Source of the DNA: Coemansia sp. RSA 487
Taxonomy: Eukaryota > Kickxellomycota > Kickxellomycetes > Kickxellales > Kickxellaceae
Reading direction: 5' to 3'
Assembly: GCA_027577595.1 (NCBI GenBank)
Contig: JANBRJ010000122.1
Coordinates: 1-43,940 of the forward strand
Length of the DNA stretch: 43,940 nt
The notes beneath the pieces are model-generated. The model was not told where the DNA came from, made no database searches, and was given only the letters and a program-made list of their open reading frames with translations. Of this stretch, positions 1 through 43,940 are shown piece after piece. How positions within the stretch are numbered: the first letter of the stretch is position 1; every line of letters begins with the position of its first letter. The position numbers were made by a program, and so were the translations under genes.

Positions 1-242
1 ATGCAGATTACTTGAAACAAACATATGGAATCAGCGACAAAATGGGAGTTATTTTGTTCAGGAAGCAAAAGTTCTTGACAATGGTCCCTGATATTCGTAT
101 TGACGAGAGCAAAAAGTTGAAACACTTTGCCAATGTACTAAATGAATTTGATACTTTGCCGGCTGAACCCAGTCCAAAGGAGCATCATGAGACTATAGCA
201 AAGAAGGCAGATGGTGGTTGTGGCTGCTGCACCATTCTCTAA
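1..242 (+). CDS. Thioredoxin-like prenylated small protein, paralogue 1 (5' part outside the window)
   Basis: This is the C-terminal part of a gene that begins before the window. The frame is open from position 3, reading A-D-Y-L-K-Q-T-Y-G-I, and it aligns with residues 67-75 of the next paralogue at 991. Visible parts are the block YGISDKMGVILFRKQKFLT (strand-turn-strand of a thioredoxin-like half), a helix with FANVLNEF, the subfamily motif P-A-E-P-S-P-K-E and the tail GGCGCCTIL. The last four residues, C-T-I-L, form a CaaX box whose terminal Leu favours geranylgeranyltransferase I. A second Cys directly before it could be palmitoylated. No CxxC redox motif is present in the visible part. 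The tail's presence and spacing make this a real gene; its biological role is unknown. Confidence 0.8.
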   Translation, partial: ADYLKQTYGISDKMGVILFRKQKFLTMVPDIRIDESKKLKHFANVLNEFDTLPAEPSPKEHHETIAKKADGGCGCCTIL

Positions 243-990
243 GGTGTAGTTTTTGCTTTCCTTTCATTTGTAGCAAGGATATTATAATTTATTTAGTTAT
301 TTTAATGACATACAACTCATTAGCATCTTTCCATTTATAGTGTTGGAAGCTAACTTTGTAGCATTTCTGCCCAACTAAATATTCAAACTACTTTTTTATT
401 TTATATACATGATGTTTTCCAAGGAAACAATAAATTTAGTAGAATGAAGGATATCCTAAACTATAAAGTATATCACCAGTGAGGAGGATTTGGCCCACTA
501 AAAGTTGGGACAGATACCAAAGGAGGTTCCAGTGTAGACAGAAAGCTCTATCTATTTTATTATCTTTAGTAAAGCTTTTGGGCTAAAACTAAGCTTCAAT
601 ATTGCAGTTGTGGGGGGTGGTTTTGGAGATTGAAAACACTTGGAAACATGACAGTATTTCGAGATATGCCACATGGAGGATGACATTTTCTAAACACATC
701 TCTATTTGTGATATGAAAAAGGCAGTATAAAGTGCCACAACAAGCTAGAATCTATAAAGCATTGTATAAAGTGGAAGAGGCTTTAGAAGCTTTCAATCTA
801 CCTTTGTTCTTCATGCAAACAGTGGACTGTTTGCATTGAAGGAAAAGGCAATGTATAACAAGTGTTTGTACTAGTTTATTTTTTTCCTTTTCAACTTTTG
901 TATTTTTCAATTATTCTTAATTTATATTATTTCAACAACCAACTATATCATTATTTAAACATTGGCCAAGAACTCAAACAAACTTAAAAT
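243..990. other. Intergenic, 748 bp
   Basis: AT-rich spacer between paralogues 1 and 2. I see no supportable coding region or RNA gene. The last 30 bases carry a short motif (966-979) that is shared with the leader of the paralogue at 3116. Confidence 0.6.
966..979 (+). promoter_or_regulatory. Shared leader motif CCAAGAACTCAAAC
   Basis: This 14-mer lies 11 bases before the ATG of the gene at 991. The gene at 3116 has the same motif with one change (CCAAGAACTAAAAC, 3090-3103), 12 bases before its ATG. The proteins are too diverged for this to be leftover coding similarity, so it may be a transcription-start or leader element. Its function is inferred. Confidence 0.4.
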
Positions 991-1470
991 ATGTCTGCAC
1001 CACTGCTAAACTCTGTTTGGCAAATTGAGAATAGAGTGAAGGAGCAAGATAAACTGCTTGTGTTCTATTTTCGCGGAATTGAACAAAAGGACGGGAATGG
1101 AACCAAAACATTGAAGAGGTTCATGCGCCTTGCCAAAAAAAAGGGATTTATTGCAGTACAGTGGAATAGCAATAAATCTGAAACTGTGGATTATTTCGAT
1201 GAAAAATATGGAATAGTGGGAAAAATGGGCATCGTCATGTATAGAGATCACAAGTACTTGACTTCTCTTCGCGGTATTCACACTGAAGAAGATGAAAAGT
1301 TTAAGCTTTTTGAGAAAGTACTGAATGAGTATGCATTGTGGCCAGTTCGGCCCAGTCCTAAAGAGTTTGCTGCTGCTAGGGCAAAGGCAGAAGAAAAACC
1401 AAAACCAAAACCAAAGCCACCTTCAAAGCCAACTCCTAAGCCTGAAGATGACTGCTGTATTATACTCTAA
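991..1470 (+). CDS. Thioredoxin-like prenylated small protein, paralogue 2
   Basis: A 159-residue protein that I cannot match to a named family. Residues 21-29 (KLLVFYFRG) resemble thioredoxin strand 1. A helix follows (about 38-50), then a strand (FIAVQWN, 53-59), a helix (VDYFDEKYG), and the block KYGIVGKMGIVMYRDHKYLT (72-91), which mirrors the KYGIRSIPTLLLFKDG region of thioredoxins. A final helix (FEKVLNEY) closes the core. The place of the CxxC site reads GIEQKD, and the cis-Pro position is not Pro, so no thiol-disulfide activity is expected. Next come the subfamily motif P-V-R-P-S-P-K-E (118-125), a Lys/Pro-rich spacer (KPKPKPKPPSKPTPKP) and the tail D-D-C-C-I-I-L. C156-I-I-L is a CaaL box for geranylgeranylation and C155 is a possible palmitoylation site. 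The likely site of action is the cytosolic face of a membrane; this is inferred. Confidence 0.85.
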   Translation: MSAPLLNSVWQIENRVKEQDKLLVFYFRGIEQKDGNGTKTLKRFMRLAKKKGFIAVQWNSNKSETVDYFDEKYGIVGKMGIVMYRDHKYLTSLRGIHTEEDEKFKLFEKVLNEYALWPVRPSPKEFAAARAKAEEKPKPKPKPPSKPTPKPEDDCCIIL

Positions 1471-2127
1471 TTAATCATTATTTTGCTCTTTCCTATAGGT
1501 TTCTATGTTCAGCTAATTAAGTTATTGTTTGCTGACAATGGGCAAAAGATTCGTTATCTTTTTGTCTTGGGTAACAGAATGTGGCGCCTAACTTTAGTGT
1601 TTTATGAAAACCACACACCCGAGCATCAACAGTATATGTAAATGTCGCGAATCAAATTAAATATTTAAATTGCTTTTTACTTTATTCACAGATTCCTTTT
1701 TTAAAAATGAATTTAACAGATGATCTATTTTGCGTGCGACATCGGAAACATGATAATCCAAGAAATGAAACAGAAATAAACTATGCGTGTCACGAGGAAG
1801 GAAGCTCAAACGCATGCATGCTATTTTGTCTAATATGAAAGGCCAAAGAACACCCCCAGTCTTAAACTGGGCCACTAATTATCAAGCTATATATAAATAA
1901 ACACATGGAAGTTTTATTTTTGGGTTTTGGCCTTATTCAGCAGTTAATTATATCGAGAACAAAGGCAAGAAACAAAATATATAATTCTGGCACCTTTTCT
2001 CTTGAACCTTCAACTTTATCCTCTTTTGTTCTGATATCCTTGCGTTTTTATTACTACTTCAGCGAATAAATTTGAACTAGTTATTAGTGCTATTTAACAC
2101 CAACTTTCTAAAGGCAGGCATAGTGAT
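1471..2127. other. Intergenic, 657 bp
   Basis: AT-rich spacer. A 72-codon open frame lies on the minus strand (1657-1875), but it has no recognisable motif and I do not call it. A strong TATA-like sequence lies at 1890-1899. Confidence 0.6.
1890..1899 (+). promoter_or_regulatory. TATA-like element (TATATAAATA)
   Basis: This is the only strong TATA-like sequence before the gene at 2128, but it lies about 230 bases from the ATG, farther than in other genes here (about 55-130). Either the 5' leader is long or the element is incidental. Confidence 0.3.
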
Positions 2128-2664
2128 ATGTGCGCAAAACTAGTAACCAATGTTAGCGATATTACAAATTTAATAGAAAATGAGAAAAAGTTCATATTGT
2201 TCTATTTCCGTGGGGCTGAACAGAAGAATGTAGATGGAATCAAGAGGCTAAGGGACTCTATGACCCTGGCCACTAAATACTTAATCCCCGCAAGGCAATG
2301 GAACACCAAAGACGGTGCAAAAGATTATTTCGTGGATAAATACGGTGTCAATGACGACATTGGCTTCATTATGTTTAGAGACGGGGAGTACTTGACAGCC
2401 ATCCGTGAACTTCGCAATGATAGCGACGAAAAGTTGAAGAAGTTCGAGGAAGTACTAAAAAGGTATAGCAGTTGGCCAGTTCGACCGAGTCCCAAACAGC
2501 ATTTGAAGGATTGGAAGTTAGACCAAGTGGTAAAAAATGCGGATAGAGCTAGCGCTGCCAAAAAAAATGAACAGGCAAAAAAAAATGCACGAAGAGAGAA
2601 AAGGAAAAAGATACCCAAAAAAATGCTTGAAAAGGTCGAGAGCGAATGCTGTGTTATTCTCTAA
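2128..2664 (+). CDS. Thioredoxin-like prenylated small protein, paralogue 3, with polybasic tail
   Basis: 178 residues, closest to the paralogue at 991. KKFILFYFRGAEQKN gives strand 1 with no cysteine at the redox site. IPARQWN, the helix AKDYFVDKYGV, the block DIGFIMFRDGEYLTAI and the helix FEEVLKRYSSWPV complete the core. The subfamily motif P-V-R-P-S-P-K follows. The C-terminus is extended by a strongly basic, probably helical segment (KKNARREKRKKIPKK and flanks, about 148-168) and ends E-C-C-V-I-L. A polybasic stretch just before a CaaX box is the arrangement K-Ras and Rho GTPases use to bind acidic inner-leaflet lipids, so a plasma-membrane location is plausible. The start is the first ATG; the next in-frame ATG would delete strand 1. 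Confidence 0.85.
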   Translation: MCAKLVTNVSDITNLIENEKKFILFYFRGAEQKNVDGIKRLRDSMTLATKYLIPARQWNTKDGAKDYFVDKYGVNDDIGFIMFRDGEYLTAIRELRNDSDEKLKKFEEVLKRYSSWPVRPSPKQHLKDWKLDQVVKNADRASAAKKNEQAKKNARREKRKKIPKKMLEKVESECCVIL

Positions 2665-2997
2665 GTTCATTTTTTTGCAGAGTATATTGCACGTTAATAG
2701 TACAGCTCTTTTTTATTTCATTTCTGTTGCAAGAGTGGACAATATGTTAATATCAGAAAGATGTGTATAAAGATAATGTCACTTTCCTCCTTTAGCATGC
2801 GCAGCATTTCAGTTCTTTTTTAAGAAGTGGATAAGAGGGCTAGGCGGTTGTGACACAGGGTAAATGTATGGTATCGGTTTTCTTTATGTTAAAAAGAGAA
2901 AGTGGACACCCTCTTTTCATCATTGTACCCGCCAAAAGGGAAAAATCCACTACAGTCAGCCAAGAAAAAGTTGAAAGTACAAAGGGTGGAAGTTGGA

Positions 2998-3003
2998 TAT
3001 AAA
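2998..3003 (+). promoter_or_regulatory. TATA box (TATAAA)
   Basis: TATAAA in the context GGATATAAACG, 113 bases before the ATG at 3116. The spacing matches the other TATA-like elements in this window. Confidence 0.5.
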
Positions 3004-3089
3004 CGACACCAAATATACTTTGCTTGGCCTGCTTTTCTATAGCTTTTCATACATACTTTTTTGCTATTCCACTTTATTATATTTGCGTA

Positions 3090-3103
3090 CCAAGAACTAA
3101 AAC
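3090..3103 (+). promoter_or_regulatory. Shared leader motif CCAAGAACTAAAAC
   Basis: 13 of 14 bases are identical to 966-979, and the distance to the start codon is almost the same (12 versus 11 bases). The minus-strand paralogue at 22669-23127 has a shorter match, CCAAGAA, starting 28 bases before its ATG. Confidence 0.4.
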
Positions 3104-3115
3104 GGCACTACAAAA

Positions 3116-3547
3116 ATGGCCCTTGTTATTAATTCCATTGCCAAATGCAAGGAGCTTAAAGACCTATCCAAGTATGCAGTGTTCTTCTTCTACACTCCCA
3201 ATACGATGAGCGCTGCCGACTTCCGCAAAAAGTTCGGGCCGCTCCTAAAGAAGGTTAGAACCAACAGGAATTTCAAATGCGGGCAGTTTAGCAAAGACGA
3301 CGTCGAAATCCCTCGCGCGGCCTTTGGATTCGAATCCGACCACGGCGTCATCTTCTACAGGGATGGCGTGTACTTGACGTTCATGCGCAACTTTGATGTC
3401 GACGAATTCAAGCGTATTACCGAGAACATTGACAATGAGCCGTATGCCAAGGTTGGCGGTATTACTACGAGGACAATCACGGTTGATGGAAAGACGATCG
3501 TTATCACTGGCAATGGTGCTATCAATGTCAACATTTGTACATCTTAG
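3116..3547 (+). CDS. Thioredoxin-like small protein, paralogue 4, without CaaX tail
   Basis: 143 residues. The core is AVFFFYTPNTMSAADF (strand 1 and helix 1), NFKCGQFSKDDVEIPR (strand 2), HGVIFYRDGVYLTFMR (the paired strands after the missing cis-Pro) and VDEFKRITENI (last helix). The strand-2 motif C-x-x-F-S-x-x-x-V-x-I-P is shared with the minus-strand paralogue at 21701-22213 and, loosely, with 22669-23127. So this gene is kin to the far array rather than to its neighbours. It then has a Thr/Val/Ile-rich beta-like extension and stops at N-I-C-T-S, with no CC-x-I-L tail. The reading frame after the stop does not encode one either. No CxxC is present. It may be a soluble member of the family; function unknown. 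The ATG sits in a good context 113 bases after a TATA box. Confidence 0.8.
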   Translation: MALVINSIAKCKELKDLSKYAVFFFYTPNTMSAADFRKKFGPLLKKVRTNRNFKCGQFSKDDVEIPRAAFGFESDHGVIFYRDGVYLTFMRNFDVDEFKRITENIDNEPYAKVGGITTRTITVDGKTIVITGNGAINVNICTS

Positions 3548-3646
3548 CCAGGTCTGTTTGTTTTGAGGGCACATGCTTCGCTAACATGTATATTTTAGCC
3601 ATATCACACCACCTCTCGCCATATATAGAATGCCGTTATTTTTAAC

Positions 3647-3652
3647 AATAAA
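3647..3652 (+). terminator. Poly(A) signal (AATAAA)
   Basis: AATAAA about 100 bases after the stop codon of the gene at 3116, in the short gap before the convergent Ca2+-ATPase gene. Confidence 0.45.
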
Positions 3653-3699
3653 TAGCCCATCTTTCTTTTATAGAACCAGTATAGAATAAAATAAAGAAT

Positions 3700-6600
3700 T
3701 TACTGCTTCTTCTTTTGCTGGCTGTCGACAACGCTGCTCTTCAGGGCAAGCGTCGCAGGCGGGTCAATAAACGTGCGGGCATACCACTTGAGAACTTCAT
3801 CGACAAGAATGATGGGGACCGAGATGTAAATAACGGCCTTCCACTCGAGCACGCCAAGCGGGGCGACGCTGAAGATAGTGTTGAAGAACGGGATGTAGAG
3901 GATTGCGAAATGCAAGACAAACGACAGCGCAACAGCTGCGATAAGCGACGGGTTGCGCCACAGCGGAACCTCCATCAGCGACGCGTTCTCGCTGAGCGAG
4001 TTCATTGCGTTGAACATCTCGATGCTGACAAGGATGCTCAGCGAAATGGTGCTGGCTACAATGGCATGGTACCCGCCGAAAGTGGCCGTGCAGTCGATGT
4101 GGTCGCTGAAGAGGCGCTCGCACTGGTGGAAGTGCGTCAGCTCGTGGTACGTTATTTGCGGGCCGGCGGGCGAGTAGATGTAGTGCCACGCGTATCCAAA
4201 GATGGTGGCTACGCCGACGTAGACGCCAATGATGGTGTAGCGCAGAAGAAGCCACCCGGAGACAAGAGGCTGCTTGGCGGACCGCGGTTTGTGCTGCATG
4301 ATGTGCGGGTCTGGTGGGTTGAAGCCCAGCGCGGTGGCCGGCAGCCCGTCGGTCACAAGATTGACCCACAGAAGCTGCACGGGGATCAGCGCCTCAGGCA
4401 TGTTGAGCAGCACCGTCAGGAAAATCGACACGACTTCGCCAATGTTGGACGAGATCAGATACCGGATGAACTGCTTGGTGTTGTCGTAGATCGACCGGCC
4501 CTCAGCCACCGCCATCTCGATCGTTGCAAAGTTGTCGTCGGCAAGCACCATGTCCGCCGCAAGCTTCGCTACGTCGGTGCCGGTTCCCATCGCAATGCCA
4601 ATGTCGGCCTTCTTCAGCGCCGGCGCATCATTGACGCCGTCGCCAGTCATCGCCACCACGTGGCCCGCCTGCTGGAGAAGCGTCACCAGCCGCATCTTGT
4701 GCTGCGGCTCGGTGCGCGCAAACAGCCGAGCGGTCTGGACGCACTCACGCTGCTCCTCTTCGCTCAGCGCATCGAACTCGGCGCCCGTGTAGCAAAGCTT
4801 GCTCTTGCCAGCATTGTCGCTGTCTTTTGTGTCGAGGACGCCAATCTCGCGGCACACGCTCTCGGCCGTCTGCTTGGAGTCGCCGGTGATGACAACCACA
4901 CGGATGCCGGCCTCGCTGCAGTGCGCAATCGACTCACGCACCTCGGGGCGCGGCGGGTCGTGCATCCCGACCAGCCCGACAAACGTCAGCTGCGACTCGA
5001 TCTTGTCGAGCCCCGCTCCCTGGCTCGCCGCAACCGCATCGCCAATCTCGCTGCTGCTGCCTGTGCGCACAGCAAGCGCCATCGTGCGCAGAGCCTGCGC
5101 CGACCCGAGCCGCATTGCCGCCGCCGAAATGTCTCCGCGCATAGCCTGCGTAAGCTCAACGACGGCTGCACCGACTTTGGCGTATGCGCAGCGCGCAAGC
5201 ACGTTCTCGGGCGCACCCTTGACAAGCAAATGTCCCTTGTCTGCGTCCTGCGGATCGCTGACCAGCACGGACATCGACTTGCGCTCGCGCGTGAACTCCA
5301 GCGTGGCCAAGCGCTTGTAGCGCTGATGCACCCACTGGCAGCACGCTTGCGCGCGGTCAGCGTTGGAGAGCTCTGCAAGCGTAGCGTTAAAGGCCGAGTC
5401 ATGCGTGCCGATCTTCTCGACCAGCACCCTGAGCGCAGCCTCCGTCGGCTCACCGACATGCGTGTGCGTGGCCTTTTCGTGGTTGTACGCAACAGTCGCG
5501 TCGTTGCACAGCGCGCTGACAAGAACCACATCGCGCAGCGCGTCTGTCGAGCCGGGAACAACGTGCGACTCGGCAGCTGCGTTTTGCACAGCGGTGCCGT
5601 GGCTGATGACCTGGCCCTCGGGCCCAAAGCTGGTGCCGGTGACTTCGAGCTCACGGACTGCCGAGTCGGAGCCGAGGACAATGATGCGCGACACCGACAT
5701 CTGGTTGGTGGTGAGCGTGCCGGTCTTGTCGGAGCAAATGATGCTGGTGCACCCGAGGGTCTCGACGCTGGGGAGCGAGCGCACAATGGCATTCTTCTCC
5801 GCCATGCGGCGCGTGCCCAGCGCCAGACACGTGGTGATGATCACGGCAAGCCCCTCGGGAATCGCAGCCACCGCCAGCGCCACAGCGATCTTGAAGTAGT
5901 ACACGGCGCCCCGCACCCAGCCGTGGTGCGACGCCTCGCCAAAGTGCCTGATGTTGATCACCCACACCAGGATGCACACAACCGTGATGACCTTGGCCAG
6001 CGTGTCGCCAAAGTCGTCCAGCTTCTTCTTCAGCGGCGTCTTCTCCGAGATCTGATCCGTGATCGACGAGTGGATGTCGCCGATGGCTGTCTTCGTGCCG
6101 GTGGCCGTCACCACGCAGCGCGCGCGCCCAAACACAACCGACGTGCCAGCAAACACCATGTTCACCTGGTCCTGGCACACGAGGCGCCCGCCGCTCTTCT
6201 CGGTCGCTGCGCTCAGCGCCGCAGAGGTCTTGGACACGCTGACAGACTCGCCCGTCAGAAGCGCCTGGTCGGCGCGCAGAACCGATGACTCGATTGCAAG
6301 GACACGCGCATCTGCAGGGATCTTGTCGCCGACGCTGATAACTATGATGTCGCCCGGAACCAGCTCTTCCGCATGGACCTTGATGATCTGGCCCTGGTTT
6401 CTGACGACACGGCACTCGTCGGGCGAGTACTCTTTCAGCGCAGCTATCGCGTTCTCCGCATTAGTTTCCTGCAGCACGCCCACCGTGGCGTTGGCTACAA
6501 GAATAAGCATAATCACCACCGGCTCAACATAGGCGGTCAGCTTGTCATTAGCCTCCTCGAAGAATGCGAGGACCAGCGATACGAGCGCAGACGCAAGGAG

Positions 6601-6792
6601 GATGATCACCAGCTGGTCCTGGAACTGCTCGACTATCAGCTCCCAGAGCGGCGTTGGCGGATCTTCGGGAAGCTCGTTGCGCCCGTACTTTTGCTGCCGC
6701 TCTTGTACTTGCGAAGTGGTCAGACCCTCGTCAGAAATGACGTGGAGATTGGCGAGGACCTGCTGTGTGGTTGCGCTGTACGCTACTTCCAT
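3700..6792 (-). CDS. SERCA-type Ca2+-transporting P-type ATPase
   Basis: A 1030-residue P2A ATPase that pumps cytosolic Ca2+ into the endoplasmic reticulum at the cost of ATP. Visible motifs are the actuator TGES (180-183), [10 protein letters not shown] in M4 (Ca2+ ligand Glu, about 308-317), the phosphorylation motif DKTGTLT with D355, KGAPE for nucleotide binding (524-528), DPPR (611-614), TGDGVNDAP (715-723), and the M6 signature [18 protein letters not shown], which is characteristic of SERCA rather than Pmr1 or PMCA. Length matches animal and plant SERCAs (about 1000-1050). The C-terminus is K-K-K-Q, which fits a KKXX ER-retrieval signal. The start codon lies 52 bases after a TATA box on the same strand. 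The coding strand is GC-rich at third positions, which creates a very long spurious open frame on the opposite strand. Confidence 0.97.
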
Positions 6793-7211
6793 TCTGTGCC
6801 TAATCTTTTTTCTATCTGTGGAATTTATGAATAAAAAGCCCCTTTTTTATAGAGTAGCGAATGATTAATGAAAAGAAAACGAAAACGAAAAAGAGAAAAG
6901 AAAAAAAGCTTGATGAAAAAAAAAACGCAACACGACTGCTATCTCTTTCAACAACTGCTGAAGAATGTTGGGCTGGTATAAAGGTCGTGTTACTTGGCTT
7001 TCCAGCATCAAGCAATGGGGGAGGGAGAGGAGCTTCTCACACTATTCGTACTCTCGTGCCTTCACAGTCATCGGCTGTTTCCCATGCCTGTCACACGTCA
7101 CATGCATGCAACAGCACATAAATCACAAGCATATAGTAACGTATTGACCCAGTTCATCTGATAGTTAATAGATAGAATTTTTGTACAAATATGTAGCAAG
7201 CTTATGCATTA
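6793..7211. other. Intergenic, 419 bp
   Basis: Upstream region of the Ca2+-ATPase, purine-rich on the plus strand near 6870-6930, plus the 3' flank of the minus-strand gene that follows. No gene seen apart from a TATA box. Confidence 0.6.
6844..6851 (-). promoter_or_regulatory. TATA box of the Ca2+-ATPase gene
   Basis: Reads TATAAAAA on the minus strand, 52 bases before the ATG at 6792. Confidence 0.5.
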
Positions 7212-7679
7212 TCAAAACTCAGTGCTGTGGCCATAAAGCTGCGATGTGCGCTGCTGTGGCAACGCAGCTTGTGTATTGTACGGTATCGTTTGGGGTTGAG
7301 TAGAAGAGTACGGCATCGTTTGTGGTGGTATAGTCTGCTGTGGCATTGGTGGAACAATAACATACGGCTGGCTTTGGCGACGAGCCTGCATCTGCTGAGC
7401 TTCATAAGCGTGGGGCGGCAGTTGAGGTAACGCGTGACTCGGAGGAGCTTGAGCTTGAGCTTGGGCTTTTTGTTGAGCTTCTTCAAGCTGCTTGAGCTCT
7501 GCGGCCTTTTTTTCTGCATCTCTTTCTTCCGCATTTATCCTCCGGCCCTTGCAGCGAAGGCGCCAGAGCACACAGCCTAGAATGAATGCTACGATGAGCG
7601 CTAAACCGAAGAAAATGGCAAAGATGACGCCAATGATGGCACCGGTGCTGAGTTTGCTGAGATCTGCGATTTCAGTCAT
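7212..7679 (-). CDS. Single-pass membrane protein with Gln/Pro-rich tail
   Basis: 155 residues of unknown function. A short polar N-terminus (1-11) is followed by one long hydrophobic helix (about 12-39, AIIGVIFAIFFGLALIVAF and beyond). A basic stop-transfer stretch with cysteines follows (CVLWRLRCKGRR), then a charged, probably coiled segment rich in Ala, Glu and Lys (49-72). The tail (75-155) is disordered and rich in Gln, Pro, Tyr and Ser. The positive-inside rule puts the long tail in the cytosol. The segment PYVIVPPMPQQTIPPQ holds several short proline motifs that could bind SH3 or WW domains. Such an architecture resembles fungal cell-wall or polarity adaptors, but there is no extracellular sensor domain. 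A TATA-like element lies about 125 bases before the ATG. Confidence 0.7.
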   Translation of the reverse strand: MTEIADLSKLSTGAIIGVIFAIFFGLALIVAFILGCVLWRLRCKGRRINAEERDAEKKAAELKQLEEAQQKAQAQAQAPPSHALPQLPPHAYEAQQMQARRQSQPYVIVPPMPQQTIPPQTMPYSSTQPQTIPYNTQAALPQQRTSQLYGHSTEF

Positions 7680-8065
7680 TATTTTCTCTCTTGTGAATAA
7701 AAATACGCTTTAAAGTTGTAATAGTATAGAAAAATTATGTTAGGTAAACTGGATATACAAAAAAAAGGTAGAGGAAGCAAGTAGCAAGTCGTTCTTTCAT
7801 CCATATTATATAAAGTCTCGTTGGTTTTTTTTATAAACATCTGTGGACATGAAAAGAAAGCGAAAGGGGCGCTAAAAAAAGAGTAACAAGAAAGAGAGGA
7901 GTTGCTTTTTTAAAAACACAATATTTCTGATATTGTTTGCAAAAAGGCAAGATCTGGCTTTTACACATAGAAAGTAGAAAAAAGAATAGATAGACATGGA
8001 AAACGGGTAAAAAGGGTTCTAGGAAAGATAAAGGAAAATAATCCATAAAAAGTACAAAGATATTT
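7680..8065. other. Intergenic, 386 bp
   Basis: Spacer between two minus-strand genes; AT-rich, with a TATA-like sequence (TTTATATAA on the minus strand, 7804-7812) for the gene at 7212-7679. No other feature seen. Confidence 0.55.
7804..7812 (-). promoter_or_regulatory. TATA-like element (TTTATATAA)
   Basis: Lies 125 bases before the ATG at 7679, similar in spacing to the other TATA boxes in the window. Confidence 0.4.
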
Positions 8066-9868
8066 TTAGGAAGAGCGCTGTTCCTCCTCTTCTTGACGGC
8101 TCTGGTGGTCGTATTTGAAGAAGCACGCGTAGAAAAGGAAAGCAAAGCCGCCCATCAACCCAGAAACAATAGCAAAGTTCTCGACAAGATGCGGGTCGCT
8201 TGTAATCGAGTTGAAGCAGAACGCCAGAATGGCACCGCCGCAGTTGGTGAACAGGAAAATCGACATGACAATGGACTTCATCGAGTTGGGCGCCTTTGTG
8301 TATGCATACTCAAGCCCCGTGATGGAGGCAAAGATCTCGGACCACGCAACGAAAGCGTAGGCGGGGATCTGGATAGCAGCGGAAATGTCGTTGTGGTTGG
8401 AACCAGGGTTGTCATAGTAGGGCCCTGCATTGTATACGAGTCTCTGAACGATGGCAGCATATGCCATGGCAATGGCTGCCAGGATGAAGCCAATGAAGAT
8501 ACGCGTGACGGGGCCGATGATGATGCCGCAGCGACGCAGCCCAGGGTAGATGAGCTTGTCAAAGATCGGGATAAAGACAATCAGGAACAGCGGGTCGATG
8601 TTCTGCATAATGTCGTTGGGCACGCTTCCGGTGTTCATTTCGCCTGCCTGCGCAACCAGATTGTTGGTGATCTGGCCGTAGCACAGCCAGTAGATCGGGA
8701 AGAACAGGAACACCTTGCATGCCTTGAGTGTGCGCTTGAGCTCGTCGACAAACGTATCGTTCCACGTAACATTGGCAGGCGGATCGACCATGTTTGACGG
8801 CTTGGCGTACTCCATCCAGTTGCTCTTCTTGCCTTCGTCGGTCATCAGCACGTTGCCTGCCTTCTTGGACTTGCGTGCCTGCTTGAAACCCGTGCTCATG
8901 CACTTGATTGCCTTCAGGAGAATCGATCCGGTCGGCGGCGTGCGCACGTAGCTGTTGCGTCCAAACCAGAACACAAGGATGCACACAACAAACATAAGTG
9001 TCGGCAGCAAGTAGGCCGGCCAGAAGTCGACGTTGTGCTCGAGCTCCGATGTGGCGATGGCAGAGAGGCCGCCGACGTTGATGGCCCAGTAGAACCAGTT
9101 GAAGATCGACTGGATCGTGGCGCCACGGTCCACTAGGACTTCTTTGCCGTTCTTAAGCTTGCGGATGAACGGCCTCTGCCGCTGGTACTGCTCTGCAACC
9201 ATGGGCGAAACATTGGCCTTGATTCCGCCGGTGCCCAGACCGATAATGATCATTGAAATCACCAGGCCCGGAAGCGCACCGCCGTGGCGGATGGATGCTG
9301 GGATCGATGTCAGCGTAAGAACCAGATCACCAACCATATAGATCACAGCGAACACCAGAATCGTCTTGTACTTGCCCCACCATTGGTCGGCGATGATGGC
9401 TGCAAAGATAGGCGTGATGTAGCACCAGAACTGGAAGAAGTTGCCCAGTCCGGTAGCCATGTGCTTGCCGCCGTTGATTGCACCTGGGTTCGATCCAGAC
9501 ACCTTGTATCCGTTCTGGATATAGTTCTGGAATATACCTGATACGCCGTAGTACGTGAACCGTTCGCAGAACTCGGTCACGATGATGAGGAATGCCTTTA
9601 CTGGCACGCGATCTGCTACACGCAGAAGCGTTCTCTCTTCCTCGGGCGTCGGCCAACGCTCGTTCTCGCCAAGCACATCGTGCTCGGTGACCTCGTACGC
9701 TGTAGGCTTCTCCAGCGAGTCGTCGACGGATTTGGACGATCCGTACGGGTACTCTGGCGGGAATTCGCTGCTCGCTTCGTTGGCGTGCGAAGCGGCGTAG
9801 GATGGCTGGTAGACGGTGGGATCATGCGGGATCTCGCTGAGCCTCCTGTTTCTATCACTCATATCCAT
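8066..9868 (-). CDS. PTR2: Proton-coupled oligopeptide transporter (POT/PTR family)
   Basis: 601 residues from the chosen Met, typical for fungal Ptr2 di/tripeptide:H+ symporters of the plasma membrane. After a polar cytosolic N-terminus of about 85 residues, the first membrane helix carries the POT signature E-F-C-E-R-F-T-Y-Y-G (about 99-108; ExxERFxYYG, needed for proton coupling). Later helices include the family-typical stretch GTGGIKANVSPMVAEQY, followed by a large cytosolic loop and the conserved LEYAYTKAPNSMKSIVMS near helix 10. The C-terminus is a short charged tail (QEEEEQRSS). The frame stays open 25 codons upstream, but that part is a hydrophobic stretch unlike Ptr2 N-termini. I therefore start at the Met pair MDMSDRN (9868 or 9862). 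Import of peptides as a nitrogen source is the expected role. Confidence 0.95.
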   Translation of the reverse strand: MDMSDRNRRLSEIPHDPTVYQPSYAASHANEASSEFPPEYPYGSSKSVDDSLEKPTAYEVTEHDVLGENERWPTPEEERTLLRVADRVPVKAFLIIVTEFCERFTYYGVSGIFQNYIQNGYKVSGSNPGAINGGKHMATGLGNFFQFWCYITPIFAAIIADQWWGKYKTILVFAVIYMVGDLVLTLTSIPASIRHGGALPGLVISMIIIGLGTGGIKANVSPMVAEQYQRQRPFIRKLKNGKEVLVDRGATIQSIFNWFYWAINVGGLSAIATSELEHNVDFWPAYLLPTLMFVVCILVFWFGRNSYVRTPPTGSILLKAIKCMSTGFKQARKSKKAGNVLMTDEGKKSNWMEYAKPSNMVDPPANVTWNDTFVDELKRTLKACKVFLFFPIYWLCYGQITNNLVAQAGEMNTGSVPNDIMQNIDPLFLIVFIPIFDKLIYPGLRRCGIIIGPVTRIFIGFILAAIAMAYAAIVQRLVYNAGPYYDNPGSNHNDISAAIQIPAYAFVAWSEIFASITGLEYAYTKAPNSMKSIVMSIFLFTNCGGAILAFCFNSITSDPHLVENFAIVSGLMGGFAFLFYACFFKYDHQSRQEEEEQRSS

Positions 9869-10844
9869 ATTTCCTGTGAATAATATATATGGAATGTATC
9901 TAAAAAAAAGTATCAATAATGGAAAGAGTAGAGTAAGAAACAAAAGGGGGAGGAAATATTTCTATTGAATTCGCCAGAGGAAAAATATGAATTATACTCC
10001 TCCCTTTTTATTTGAGAATAACAACATTCCAAAAGCTCAAGGAAACTGGATTATCTTTTGACTGGGCAAAAAAAATGTCAGCGGAAAAATGCGTGTGATC
10101 CTCTTGGTTCCGGTCAGAAAAAAGCACCCCATTTTTTTTACCATTACTGGGTTAAATGTCATATCTGCTCCGTCTTGTGAGTGGGAGGGGGAAGTGTGTT
10201 CCCAAATGAAGCCATATGTTTCACAAGTTAGACAAGAGCATATGATACTAGCCAATTATAAAGATCATTAGATAAGATTGGAAAGTTTTCTTATTTGGCA
10301 GACTCTCTTGTACACAAATAAAATAGTCGGCAGCTTTTTTCATTCTCTCTCATCCGTTTTGGGAGGCATACTAGCCAAAGTCCGCTTCCGCTATTGACAT
10401 TAAAACCCGAAATATATGGCTAAAATATGATCGGCACATTAGTTTTGGTAATATTTTTACTCACGCTCATAGCATTTTTGGTTGATCATTCATCGGCTTT
10501 TGGATGGAAATTACGTTTGCTTGCAGAACATTCTTTCACAATGTAATGGAAAGGAATTGGTTTTGAGATCGGTAAAAGGTATTCCGCACCTGTGCAGCCC
10601 ACAAGATGAATGTGGGAAAAAGGAGAGAAGAGCGGTCTTTGGGGCTTTTGTCCGAAAAAAAAGTAAAAGCTAGAGATTGACAAGCTAATGGATTCGTCAT
10701 TTGATCGATCAATGTGATCAGATCTGTTTATGCATATCTTTTGAAACAATTGAGGAAAAAAAAAAAGTCAACACCAGCCTACTAAACAATATCTTTTCTC
10801 TTTTGTTAACCTTTTTAGTTTATTTTTGCTCTTATAAATAGATA
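9869..10844. other. Intergenic, 976 bp
   Basis: Divergent spacer between PTR2 (minus) and OXA1 (plus), so it holds both promoters. Short open frames here (for example 10037-10255 minus and 10482-10673 plus) show no motifs and are not called. No RNA gene recognised. Confidence 0.55.
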
Positions 10845-12019
10845 ATGAACCAAACCAGGAGATTCCCAACCGCTTACATTGCCACAGCGTTGCGAACGCA
10901 GCAACGGCACCCAGTGTTCCGGTAAGGATGTAACAACTTTTTATTTAGAATTGAATTTACATTGTGATTTTCTTTGCAGCAAGTAACATTAAAAAAACGT
11001 CACAGCTTTCTGTCTTTGCTCGGATAATTAATCATAGGCAGCAAAGCGCAGCACAGGTGCTTGCAGGGCTATCGGTTCGCCAGAAACTCGTAGCACAGAA
11101 GCGCATGTTCCACGCAAGCAGTGCACGAGGCGAAGAAATGCTGTCTCAGCTGGATCCCACCGCCATGACGGAGCCGATGATGAAGATCGGTGATCTGGCA
11201 AACCACGGGCTGACGACAACACTGCCAACGCAACTTGTGGAGTACTGTCTGGAGTACGCGCACGTGACAACAGGGCTGCCATGGTGGGCGACGATAATGG
11301 TAGTAACAGTCGGGATCCGCACAGCGTTGTTCCCACTTGCTGTGTACTCGCAACGGGAACTGGTGAAAACCAACAACTCGAAGCCCGAGTTTGACCGACT
11401 GAAGCAGAAGCTTGATAAGACGCAAGCGCGCGGCGACACAATCATGTCTATCCAGATGAGCAACCAGGTGGCAAACTTTTACAAGGATCGTGGGATCAAG
11501 CCATTCCGTGCAATGATGGGCAATCTGTCTATTGTTCCTTTCATGTTGCTTATGTTTTTGGCGTTGCGTGATTTGGCTACAATCCCAATAACGCACATGA
11601 GCACAGGTGGTCTCTATTGGTTCGTGGATCTAAGCCAAGCCGACCCCTACTTTATCTTGCCCACTCTTTCTTGTCTCGGTATGATGGGTAGCATGGAACT
11701 TCAGTCCAGACTTAATTCGTCGATGAACTCGTCGCCTGGCATGAAGCTCATGATGCGGTCTATGGGTGTCTTGGCCATCTTTTTCACCTATGCGCTACCG
11801 ACCAACGTCTTTGTCTTTTGGATCACCAACAACATTTGCTCGATTATTCAGCCCCTCGTACTGCACAATAGGACGTTCCGCAAGTGGGCTAATATAGGCG
11901 ATACGATCAAATCCACTTATGTCACCAAGGATGCATCGCCTACCAAGATGCTCATGGACAGGCTTATGAAGAGAAAGAAAGAAAAGTTTGTTGTCAGACA
12001 CAAGCAGTCTAAAAAGTAA
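10845..12019 (+). CDS. OXA1: Mitochondrial inner-membrane insertase Oxa1 (YidC family), two exons
   Basis: Oxa1 inserts mitochondrially made and some imported proteins into the inner membrane from the matrix side. I join exon 1 (10845-10921) to exon 2 (10984-12019), giving about 370 residues. The spliced N-terminus begins MNQTRRFPTAYIATALRT and continues Arg-, Ser- and Gln-rich without acidic residues to MFHASSARGEE, a convincing mitochondrial presequence. The insertase core then shows LPWWATIMVVTVGIRTALFP (helix 1), the conserved hairpin QRELVKTNNSKPEFDRLKQK, and further membrane segments at about PFMLLMFLALRDL, LPTLSCLGMMGSMEL and FFTYALPTNVFVFWITNN. The matrix tail is very basic (DRLMKRKKEKFVVRHKQSKK), as in the ribosome-binding tail of Oxa1. 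Without exon 1 there is no ATG before the presequence, so the intron is needed; the acceptor choice is less certain. Confidence 0.92.
10922..10983 (+). other. OXA1 intron (62 nt) with tandem acceptor
   Basis: Donor GTAAGG. The 3' end reads TTTGCAGCAAG. Splicing after the second AG (AAG, ending 10983) keeps the frame. Splicing after the first AG (CAG, ending 10979) gives CGC AAG TAA, a stop two codons into exon 2. The intron is inferred from sequence, not from transcripts. Confidence 0.7.
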
Positions 12020-12143
12020 ATGAGGAATCACTTTTCTTTATTTGGAATATAATATCCTCCTTGTTTGAAAATGGAGTATTGAAATGTTTTTTTTTTAAAA
12101 AAAAAAAAGTAAACTACAAAAATAAAGCCAAAAAAAATGTATT

Positions 12144-14702
12144 TCACAAGAGGGAGATGAGCGGTTGTTGGTTAGATGACGAAGCTGATGAATCCGAAGT
12201 TGATCTTTCGCAAGCCTTTGGTTGAGTATTGTTGCTACTGGTACGTGCAGGAAGAGGTGGTGGTGGCGGGGGTTGGCGACGACGGCGCACAGTAGCAGCG
12301 GGCCCGCTACTCGGTTGATTGCTATTTGTGGAAGAAACCACGGCTGGATCGGACGAAGATGCAGGTAATTGTGTCACCGTGGTAGGCTGGGTGTAGAATG
12401 GGTTTGTCGTGCTCAGTTGCGCACCATTGCCTGAATGTGACAGCCCACGGCGACGCAAGGGCAATTGCGGTGGCGGTTGCAATGGCTCGTCATCGTCGTC
12501 CAGATCGAGCAGATCGTTTGAAAGCGACCGGGTGCTTGTGTCGATGGCGCCGCCGCTGATACTCCTCATATGGCTCCCGTTGTATCTAGTCACTGTGGTA
12601 AGCTGTTGGATTGTATGGAACCGTGGGGGAGGTGGTGGGGGTTTTGGTCTGCCGTGTCTGGAACTACTCGTGCTACTTACGGTGGTGACATTGGCAATTG
12701 CATCAAGCTCGTTGCTGTCGAATACGATCGGGTCGTTGCTGAGGTCGTCTGTTTCGGGTGCTGCCAATGGAAAGCTGGTTCTTGGCGGCGGCGCTGGCGG
12801 GAGTGAGTTTGACAGCGGTGGTGAATTTGGCTGTGACTGTGGCTGTGGCTGTGGCTGTGGGCTTGACAGGGGTGGTGAGTCTGGCTGAGGTGACTGAGGT
12901 GACTGTGGTGACTGTGGTGACTGTGGTGACTGTGGTGGTCTGTGGCTGCTGCTGTTTTCCGTGGAAGAGCGAATGTGCCTTGGCGGAGGAGGAGGAGGAA
13001 ACGAGCGCTCAGCAAGTGGCTCGTGAATATCAGCAGCAGCAGCAGCAGTAGGAGAAGAAGAAGAACTGCAGTTTTGCTCTTCGCCTTGCTCTTCGCCTTG
13101 CTCTTCGCCTTGCTCTTCACTCTGCTCCTCGCTAGATATGCGGTTCTCTGCGGATCCGGCGCCCTCAGCATGTGCATCGACAACTGGCTCATCAGCGGCG
13201 GCCAGTATTGTTTCCGAGGGCGCCTGCGCGTTTCCCGAACCGCTGCTTTGGTCTTGATCGACCGCCGATTCCTGAAGACTAATCCGAATAGCCCGCTGAA
13301 TCAGATATTCTTCAAGATCAGTATGGCCAGCAGCACGCATTTCCGAATACAACGTAGAATACTCGGACTCGTACGGCAGTAAAGCCCCTGTTGCTGAGCG
13401 GTTAGCAGGCCTTGAAGAATGCGTTCTGCTGCCTTGATTGCCTGTACGGTCATAATGGCGTGCTCCCCTTGTATTGGTGGGCATAAGCCTTGCCAACGGC
13501 ATATCATCGCTACTTGTATCACCAGAAATGTCTGTCAAGTGTCCTCCTTGGTTGGCACGCCGTAGCTGGCGAGAGCTCATACGTCTTGTGGCGGCTGCTA
13601 TCATAGCCATGTTTTCGGCTGACCGTATTTGCTGTTTCCGCTTGGTCTCTAGTTGGGCATTGAGGTCCTTGGATAGCGATGGGCGAATGTCGTCGCTCAT
13701 CACTATGGTGGGCTCCAAACGAGCTCCGGACGCATTACTGGCTCCTATGGTGCTGGCTGACGAGTGGCTGCGCGCACGTCCCGATTCAACCAACGCCACA
13801 GGCGTCTGGCTAACCGTCGTCGCTGACCTTATGTGCTGCTGGCCAGCCGCTGATGCATCAGCAGCGCTCACTGGAGCACCCTTGGCGGAGGAAATGGAGC
13901 TGTGCGACAACTGCGAACTAAGCTGTTTCCTGTGCTTGGTAGCCACACCTGTAGCAATAGCAGGGGCATAGTAAACGATACCCAAATTGGGCTCCACGCA
14001 ATACGGACAGTGCGTGGGCTCAATGTGGTCATCTTCTATCTTGCGCTTGATCTGGACAAAGCATTCAGTGCATATGGGCTTATGGCAGCACCGCGTGTAG
14101 TTGATGTTCTTTGGGTAGTACAGGAAACAGATCGGACACTCTATGTGCCGCCGCAACAGCTGGCGCCAGACGTCCTCGGGCATCGACGTTGTATCAGATA
14201 ACGACCGCTCATGATGCTGTCCAAGCGGTGTGGATTGTGACCGCGTCTGCTGTGCATCGTTTGCCAGATGCGGGGGCGACGAGCCCTTGAGTCGACGGAA
14301 CAGCCCGGTGCTTCCCTTCCGCGCATGCCCGGTATGCGCTCTATTTTCGGACGGCTGGTGCAGCCCTTCTTCGGTCGACGAAGCTGCCGACGACATTTGT
14401 CCGCTATGCGCAGCGCCCATAGTACTACCTCCCGGAGGCTCGCTACTCTCGCGCTGCGCAAGCATCAGGTTGTAGCTCCACCATCCATCGTCGGACCCTG
14501 GGGGCTGGGCTGGCCCTACGTTGCTGTTCTCCTCTGGATCGTCTGCGCCCAAGTAAAAGGGCGCCATATGACGGGCAAGGATCAGGCGCTGGACTGCCTT
14601 GACGTCGAAATCTTGGGCGTCCTCGCTGTAGATGCCGTTTGGTACAAGTCCTCCGCCATCGCAGACCGTGCTGCTGTTTAGCTTGCCTGCTGCATTGCCC
14701 AT
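12144..14702 (-). CDS. SIP5: Sip5-like RING protein with N-myristoylation signal and a ubiquitin-interacting motif
   Basis: 852 residues. The N-terminus MGNAAGKLNSS fits N-myristoylation. The Sip5 signature is a RING-like zinc finger, HIECPICFLYYPKNINYTRC and onward, with C189, C192, C205/C206, H207, C211, C214, C232 and C235. Sip5 in yeast binds the Snf1 kinase and its phosphatase Reg1/Glc7. At about 459-476 (DLEEYLIQRAIRISLQES) the spacing of acidic residues, Ala and Ser fits a ubiquitin-interacting motif. The rest is disordered: Ser/Gln-rich, an acidic EEQG repeat, S-P-Q repeats, and many polyproline runs (PPPPPPRFH, PPPPPPLPARTSS), which are candidate SH3 or profilin ligands. The protein is longer than yeast Sip5 (about 490 aa), mainly through these repeats. 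Roles in glucose signalling or ubiquitin-dependent sorting are inferred from the family. Confidence 0.88.
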   Translation of the reverse strand: MGNAAGKLNSSTVCDGGGLVPNGIYSEDAQDFDVKAVQRLILARHMAPFYLGADDPEENSNVGPAQPPGSDDGWWSYNLMLAQRESSEPPGGSTMGAAHSGQMSSAASSTEEGLHQPSENRAHTGHARKGSTGLFRRLKGSSPPHLANDAQQTRSQSTPLGQHHERSLSDTTSMPEDVWRQLLRRHIECPICFLYYPKNINYTRCCHKPICTECFVQIKRKIEDDHIEPTHCPYCVEPNLGIVYYAPAIATGVATKHRKQLSSQLSHSSISSAKGAPVSAADASAAGQQHIRSATTVSQTPVALVESGRARSHSSASTIGASNASGARLEPTIVMSDDIRPSLSKDLNAQLETKRKQQIRSAENMAMIAAATRRMSSRQLRRANQGGHLTDISGDTSSDDMPLARLMPTNTRGARHYDRTGNQGSRTHSSRPANRSATGALLPYESEYSTLYSEMRAAGHTDLEEYLIQRAIRISLQESAVDQDQSSGSGNAQAPSETILAAADEPVVDAHAEGAGSAENRISSEEQSEEQGEEQGEEQGEEQNCSSSSSPTAAAAADIHEPLAERSFPPPPPPRHIRSSTENSSSHRPPQSPQSPQSPQSPQSPQPDSPPLSSPQPQPQPQSQPNSPPLSNSLPPAPPPRTSFPLAAPETDDLSNDPIVFDSNELDAIANVTTVSSTSSSRHGRPKPPPPPPRFHTIQQLTTVTRYNGSHMRSISGGAIDTSTRSLSNDLLDLDDDDEPLQPPPQLPLRRRGLSHSGNGAQLSTTNPFYTQPTTVTQLPASSSDPAVVSSTNSNQPSSGPAATVRRRRQPPPPPPLPARTSSNNTQPKACERSTSDSSASSSNQQPLISLL
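12892..12936. repeat. 9-bp minisatellite inside SIP5
   Basis: Five tandem copies of GACTGTGGT (the first with one change), a multiple of three, coding for S-P-Q repeats on the minus strand. A related 6-bp GGCTGT array lies just before it (about 12824-12860), coding for Q-P. Confidence 0.85.
13074..13121. repeat. 12-bp minisatellite inside SIP5
   Basis: Three perfect copies of TTGCTCTTCGCC and a fourth altered copy, coding for repeated E-E-Q-G on the minus strand. Unit length keeps the frame. Confidence 0.85.
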
Positions 14703-15153
14703 ATTGGCATTAAAAAGAGCTGTACGAAAAGAGAGAAAAAGAAAAGTGTATGCTGTTTTTTTATGATGAAAAAGAAAGTGTACAAAATAAAAGCAATGTG
14801 GAGAGAGAAAGGGGGGGGTTTTATTTGGGGGGAGGAGAAAGAAGAGGTGACATACTTTTTGTCTTTTGCCAGGGTCGGGGGGTGGATTTTGCCCATTTCA
14901 AGTTAATAAGGCCATCATCATTGTGCTTAGAGTATCAGCAGTATCTGCTGTATCAACGAAAACTGGCTTGTGATGTGTGATTGGGCCAAAAAAAAAAACC
15001 AAAGTATTACGTTGTTTAGTTGAGGGGAGAGGAAAAAAAGTGCAAGGATGACGAAAAGAAAGAGAGGCACAATTTGGTTTCTCATCATCTTTGAATTCCT
15101 TTACTATATTTTAATTTCCTTTTTTATTTTTAAAAGCATTCCCTTTTTTCGAA
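14703..15153. other. Intergenic, 451 bp, divergent promoters
   Basis: Separates SIP5 (minus) from the clathrin light-chain gene (plus). It contains purine-rich and G-run stretches (14809-14840) and T-rich sequence just before the ATG at 15154. No gene seen. Confidence 0.55.
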
Positions 15154-15780
15154 ATGTCTGACGATCCTATGGCCGAATTCCTTGCACGCGAACGTGCAGC
15201 GCTTGGCGCAGAGGCTGATCTGTTTCAAAACGATTCAAGTGGCCCGGCATCGGAAGCAGCACTGTCGCCAGGGCAACAGGGGGAGCGGTCAAGCGGTGGA
15301 TCGTTTGCGGAGCCCATGATGGTCGATAGCGAGCCTGTAGGCGCTCTATCGCCAGAAGCAGCACAGCCAAGTACAGCGGACTCGCAGTTCCAAGAAGAAT
15401 GGCAAGCCAAACAGCGCACGATCATTGAGGACCGCGACCGCCAGTCTGAAGAAAAGCATGGAGCCATCGTTGAAGAAGCCAAGCAGGCCATCGACAAGTT
15501 CTACGAAGAGTATAACGAGAAAAAGGAAAAATCCATCCAGCAGAACCGTGCAAACCAGGAAATGGAGCTGCAGGCGGCTAACAAGGGCAGCCTGTGGGAG
15601 CGTGCGCTGAAGCAAATCGACATGGCTACAAAGGCATCGGCTGATATACAAGGCCATTCAGATGCATCGCACAAAGTCGTGCGCGATACTTCGCGTATGC
15701 GTGAGCTGCTCCAAGACCTTAAGAGAGACAAGGAAGCGCCTGGCGTCAAGAGCAAGGACGCTGTCAAGGCATCGGCATAA
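15154..15780 (+). CDS. CLC1: Clathrin light chain
   Basis: 208 residues, close to the usual 180-240. Clathrin light chain binds the heavy-chain hub and regulates triskelion assembly in endocytosis and Golgi sorting. The acidic, disordered N-terminal third holds D-P-M-A-E-F and an acidic/Gln region. From about residue 78 there is a long amphipathic helix (QFQEEWQAKQRTIIEDRD...) leading to the heavy-chain-binding section IVEEAKQAIDKFYEEYNEKK. The C-terminal segment NKGSLWERALKQIDMATKAS, with conserved Trp and Asp, and RDTSRMRELLQDLKRD are characteristic of fungal light chains. The ATG has an A-rich leader and no in-frame ATG upstream. Confidence 0.95.
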   Translation: MSDDPMAEFLARERAALGAEADLFQNDSSGPASEAALSPGQQGERSSGGSFAEPMMVDSEPVGALSPEAAQPSTADSQFQEEWQAKQRTIIEDRDRQSEEKHGAIVEEAKQAIDKFYEEYNEKKEKSIQQNRANQEMELQAANKGSLWERALKQIDMATKASADIQGHSDASHKVVRDTSRMRELLQDLKRDKEAPGVKSKDAVKASA

Positions 15781-15850
15781 CTGGGCTGTTCCTGTGTTCT
15801 CGTCTTCTATTTTCTGTACGTCTCTTCTTTTTAAATCGAATAAACAATAG

Positions 15851-17157
15851 CTATAGCAAACTCAGAATCCTGTGGTAATCGTCCTCGACCGCAGCAAACG
15901 ACTCGGCAACCTTTTCCTTCTTCTCTGTGTCGTCCAGCTCTGCCAGCTGGTCAGTGTTCTGCGCATAGATCCGGCGCTTGACAAACAGCCGGTACGTGGA
16001 GTACGCATCGGGGTTCTTTGCCTTGTCCAGCTTCTTTAGCAGCCCTATTTCCACGCAGCGCACCATCTGCCGTCTGCTGAGCTTGTACTTGGTCTGCAGT
16101 TGGCTGATCGTCTGCGCATCCACGGGGGCTGTGAGCCCGTCGAATGCGTTGTTGTCAAGGAGGAACCGCATATCGTTTCTGTCGCGCATGTCGTCGAACG
16201 ACTCGCTCGGATCCTCAACGGTCAGATCCACGTACTCCGGCGTGCTTCGGACGACCGAGTATATGAAGCGGTACAGCTGCGATCCGTGCCCCTGTCCCTG
16301 GAACGGCGGCAGCACAAGAAACTGCGAGATGCGCGGCCGTTTGCGATCGGGATAGTGGAAAAACTGGTACATCGTGCAGTACCCGACAAGCGAGTAGCTT
16401 GTGGTTCCCTGGAGCACCAGCTTTTCAAAGACGGTAAATACGCGCCACTTCTCGTCCGACGCATCGATGAACTGCGCGCCTTCTATGTAGAACAGCATAA
16501 ACGTTTGCATGCGCCGGTGGTACTCGCAAAACTCCTCGCTGTCAAACGTGCTGTCGTATACTTCATACGTGATGTCCTGATGCACGTATTCGTGGCACTT
16601 TTTGCCATACGGACGGAACTCCTTAGTGTCGGTGGCCACGCGGTGCGCAAACTCCTCCTTGTCGGAACATAGCGCCGAGGCGCTCAGTGTTTTACGCATC
16701 GGTGTATCTATATCGTCGGCCTTGAGGACAATAGGCAGCGACGTTTCCATTTGGTCGATCCGCTTCGTATACTCAATGTTCAGGAACGTTGCCAGAGATC
16801 CAGCAGCGTAGTGCAAGTTGATGCGCAGCCCCTTGTACCCGAACACGCGCTCCTGCTGTCCGTACATTTGGTAAGTAAAGACTGGATGAAACTGGATCAC
16901 GTCAGCTCCATCGCATTCGGGCTCCTCCTCTTCCTCGCCATTGTCTGTGCGTATGTCCAGCGACCGTAGAACTCCTTCTGCGCTTTCTCCGCTTACTATA
17001 TAAAGTCCAAGTATGCTTTGTTTGAATAAAAACTTTTCACTAGATACTTTTCTGTTGTTGGAAGATTTAAAGCTTTTGGCTTACCTAGCTGAATATGCAC
17101 GGCTTCGTTTGTCTCGGTCGCCCATTGCGAAACTGTCGCTGCCAAGTCACCATTCAT
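15851..17157 (-). CDS. HAT1: Histone acetyltransferase type B catalytic subunit Hat1, two exons
   Basis: Hat1 acetylates newly made histone H4 at Lys5 and Lys12 before deposition. Exon 1 (17157-17085) encodes MNGDLAATVSQWATETNEAV plus H-I-Q-L and joins exon 2 (16995-15851) through a split Val codon, giving 405 residues. The join restores the family's W-x-x-x-T-N-E N-terminal motif. Other marks are FHPVFTYQMYG (58-72 region), YTKRID, the acetyl-CoA loop F-Q-G-Q-G-H-G (256-262, preceded by QFLVLPP), and LTVEDPSESFDDMRD with the likely catalytic Glu at about 285. The C-terminal helical part includes KLSRRQMVRCVEIGLLKKL. The gene converges on the clathrin light-chain gene with only 70 bases between stop codons. 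Confidence 0.94.
16996..17084 (-). other. HAT1 intron (89 nt)
   Basis: Donor GTAAGC directly after ...CAGCTAG, acceptor TATATAG. Phase 1. Removing it gives an uninterrupted frame from MNGDL to the Hat1 body, which otherwise has no ATG before conserved sequence. Confidence 0.85.
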
Positions 17158-17394
17158 TTTGTCAATAGTGAAAAAAAAGAAACTCGATTGTTTTTTTTAT
17201 GGAGAAAGATTAGAATATAAACAAAAAAAGTACTACAAAAATAACGCGTATTGTAAAAAAAGCAAAAAAAAAAGTAAATGCGCTCTGTTCTGTTTCGTTT
17301 CGTTGAAAAACGCATTAAACGCGTTTCGAGCACAGAAACAAATGATCTGAAAAAAAGACATAATTTAATTGAATCAACAAGAGTAACAAATAGG

Positions 17395-18048
17395 TTATAG
17401 GATCAAAGCAACGATATCCCTAGGTGACACTCCATCGTTATCCCTAATATCCATTGACGCACCATTGCGGATCAGAAACGACACAGCTTTTCTATCTTGA
17501 GCCATCAGCGCCTCATGCAAAGCAACGCCACCAAACCTAGACCTATGGTTGACGTTGGCTCCCAACTCCAGTAACACTGATGCCAAATCAAGTCTCGAGT
17601 GACTTGTTTGCGAAGCTCGCATGAACGCAGTAAACCCGCCGACATCGGCTGAATCAACCGATACGTTTATTTCCCCGAGAAATCGCAAACATGCTCCGTG
17701 ATCAGGGGCCCTACTGCCCCCCTGCTGGTGGTGTCGCGAGGACGCTACGTAGTATTGTGCTCCTGCTATCACTACCTCCATTGCTGGCATCAGTATCCGT
17801 GTTTCCTGCATGTCCTCGTATATGCGGGCTGCCTCTAATGGCCCCACTGTGGTTGAGAGCTCGGTGTAGTCGTCCTTGAGCGCCTCAATGTCTCCGCGCA
17901 CCAGCGGCTGCGCACGCGTGCTGAATTGGCGTGCATCAAATACCCATTCGGCTATCCATTCGCGCAAAATGCGCTGCTCGGCCCCGGCTAGCGGCGATGT
18001 GCCTAGCACAAGCTGGTCGGCGGAACGGGGCTCGGAGCCAGCAGTCAT
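17395..18048 (-). CDS. Ankyrin-repeat protein
   Basis: 217 residues. The N-terminal half (1-100) is helical and matches nothing I recognise. It includes AEQRILREWIAEWVFDARQF and GPLEAARIYEDMQETRILMP. From about residue 118 there are ankyrin repeats: CLRFLGEINVSVDSADVGGF, TAFMRASQTS plus LDLASVLLELGANVNHRSRF, and GGVALHEALMAQDRKAVSFL followed by IRNGASMDIRDNDGVSPRDI. The typical helix-turn-helix and G-A-x-x-x-x-x-x-x-x-G spacing are clear in the last two. Ankyrin repeats bind protein partners; the partner is unknown. A link to ankyrin/MYND proteins is possible, but no zinc-finger follows before the stop. A TATA-like element (AATTTATA on the plus strand, 18222-18229) lies about 175 bases before the ATG. 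Confidence 0.8.
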   Translation of the reverse strand: MTAGSEPRSADQLVLGTSPLAGAEQRILREWIAEWVFDARQFSTRAQPLVRGDIEALKDDYTELSTTVGPLEAARIYEDMQETRILMPAMEVVIAGAQYYVASSRHHQQGGSRAPDHGACLRFLGEINVSVDSADVGGFTAFMRASQTSHSRLDLASVLLELGANVNHRSRFGGVALHEALMAQDRKAVSFLIRNGASMDIRDNDGVSPRDIVALIL

Positions 18049-19505
18049 CCTGTGTCTTTGGAATGCTGGAGTGGTTTGCGAGGATGGGAAGGGATGGTGT
18101 AAGTGGTGGTGGGAGATGGAGGGGAACAGGCTGCTTTGGCATTCATGTGCTGCTCAAGGGGAAATAAAAATAAAAAAGTAGACGTGGTATTGCGTTTCCC
18201 ATTGCCCTTCTTCAGAAGGACAATTTATAGGAGATGAAAAAGGGATAAGGGGATAAGAAAAGTCCGTTTCGCTAGAACGCTTGATGATCGCCCACAGAAA
18301 GGAAAGGTTGGCTGGAAAAAGCGGGAGAAATAGAGAAACCCTCCCCATGCAAACAATCGAGAAACAAGAATAACGCACATACTCACACGGGCAAAAGGCG
18401 CATTTTCTTGGCTTCTTATTGTCGTTTCCGTTTTGTTCTTTTCTGGAACAAATGGCGTTCGTTCATTGTGCGTGATCGAAAACCATTTTTAGAAAAGCAG
18501 GAGATGAGGAGGAAAAAAGGAGTAGGGGTTAGAGAGGAGACGACGACATATCTGCCATTTGGTAACATTGAATAACCTTTTCTCTTCTTCTTTTGACTTG
18601 CGTTCAATGTAAAAGATGGAATTCTCGATCACTGGCATACAATTGCTCGCAGCATTCCAATTCATATTTTTTGCTACAGAAAGCAATTGTCTTTTGTACA
18701 GAGCATAGTCGGGATGGAAAAGACAAATAATAAACCAAGCCCGATTGTTTACGTTTTTGCGCTTGGATTCCAAGAGGCTTTTCCCCCCCCCTTTCTTGAT
18801 TGTAAGGAGTGGCGCCCTGATGTTCTCTTCAAGCGGTAGCAAAACTCTTTTTGAAATCAAAAACAAACAACAGGCTTCATAGTCAATGATCGTCTGTCTT
18901 TTGGGATTCTCAGCTGGTGTCCAGATGTTTTCGAAACACAACAAGCTGACATACATGCTTTTTTGCGCAGTTGTTTACCAACATCAATGTCGTGCATAAA
19001 TTGACCTGTTTATGCAACATACTTTCGTAAACAAAGGAAGGGCAGAATGGATCACTCTTTCCCACTCAGCAAGAAGACAGGCGCTATAACCTCACACAAA
19101 TGTGAATGAGGAAAGCAAAAGCGCCTCCATGTTTCTGTTCTGCATCTGATCGAGCGAAAGGTGGAAAGGATAGCTTTTTGCTGCAAGCTGAAGACAAAAA
19201 TAAACTCTGCCCCACACCCAATGATATCCCCTCCCCTCCTCGGTTCTTGACTTTTTTTTTCTATCCCAACAAACACGAGTTTACTGATCTTTCGCACACA
19301 TATTTATCCAAAGCTGTTTTACTCCCAGCCCTTTGGGCTTGGCGGGATCACTTACTTGGTTTTCCTTTTGGAAGCGCTGATTGGTTGATTGATAAGAAGG
19401 GAACAAAAAGGCCAGAAAAAAGTCCAATTTTTTTTTCCACTTTTGCCTTCACTTTCATTTTGAATTCTTCGCAACTAACCTTATTTGCTACATAATAGAC
19501 TGTAG
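18049..19505. other. Intergenic, 1457 bp
   Basis: Large divergent spacer between the ankyrin gene (minus) and the NAPE-PLD-like gene (plus). It holds a 155-codon frame on the minus strand (18489-18956) and a 129-codon frame on the plus strand (19106-19495). Both are AT-rich, lack recognisable domains and are not called. No tRNA or other RNA recognised. Confidence 0.5.
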
Positions 19506-20762
19506 ATGGGCAGAGCATTTGGAATCGGCCTCAGCTGGCTTAAACTAGGACGCAGCAGTGTGTCGGTGTACTGCGTGGGCGCAATAGCAGGCGTCACAGC
19601 GTACTTTTTGATCTCGGACCGGTGGATATCGTCACAGCGGCGTTTAATAATAGCCGAAAGGCAAAGTACGCAAAAAAGCAGCGCAAACCCACACCGGTCT
19701 CTGCTCATCGGCGGCCGCTACGTTAATCCGTTTGACTCGTGGCGTGACAAAACGCTTTGGGACTTTGTGTGCTGGCTGCTAACACGTACGGCCGGAAACG
19801 GGTTGCCTGTTGACAGAAGCCAGCTGGAAACCGACTTGCCTCTGGCCACGCCCCATTACCCGCTTCTGCAACATCTTGCAGGCCACCTACGCAACGACCC
19901 AGACGTAGTCGTCGATGACACGGATTTGCTTTACTCGGATTATCCGGCAATGGCCGATATCGACAAGGAGGCGGCAGTCACAGCAACGTGGATTGGCCAG
20001 TCCACGTGCTTTGTGCAGCTGGAAGGGCTCAACATCCTGACGGACCCTATTTTCAAGCAGCGGACCGTATTCTCGTGGCTGGGACCCGAGCGCCTGCGCC
20101 CGGCGCCTTGTCGCCTCGAGGATCTTCCGCAACCAGACATTGTGCTTGTGTCGCACAACCACTTTGACCACCTGGATGTCGATGTTGTCAAAGCGCTAGG
20201 AAACTCTGTCACTTGGTACGTGCCTTTAGGGCTGCGGCAATGGTTTGCACGCCAAGGTATTTACCGTGTCAAGGAAATGGATTGGTGGCAGGAGTCGGAG
20301 TATGCGGCACCTAATGGCCGCAAGTACCAGATCGTATCGACTCCCACGCAGCACTGGAGTGGACGCACGGGGCTCGACAGCAACGCTTCCCTGTGGTCTA
20401 GCTTCCTCGTCAAGGGCTCGCGGTCGTCTGTATTCCATTGCGGCGACACAGGTTACTGCCCTGCATTCAAGCGCATTGGCCAGCTCTATGGACCCGTCTC
20501 GCTGGCCATCTTGCCTATCGGAAGCTACGAACCACGCTGGTACATGTGCCACCAGCACATTAATCCAGAGGACGCCGTGCTAATCCATCGCGACTTGGGT
20601 GCGCGCAAGTCTATTGGCGTCCACTGGGGCACCTTCATGATGTCCGACGAGCATTACTTGGCGCCTCCCCGTGATCTGGCTGCTGCTGCTGCTAAGCACG
20701 GTCTGGATGACGATGAGTTTGTGGCTCCGCAAATCGGCAGAACAAATTTGTATACTTTCTAA
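19506..20762 (+). CDS. FMP30: N-acyl-phosphatidylethanolamine phospholipase D-like metallo-hydrolase (Fmp30 type)
   Basis: 418 residues of the metallo-beta-lactamase fold. The family hydrolyses N-acylphosphatidylethanolamines to N-acylethanolamines and phosphatidate; yeast Fmp30 sits in the mitochondrial inner membrane and affects cardiolipin. A basic N-terminus with one membrane helix (about 18-37, VSVYCVGAIAGVTAYFLI) fits this location. The fold starts with TATWIGQSTCFVQLEGLNIL, followed by the di-zinc motif H217-N-H-F-D-H222-L-D. A second-shell set is HCGDTGYCP (metal Asp), then AILPIGSYEPRW and the last His in SIGVHWGTF. PTQHWSGRTGLDSN is diagnostic of the NAPE-PLD branch. The chosen ATG is needed to keep the membrane anchor. 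Confidence 0.93.
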   Translation: MGRAFGIGLSWLKLGRSSVSVYCVGAIAGVTAYFLISDRWISSQRRLIIAERQSTQKSSANPHRSLLIGGRYVNPFDSWRDKTLWDFVCWLLTRTAGNGLPVDRSQLETDLPLATPHYPLLQHLAGHLRNDPDVVVDDTDLLYSDYPAMADIDKEAAVTATWIGQSTCFVQLEGLNILTDPIFKQRTVFSWLGPERLRPAPCRLEDLPQPDIVLVSHNHFDHLDVDVVKALGNSVTWYVPLGLRQWFARQGIYRVKEMDWWQESEYAAPNGRKYQIVSTPTQHWSGRTGLDSNASLWSSFLVKGSRSSVFHCGDTGYCPAFKRIGQLYGPVSLAILPIGSYEPRWYMCHQHINPEDAVLIHRDLGARKSIGVHWGTFMMSDEHYLAPPRDLAAAAAKHGLDDDEFVAPQIGRTNLYTF

Positions 20763-20984
20763 GCTTTAATTCATAGACTTTCATGTACCGTGTTCTGCTT
20801 TATTCGTGTGGGTGGGGTCAATTCTATTTCTGCTTCTGCCTCCCACAATTTTAGTCGCAGAGTTTTAGAGTATAGCACCATTTCTATCACGCGGGCGAAT
20901 GGAGCGCCTTCACAAATAAAGACACCTTTACATGTTTTCTGATGTAATCTTTTATTCTTGTAGAAAACTAGTAGAAAGAATATA

Positions 20985-21674
20985 ATGAGAATTGCGGTCT
21001 TTGGCGGTCTAGCACCAATCCCCAGCGAGTTTGTCGTCCAAGCAATGGAGGCCGGGCACACAGTGACATGGTTCATCGGCACCGACGACGCCTTACCCGA
21101 CCCTGCCCTTGAAACTGACTACGGCGAGATCCTACGCATCGAGCGCGGCGCCTGGGATGACGACATCAACAGGTACTGCGAAATTGTGCAAGGGAGCGAC
21201 GCAGTCTTCGTATCCTTTACGCCTGAGCATTTCGGGCCGCTTGAGTCGTGGGTGCCGCAGCAAAAGATGATCCAGCATGCGATGCTCAAAGAGGCTGTCA
21301 AGCGCATCGTGCTGGTCACTATGCACGGAGCAGGCGATTCGGCCAGACGTTTGGACTGGGCTGCGTGGGCCCGGCTCAATGCAAACCAGGTCTTTTATTC
21401 GCTTGCCGGCCGTCTCTCCCCGTGCTGGTCGCTGGCGGCCCAGTATTCGGCGCAAGAACAGGTTGTTAGCGATGGTGAGCTTGATTGGACGGTCCTGCGT
21501 CCAACCCTAGTCACCGATGGCCCAGCCACAAACACATACTTGGCCAGCGCAAAGGACGTATTTGGCGGGTATATCAGCGCGGCTGATGTCGTTGACTGTG
21601 CGCTAAAGGCGCTGGTCGACAACATGGATGTCAAAACAGCGTTCTCTATTGCTTACTCGTCTAGAGTGGCCTGA
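20985..21674 (+). CDS. NAD(P)-binding NmrA-like / atypical SDR protein
   Basis: 229 residues with a Rossmann fold. Strand 1 and the dinucleotide loop read MRIAVFGGLAPIPSEFVVQA, where the usual G-x-x-G-x-x-G is reduced to G-G with no third Gly. Later strands are GSDAVFVSFTPEHFGPL and VKRIVLVTMHGAG. AAQYSAQEQVVSDGELDWTVLRPT is typical of NmrA/NAD(P)H-binding (PF13460-like) proteins, where 'DWTVLRP' is a hallmark. The end, GYISAADVVDCALKALVD, is also typical of that family. Such proteins act as redox sensors or as quinone or biliverdin-type reductases; the substrate is not deducible. The Y-x-x-x-K catalytic pair of classical SDRs is not evident. It starts 222 bases after the Fmp30-like gene, same strand. 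Confidence 0.82.
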   Translation: MRIAVFGGLAPIPSEFVVQAMEAGHTVTWFIGTDDALPDPALETDYGEILRIERGAWDDDINRYCEIVQGSDAVFVSFTPEHFGPLESWVPQQKMIQHAMLKEAVKRIVLVTMHGAGDSARRLDWAAWARLNANQVFYSLAGRLSPCWSLAAQYSAQEQVVSDGELDWTVLRPTLVTDGPATNTYLASAKDVFGGYISAADVVDCALKALVDNMDVKTAFSIAYSSRVA

Positions 21675-21700
21675 CCCCCTCCAGAAAATTCTGCATGGGC

Positions 21701-22213
21701 TTAGAGGATTAGACAGCACTTGTCATTGCTGTTATTGCTTGAGGGCAGCGGAGGAAGTTCTTTGTCCAAGCGAGATGGCCGTGGCTGTATATCGATGTTG
21801 ATATCCGTAGCGTTGCTGTCCAACTTGATGGTAACTGGTGCGTTTTTGCAACCTTTGGCTTTTTCCCCTTCTTTTTTCCCTTCTCCAACTACTTGCTCAA
21901 AGATGCGTGCAAACTCTTTGACGTCATAGCCGTTCATAACAGCGACTCTTTCCTTGTTGCGGTAAAAAATTACGCCTCTATCAGGCGCCTCCTTGGAAAT
22001 GTCCTGTGGAATAGTGACATGCTTGCTGCTGAACCTCTGGCATCCGTAGTCTTTGTTGCGCTTGCCAATGATGTGGGCAATGAGGCTGTTGGTGCTTGAA
22101 TTGTAGTCATAGTACGTGACTGTCTGGTGGTTGTAGTACGCAAGTGCTGCATACTTGTACTGCCCAATGAATGTTTCAACCTCGCCTGGAGTGACCAAAC
22201 CGCCGCCGTACAT
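21701..22213 (-). CDS. Thioredoxin-like prenylated small protein, paralogue 5
   Basis: 170 residues from MYGGGLVTPGEVET. The frame is open 29 codons farther upstream, but that part encodes a Leu/Phe/His-rich stretch unlike the paralogues. Core: YKYAALAYYNHQ (strand 1), helix, YGCQRFSSKHVTIPQ (strand 2 with the C-x-x-F-S-x-x-x-V-x-I-P motif), RGVIFYRNKERVAVMNGYDV (strand pair) and FARIFEQVVGE (helix). Then a beta-like, Asn/Asp-rich extension (VTIKLDSNATDINIDI), resembling the end of the gene at 3116, a proline-containing linker (ELPPLPSS), and D-K-C-C-L-I-L. No CxxC redox site. C-terminal C-L-I-L predicts geranylgeranylation. It lies 27 bases from the convergent NmrA-like gene. Confidence 0.83.
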   Translation of the reverse strand: MYGGGLVTPGEVETFIGQYKYAALAYYNHQTVTYYDYNSSTNSLIAHIIGKRNKDYGCQRFSSKHVTIPQDISKEAPDRGVIFYRNKERVAVMNGYDVKEFARIFEQVVGEGKKEGEKAKGCKNAPVTIKLDSNATDINIDIQPRPSRLDKELPPLPSSNNSNDKCCLIL

Positions 22214-22668
22214 TTTGTTTAACAAGTAGTGAAACAAATGAAAGTGTAAATGGAAAAGTGGAATTAGACTGGAAAGCAAAAATATGGGGGAAAAAAGCAC
22301 TGCTCCCCAGGAAATATTGGCTTTTTGTAGAATATTTCTCGCTCTTTCCTCGTTCTTCTTTCCTTTTTTTTTGCGAGGTATCTCTATTTAGTATAAAGAT
22401 ACGTGTACAATGATGGAAGGATATTCTCTTATTTCCTTTTATATCTCTGGTTTCAGCATTCGAAAGAGCAGGAGACAAAGTAAAGATGTGTGCTAACTAT
22501 AACCCTTTCCAAATTTGTCCTATGGACCCTATAGTAGACATCTCCATATCTCACAATGTTAATGAATCCTTTAGTTATTGCATGTAGAAAATAAAAACAC
22601 AATAGTTGAAAGAATATTGAATGGGAATAGAACTGAAAACTAAAATATAATATGTCCATGGGCAGAGC
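22214..22668. other. Intergenic, 455 bp
   Basis: Promoter region of paralogue 5 and 3' flank of paralogue 6; AT-rich, no gene recognised. Confidence 0.55.
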
Positions 22669-23127
22669 CTAGAGAATTAGACAACACGAAGAGTTATCTC
22701 CGCGATATTCAACTTTACTACCATTAGCGTCAAGGGTATATGGCTTTTGGCACTTGGCGCCTGATTTACCCTCTTTATTAAGCTCTCTATTATTTCCTAG
22801 TTTGATTACTTCCTCAAAGTTATTTTTAACTTCGTCAGTTCTATGGTTATTTATAAGAGATATCACCTTGCCCTTGTAAAAAATAGCCACACCATTGTAT
22901 TGTGCAAACTTGGCAAATTTTTTTGGAAATGGAACATACTTTCTGCTGCATCTTCTGCACATAAATTTGGGATTGACCTTTCTGGCCTGTTTGATGAACG
23001 CGGCAGAGGACACCTCAAATTTTTCGACATTAACATTGCTGGGGTTGAAGAAAACAAGTACCGTATACGTGTGGGTGGTGATGAAATGATCCACCTGGTC
23101 TTTAGAGGCCAAATATCTGCCAACCAT
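22669..23127 (-). CDS. Thioredoxin-like prenylated small protein, paralogue 6
   Basis: 152 residues. Core: HTYTVLVFFNPSNVNVEKF (strand 1 and helix), KFMCRRCSRKYVPFPKKF (strand 2), NGVAIFYKGKVISLINN (strand pair) and VKNNFEEVIKLG (helix). The segment MCRRC contains a C-x-x-C, but it sits at the end of strand 2, not after strand 1 where thioredoxin has its active site. It aligns with the single Cys of the paralogues at 3116 and 21701, so I do not read it as a redox centre. A tail with CQKPYTLDANGSKVEYRGDN is followed by S-S-C-C-L-I-L, a CaaL box preceded by a second Cys. Codon use is markedly AT-rich. A TATA box lies 126 bases before the ATG. Confidence 0.83.
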   Translation of the reverse strand: MVGRYLASKDQVDHFITTHTYTVLVFFNPSNVNVEKFEVSSAAFIKQARKVNPKFMCRRCSRKYVPFPKKFAKFAQYNGVAIFYKGKVISLINNHRTDEVKNNFEEVIKLGNNRELNKEGKSGAKCQKPYTLDANGSKVEYRGDNSSCCLIL

Positions 23128-23577
23128 TTGTATTTATCTAGCAGTGTTTTCTTGGCAAATTGAGAAAATAACAAAGCGCGAAAGAAAGTTGGGAGGGGGG
23201 GCAAATTGAAGGTTGAAAGCTGAAAACAGCACATTTGCCCATCTACTGCCTTTATTTTATAGACTAATTTACCGCGCTCTTTTCATTACTTGTGATATCT
23301 AGCCATTTCCTATAATGACACATGTGCACAGCTATCAGAGTATCACTTTTAAACCATTTTATTCATTTCTTGATCCAAGTGTTTTGCAAAAAAAGGAGGG
23401 GGAGTGTGAAACAGTAGTTGTTAGCGTGCAGTTATTCAGTTCTGCTCACAAACAGACACATTTATTTCTGCCAATGTAAAAAAAATCATTGCTTTTCCTT
23501 TACATGTGGAATCTACAAAGAAAATAAAGGGTGTACAAAGCACACATCCCGCTCCATGAATTCCTCTATTGCCTTCC
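23128..23577. other. Intergenic, 450 bp
   Basis: Promoter of paralogue 6 (TATA box at 23253-23261) and 3' flank of paralogue 7. No gene recognised. Confidence 0.55.
23253..23261 (-). promoter_or_regulatory. TATA box (TATAAAATA)
   Basis: On the minus strand, 126 bases before the ATG at 23127. Confidence 0.5.
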
Positions 23578-24147
23578 CTACCTAGTGGTGTTCCGCCTAA
23601 GCAGCCCTGGAAAAAGCCTAGCGGACAAGCTTCTTCCGGTCATTCCCAACGAAGGAGGCAGCGGCCTACTGTTGGGGGTTTCACTCTCCATTGCAGTTTT
23701 CGAGACTGGAGCCTCCACGAGGACTGGAGCACCCTTCCGCTTCCCCCACGAACTGTCATAGCTGTCGCTCATATCGACCAGCGTTGTCGACTGGCGAACC
23801 ATAGTCGGCTGGTGCTGTCCAGTCGGATCGCCAAAGAGGAGTTCAATATAGTCGCTGAGGATGCGCCTATCGAACGTTGCAAAAGCACATGCCATGCCGG
23901 TTTCGTCAAATAGTGCTACACCTACGGGTGACGCAATGTTTTGCGATGTGGACATCTGGTCATACGCGTCTCCATATATAACAGCATAGCGGGAAATGCC
24001 AAGGGAATCCAGATGCGACATTAATGGATACGCTTCGTATACCAGCTGGTGCACTTTCTCGGCCGAGCCCTTGACATAGAGCAGGATGCATTTCCCTGCG
24101 CTTACGAACTTTTCATACTTTTCTGCATTGTTCAATGTTGCGTACAT
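23578..24147 (-). CDS. Thioredoxin-like small protein, paralogue 7, divergent and without CaaX tail
   Basis: 189 residues. It lies within the minus-strand array and keeps the core order: KCILLYVKGSAEKVHQL (strand 1 and helix), ISRYAVIYGDAYDQ (strand 2), VGVALFDETGMACAFATF (strand pair) and DYIELLFGD (last helix). The S-P-V-G part holds a Pro close to, but not at, the thioredoxin cis-Pro position. There is no CxxC. From about residue 110 it has a Ser/Thr/Pro-rich, basic, probably disordered tail that ends R-R-N-T-T-R, with no cysteine near the end, so it cannot be prenylated. It is the most diverged member; membership rests on position, size and strand pattern. Function unknown. Confidence 0.7.
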   Translation of the reverse strand: MYATLNNAEKYEKFVSAGKCILLYVKGSAEKVHQLVYEAYPLMSHLDSLGISRYAVIYGDAYDQMSTSQNIASPVGVALFDETGMACAFATFDRRILSDYIELLFGDPTGQHQPTMVRQSTTLVDMSDSYDSSWGKRKGAPVLVEAPVSKTAMESETPNSRPLPPSLGMTGRSLSARLFPGLLRRNTTR

Positions 24148-24522
24148 TTTTCTTTATAAACTTTTAAACCCAGAATAATAAGGAATTGGACATGTAGAAA
24201 TGGTGAATATATGAACTGCGGCGAAGAGAGAAAGAGAGAAATTGTGCTTTGCTTTGATGCTAGTTGTTTGGCCTTCCCCCCTCTTACCGAGTTGTTTTGA
24301 CTGTATATGGTGGAAAGCATTTAAATGATAAATTAATAACACAAAAGTCATTAGATTTTCGTCAACCGCAACCTAAAAATCCACTCTAGTGTTTGTGCAA
24401 AATGGAAGCTTAATGGCAATGTAGAACCCCCTGCTGGTTTCCCCATCCCCAACCAAACATACAATACCCAAAGAAAAAAAGCCAATTTAATAAAATATAC
24501 ATACAATGGTAACCTTTTATTT
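24148..24522. other. Intergenic, 375 bp
   Basis: Spacer between paralogues 7 and 8. AT-rich; no gene or RNA recognised. Confidence 0.55.
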
Positions 24523-24906
24523 TTACAGGATAACACAGCACTCGCAGCAATCGTCTCCATCGGATTTCTTTTTCAGCGATGTCAAAGGATCAAAATTTTG
24601 CAGCTTTTCCTTGAAATCCTTGATTGCAAAGCCGTCAAGGACATCGACAAGCGTCTCACTTTTAAAGAAAGCAACGCCTTGCTCCGGCTCAATCTCATAT
24701 TCCTTGCGCAGTTCTTTGGTGAATTCGCGGCGCGTGCATGTGTAGTTAAAGAAACCCTTGCTCACCAAATGCCATGTGGCTTCGTCGCTTGCAATCCGGA
24801 ACTCGAGCAGCCGCGAGAAGTCTTCATGCACGAAAAATATGATACTGTAGTTCTTCTTGATATACTCTTCAAGCATTGATTTGGATGTAATTGGATGTGG
24901 AAACAT
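24523..24906 (-). CDS. Thioredoxin-like prenylated small protein, paralogue 8
   Basis: 127 residues, a close sister of the next gene (25134). Both begin M-F-x-x-P-I-x-S-K-x-M-L. Core: KNYSIIFFVHEDFSRLLEFR (strand 1 and helix 1), NYTCTRREFTKELRKEY (strand 2 and helix), QGVAFFKSETLVDVLDGF (strand pair), IKDFKEKLQNFDPL (helix). The CxxC position after strand 1 reads H-E-D-F, so no redox activity is expected. The end, SLKKKSDGDDCCECCVIL, has four cysteines: a C-V-I-L prenylation box and three further Cys that could be acylated. A TATA-like sequence (TATATATT, 25022-25029 on the minus strand) lies about 117 bases before the ATG. Confidence 0.83.
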   Translation of the reverse strand: MFPHPITSKSMLEEYIKKNYSIIFFVHEDFSRLLEFRIASDEATWHLVSKGFFNYTCTRREFTKELRKEYEIEPEQGVAFFKSETLVDVLDGFAIKDFKEKLQNFDPLTSLKKKSDGDDCCECCVIL

Positions 24907-25021
24907 TTTCGTTACGAATGAAAAAAAATACTAACCAAATCAAAAATAAAATTAAAAGCTGGAGGGAAAAAGTAGTCAAGGAAGGAAAAGTGATCAATGC
25001 ACATCCAAGTGAAAAAACATG

Positions 25022-25029
25022 AATATATA
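25022..25029 (-). promoter_or_regulatory. TATA-like element (TATATATT)
   Basis: About 117 bases before the ATG of the gene ending at 24906, matching spacing in the rest of the array. Confidence 0.35.
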
Positions 25030-25133
25030 GAAATGTATGCAAGCTTGTTTGAAACAAGAAACCCTTTGTTTTCCTATTTAATGAATGTATCCAATAACTA
25101 CTCCAACGCATAAAAAGAACAGAATGAGTTTTT

Positions 25134-25520
25134 TTACAGAATAAGACAGCAAACATTCGTGCCTTTTTTTTTCTTCTTTGGATCCGGAAGCTTCTTATTC
25201 GGATCAAATGCAGTCAGCGTCTTTTTGAATTCTTCCAAATCAAAGCCCTGCATCTCTTTGACAAGCGTATTATTCTTGACAAAGACCACGCCCTCGGTTG
25301 CCTTAATCTTGAGCAACGCGCGCAAATGGCCAGTCCAGCCAAGACGAACACACGTGTAGTTGAGGTACCGCTGGTTTATCAAGTGCCACACCGCAGGATT
25401 GCAAGCACGCCGAAACTCCAGCAGTCGGTCGTGGTCCTCGCGCACCATAAAGATAATCGCATAGTCGCTGTCCAAGTATTTGGTCAGCATGGCTTTTGAC
25501 TTTATAGGGTCTGAAAACAT
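25134..25520 (-). CDS. Thioredoxin-like prenylated small protein, paralogue 9
   Basis: 128 residues from MFSDPIKSKAMLTKYL, chosen because it matches the start of the gene at 24523; the frame is open 23 codons more but encodes an unrelated hydrophobic stretch. Core: DYAIIFMVREDHDRLLEFRR (strand 1 and helix 1), NYTCVRLGWTGHLRALL (strand 2 and helix), EGVVFVKNNTLVKEMQGF (strand pair), LEEFKKTLTAFDP (helix). It shares with paralogue 8 the patterns R/H-E-D-x-x-R-L-L-E-F-R, A-x-W-H-L, and N-Y-T-C. The tail has a basic run (DPKKKKKGTN) and ends V-C-C-L-I-L, a polybasic-plus-CaaL arrangement for plasma-membrane targeting. No CxxC at the active-site position. Confidence 0.84.
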   Translation of the reverse strand: MFSDPIKSKAMLTKYLDSDYAIIFMVREDHDRLLEFRRACNPAVWHLINQRYLNYTCVRLGWTGHLRALLKIKATEGVVFVKNNTLVKEMQGFDLEEFKKTLTAFDPNKKLPDPKKKKKGTNVCCLIL

Positions 25521-26014
25521 CTTGATATACGTATAGATTAAGTAGAAAAGTAAATGTGGAAATAAATGAAGAAACGAACCAAGAAACAAAAGAAGAAAAT
25601 GGCTGGATTTATTGTTATTTAAAAAGACGTCTGCTTAAAGTCTCCAGATCCAGCTAGCTATTCACCTTTGTGCAATAGTTTTTCTTTCTTTCCGCTTTAA
25701 CAAGCAAAAAAAAGAGAGAGAGAGAGGTGTATTTTGTCTTTCTGACATGTACATATCTTTACAGATGGGGCTTTCTTTACAGTTTGACAATAGGAAGAAG
25801 AAATACACAATGGCTAAAAACGACTGAAGTCCTTAGCTTACATGCAAAGTGTGGTTTAGCACTGATGGAAGGGCAAGCCAATGCAGGGGAGATCAAATCC
25901 AAGTCGCCAAAAAGAGCTTGATCACACAGCCACCCCCCACTGGATTAAAAGCCCCTACAACTCTTGGCTCTCTATTTAAATACTATAATACTTTATTTCC
26001 TTGCGTTTTAAATA
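25521..26014. other. Intergenic, 494 bp, divergent promoters
   Basis: Separates the last paralogue (minus) from NXT1 (plus). TATTTAAAT at 25973-25981 lies about 35-40 bases before the NXT1 ATG. No gene recognised. Confidence 0.55.
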
Positions 26015-26386
26015 ATGGAAGCTCAATCAGACCAAAGAGCAGTGACCCAATCGATAAACAGCGCCGAACGCTTTGTCGAAAACTACTACCGGTCGTTTTC
26101 CAAAACAGTAGGCAAGTTCTACCAGGACAGCACAAAAGTCATATGGAACGGGAATGGGTTTGGCGGAACCCAATTCAAAACAGAAGTGCTTCCACAGCTC
26201 CAATCAACACTAACTAGTTTCGAAGTGCACGGACTCGATACCCATCCGGTGGGCGACAATACCCTGGTGGCAGTTAGCGGGGTTGTCAGAATGGATAGCA
26301 AGAAAATGCAGTTTGCGCAAACGTTTGTCATTCAGCGGAACGGTGGGCTGACGTACATTGTCAGCGACGCATTCCGTCTAGTCTAG
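26015..26386 (+). CDS. NXT1: NTF2-related mRNA export factor (Nxt1/p15)
   Basis: 123 residues with an NTF2 fold. Nxt1/p15 pairs with the NXF1/TAP (Mex67) export receptor and helps carry mRNA through the nuclear pore. The first helix pair is AERFVENYYRSFSKTVGKFY. The strand KVIWNGNGFGGTQF (42-55) has the V-W-N-G-N motif of animal NXT1/NXT2, not the GxxAIxEKL pattern of NTF2 itself. The sheet continues with TLVAVSGVVRMD and MQFAQTFVIQRNGGLTYIVS, and it ends S-D-A-F-R-L-V, close to the S-D-C-F-R-F end of NXT1. Length fits p15 (about 140). It is interesting that the metazoan-like p15 form is present rather than a diverged Mtr2. It converges on SRC1 with 110 bases between stops. Confidence 0.88.
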   Translation: MEAQSDQRAVTQSINSAERFVENYYRSFSKTVGKFYQDSTKVIWNGNGFGGTQFKTEVLPQLQSTLTSFEVHGLDTHPVGDNTLVAVSGVVRMDSKKMQFAQTFVIQRNGGLTYIVSDAFRLV

Positions 26387-26496
26387 CAGAAACAAATACA
26401 AAAACAAGTGCAATTCAGCTTCGATAAACAAAAAAAGTAATATAATAAGGAAAAATGAAACTACTACATGAGGAAAATGAAAGCTTGCTAGCGAGA

Positions 26497-29460
26497 TTAT
26501 TCTTCTTGGCCGACAGTGCCTGTAGTCGGTCTTTGGGGCGATCCGAGCGGCGAACCGAACGGCGATCCCAGGGGCGTGAACAGCGCATCGTCCTCGGCAT
26601 CGTCTTCAAGAGGTCCAATCCACTCCCACACGCGCATCGGCTCGCCGCGGACCGCCGTGGTCCTGCACCGCACATTGGCATTGCGCTCAACAACCTTGCG
26701 CACACGCTCCCATACGCCGGTTCTCGCTCTCGGATCATAGTACACAGATCCGCCCACCTCCCCCGACGAAGACGAAGAAAGGAGCAGCATGTCGCGCAGC
26801 TGAAGCGACGGAATCGCTGGTGCTGGCGACAGCGCCGGATCAACGTAATGCCGTCTGGCCTGGCGCTTCAGCCGCGCAAGCGCACTGACCACCAGCGCAT
26901 CGGCCGCGCGGATCTCCGCACGGTGCGCAGCAAACCTGCGCGACGCAACATACCCAACCACACACAGCGCAACAAGCGACGCAAGGCCTGCAATGTTGCC
27001 CAGCACGAGATTAAGCACCAGGCGCCGGACATAGCAAATCGGCGTGTACTCGGGGGTCTTGGACACAAAGTACTGCACCTCAGAGCCATTGTCGTCTTCA
27101 TCGAACTCGAGCACATAGTGCGCAATATCGTCATTGTCAGTCAGCTCATCCATGGCCAAACGGAACAGCGCATCAAACTCGTCGTCTGACAGGCGTGGAG
27201 ACTTGCGGGTCCACATGGCGGCACGCAGATCAGGCACGCTGAGTCCCAGACGCTCGATCTCATCCGCTTCGTCGTCCTGCTCTCCCCCTTGCGCATCCGA
27301 TGGCTGCACCAATGGCGATGCAAGCGATTTTGCAACAAGCTGCCGCGCCTGCTCATACAGCGTCATATCGCATTGCGCGCGCCCCCGACGGATGCTACAC
27401 TCATGGAGCATTGCAGCCACCAGCTGCTTCACGCGGTGCTCGGTCGAAAGGTCACGGATGCATTCCGGTACCATTGGGTACACCCGCGTGGACAGAGGCG
27501 GGAACTGGAGCACGTATCCAGCATCGCATTGCACTACACCGATGCGTTGCTCCCTGGGCATCCCCTCCTTTGCATCGGCCTCGGCGACCGGCACAACCCA
27601 CTGGTCTCTTGCGCTATCCACCGACTGCTGCAACGCATATGAAGGCGGGATCGCCGTGTATGGAACGCACTCGGCATGCTCGGGACAAGAGAGCGGCGAT
27701 GGCGCAAGATACGTGGCACGCGCGTACTTGGCATAGTACAGAAGGCGGTCCACGGGAGGCGCGGTCTCTGCAACGGGCTGCGGTTGCGCAAGGACGCTGC
27801 CTAGAGGCGGGGCCAGTGGTGCCAGATCAGATCGGGTGCTGCCAAATCCAATGGCGAACTGCTCATGTGCGCGCCAAACAAACATAGCTGCACCTAGCGC
27901 CACCCACGCAAGCAGACGCGTGGCCCACGGCGAAGATGAAGACGGGGATGGCTGCACCGACGGCTGTTCAGAAGCAGGCTTTGCTGTTAGTGTTGTAGGG
28001 ATGCCTGGGATACCGCGTGCCTCGCTGACGCTGGATGCGATTGAGGCAATGGACGATCTGCGTGAATGAGCGCGCCTTGGCTGCTGCTTTGCCTCGTCGT
28101 CCGCGTGCTGGCGCATTGTGGCAACACGGCGGCGCTGGAGTGCTTGTGCGTCGGACTCCATCTCCTCAATCGACGGTGCGTCATTCTTTGCATAGTAATG
28201 TAGCTGCTCCGCTGCTGTGCTACCTTTGGCAGCAACCGGAGGGACAGGGATACGCGGAGCCACTGGCGGCAGCCCGCCGGCCTCGGTATCTGTAGCCATA
28301 GTTCTACGACGATGCTGGTGCTCCTGTTGCTGCTGTTGCTGTGCAGCCATCTGACGCAATGCATCGGGCGTCATGGTGAATCTGGCGCCTCTAGACTCGT
28401 TTGACGGCCGCCTCAGTCCATCGCGAATACGCACGGTAGGAGACCGCGGACTGCCAGCATCATGGTCAGCAGAAGCTGTCTGGCCCTGGTATCTTGCCAC
28501 AAGATCGCCAACCCTGCTGTTGCGTTGCTGCTGGTATGGCGGCGACTGCAGCGGCGTGGTAAATACATCATCGGCATCAGCACGCAGCTCATTACGTACA
28601 GGAGTATTCATCAGCAACTCCTCGCGAGCAAGCATAGGTAGTGCACCTTCTTCGTCTTCCTCGTTTCCCGACACTGAGGTTTTAGGCAGCGCTACCTTGA
28701 ACGTCAAATCTGATACTTGCGACTTGCGGAGCGCCGACATAGGAGTCTCGCTCTTTGACGGAGTCTTGCGCCTGGGCTTGCGTGCAGTGTCGGGGCTGCT
28801 CTGGAACGGATTATCGTCCGAGAAATTGGCTGTGGTTCTAGCCCTCTTGTTCTTGGGCGTTTCATTAGCCGTGGCTGTGACCTGTTTGCGTTTCTCTTCG
28901 TATTCGCTTTCGTCTGAACTGACTTTCTGTTCCTGGCGTATACGGCGTTTAGTCATCCGCTGTTTATGGGTATCGGCTGAGCGTACATTGGACTTTGTTT
29001 GCTTCCCTGTTGGCTCTTTACTGCCTGAAGCCTGCTCCTTCTCCTTCTCCTCCTCCTCCTCCTCTTGGGTTTCTTCAGTCTCGCTGTGCTTGCGTTTAGC
29101 AGGTCGGCTAGGCTTATCAGATACTTCTTGGTCGTCCTTCTTTTCAGTATTGGCCTTGGCCTTCTTGGTCTTCTTCTTTGCTCTAGTGCGTCCACTAACT
29201 GAAGTTCCTGCCGTGTGCATATCGCTATTAACGATTACTTCGATATCGCGTCCATCGGCTTGTACGCGTCGTTGCTTCTTGGCTTCCTTGCGCAATTTGC
29301 TGGCTTTGCTGAGAACTTTCTTTTCCAAAATACCGATAAGCTCGCTTTTTTTTGCATTACTCGGATACTCGACCTCGTGTTTGACAAGTATGTTGCGTAG
29401 CGAGGATACTTTAAGTGTGTTTGGGTCAAAACCCTCTTCCAAATACTGATTGTCGCTCAT
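26497..29460 (-). CDS. SRC1: Inner nuclear membrane protein Src1/Heh1 (HeH and Man1-Src1 C-terminal domains)
   Basis: 987 residues from MSDNQYLEEGFDPNTLKVSS. That N-terminus is the HeH (helix-extension-helix, LEM-like) DNA-binding domain: LKVSSLRNILVKHEVEYPSN and KKSELIGILEKKV (about 14-49), very like yeast Src1. A long basic, Ser/Lys/Glu-rich nucleoplasmic region follows with candidate nuclear localisation signals (KKTKKAK, KNKRAR, RKPRRKTPSK). It also has short polyglutamine (QQQQQ) and polyglutamate runs. Membrane helix 1 lies at about 510-530 (WATRLLAWVALGAAMFVW), a lumenal section with cysteines follows (CPEHAECVPY, ECIRDLS), and helix 2 lies at about 812-836. The C-terminal part is the MSC winged-helix domain. 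These proteins tether chromatin and recruit ESCRT to the nuclear envelope. The frame is open 26 codons farther upstream, but that part is unrelated to the family. Confidence 0.93.
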   Translation of the reverse strand: MSDNQYLEEGFDPNTLKVSSLRNILVKHEVEYPSNAKKSELIGILEKKVLSKASKLRKEAKKQRRVQADGRDIEVIVNSDMHTAGTSVSGRTRAKKKTKKAKANTEKKDDQEVSDKPSRPAKRKHSETEETQEEEEEEKEKEQASGSKEPTGKQTKSNVRSADTHKQRMTKRRIRQEQKVSSDESEYEEKRKQVTATANETPKNKRARTTANFSDDNPFQSSPDTARKPRRKTPSKSETPMSALRKSQVSDLTFKVALPKTSVSGNEEDEEGALPMLAREELLMNTPVRNELRADADDVFTTPLQSPPYQQQRNSRVGDLVARYQGQTASADHDAGSPRSPTVRIRDGLRRPSNESRGARFTMTPDALRQMAAQQQQQQEHQHRRRTMATDTEAGGLPPVAPRIPVPPVAAKGSTAAEQLHYYAKNDAPSIEEMESDAQALQRRRVATMRQHADDEAKQQPRRAHSRRSSIASIASSVSEARGIPGIPTTLTAKPASEQPSVQPSPSSSSPWATRLLAWVALGAAMFVWRAHEQFAIGFGSTRSDLAPLAPPLGSVLAQPQPVAETAPPVDRLLYYAKYARATYLAPSPLSCPEHAECVPYTAIPPSYALQQSVDSARDQWVVPVAEADAKEGMPREQRIGVVQCDAGYVLQFPPLSTRVYPMVPECIRDLSTEHRVKQLVAAMLHECSIRRGRAQCDMTLYEQARQLVAKSLASPLVQPSDAQGGEQDDEADEIERLGLSVPDLRAAMWTRKSPRLSDDEFDALFRLAMDELTDNDDIAHYVLEFDEDDNGSEVQYFVSKTPEYTPICYVRRLVLNLVLGNIAGLASLVALCVVGYVASRRFAAHRAEIRAADALVVSALARLKRQARRHYVDPALSPAPAIPSLQLRDMLLLSSSSSGEVGGSVYYDPRARTGVWERVRKVVERNANVRCRTTAVRGEPMRVWEWIGPLEDDAEDDALFTPLGSPFGSPLGSPQRPTTGTVGQEE

Positions 29461-29769
29461 CTTGGAGAGAAAAAAAAGGTGAGAAAGCAAGTGTTTATTA
29501 ACAATAATCAGAAAAAGAGGGGGGGAATAAGAAAACAAAGGTTTTTCTGTTTTTTAAAAATAAAAAAAGTGATATCGCGAACGCGTCAAAAAAAAACAAA
29601 AAACAAAAAACACAGGCAGAAAAATTCTTACTCTTTTATTTCTCACCCCGTAATCCTTGATTGGCTGCATAAAAGCTTGATCAACATTGGACAAAAGGCA
29701 GTAGGAAAAAACAAAAAACAAACAAAAAGCAGTAGCTAGGCTAATTTTGAAATTGAATCAACAGGATAA
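29461..29769. other. Intergenic, 309 bp
   Basis: Promoter of SRC1 and 3' flank of the next minus-strand gene; A-rich runs on the plus strand, no gene recognised. Confidence 0.55.
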
Positions 29770-31338
29770 TCAGTGAATGGTAGGCATATGAACTGTGGCA
29801 GTCCTGTCGTCCGCATCCTGTTTGCTCCACAAGCTTGTAACGGTTTTGAGCTGCGTGTAAAAGTTGATCCCTGAGCGGCCATAAAAGTTGGTGTCGCCTA
29901 GGAACGAGCCCTTGTTTCCGGTGAATGAGAACATAGGCAAAGGCACAGGAATTGGTACGTTGATGCCGACCTGACCTGCCTCCACTTGGCTCTGGAACTT
30001 GCGCGCACTAGCGCCTGAGCGTGTGAATATCGATGCTCCGTTCCCGTACCTGTTGCCGTTAACCAGCTCCAATGCCTCGTCCAGTGTATCAACATGCACG
30101 CATGTGAGCACTGGGCCGAAGATCTCCTCTTGGTAGCACTGCATTTGCACCGTGGCATGGTCGATAACGGTGGGGCCCAGGAAGTTTCCCTTCGGATATT
30201 TTGGTACGTGCACACCACGCCCATCCAGCACAACCGAAGCGCCCTGATCAGCAGCCGACTGGATTAGCGCCTCGGCACGTGCCAGGGCTTCAGGCGAAAT
30301 CATCGGCCCCAAGTCGGCGTCGGCCTCGAATCCGCCGTTGACTTTGAGATCCCTGGCGCGTTCAACAATCTCCGGAACCCAGTCACTAGATTTGCCAACA
30401 AAAACAGCCACACTCAGCGCCATGCACCGTTGGCCGGCAGCACCGAACGCAGCACCCGTGATTGCATTCAGCGCATGCTCCTTGTTGGCATCGGGAAGAA
30501 CGATTGCGTGGTTCTTGGCGCCCAAGTTTGCCTGGCATCTTTTTCCGTTCCCGGTGGAGCGCTCGTAAATATACTTGCCAGCCTTGTCGCCTCCAACAAA
30601 GGAAACGGCCCGGATGCGTGGATCGGATGTCAAGAAATTGACCGTATCATGGGCCCCGTGCACCACATTGAGCACTCCCGGAGGAATCCCCACATCGTTA
30701 CACAACTGGGCCAACAGCATGGCTGCTCCCGGGTCACGCTCAGACGGTTTAAGCAGGCACGTGTTCCCAGTAGCTAATGCCACAGGGAACATCCACAACG
30801 GAATCATGGCAGGGAAGTTGAATGGGCATATCCCGGCAACAACGCCCAGTGGCTCACGCGCAGTATACGTGTCCATATCGGCTGAGACCTCTAATTTCGA
30901 CCCCAAGAGGAGATCAGCGATGCCGCTCATGCTTTCGACCACCTGGAGCCCACGCATAACGTCGCCCTTTGCATCGCTCAGCACCTTGCCTTGCTCTTCT
31001 ACGATGCTTGCAGCAAGGGTATCCATGTGCGACCGAATGGCGTGCTGCAAATCAAGCATCTTGCGCTGCCTTGTTATCACCGATGTGCGTCGCCAGTCAC
31101 GGAACGCCAGCTGTGCGTTGTGCGCGGCTTCGTCCAGCTCCTTGCTGGTGGTCTTGGGCACCTGCGTCACGAGCGCTTGCGTAGCTGGGTTGCGCACATC
31201 GATCCATTCGGTGGTTTGCGAGTCTATGAACTGGCCGTTCATGAATAGCTTTGTTTGCGCTGCTGCTGCTTTTGTGCCAGTGGTGTAGCTACGGGCACTG
31301 GCAAGAGTGCGCTGCAGTAAACGTAGCTGTCTGTTCAT
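29770..31338 (-). CDS. Methylmalonate-semialdehyde dehydrogenase (acylating), mitochondrial
   Basis: 522 residues, ALDH6 family. It converts methylmalonate semialdehyde or malonate semialdehyde with CoA and NAD+ to propionyl-CoA or acetyl-CoA in valine and pyrimidine breakdown. MNRQLRLLQRTLASARSYTT is a mitochondrial presequence. Family marks are CPFNFPAMIPLWMFPVALAT (171-190, with the oxyanion Asn174), SFVGGDKAGKYIYERS, and QANLGAKNHAIVLPDAN, where the general-base Glu of ordinary ALDHs is replaced by Asn. This is a hallmark of the CoA-acylating branch. The catalytic Cys305 is in GAAGQRCMAL. YQEEIFGPVL and INVPIPVPLPMFSFTGNKGS near the end are specific to this branch. An in-frame extension of 77 codons upstream of MNRQ is low-complexity and is rejected. 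Confidence 0.96.
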   Translation of the reverse strand: MNRQLRLLQRTLASARSYTTGTKAAAAQTKLFMNGQFIDSQTTEWIDVRNPATQALVTQVPKTTSKELDEAAHNAQLAFRDWRRTSVITRQRKMLDLQHAIRSHMDTLAASIVEEQGKVLSDAKGDVMRGLQVVESMSGIADLLLGSKLEVSADMDTYTAREPLGVVAGICPFNFPAMIPLWMFPVALATGNTCLLKPSERDPGAAMLLAQLCNDVGIPPGVLNVVHGAHDTVNFLTSDPRIRAVSFVGGDKAGKYIYERSTGNGKRCQANLGAKNHAIVLPDANKEHALNAITGAAFGAAGQRCMALSVAVFVGKSSDWVPEIVERARDLKVNGGFEADADLGPMISPEALARAEALIQSAADQGASVVLDGRGVHVPKYPKGNFLGPTVIDHATVQMQCYQEEIFGPVLTCVHVDTLDEALELVNGNRYGNGASIFTRSGASARKFQSQVEAGQVGINVPIPVPLPMFSFTGNKGSFLGDTNFYGRSGINFYTQLKTVTSLWSKQDADDRTATVHMPTIH

Positions 31339-32558
31339 CTTGAAACGTTTGAATTCAGAAGGGAAAAGGTAGAATACAAAATCAGAGTAAAAGCTCGAGC
31401 TAGTGGAGGATAGAGAAGGAGAATGTATGTTGTTGGTAAATTGTCCTTCAAAGATGTAGGCAAAACTCGAGTATGGTTTTTTGTTTTGTTTCCCACGCTC
31501 GTTGTGTTTTCCGACGTTGCATGAATGCTTGTGCTCGGAATAGGGTTTTAGTTTCTGAAGGTTGATCATTGGAGCATAAGTAATCCATCACCGCCGTAAT
31601 CCAAGCGCCTGCTGATCCAACTGATTCAGAGGCCTTGTCCTTGCTAGAGTTTTTAAATAAAGTTTGGTGTTTTAAAAATTTACGACAAAAAAAGGAACTG
31701 CATCTCGGTATTTTGTCATGCGACTTGTTTCCTCCAACGCCGACATGAATCGGGCAGTTGTTACATTGCAGAGGTGGGACGATCGGCGTTCGGTGGCCAG
31801 TGCTGTCACTTGCACACCAAATAACTGCACATGGCCACTTGATTTTCCATTTACATATGCTGATAGTGGCCATTCACGGAAATTAGGACAATGCAAGCAT
31901 ACTATATTGTTTGCTCGGAGGTTTCCGGATGTACATATTTGTTTTCTTTATTCGCAAAGATGAGAAGAGAAATGAGGGGCTCCTTAATAGCCAAAAAAGA
32001 GGACGAAAATGGTTCTTTCATTTTTAGCAACTTTATCATTTTCTTTTGTAAATGATGTATAAAAATTTCAAGGTGCATATCTTTTTATGACAATTCACTG
32101 CTGCAAAAACAAAGGACTTGATCAAGGCATGTGACCACTAATTTTGCTAGAGAATCACACGATTAGTCAGCCTTTTTTTTTTGCTTTCATGCTCGCGTCA
32201 TTTGAGGAGGTTATTGTGCCAGCCAATCCTATTGACATATTGGCGGTATTTTTTCTACCACACGAATTTGCCGGTTAGTATTGCGCAATCTTTGCATCTA
32301 CCACCGAGCATTGGACAAAATCCTTCCGAAAAAAGAAAATTGGAATGGTGCAATCGATAGATAAAAATATTTTAATGAAGAAAAGGGAAGGGGGAATAAT
32401 ATTCGGGTACTGTTATTTTGAATACGGATATACGTTTCGGCAATATAAATAGTAGAATACTCCCCCTCTCCCAGTTTAGTGGATTTATAAAGGCACTAGA
32501 GCCAATATTTTCTTTCTTTTGTTTTCACTTGTTACCAATAGTTTTTATAATTACCCAA
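31339..32558. other. Intergenic, 1220 bp, divergent promoters
   Basis: Lies between the dehydrogenase gene (minus) and the sulfate permease gene (plus). A 141-codon frame on the minus strand (31448-31873) has no recognisable motif and is not called. TATA box at 32444-32452. No RNA gene recognised. Confidence 0.5.
32444..32452 (+). promoter_or_regulatory. TATA box (TATAAATAG)
   Basis: Textbook TATA box 107 bases before the chosen ATG at 32559. It lies after the alternative upstream start at 32418, which argues against that start. Confidence 0.6.
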
Positions 32559-34802
32559 ATGTCGGATACTTTGGAGCATAACGGCTGGGAAGGCACGTAC
32601 GTTGAGCGCCGGGCGTCATCCAAGGAGTGGCTCAAGGAGAACGTTATGCCGACACGCACAAAGACAGTCGCGTATGCGAAATCACTTTTCCCAATATTCA
32701 CATGGATATACCGGTACAACTGGACATGGTTCATCGGCGACCTCATTGCAGGCGCAACGGTGGGCGTGGTAGTAATCCCGCAAGGAATGGCGTACGCGAA
32801 ACTAGCGCAATTGCCACCCGAGTTTGGGCTCTACTCATCGTTCGTCGGATGCGCAATGTACTTTATGTTTGCGACAAGCAAGGATATCACGATTGGCCCC
32901 GTTGCAGTGATGTCGACGCTGATGGGACACATCTTGCAAGACGTGTTGCCAAAGCTTCCAGAATACAAGGATGAGCCGTGGATCATTGCCGGATGCATGT
33001 CGGTTGTATTGGGGTGTATCGTGAGTGCGCTTGGACTACTGCGACTCGGATTCATTGTTGACTTTATTCCGTTGCCAGCCATTGCAGCCTTTATGACGGG
33101 CTCTGCATTAAACATTGCAATGGGCCAGATTCCCACACTAATGGGCAACAATTCGGCCAAAGGATACAATACACGCGGCCCAACGTACCTGGTGTTTGGC
33201 AACTTCTTCAAGTACATTGGACACTGTGACATCAATGCGGCTATTGGTCTGACGGCGCTGTTCCTCTTGTATCTGATCCGCTGGGGGTGCAAATATGGGA
33301 CCCGCAGATGGCCAAAGTACGAAAAGGTGTTCTTCTTTGCCACGACGCTGCGCACCGCCTTTGTCATCCTCCTGTACACGCTGATCTCGTATCTCGCTAA
33401 CCGCAACCACCGCGACCACCCGCGCTTCTCGATCCTGGGCACCGTGCCACGCGGGTTCAAGCATATGCAAGTGCCGACAGTCAACTCGCACATTCTGTCG
33501 GTGGTCGCCGGCAAAATTCCGTCGGCAATCATTGTCCTTGTGATCGAACACATCTCGATCTCAAAGTCTTTTGGCCGCGTCAACAATTACACGATCAACC
33601 CAAATCAGGAGCTCATCGCCATAGGTGTAACAAACATCTTTGGACCCTTCTTTGGCGCATACCCGGCCACTGGTTCGTTCTCTCGCACTGCAATCAAATC
33701 CAAGGCTGGCGTGCGCACACCCTTGGCTGGTCTCATTACCGCTGCAATTGTCGTCATCGCCATATATGCATTGCCTCCTGTGTTCTACTACATTTCCAAC
33801 GCCCTCCTAGCGGCCGTCATCATCCATGCGGTGGGCGATTTGATTTCATCGCCAGCAACTATCCGCTCGTTCTGGCGCATCTCGCCGTTCGAATTCATCA
33901 TCTTTTGGGCTGGCGTCATCGTCAGCATCTTTAGCTCTATCGACAACGGCATTTACACATCGGTAGCAGCATCCGCTGCGCTTCTCCTGTTCCGCATCGC
34001 CAAGGCGCGCGGAAAGTTCATCGGTATAGTCCGTGTATACTCTCAGCTATCAGAGAACGCAAAGACTGCAATTGCTTCAAAGAGCTTGAAAGACGTGGAC
34101 ACTAGTGCAGAGGGTCGGCGTCGGGTCTTTATGTCGCTGGACGGCGTTGCTGAAGGTACCAACCCGTCGGTCAAACCTGAGGCACCTCCTGCCGGGATCT
34201 ACATTTACCGTCTGAACGAAGGATACCTGTATCCGAATGCCGTGCACTTTACCGACCATATGGTTGCAGAGATCAAGGCACAAACAAGACCAGGCATTCT
34301 GAATCCCTATGGGTCGCTGGGGAACAGGCCCTGGAACGATCCAGGTCCCCGCCACAAAACGGAATCCGATATCAACTCATCGCTTCCGCTTCTTCGTGCC
34401 GTCATCCTTGATTTCACTGGCGTGTCTAATGTCGATATTACGTCGATCCAGAACCTCATTGATGTGCGCAAACAGCTGGACCGCTATTCCGATAACGACG
34501 TGGCATGGCATTTCTCTGGTGTTGGCTCTCCGTGGGTTCGTCGTGCGCTGGTTGCTGGTGGATTTGGATCCTCGGACTCTGCCACCCGCACCGTATTCAG
34601 TGTTGCCAATGTTGGCGTATCTGAAGACAGGGACGTCGAGTGGCATCGCCACCAGCAGTCTGTGCAGAATAGAAAGCTTACAGCAGACAGGGAGCCTAGC
34701 ATTGAGTCGCTGGTTGTACCGATGCTGAGCGCCAAACATCCGCTATTCCATGTTGATTTGGACGAGGCACTGGCAGCTGCTGAACTGGAGCTCGGTCTAT
34801 AG
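32559..34802 (+). CDS. Sulfate permease, SulP family, with STAS domain
   Basis: 747 residues. SulP proteins carry sulfate into the cell, by proton symport in fungi. The N-terminus (MSDTLEHNGWEGTYVERRAS) is cytosolic. The membrane part begins with FIGDLIAGATVGVVVIPQGM AYA-type sequence, the SulP signature (about 60-85). It continues through GPVAVMSTLMG, the helix pair near VLVIEHISISKSFGR, and the conserved FGPFFGAYPATGSFSRTAIK region (about 362-384). After about residue 470 the protein is cytosolic. The STAS domain (about 540-700) has LRAVILDFTGVSNVDITSIQ, the usual D-x-[ST] area near the tip of the fold. Start choice: the next in-frame ATG upstream (32418) precedes the TATA box. Confidence 0.95.
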   Translation: MSDTLEHNGWEGTYVERRASSKEWLKENVMPTRTKTVAYAKSLFPIFTWIYRYNWTWFIGDLIAGATVGVVVIPQGMAYAKLAQLPPEFGLYSSFVGCAMYFMFATSKDITIGPVAVMSTLMGHILQDVLPKLPEYKDEPWIIAGCMSVVLGCIVSALGLLRLGFIVDFIPLPAIAAFMTGSALNIAMGQIPTLMGNNSAKGYNTRGPTYLVFGNFFKYIGHCDINAAIGLTALFLLYLIRWGCKYGTRRWPKYEKVFFFATTLRTAFVILLYTLISYLANRNHRDHPRFSILGTVPRGFKHMQVPTVNSHILSVVAGKIPSAIIVLVIEHISISKSFGRVNNYTINPNQELIAIGVTNIFGPFFGAYPATGSFSRTAIKSKAGVRTPLAGLITAAIVVIAIYALPPVFYYISNALLAAVIIHAVGDLISSPATIRSFWRISPFEFIIFWAGVIVSIFSSIDNGIYTSVAASAALLLFRIAKARGKFIGIVRVYSQLSENAKTAIASKSLKDVDTSAEGRRRVFMSLDGVAEGTNPSVKPEAPPAGIYIYRLNEGYLYPNAVHFTDHMVAEIKAQTRPGILNPYGSLGNRPWNDPGPRHKTESDINSSLPLLRAVILDFTGVSNVDITSIQNLIDVRKQLDRYSDNDVAWHFSGVGSPWVRRALVAGGFGSSDSATRTVFSVANVGVSEDRDVEWHRHQQSVQNRKLTADREPSIESLVVPMLSAKHPLFHVDLDEALAAAELELGL

Positions 34803-34869
34803 TTTATGCTGAATATCTCCAAATTATTGACAATAAAAAAGCATGTGTATTTTGAATAGAAAAAAAACC

Positions 34870-35742
34870 TCATTTAAAGAATCGTCTGAGTGGCGCCAAA
34901 AGCAATGCCCACATGCCTAACACTGCTACCTGGATCCACGAAAGTTCAAAGATCCATATGCGTCTAAACGTAACGCAGCCCATAATTGCATGTATCTTGC
35001 CGGCGCTTCCCAGATCTTCAATGCACCGCTCGACAGCATCGCACACTTGGTCAACAGACAGCATCAGCGCAGGCAGAATAGTCTTGTTGTTCTTGTGCTT
35101 GGGGTTATCGAGCACCATGGGCGTGCGCACAAAGTATGGCGCAACTGCAGAGACGCGTACCAGAGGAGCCAATGGAGCACATGATTTTGTCAGATGCAAG
35201 AGCCCTGCCTTTGCGGCGCCATAAATCTCGGCACCCACTGTAGGCGCCAACCCAGCCATCGATGCAACATTAACTACTACTGCTCTGGTAGTAGGATCTT
35301 GTTGGCTTCTTCTCTGAACATACTCGACGAATAGTCTTGTAGCTTCGATGGGTGCTTGCAAATTGACTGCAAGCATTGCTCTGATGTTTTCAAATGTCTC
35401 GCCTCCTTCGAATAGCTTGTAGGGCGAAGCAAGTCCTGCATTATTTATAAGAATATCGATTCGCCCGAATTCAAGAATCGTTTGGCTAAACATCTGAGAG
35501 ATCCCTTCCTTAGTGCTCAAATCAACTTGCACATACGCAGTGACTCTATCTCCATATATGTCGTTGGTTTCTTGCACGCTCTTGACCCCTATGTCAATGT
35601 GTTGCATGTCTACGAGCATCACACGTGCGCCTTTTTGAGCCAGTCGCTGGACTAGTCCTTTGCCGATACCGCCTAACGCACCCGTAACGATGACCACCTT
35701 GTTGTCAATCGAGTATTTGTTGTTGTTTCTCCAAAGGAACAT
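34870..35742 (-). CDS. Short-chain dehydrogenase/reductase with C-terminal membrane helix
   Basis: 290 residues, classical SDR. Cofactor site T20-G-A-L-G-G-I-G27; D45 at the end of strand 2 (VMLVDMQ) favours NAD(H) over NADP(H). N-N-A-G lies at 100-103. The catalytic set is Ser161 (NVASMAG), Tyr174 and Lys178 (Y-G-A-A-K). PYFVRTPMV follows, as in the usual P-x-x-V-x-T-P loop. The C-terminus adds a hydrophobic helix (IQVAVLGMWALLLAPL, about 268-284) ending in basic residues (RRFFK), so the enzyme is probably tail-anchored, for example in the ER or lipid-droplet membrane. That suggests a lipophilic substrate such as a retinoid, sterol or fatty alcohol. Substrate unknown. It converges on the sulfate permease gene with 67 bases between them. 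Confidence 0.9.
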   Translation of the reverse strand: MFLWRNNNKYSIDNKVVIVTGALGGIGKGLVQRLAQKGARVMLVDMQHIDIGVKSVQETNDIYGDRVTAYVQVDLSTKEGISQMFSQTILEFGRIDILINNAGLASPYKLFEGGETFENIRAMLAVNLQAPIEATRLFVEYVQRRSQQDPTTRAVVVNVASMAGLAPTVGAEIYGAAKAGLLHLTKSCAPLAPLVRVSAVAPYFVRTPMVLDNPKHKNNKTILPALMLSVDQVCDAVERCIEDLGSAGKIHAIMGCVTFRRIWIFELSWIQVAVLGMWALLLAPLRRFFK

Positions 35743-35996
35743 TTTTTATGATAGGCTAAAGTAAAGAGAAAAAGAGACAGAGATAGGAAGAGAGGTTCTT
35801 GGTATTTTCATGTGTGTGAACATTTTCACAAGCCAAACAATGACATTACTATTCTTTAGGATAAAAAAGGAAGCACATTACAAGCCTCTTTTAAATTCTC
35901 ATAATAGGTAGTGTGAAGGCCCAACTTTCATTCATTCAGGAGAACACATTGTGCTGTATAACATGTATTAATGGAAGTGAAATTAAATTATTTAAT

Positions 35997-38900
35997 TTAG
36001 CGCTTATCGACTTTGTATATCCTGGTCATAAATATGGTGAACATGATGTTGAACGCAGTAAATCCAATGAGGATACAAAAATTGCGCCAACGATGAGTAA
36101 ACGACCAGTTCATTTTACTATAGTATTCGTCGCCATTGCGGTACGGACAGTAGTTGCAGCTACCTGTGGCACCCATATCGCCAATGTACCCGTTAGCCGA
36201 CTGAAGCCACGACCCAGCAAACTGGCCACAGCTCTGGCCACTTGGAGGGCGGAACTGGAAAAAGTCGTACGATCTGCACTGAATCGGTTTACCGTGCAAA
36301 TCATTGGTAATAACACCCTCAATGTAGTAAGTGTATGGTGACATGTAGTACATCCAGCGACGCCAGAACAAGGGCATTTGTGGGTACGGAATGGTGACAC
36401 CACAGAACAGTGTCATCATTGTAGTGAATATCGGATTCAGCATCGATGCCACCACGTCGTTTGGCGAAAACGCGGCTATCGCCTGGCCGATGGTTACCGA
36501 GAATATGCCCAACGCTATGTATGCAATGTAAAAATACCCTGTGCGGTTAGCAAGCGAGTTGAGTCCCACCAGCCAGTAGAAGCACACAAAGAACACAGTG
36601 TTACTGAGTATGGCAAATGGCCATTCGGTCAAGATGATGGCAAACGTGAAGGCTTCCCATCCATACTGGTTTGTCGACGACTCGCGGCTGTAGTAGAGTC
36701 GCTGTCGGAGGAACTGCGGCTGCACTTGGTTGATAACAAGGATCGATAGGACTGCGGTCTCGAAGATGGCAAAGATAATGTTCTGCGTATCGGCAACACC
36801 ATTTCCCGTGTTGATAAACGAGAAGCCGACAGCCAGCGCACAAATGATCTGCAACGCCAAACGTGTGAGATTGTACTGCAAGTCGCGCCAATGTGAGCGC
36901 AACATGCGTCGAGTGACTATCTGGAGCTGGAACGGCAAACTGCGCGCGTACTTTGACGTATCATCAACATCGCCGGCATGGTAGTTTGCAGACTCTTCCG
37001 CCAGTTGGTCGATTTCAGCCAGCACCGCTTGCTTTTCCTCAGAATCGTTCCATACCTGCGACCAATCGATGCCCGATGCCTTGCTGCCTGCAACATCCAG
37101 AATGTACTCGGCCGGGTTCGCTGTTGGAGGGCACCGCTCTGCACCGTTGCGCTCAAAGTACTGGATCAGCGTCTGTGCATCTTCGCCAATGTCACCAAAG
37201 TACACGGTATGGCCGCCCCGCACAAGAAGCAAGAGGCGGTCGAATTGCTCAAACAGAAGCGCCGACGGCTGATGGATTGTACACAGAATCGTCTGCCCCG
37301 CAGCCACTAGCCGCCGCATGAACCGCACAATCGAGTACGACGCTTGCGCATCAAGCCCCGAAGTCGGCTCATCGAGGAACAGAATGCGGGGCTTCGCCAC
37401 CAGCTCGACACCAATTGTCAGCCGCTTGCGCTCCTCCAGCGATATCCCCTGGTTCGACTCTGGGTCGCCCACCAGACAGTCAGCGATGTCGTCCAGTCCA
37501 AGCAGTTGGATAACGTATTCGACGTAGGCGTTGCGCTCGTGTGCAGACGTCGACGAGGACCTGCGTAGCGCCGCAGAGAACTGCAGCGCCTCGCGTACCG
37601 TTGCCTTGGGGTTGTGCACATCCAGCTGCTCGCAATATCCCGTGATACGGCGGAAACTCTCGGGCTGTGCACGCCCATTCATCAGCATCTCACCCTTTAG
37701 AGACCCGATCGTCTTGCGTTGGGAGAGCGCGTCTAGAAGGGTTGTCTTGCCCGCACCCGATGACCCCATAAGCGCCGTCATCGTTCCAGGCCTGATGTAC
37801 CCAGAGACGCCGTGGAGAAGCTGCCTGTCGCCGCCCTTGACAGGGACAGTGTAGTCCACATCCTTCCACGTATACGTTGTTCCATCTTTAGTAATATCCT
37901 CGTCGTCTCTCTCGTTTGACTCGGGCTCCAACGTCTTTGGCTTGTATCTCTTGTATACGTTGATAGTATAGCCTGTGTTTCCATACTCTACAAACTCCAT
38001 CACAGCAGCAATGAGGAACACAAAGACCAGCCAGTACCCAATCACAGCGAGAAAGTCCTTCCATTCGTCTTTGACGTGGATGCTGTAGTTTTTCTCGAGA
38101 TAGTCACGGCCGCGCACAAACAGCTGGCCTGGAACGGCCCCCGAAATCGTGCATACTTGGTTTGCGATATCGGCGCCCTTGGGGACTAGACTGTGCGGAG
38201 CGCACGGGTACCGCATGTTGCGGTACTCGTTGGATACCAGAGCCTTGAACCCATATGCAAGCGGATTGGTCCAGTAGATCCATTTGAAGTAGTTGTGCAT
38301 GTGGGGCGGCGGAATCAGATACCCCACATAGAGGATCATGAACAGCAGGCAGATGCCCGATATTGTGTGGCCAACATCTACGTTGGGGGAAATGTTGCCG
38401 ATAAGGCGGAAGAACGCCGTCAGACACAGTGCCCCGATATACAGGAAAAGGAGAAACGCCAGGAAGTGGCCAGCCGTGCGCTGCAGCGCAGTCGCCCAGT
38501 ACAGGATGGCGCCAAACACAACGACTTGGAACAGCATGAACGGCGTATCGACTAGCGTCTGTGCCAGCGAGAGGGCTGCCGGATGGTACATTGCCAGCCC
38601 CTTGTGCTTGTACACGACCTGGCGTCCCGTTACAGCCTTTGGGATCTCAGCCATTGACGTCAGCGAATTGAACAGCAGCGCAAAGAACAGCACACCACCG
38701 CGCGTAAAGAAACTGTCGGTGTTATGCGGCAGGCGGATAAACAGCGTGCCGACGATGATGGCAAACGAAATGTTGTAGATGACCTTGAAGACGATCTGCG
38801 TCTTGTTTCCTAGAAAAATCTCCCACTCACGGATGATCAGCAAGTAGAACTGGAAGAGGAATGTTGTTGTGTATGGCGACTTTTTGCGGAAGTGCAGGCG

Positions 38901-40229
38901 TGAGGTGCCCATCTTGGTTCTGTCGATGAATGTGCGCAACTCAGACGGCCTGTTGTCTGTCTGGATCTGCTCATAAAGCTCCTTGGCGTCCTGCATTGTC
39001 TGCTCATACTCGGGCGACTGGATCCACAGCTGCTCAAACTCCTCAGCAGTCTTTGGTGCGCGCTCCTCCCATCCCGGCCGGACTCGGCGCTCGTGCAGCT
39101 GCGTAATGCCCGTCAAAAAGTCTGAGGTTGTTTGGCGCTTGGGCTTGTCGATGCCAATCGAGTGAAAGTAGCCGACAGCTTTGTCGATTGGCCCAAAGTA
39201 TATTTGCCTTCCTTCGTCGATCACCATTACTTTATCGAATAGCTGGTAGATGCTCTCCGAAGCCTGGTAGATTGTCGCCACCACCGATTTTTGCAGTAGA
39301 TCGGCGTTGATACGCAACGATCGCACATAGTCGAGCGCCGAACTCGAGTCCAGACCGCGCGTGCTGCCATCCCATACATCCACTGACGCCCCCGATGCCA
39401 CTTGCTCGGCAATGCTGACGCGCTTGCGCTCACCTCCCGATACGCCGCGCAAAAACGCATTGCCAACGATGGTGTCAGCGCATCCTTTCAGTCCATACAT
39501 GTCAAGCAGCATGTCCATAAACTCGCGTCTGTATCTCTCGGGGTCTGGCAGCACTTGGCGGCTCGGGATCTTGCAGTTTATTGCAAACTCGAGCGTCTTG
39601 CGCACAGTCAGGGTCGGAAAATGCACATCGTCTTCCTGGTTGTAAGCAACTTCGCCACGGTAGTGCCTTGCTACCTCCTTTGGTGTCAATCCACCATATA
39701 GCACCGTGCCGTCGATGCGTGTGTATGTTTTGCGCTGGTTTCCAAGCACACGCAAAAGCGTCGAGCATCCGGAGCCCGGCCTGCCCAGAACAAGCAGCAT
39801 CTCGCCGTCGGCTACTGAGCCTGTGATCTTGTGGAGTAGATGCCTTTTGTTGCTCATCGACGAAAGCAGATGGAACACGCCAAACCCGCGCACGCTCGAC
39901 TTTATAAACTTGTACATCGGCGTAATAAGTGACGCAATGTGCTTGTTGGACACGTCCGATCCGTAGACATCGAGGTCCTTGAATACAAGGCCGAATCTCT
40001 TGGCAAACGGAGGACCCTTTCTCTGCCTACGCTGCAGCCACGACTGGAGATCAAATGCCTCTGGTGGTGCTTCGGCAGCCTCCTCTTCTTCTTCGCCAGC
40101 ATATGTGCGCTGTATCGTTTGGAAGCGAGAAGTAGCACGGGAGATGCTAACATGGAGTGGCTCTCCAAAAGACGTGGTCTTTTCGATTGGAACTGATTGA
40201 ATATCGACACTGCTATTATTAGAGGACAT
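35997..40229 (-). CDS. PDR-type full-size ABC transporter (ABCG), drug or lipid efflux
   Basis: 1410 residues with the reverse (NBD-TMD) twice order of fungal pleiotropic drug resistance pumps. NBD1: Walker A GRPGSGCST (149-157, with Cys in place of Lys, normal for fungal PDR), signature VSGGE (263-267), and Walker B region SVDVWDGSTRGLD (282-294). NBD2: Walker A GSSGAGKTT at about 822-830 with intact Lys, a degenerate signature (ISLEERKRLTIG) and Walker B ILFLDEPTSGLDAQ (about 950). So one composite ATP site is catalytic and the other is degenerate, as in Pdr5. Each half has a six-helix ABC2 domain. PDR motifs near the TMDs include YWTNPLAYGFKALVSNEYRN. Plasma-membrane export of xenobiotics or lipids is expected. 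Its promoter has a direct repeat flanking the TATA box. Confidence 0.97.
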   Translation of the reverse strand: MSSNNSSVDIQSVPIEKTTSFGEPLHVSISRATSRFQTIQRTYAGEEEEEAAEAPPEAFDLQSWLQRRQRKGPPFAKRFGLVFKDLDVYGSDVSNKHIASLITPMYKFIKSSVRGFGVFHLLSSMSNKRHLLHKITGSVADGEMLLVLGRPGSGCSTLLRVLGNQRKTYTRIDGTVLYGGLTPKEVARHYRGEVAYNQEDDVHFPTLTVRKTLEFAINCKIPSRQVLPDPERYRREFMDMLLDMYGLKGCADTIVGNAFLRGVSGGERKRVSIAEQVASGASVDVWDGSTRGLDSSSALDYVRSLRINADLLQKSVVATIYQASESIYQLFDKVMVIDEGRQIYFGPIDKAVGYFHSIGIDKPKRQTTSDFLTGITQLHERRVRPGWEERAPKTAEEFEQLWIQSPEYEQTMQDAKELYEQIQTDNRPSELRTFIDRTKMGTSRLHFRKKSPYTTTFLFQFYLLIIREWEIFLGNKTQIVFKVIYNISFAIIVGTLFIRLPHNTDSFFTRGGVLFFALLFNSLTSMAEIPKAVTGRQVVYKHKGLAMYHPAALSLAQTLVDTPFMLFQVVVFGAILYWATALQRTAGHFLAFLLFLYIGALCLTAFFRLIGNISPNVDVGHTISGICLLFMILYVGYLIPPPHMHNYFKWIYWTNPLAYGFKALVSNEYRNMRYPCAPHSLVPKGADIANQVCTISGAVPGQLFVRGRDYLEKNYSIHVKDEWKDFLAVIGYWLVFVFLIAAVMEFVEYGNTGYTINVYKRYKPKTLEPESNERDDEDITKDGTTYTWKDVDYTVPVKGGDRQLLHGVSGYIRPGTMTALMGSSGAGKTTLLDALSQRKTIGSLKGEMLMNGRAQPESFRRITGYCEQLDVHNPKATVREALQFSAALRRSSSTSAHERNAYVEYVIQLLGLDDIADCLVGDPESNQGISLEERKRLTIGVELVAKPRILFLDEPTSGLDAQASYSIVRFMRRLVAAGQTILCTIHQPSALLFEQFDRLLLLVRGGHTVYFGDIGEDAQTLIQYFERNGAERCPPTANPAEYILDVAGSKASGIDWSQVWNDSEEKQAVLAEIDQLAEESANYHAGDVDDTSKYARSLPFQLQIVTRRMLRSHWRDLQYNLTRLALQIICALAVGFSFINTGNGVADTQNIIFAIFETAVLSILVINQVQPQFLRQRLYYSRESSTNQYGWEAFTFAIILTEWPFAILSNTVFFVCFYWLVGLNSLANRTGYFYIAYIALGIFSVTIGQAIAAFSPNDVVASMLNPIFTTMMTLFCGVTIPYPQMPLFWRRWMYYMSPYTYYIEGVITNDLHGKPIQCRSYDFFQFRPPSGQSCGQFAGSWLQSANGYIGDMGATGSCNYCPYRNGDEYYSKMNWSFTHRWRNFCILIGFTAFNIMFTIFMTRIYKVDKR

Positions 40230-40280
40230 TATATTTGGGGTACTATCGTTAAGCTGAGTAGAGGGTTTCCCTTGTTTGTA

Positions 40281-40328
40281 TACAAAGTGCCAAGTTTGAT
40301 TTATTTATACATAGTGCCAATGTTTGAT
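40281..40328. repeat. Direct repeat in the ABC transporter promoter
   Basis: TACAAAGTGCCAAGTTTGAT (40281-40300) recurs as TACATAGTGCCAATGTTTGAT (40308-40328), with one substitution and one inserted base. The copies flank the TATA element and lie 52-99 bases before the ATG at 40229. A paired operator-like site is likely, but the factor is unknown. Confidence 0.6.
40302..40309 (-). promoter_or_regulatory. TATA box (TATAAATA) of the ABC transporter gene
   Basis: On the minus strand 73 bases before the ATG at 40229, sitting between the two direct-repeat copies. Confidence 0.55.
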
Positions 40329-40872
40329 CAGCGATCGGGCTGTTTGTCGGAAAGATGTTTTCACTAGTACTATCAGTCTAGAATATGACATTTATTTTTG
40401 TTTCACATTTTATTGTTATGAAACCATGCGCATCTCAACATCCTATTTTCAATATTTTTAGTTTTATTTTATAAGCTTTTATTTTGCGCCGGTGCTACAA
40501 GGTTTCAAAAGGATATTGATTCTGGTGGTGTTATTCTGAACTGGCCATTACCGGATTTAGGTTAGTGTGCAGACGTACTGGTCGATGGGTAATACTAGAT
40601 AGCAAAGCTTCGTGATTGATAGAATTGACGAGTGTTGTAAAAGCTGCATCTTTAGTATTTTCACAAAATGGTCCGGGATTGAATTATCAAAGCTGAAAAA
40701 GGTGGGGAGGGCTAGACCGCTCTGTAGGAGAAAGGCGCATTTTTAAAAAAAAAAAAACGTTTGGTGATTGCTACGTTCGATCAGTAACCTCTGAGCAAAA
40801 CAAAAATCCAGTCGCTCGTCTCTCTTTTTCTGTAATTTCATTTGGCTGGCTTTTTGCTTCCAACTCTTGATA

Positions 40873-41004
40873 ATGAATAATCGACAGCTAGAAAACGGTG
40901 CAGGCTACGGAACAGTGCCAGTCAAAATTACATTGACGGTATCCGATTCGTCTTTAAAGGGCTCTCTCAAAAGGAAGCGCAATGCTTATGTTTCAAAATA
41001 TTGA
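40873..41004 (+). CDS. Possible short peptide or orphan first exon
   Basis: 43 codons, beginning MNNRQLENGAGYGTVPVKIT and ending in a basic stretch (KGSLKRKRNAYVSKY). Codon choice and the T/C-rich leader before the ATG look gene-like, but I recognise no family and find no convincing continuation downstream. It may be a small gene, a leftover exon of a decayed gene, or chance. Confidence 0.22.
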   Translation: MNNRQLENGAGYGTVPVKITLTVSDSSLKGSLKRKRNAYVSKY

Positions 41005-41658
41005 ATATTCAAACGTTAAGGAAACGATATGCCAATAACTGTAGCACTTGCAACGCAGACCTAAACTCTCAGCACATTTTACTTACCCCAAGCAAACAGA
41101 TGGCTGTAACTTTGGTGGGTAGTAGTTCTAGCGCCTTCATATTCAATTAGACTGCCAATAGCCACTCAGTCAGATTCACGTAGAATGACGCCGTCATTCC
41201 TTCAAGGTCGCCAAGTAGTCAATCAGTCCGATGCATTGAATGACGGTATTGTCGTTTGTGCTCGAAGAATAGATGAAACTGACAATCGAAACGCTTTTCT
41301 TGAGAATAGCCCTTTTCCCTCTCCTTTCTGCAAAAACTTCTTTTTCTTTTTGGATTTCTACATTCTTTTTCCTAAATTTAGAATTAATGGATTCTCTTGC
41401 TATTATGATACTCTAGATTGCATAAATTAGAACGTAGCACCAATTGCTAATTGTCGGAATTTCACTCGCGGTACCCGAGACCAATGCGCAACAGCAAATT
41501 ATACTGAGGTATCTGGCATTGCCGTTGGCCGTATGTAGAAACTTTTACCTGCTCGTTGTTAATGTTAGCTTGGGCGGACTATAAACGGCAGCAGTTTGTA
41601 TATTGCTTGTGTCTAGATCACATCAACATGGGGAGCTGATATTCTGAGCTTTACAACA

Positions 41659-41686
41659 GTGGCAGCCAGCTAATTCTGCTGCCACT
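41659..41686. repeat. Perfect hairpin, 9-bp stem
   Basis: GTGGCAGC (41659-41666) and GCTGCCAC (41678-41685); the stem extends to 9 bp with 41658/41686. 11-base loop. Confidence 0.6.
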
Positions 41687-41717
41687 CTAGTGCTTCTGCT
41701 GCTACGAGTGGATTCGG

Positions 41718-41743
41718 GGTGGCTGATAAAAGTCACAGCCACC
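41718..41743. repeat. Perfect hairpin, 8-bp stem
   Basis: GGTGGCTG (41718-41725) pairs with CAGCCACC (41736-41743) across a 10-base loop. It lies 31 bases after the previous hairpin, and both stems contain GTGGC. Confidence 0.6.
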
Positions 41744-42329
41744 AGAAATAGATAGCATGGCCGCCAAATCCGTTTGTTTCATGTGAGGATAACACTTAGT
41801 ACATGGCCAACATTGTGATACCGATCCCTTCAGCTAGCAGCTTCTACGAGGTCAGAATTGCCGCCGCAAGTATCAGAATTATGGAATTGTATGTCAGAGA
41901 AACAATGTGTGCCATCTCTTCCACACATAGTTGCAGCGACTGACAATTTCCGCTAATCAGCAATTATGATGGCTTTGCTGCAAAAAAAAAAACAGCTTGG
42001 CACAACAGCCGTGGTCGCTACATTTCAAGAGATACAATTGAGCCACTGACAACTTAGTCTCAGAGGTAGGTAGACCGCCCCTTACGGCTATCAGACCCAG
42101 AACCAGACCCTAATAAGATATATTCTTGACTGCGTGGATGAGCATGGTGGCAATGTGCGGTTTATCCATGTCGGTAGACACATTGGCATCCACGGCAATG
42201 AAGAAACTTATTTCTTAACTGTTCAGGGCACCATCTGGCACTAGTACTACCATTAGCGCTCTCAATTTTCTCACAGTAAAAGTATAATATACTCTATATT
42301 CTATTTGTCTATTATAGCAAGGGAACTCA

Positions 42330-42779
42330 TTATTCTTTGGCTCCTGCAGTATCGCTGGCCGTGTAGAAAACAACGAAAACAATTGTCATCACCATATGTG
42401 CAATGCTCATTTGCTGACAGTAATGACCAAAGTCACTAGGACTCTGCTCAGGAAGCAGAGCAGTCGTTACCGGATCAAAATAAAGCACACAGCATATATT
42501 AAGCATGTATAGGCTATAGTGAACTGCATAGCCGAGACGCTGAGTTGGCTTTTCCAGCACTGCAGTGGTATATATTCGAACTGAAGTGTACATTGCTGCT
42601 AATACCATGATTGAACGCACAGCATAAGTTGCATTGTACCACTGTGTTTTTGGAATCCCTGAACCTGACTTTGTATCATACAAAGAAAATAGCACAACAA
42701 CCAGTAGGATAAAAAACGTTAGAAAGAATGCAAAGCTCCGAATTACCAGGAGACGGTTTTGTAGAATTTTTTTAATCAT
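42330..42779 (-). CDS. Small four-helix membrane protein, unrecognised
   Basis: 149 residues from MIKKILQNRLLVIRSFAFFL. Four hydrophobic segments are visible: about 13-33 (FAFFLTFFILLVVVLFSLY), 52-70 (VRSIMVLAAMYTSVRIYTT), 80-97 (VHYSLYMLNICCVLYF) and 120-140 (SIAHMVMTIVFVVFYTA). The first is followed by a hydrophilic loop (DTKSGSGIPKTQWYN), and the C-terminus is polar (SDTAGAKE). The four-helix pattern with a short N-terminus recalls MARVEL-type proteins, but no signature confirms it. A TATATAAAG box lies 82 bases before this ATG. The longer in-frame start (42917) lies before that box and is rejected. Function unknown. Confidence 0.65.
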   Translation of the reverse strand: MIKKILQNRLLVIRSFAFFLTFFILLVVVLFSLYDTKSGSGIPKTQWYNATYAVRSIMVLAAMYTSVRIYTTAVLEKPTQRLGYAVHYSLYMLNICCVLYFDPVTTALLPEQSPSDFGHYCQQMSIAHMVMTIVFVVFYTASDTAGAKE

Positions 42780-43263
42780 GTGGAACGAAAATATATTGCA
42801 ATAAAAAAGAGAACATGCTGAAGAGCCGAAACTATAAAATGGATACCACATATCCACCCCTTTATATACAATGGCTCCGTATTCAGATATGGGGGTGGAA
42901 TTTCTCTTTAAGAGCAAGGGCTTATTTAAACTCAGCTAATTCAAGAGATATGTTCCCAACAATCTAGTTTTTACTACTTGTCCCCCCTCTTTTTGCTGCA
43001 CATGGGAATAGAATGGTATCTCATTGGGCACCAAGCAGATGGTATAATCAGAACAACTTTATTTTATGCACATGATAATATACTCTTATAAAAAGTAGCA
43101 ATTTCTGTTTCCAAAATCCCTTCTATTTCCAGCTATTATATTTAGATTATTTTCTAAACCCAGTACTGGCATGTAAATTTTGTTATCCCTATTATCCCAA
43201 CCTTGTCTTTACACTCTAATTGTCTAAATAGATTCACATGTAAAGGAATAGTGTCTTGCTTGC
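42780..43263. other. Intergenic, 484 bp
   Basis: Promoter of the gene at 42330-42779 and 3' flank of the next. AT-rich; no gene recognised. Confidence 0.5.
42861..42868 (-). promoter_or_regulatory. TATA box (TATATAAA)
   Basis: Reads TGTATATAAAGGGG on the minus strand, 82 bases before the ATG at 42779. Confidence 0.6.
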
Positions 43264-43509
43264 TCACTGTTTTTTAGGAATTATCTGACCGTCGCTATCC
43301 TCAACTTTGATAATTATGATTTGGCTCATAATGCTAGCAATCTGAGCTACTCGATATTTTCCAAGCGTCAAACTATTATGTATAGTCCGTTTTAAAGATG
43401 CCACAGCCCTACCTCTTGTAATATTATCATCAACTGTAGGGGTATAGTGGTACTTTAGTTCAGGCGCATCGTGGCCCTGCTTGTAGTACACATTCGCACT
43501 TTTTGGCAT
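43264..43509 (-). CDS. Small basic protein, unrecognised
   Basis: 81 residues from MPKSANVYYKQGHDAPELKY. The N-terminal half is polar and Tyr-rich (HYTPTVDDN). A basic segment (RGRAVASLKRTIHNS) follows, then a hydrophobic Ile-rich strand-like stretch (VAQIASIMSQIIIIKVEDSD) and I-I-P-K-K-Q. I recognise no family. A TATATAAATA box lies about 69-78 bases before this ATG, which supports the start and the reality of the gene. The earlier in-frame ATG (43620) lies before the box. The last codons contain a GTGAGC donor-like sequence just before the stop, so a spliced, longer form cannot be excluded. Confidence 0.55.
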   Translation of the reverse strand: MPKSANVYYKQGHDAPELKYHYTPTVDDNITRGRAVASLKRTIHNSLTLGKYRVAQIASIMSQIIIIKVEDSDGQIIPKKQ

Positions 43510-43577
43510 TGTGAATGTATTGGTTAGAGTAGAATGTTTATGTAAAGGAAAAAGCTGCTTTTTCAGGGTGCATTTCA

Positions 43578-43587
43578 TATTTATATA
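43578..43587 (-). promoter_or_regulatory. TATA box (TATATAAATA)
   Basis: On the minus strand, about 69 bases before the ATG at 43509. Confidence 0.55.
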
Positions 43588-43839
43588 TTCAAGAAGCTCT
43601 ACACATCTACATGTTTGCATGCGTAACAGGTAATTATGCAGCTATTTTCGTTTTCTTTACCTGTGTTGTATTTTCAAAAATAAAATTTTCTAATAATAAA
43701 TTGTATCCATATCTGACCAATATTTAAATTAAGATTGTGACGAGTTTACCATGGACCCAGGATAAAATAACACAGTAGTTATTTGATATCTTGTTGCTCA
43801 AACTAGACAAGGAAAAAGAAAAGAACTACCAAAATCCCC

Positions 43840-43882
43840 TTGCCTTCCCTCGGAAGGCAATGGTCCACGGGCAATGCTGCCC
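43840..43882. repeat. Two adjacent perfect hairpins
   Basis: TTGCCTTCC (43840-43848) pairs with GGAAGGCAA (43852-43860) across a 3-base loop; directly after it GGGCA (43869-43873) pairs with TGCCC (43878-43882) across 4 bases. The first could be the end of a small transposon-like repeat, a terminator of something beyond the edge, or incidental. Confidence 0.55.
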
Positions 43883-43940
43883 TTATATGTAGCAGAGAGC
43901 CGTTACATGTAGTGGACTATTTCATTGTTAGTGTTTAGTG

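Follow-up and report, generated by a model that had tools for sequence, protein, structure and literature searches.

Two gene clusters of Coemansia sp. RSA 487 encode a single family of small proteins in which a core of thioredoxin-like appearance, bare of the redox motif, is followed by a variable linker and mostly by a CC-x-I-L tail. Our preferred reading, to which we give a probability of roughly 0.55, is that these are cytosolic proteins of the Coemansia lineage whose redox-dead thioredoxin-like domains serve as membrane-tethered adaptors at Ras/Rho membranes. The nine small genes claimed by the initial annotation were all recovered as open reading frames (ORFs) in the window, i.e., the whole 43,940-nucleotide stretch of contig JANBRJ010000122.1 that was analysed:

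1..242 (frame 3-242), plus strand: family gene running off the contig end, 3' part present, tail CCTIL
991..1470, plus strand: family gene, 159 aa, Pro/Lys-rich linker, tail CCIIL
2128..2664, plus strand: family gene, 178 aa, very basic linker, tail CCVIL
3116..3547, plus strand: family gene, 143 aa, as an unspliced ORF without CaaX box (end NICTS)
21701..22213, minus strand: family gene, 170 aa, tail CCLIL, with relatives in three strains of Coemansia
22669..23127, minus strand: family gene, 152 aa, tail CCLIL, with a CRRC in the middle-strand region
23578..24147, minus strand: least certain member, 189 aa, without CaaX box (end RNTTR)
24523..24906, minus strand: family gene, 127 aa, tail CCVIL
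25134..25520, minus strand: family gene, 128 aa, tail CCLIL

The proposal that both clusters belong to one homologous family was borne out by profile tests. When each of four groups was omitted and the profile of the remainder was searched against 749 ORFs, the best left-out member was retrieved with E = 5.8e-8, 1e-10, 6.2e-10, and 1.8e-4. The 23578 group was the weakest (window gene, 7e-4; three of its five members, 0.22 to 1.9), and the C-terminal region RSLSAxLF of 23578-24147 recurs in Coemansia relatives. At the sequence level, the two clusters are linked by 3116-3547. The only invariant residue in the nine-sequence alignment is the Gly of the paired-strand block, for which the motif G-[VI]-x-[FM]-[YF]-[RK]-[DN] had been put forward; this pattern describes the plus-strand array (with GFIMFRD in 2128 and GVILFRK in 3-242) and 21701 but fits loosely in 22669 (GVAIFYKG), 23578 (GVALFDET), 24523 (GVAFFKSE), and 25134 (GVVFVKNN). 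Scans of the family proteins with Pfam and NCBIfam reached no cut-off.

The CC-x-I-L tail was counted in seven of the nine window members, as claimed, the exceptions being 3116-3547 and 23578-24147. CCLIL is kept in all four 21701-type proteins despite their variable linkers. Genome-wide, CC-x-I-[LF]-stop has 28 matches, nine of them family genes, versus 6 for the backward control, which argues that the tail is more than a chance occurrence. Apart from the nine family genes, the CC-x-I-L ORFs longer than 60 aa in the genome comprise a Ras protein, three Rho-like GTPases, and a single further ORF. A C-terminal C-a-a-L together with a genomic GGTase-I (beta gene at L076) characterizes the seven window members and two additional ones on contig C44, and prenylation in the cell is predicted from this combination. 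The linkers yielded a hint only: the SH3-ligand-like KxLPxLP occurs in three of the four 21701-type linkers, but such motifs are frequent in shuffled sequences (8 to 16% of cases for each of these four linkers and 73% for the Pro-rich 991 linker). Six of the 11 tested linkers have neither KxLPxLP nor an excess over shuffles, and P0003 has none.

The thioredoxin-like core, also proposed from the start, is supported as a relationship and less firmly as a fold: the similarity appears in the register originally suggested and beats its controls, and the fold itself is supported but unproven. The combined profile scored 22.9 in hhalign against thioredoxins of the same genome, within the range of the positive controls (18.7 to 35.0); this value was reached neither by any of 200 column shuffles (maximum, 17.2), nor by the reversed core (15.4), nor by the best of 96 decoy segments (16.9). 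This alignment places the invariant Gly at the residue following the thioredoxin cis-Pro. A simple, crude secondary-structure estimate gave the same order of elements as in a thioredoxin control. In absolute terms the evidence is weak: the hhalign probability of the combined profile is 15.6%, single-group scores were matched by 10 of 200 shuffles for the 24523 type and 96 of 200 for the 23578 type, and four of 22 single sequences exceeded the best decoy. The profile search of the PDB recommended in the initial annotation returned thioredoxins or glutaredoxins by name for alignments A2 (5/7 matches), A10 (6/13), and A9 (3/9), versus 0/6 for reversed A10; a designed epitope scaffold heads the matches of both A9 and A10. 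A2 matched the Grx3/4-type thioredoxin domain 2wz9 (E 0.0019), and the Grx3/4-like L032 of the same genome was the best non-family match in three of the four leave-out searches.

These low absolute scores, and the lack of any thioredoxin among the PDB matches of A3 alone (4 matches) or A4 alone (8 matches), are what would be expected if the core were some other small alpha/beta fold with no relation to thioredoxin, e.g., a ferredoxin-like one (cf. the HMA domain of the isoprenylated HIPPs of plants), with tail and adaptor-like design unchanged. We consider this unlikely, as the HMA profile from the same genome scored 8.9 with the family core versus the 22.9 of thioredoxin, and the shuffle, reversal, and decoy controls all fell below the latter. 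The features of a catalytic thioredoxin are absent: in agreement with the first description, CxxC after the first core strand is missing from all eight testable proteins (the region is not covered by the 3-242 piece, whose CxxC is located in the tail), and none of the nine has the cis-Pro, the residue preceding the invariant Gly being M, I, M, H, R, N, V, Q, or E. In the 23578 type, a Pro occurs one residue earlier. Chemistry of another kind, with a single middle-strand Cys acting as a thiol sensor or metal/Fe-S binder at the membrane, would suit the retention of this Cys in 3116, the 21701 type, 22669 (as CRRC), 24523, and 25134, and the Grx3-type domain as nearest thioredoxin relative. This Cys is nonetheless absent in both the 991 type and the 23578 type and lies off the active-site position (the CRRC of 22669 is beyond it) in proteins devoid of cis-Pro, and we regard such activity as improbable.

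Gene turnover and the restriction to one lineage lend indirect support to a further alternative, namely that the proteins are self/non-self or strain markers, or decoys, kept variable by gene birth and death. No relatives turned up when the first array alone was used as query. Contig C44 carries the continuation of this array, with two intact genes, one decayed copy, and one truncated copy, and the cut gene exists in two versions at a contig junction, its first 77 bases being identical to L014:7174-7250. Against a marker role, three strains share the gene order of the second cluster, and the paralogues are under constraint relative to each other: dS could be computed for five of nine pairs (two-version pair of the cut gene excluded), and the dN/dS of these five runs from 0.10 to 0.59. 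The dN/dS of 1.9 between these two versions covers 52 codons, too few to call positive selection. Variable markers appear a long shot. The named relatives are all from Coemansia (five strains), and the initial view of an expansion within one lineage is supported; the family is lineage-restricted and apparently undescribed. P0005-P0007, in which a 24523/25134-type part is combined with a 23578-type one, may be merged adjacent gene models.

Non-catalytic, redox-dead thioredoxin folds are familiar from the b domains of PDI, and the PDI L041 of the same genome reads GIDVPGIVVYK at the equivalent block; a relation to b domains was not retained (hhalign 13.1, 0.5%, with a profile from two sequences only). 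The thioredoxin domain of Grx3/4 (PICOT) is the best or near-best sequence relative in both the PDB and the same genome, but Grx3/4 proteins carry glutaredoxin domains, and L032 ends in ESIAK, without CaaX box. The initial statement that a thioredoxin-like core and a CaaX tail are not combined in any named family was wrong. Animal MIEN1 (C17orf37) is described as having a solved thioredoxin-like fold, a CVIL end, and a redox-active CxxC (PMC3527542). It shares with the proposed Coemansia design the fold and the geranylgeranyl-type CaaX box but differs in its CxxC; Rdx (PF10262, SelW-like) was unmatched by every protein scanned, and Rdx of the same genome scored 9.0 with the core, which speaks against membership. 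TXNL1, a thioredoxin-like protein with CGPC, is reported to affect the Rab5 membrane cycle via GDI, whose binding needs the full-length protein (PMC2043495). The CGPC sets it apart from the Coemansia proteins. To our knowledge, TXNL1 has no CaaX box. HIPPs, described as unique to vascular plants, also form an expanded small-domain family with a variable, often Pro-rich linker and a CaaX tail, and some act via metal-independent protein binding (PMC10459601). The architecture is alike, but HIPPs bear an HMA domain, and PF00403 was unmatched by every protein of the Coemansia family that was scanned; HIPP/HMA membership is not favoured. Literature listings on prenylated or CaaX thioredoxin-like proteins and on Coemansia/Kickxellales families contained no description of this family.

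Returning to the membrane-tethered adaptor reading, the combination of a thioredoxin-like look without active site and a Ras/Rho-type lipid tag makes these proteins probable membrane-tethered binding modules. GGTase-I would geranylgeranylate the second Cys of the CC-x-I-L box, the last three residues would be cleaved off, and the Cys would be methylated; the first Cys might be palmitoylated, and basic linkers might assist. The protein would then reside at the cytosolic side of the membranes that serve Ras and Rho, where the former active-site face could offer a protein-binding surface. In this role, the proteins would be adaptors for a partner at these membranes, or would compete for it. A more speculative extension, which we put forward tentatively and rate as rather unlikely, is a birth-and-death family of lipid-anchored, dead thioredoxin-fold recognition modules sharing the Ras/Rho address. 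Such a family, with one cluster conserved and one array changing fast (the latter maybe holding strain-specific decoys or markers), would be the counterpart of HIPPs in fungi.

Similar architectures are known from animals and plants, yet this family seems undescribed. If fold and lipid hold true, an independent lineage would have turned a small alpha/beta domain without catalytic motif into an expanded set of binding modules tethered to membranes, much as happened to HMA domains in plants. The family would then allow gene turnover to be tested in an early-branching group of fungi in which lineage-specific families are hardly studied, and the proteins might represent a new type of partner at Ras/Rho membranes.

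All nine open reading frames (ORFs) attributed to the family by the initial annotation are present in the window, which is contig C122 of an assembly of 184 contigs (17.79 Mb). Seven of them end in CC-x-I-L, as it had stated, the exceptions being 3116-3547 and 23578-24147. The plus array extends beyond window position 1, onto contig C44, where locus L014 carries the following copies.

Family copies on contig C44 (locus L014)
L014:3501-4031, intact family gene, tail CCVIL
L014:4597-5115, intact family gene, tail CCIIL
about L014:5562-6300, decayed family copy, remnant coding CCIIL
L014:6981-7334, truncated family copy of 117 aa

The final 77 bases of C44 are identical to window 928-1004, and the window's first 77 bases to L014:7174-7250; between these exact overlaps at both contig ends (window 1-1004, L014:7174-7733) the sequence differs. 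Paired overlaps around differing sequence are an assembly-bubble pattern; therefore, C44 and C122 most likely adjoin. The junction gene most likely represents alleles or tandem copies, one truncated and one longer with CCTIL. At the other end of the array, a candidate 62-base intron picked out by eye runs from the GT at 3537 to the AG whose last base is 3598 (window 3537-3660 region); its splicing would swap the NICTS end of gene 3116 (named, like the others, by its start coordinate) for one ending CRYF.

The sole invariant residue in an alignment of the nine sequences is the Gly of the paired-strand block. A profile of the first array (A3) aligned by hhalign to one of the second cluster plus 3116, without 23578 (A4), with a probability of 96.8% (E 2.4e-10). 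Among four groups, the 3116/21701/22669 type matched the 991 type at 93.0% and the 24523/25134 type at 96.1%; the latter two matched each other at 5.6%, and the 23578 type matched each of the other three at 0.5 to 3.5%. When each group was left out in turn, hmmsearch over 749 ORFs, a set that contained the family's own, regained the best member of the 991, 3116/21701/22669, and 24523/25134 types at E 5.8e-8, 1e-10, and 6.2e-10, respectively. The best 23578-type member scored 1.8e-4, the window gene 7e-4, and three of its five relatives 0.22 to 1.9. Because its scores are the weakest in both comparisons, 23578 is, as judged from sequence, the least certain member. Its position in the cluster adds neighborhood support, as do database proteins P0005, P0006, and P0007, in which a 24523/25134-type part is joined to a 23578-type part, although neighboring genes may have been merged in these models. 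The 23578 type has no CaaX box. A C-terminal RSLSAxLF and basic end, common to four of its five database relatives (the model of the fifth, P0006, ends early), is perhaps another membrane-binding element.

Substitution rates, although rough, indicate that these are genuine coding genes subject to net constraint. dS was computable in five of nine paralogue pairs (1.2 to 3.0; the other four saturated), with dN of 0.30 to 0.76 across pairs and dN/dS of 0.10 to 0.59 in those five. A tenth pair (window 3-239 versus L014:6981-7331) gave 1.9 over 52 codons, too few to interpret.

Relatives were sought among 5.77 billion proteins by a search that relies on shared five-residue words, which remoter relatives can escape. 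Family profile A2 yielded 5 proteins at E <= 1e-3 out of 969 candidates, A5 yielded 10 at E <= 0.1 out of 1330, and A3 (first array only) none among 1561. P0001, P0004, and P0008 are matches to the window's own genes, and every match with a named source is from Coemansia (RSA 1933, RSA 2559, RSA 2049, RSA 1200, and Benny D160-2). The 21701 type and a 23578-type part occupy consecutive locus tags in RSA 1933 (000986/000987), RSA 2559 (002932/002933), and RSA 1200 (000903/000904); in two of these three, the 23578-type part forms a fusion with a 24523/25134-type part. This distribution suggests that the window's genome belongs to Coemansia or a close relative within Kickxellales.

Judged by profile comparison, the family core quite probably adopts a thioredoxin-like fold. 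No Pfam or NCBIfam cutoff was met, the lowest E (0.0033) belonging to an unrelated family under its own cutoff; subthreshold matches included HyaE and bacilliredoxin AbxC, which we take to be thioredoxin-fold proteins, alongside unrelated names. Against PDB, thioredoxin or glutaredoxin names accounted for five of seven matches of A2 (top GLRX3 2wz9, E 0.0019), 6 of 13 of family profile A10 (2nbs presumably being a further thioredoxin-type match), and three of nine of A9. Counting against the fold, a designed epitope scaffold was the top match for both A9 and A10, and neither A3 (four matches) nor A4 (eight) alone retrieved a thioredoxin. The reversed A10, a control, gave six matches, none of them to a thioredoxin. 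A thioredoxin reference was built from 15 domains of the same genome (PF00085 found 20, of which 5 were dropped as divergent or partial). The combined 22-sequence core scored 22.9 against it in hhalign (probability 15.6%), compared with a maximum of 17.2 in 200 column shuffles (none reached 22.9), 15.4 for the reversed core, and 16.9 for the highest-scoring of 96 segments taken as decoys from other genes in the window, a value exceeded by 4 of the 22 single sequences. Shuffles reached the observed score in 1/200 cases for the 991 type, 0/200 for 3116/21701/22669, 10/200 for 24523/25134, and 96/200 for 23578. Positive controls run against this reference scored 29.6 (PDI b), 18.7 (PDI b'), 31.1 (locus L038), and 35.0 (locus L039); HMA and Rdx gave 8.9 and 9.0 with the core. 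In three of the four leave-out searches, with an ORF background enriched in thioredoxin loci, the top nonfamily ORF was L032, a Grx3/4-like protein (Pfam thioredoxin plus glutaredoxin), at E 0.016 to 0.068; an 88-aa nonfamily ORF was close behind in one search (0.055). In the fourth, a thioredoxin ORF lying in two overlapping loci led at 0.011, followed by L032 at 0.014.

The register proposed initially was recovered in local and global modes, with the invariant Gly falling immediately behind the cis-Pro position. Likewise borne out was the loss of redox residues: CxxC is absent from the active-site position in all eight testable window proteins and Pro from the cis-Pro position in all nine, the 23578 type having a Pro one residue before it. 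In the middle-strand region, 3116, the 21701 type, 22669, 24523, and 25134 have a Cys in common, which is missing from the 991 and 23578 types among the family sequences compared.

CC-x-I-[LF]-stop occurs at 28 places in the genome versus 6 for a backward control. Nine belong to the family (seven in the window, two on C44); of the other 19, 5 end ORFs of more than 60 residues, and 14 close ORFs no longer than 59 residues when introns are disregarded.

Nonfamily ORFs longer than 60 residues ending in CC-x-I-[LF]
C77, Ras-like protein, tail CCLIL
C79, about 72037-74120, minus strand, three tandem GTPase genes (L060-L062) spaced about 1 kb, read by us as Rho-like, tails CCSIL, CCSIL, and CCVIL
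C48, 206-residue ORF

Both GTPases scanned of these four, one from the C79 trio, matched Pfam Ras. The genome encodes a beta subunit for each of farnesyltransferase, GGTase-I, and GGTase-II, as identified from their best PDB matches. CCLIL is kept in all four 21701-type proteins while the linker varies in length and sequence, which argues that this tail is used. Elsewhere, similar short ORFs on C147 and C150 (L072 and L073; 50 and 47 aa), at a distance of 1.3 to 1.6 kb from the start of the contig, have a Cys/His-rich stretch, end in CCTIL and CCIIL, and may be exons of a further small CaaX protein.

The initial claim that no named family joins a thioredoxin-like core to a CaaX tail does not hold, since animal MIEN1 pairs such a fold with CVIL (PMC3527542). 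Our family would share this pairing but falls outside MIEN1/Rdx by the tests made. The sole Rdx (SelW/MIEN1-family) gene found, L085:1489-1863 on C70, has CTGC and ends in CPNY, a Cys occupying the CaaX position without a canonical box. The domain-linker-CaaX design also resembles that of HIPPs, an expanded family with protein-binding roles (PMC10459601), although our family is not HIPP by the tests made. TXNL1 is a thioredoxin-like protein acting on a GDI cycle (PMC2043495). A description of our family was not found in the literature searched on thioredoxin-like and prenylated proteins and on Coemansia/Kickxellales. We favor, with a probability of roughly 0.55, a geranylgeranylated, catalytically inactive thioredoxin-fold protein, whose tail would hold it to the cytosolic side of Ras/Rho membranes, where it would act as an adaptor.
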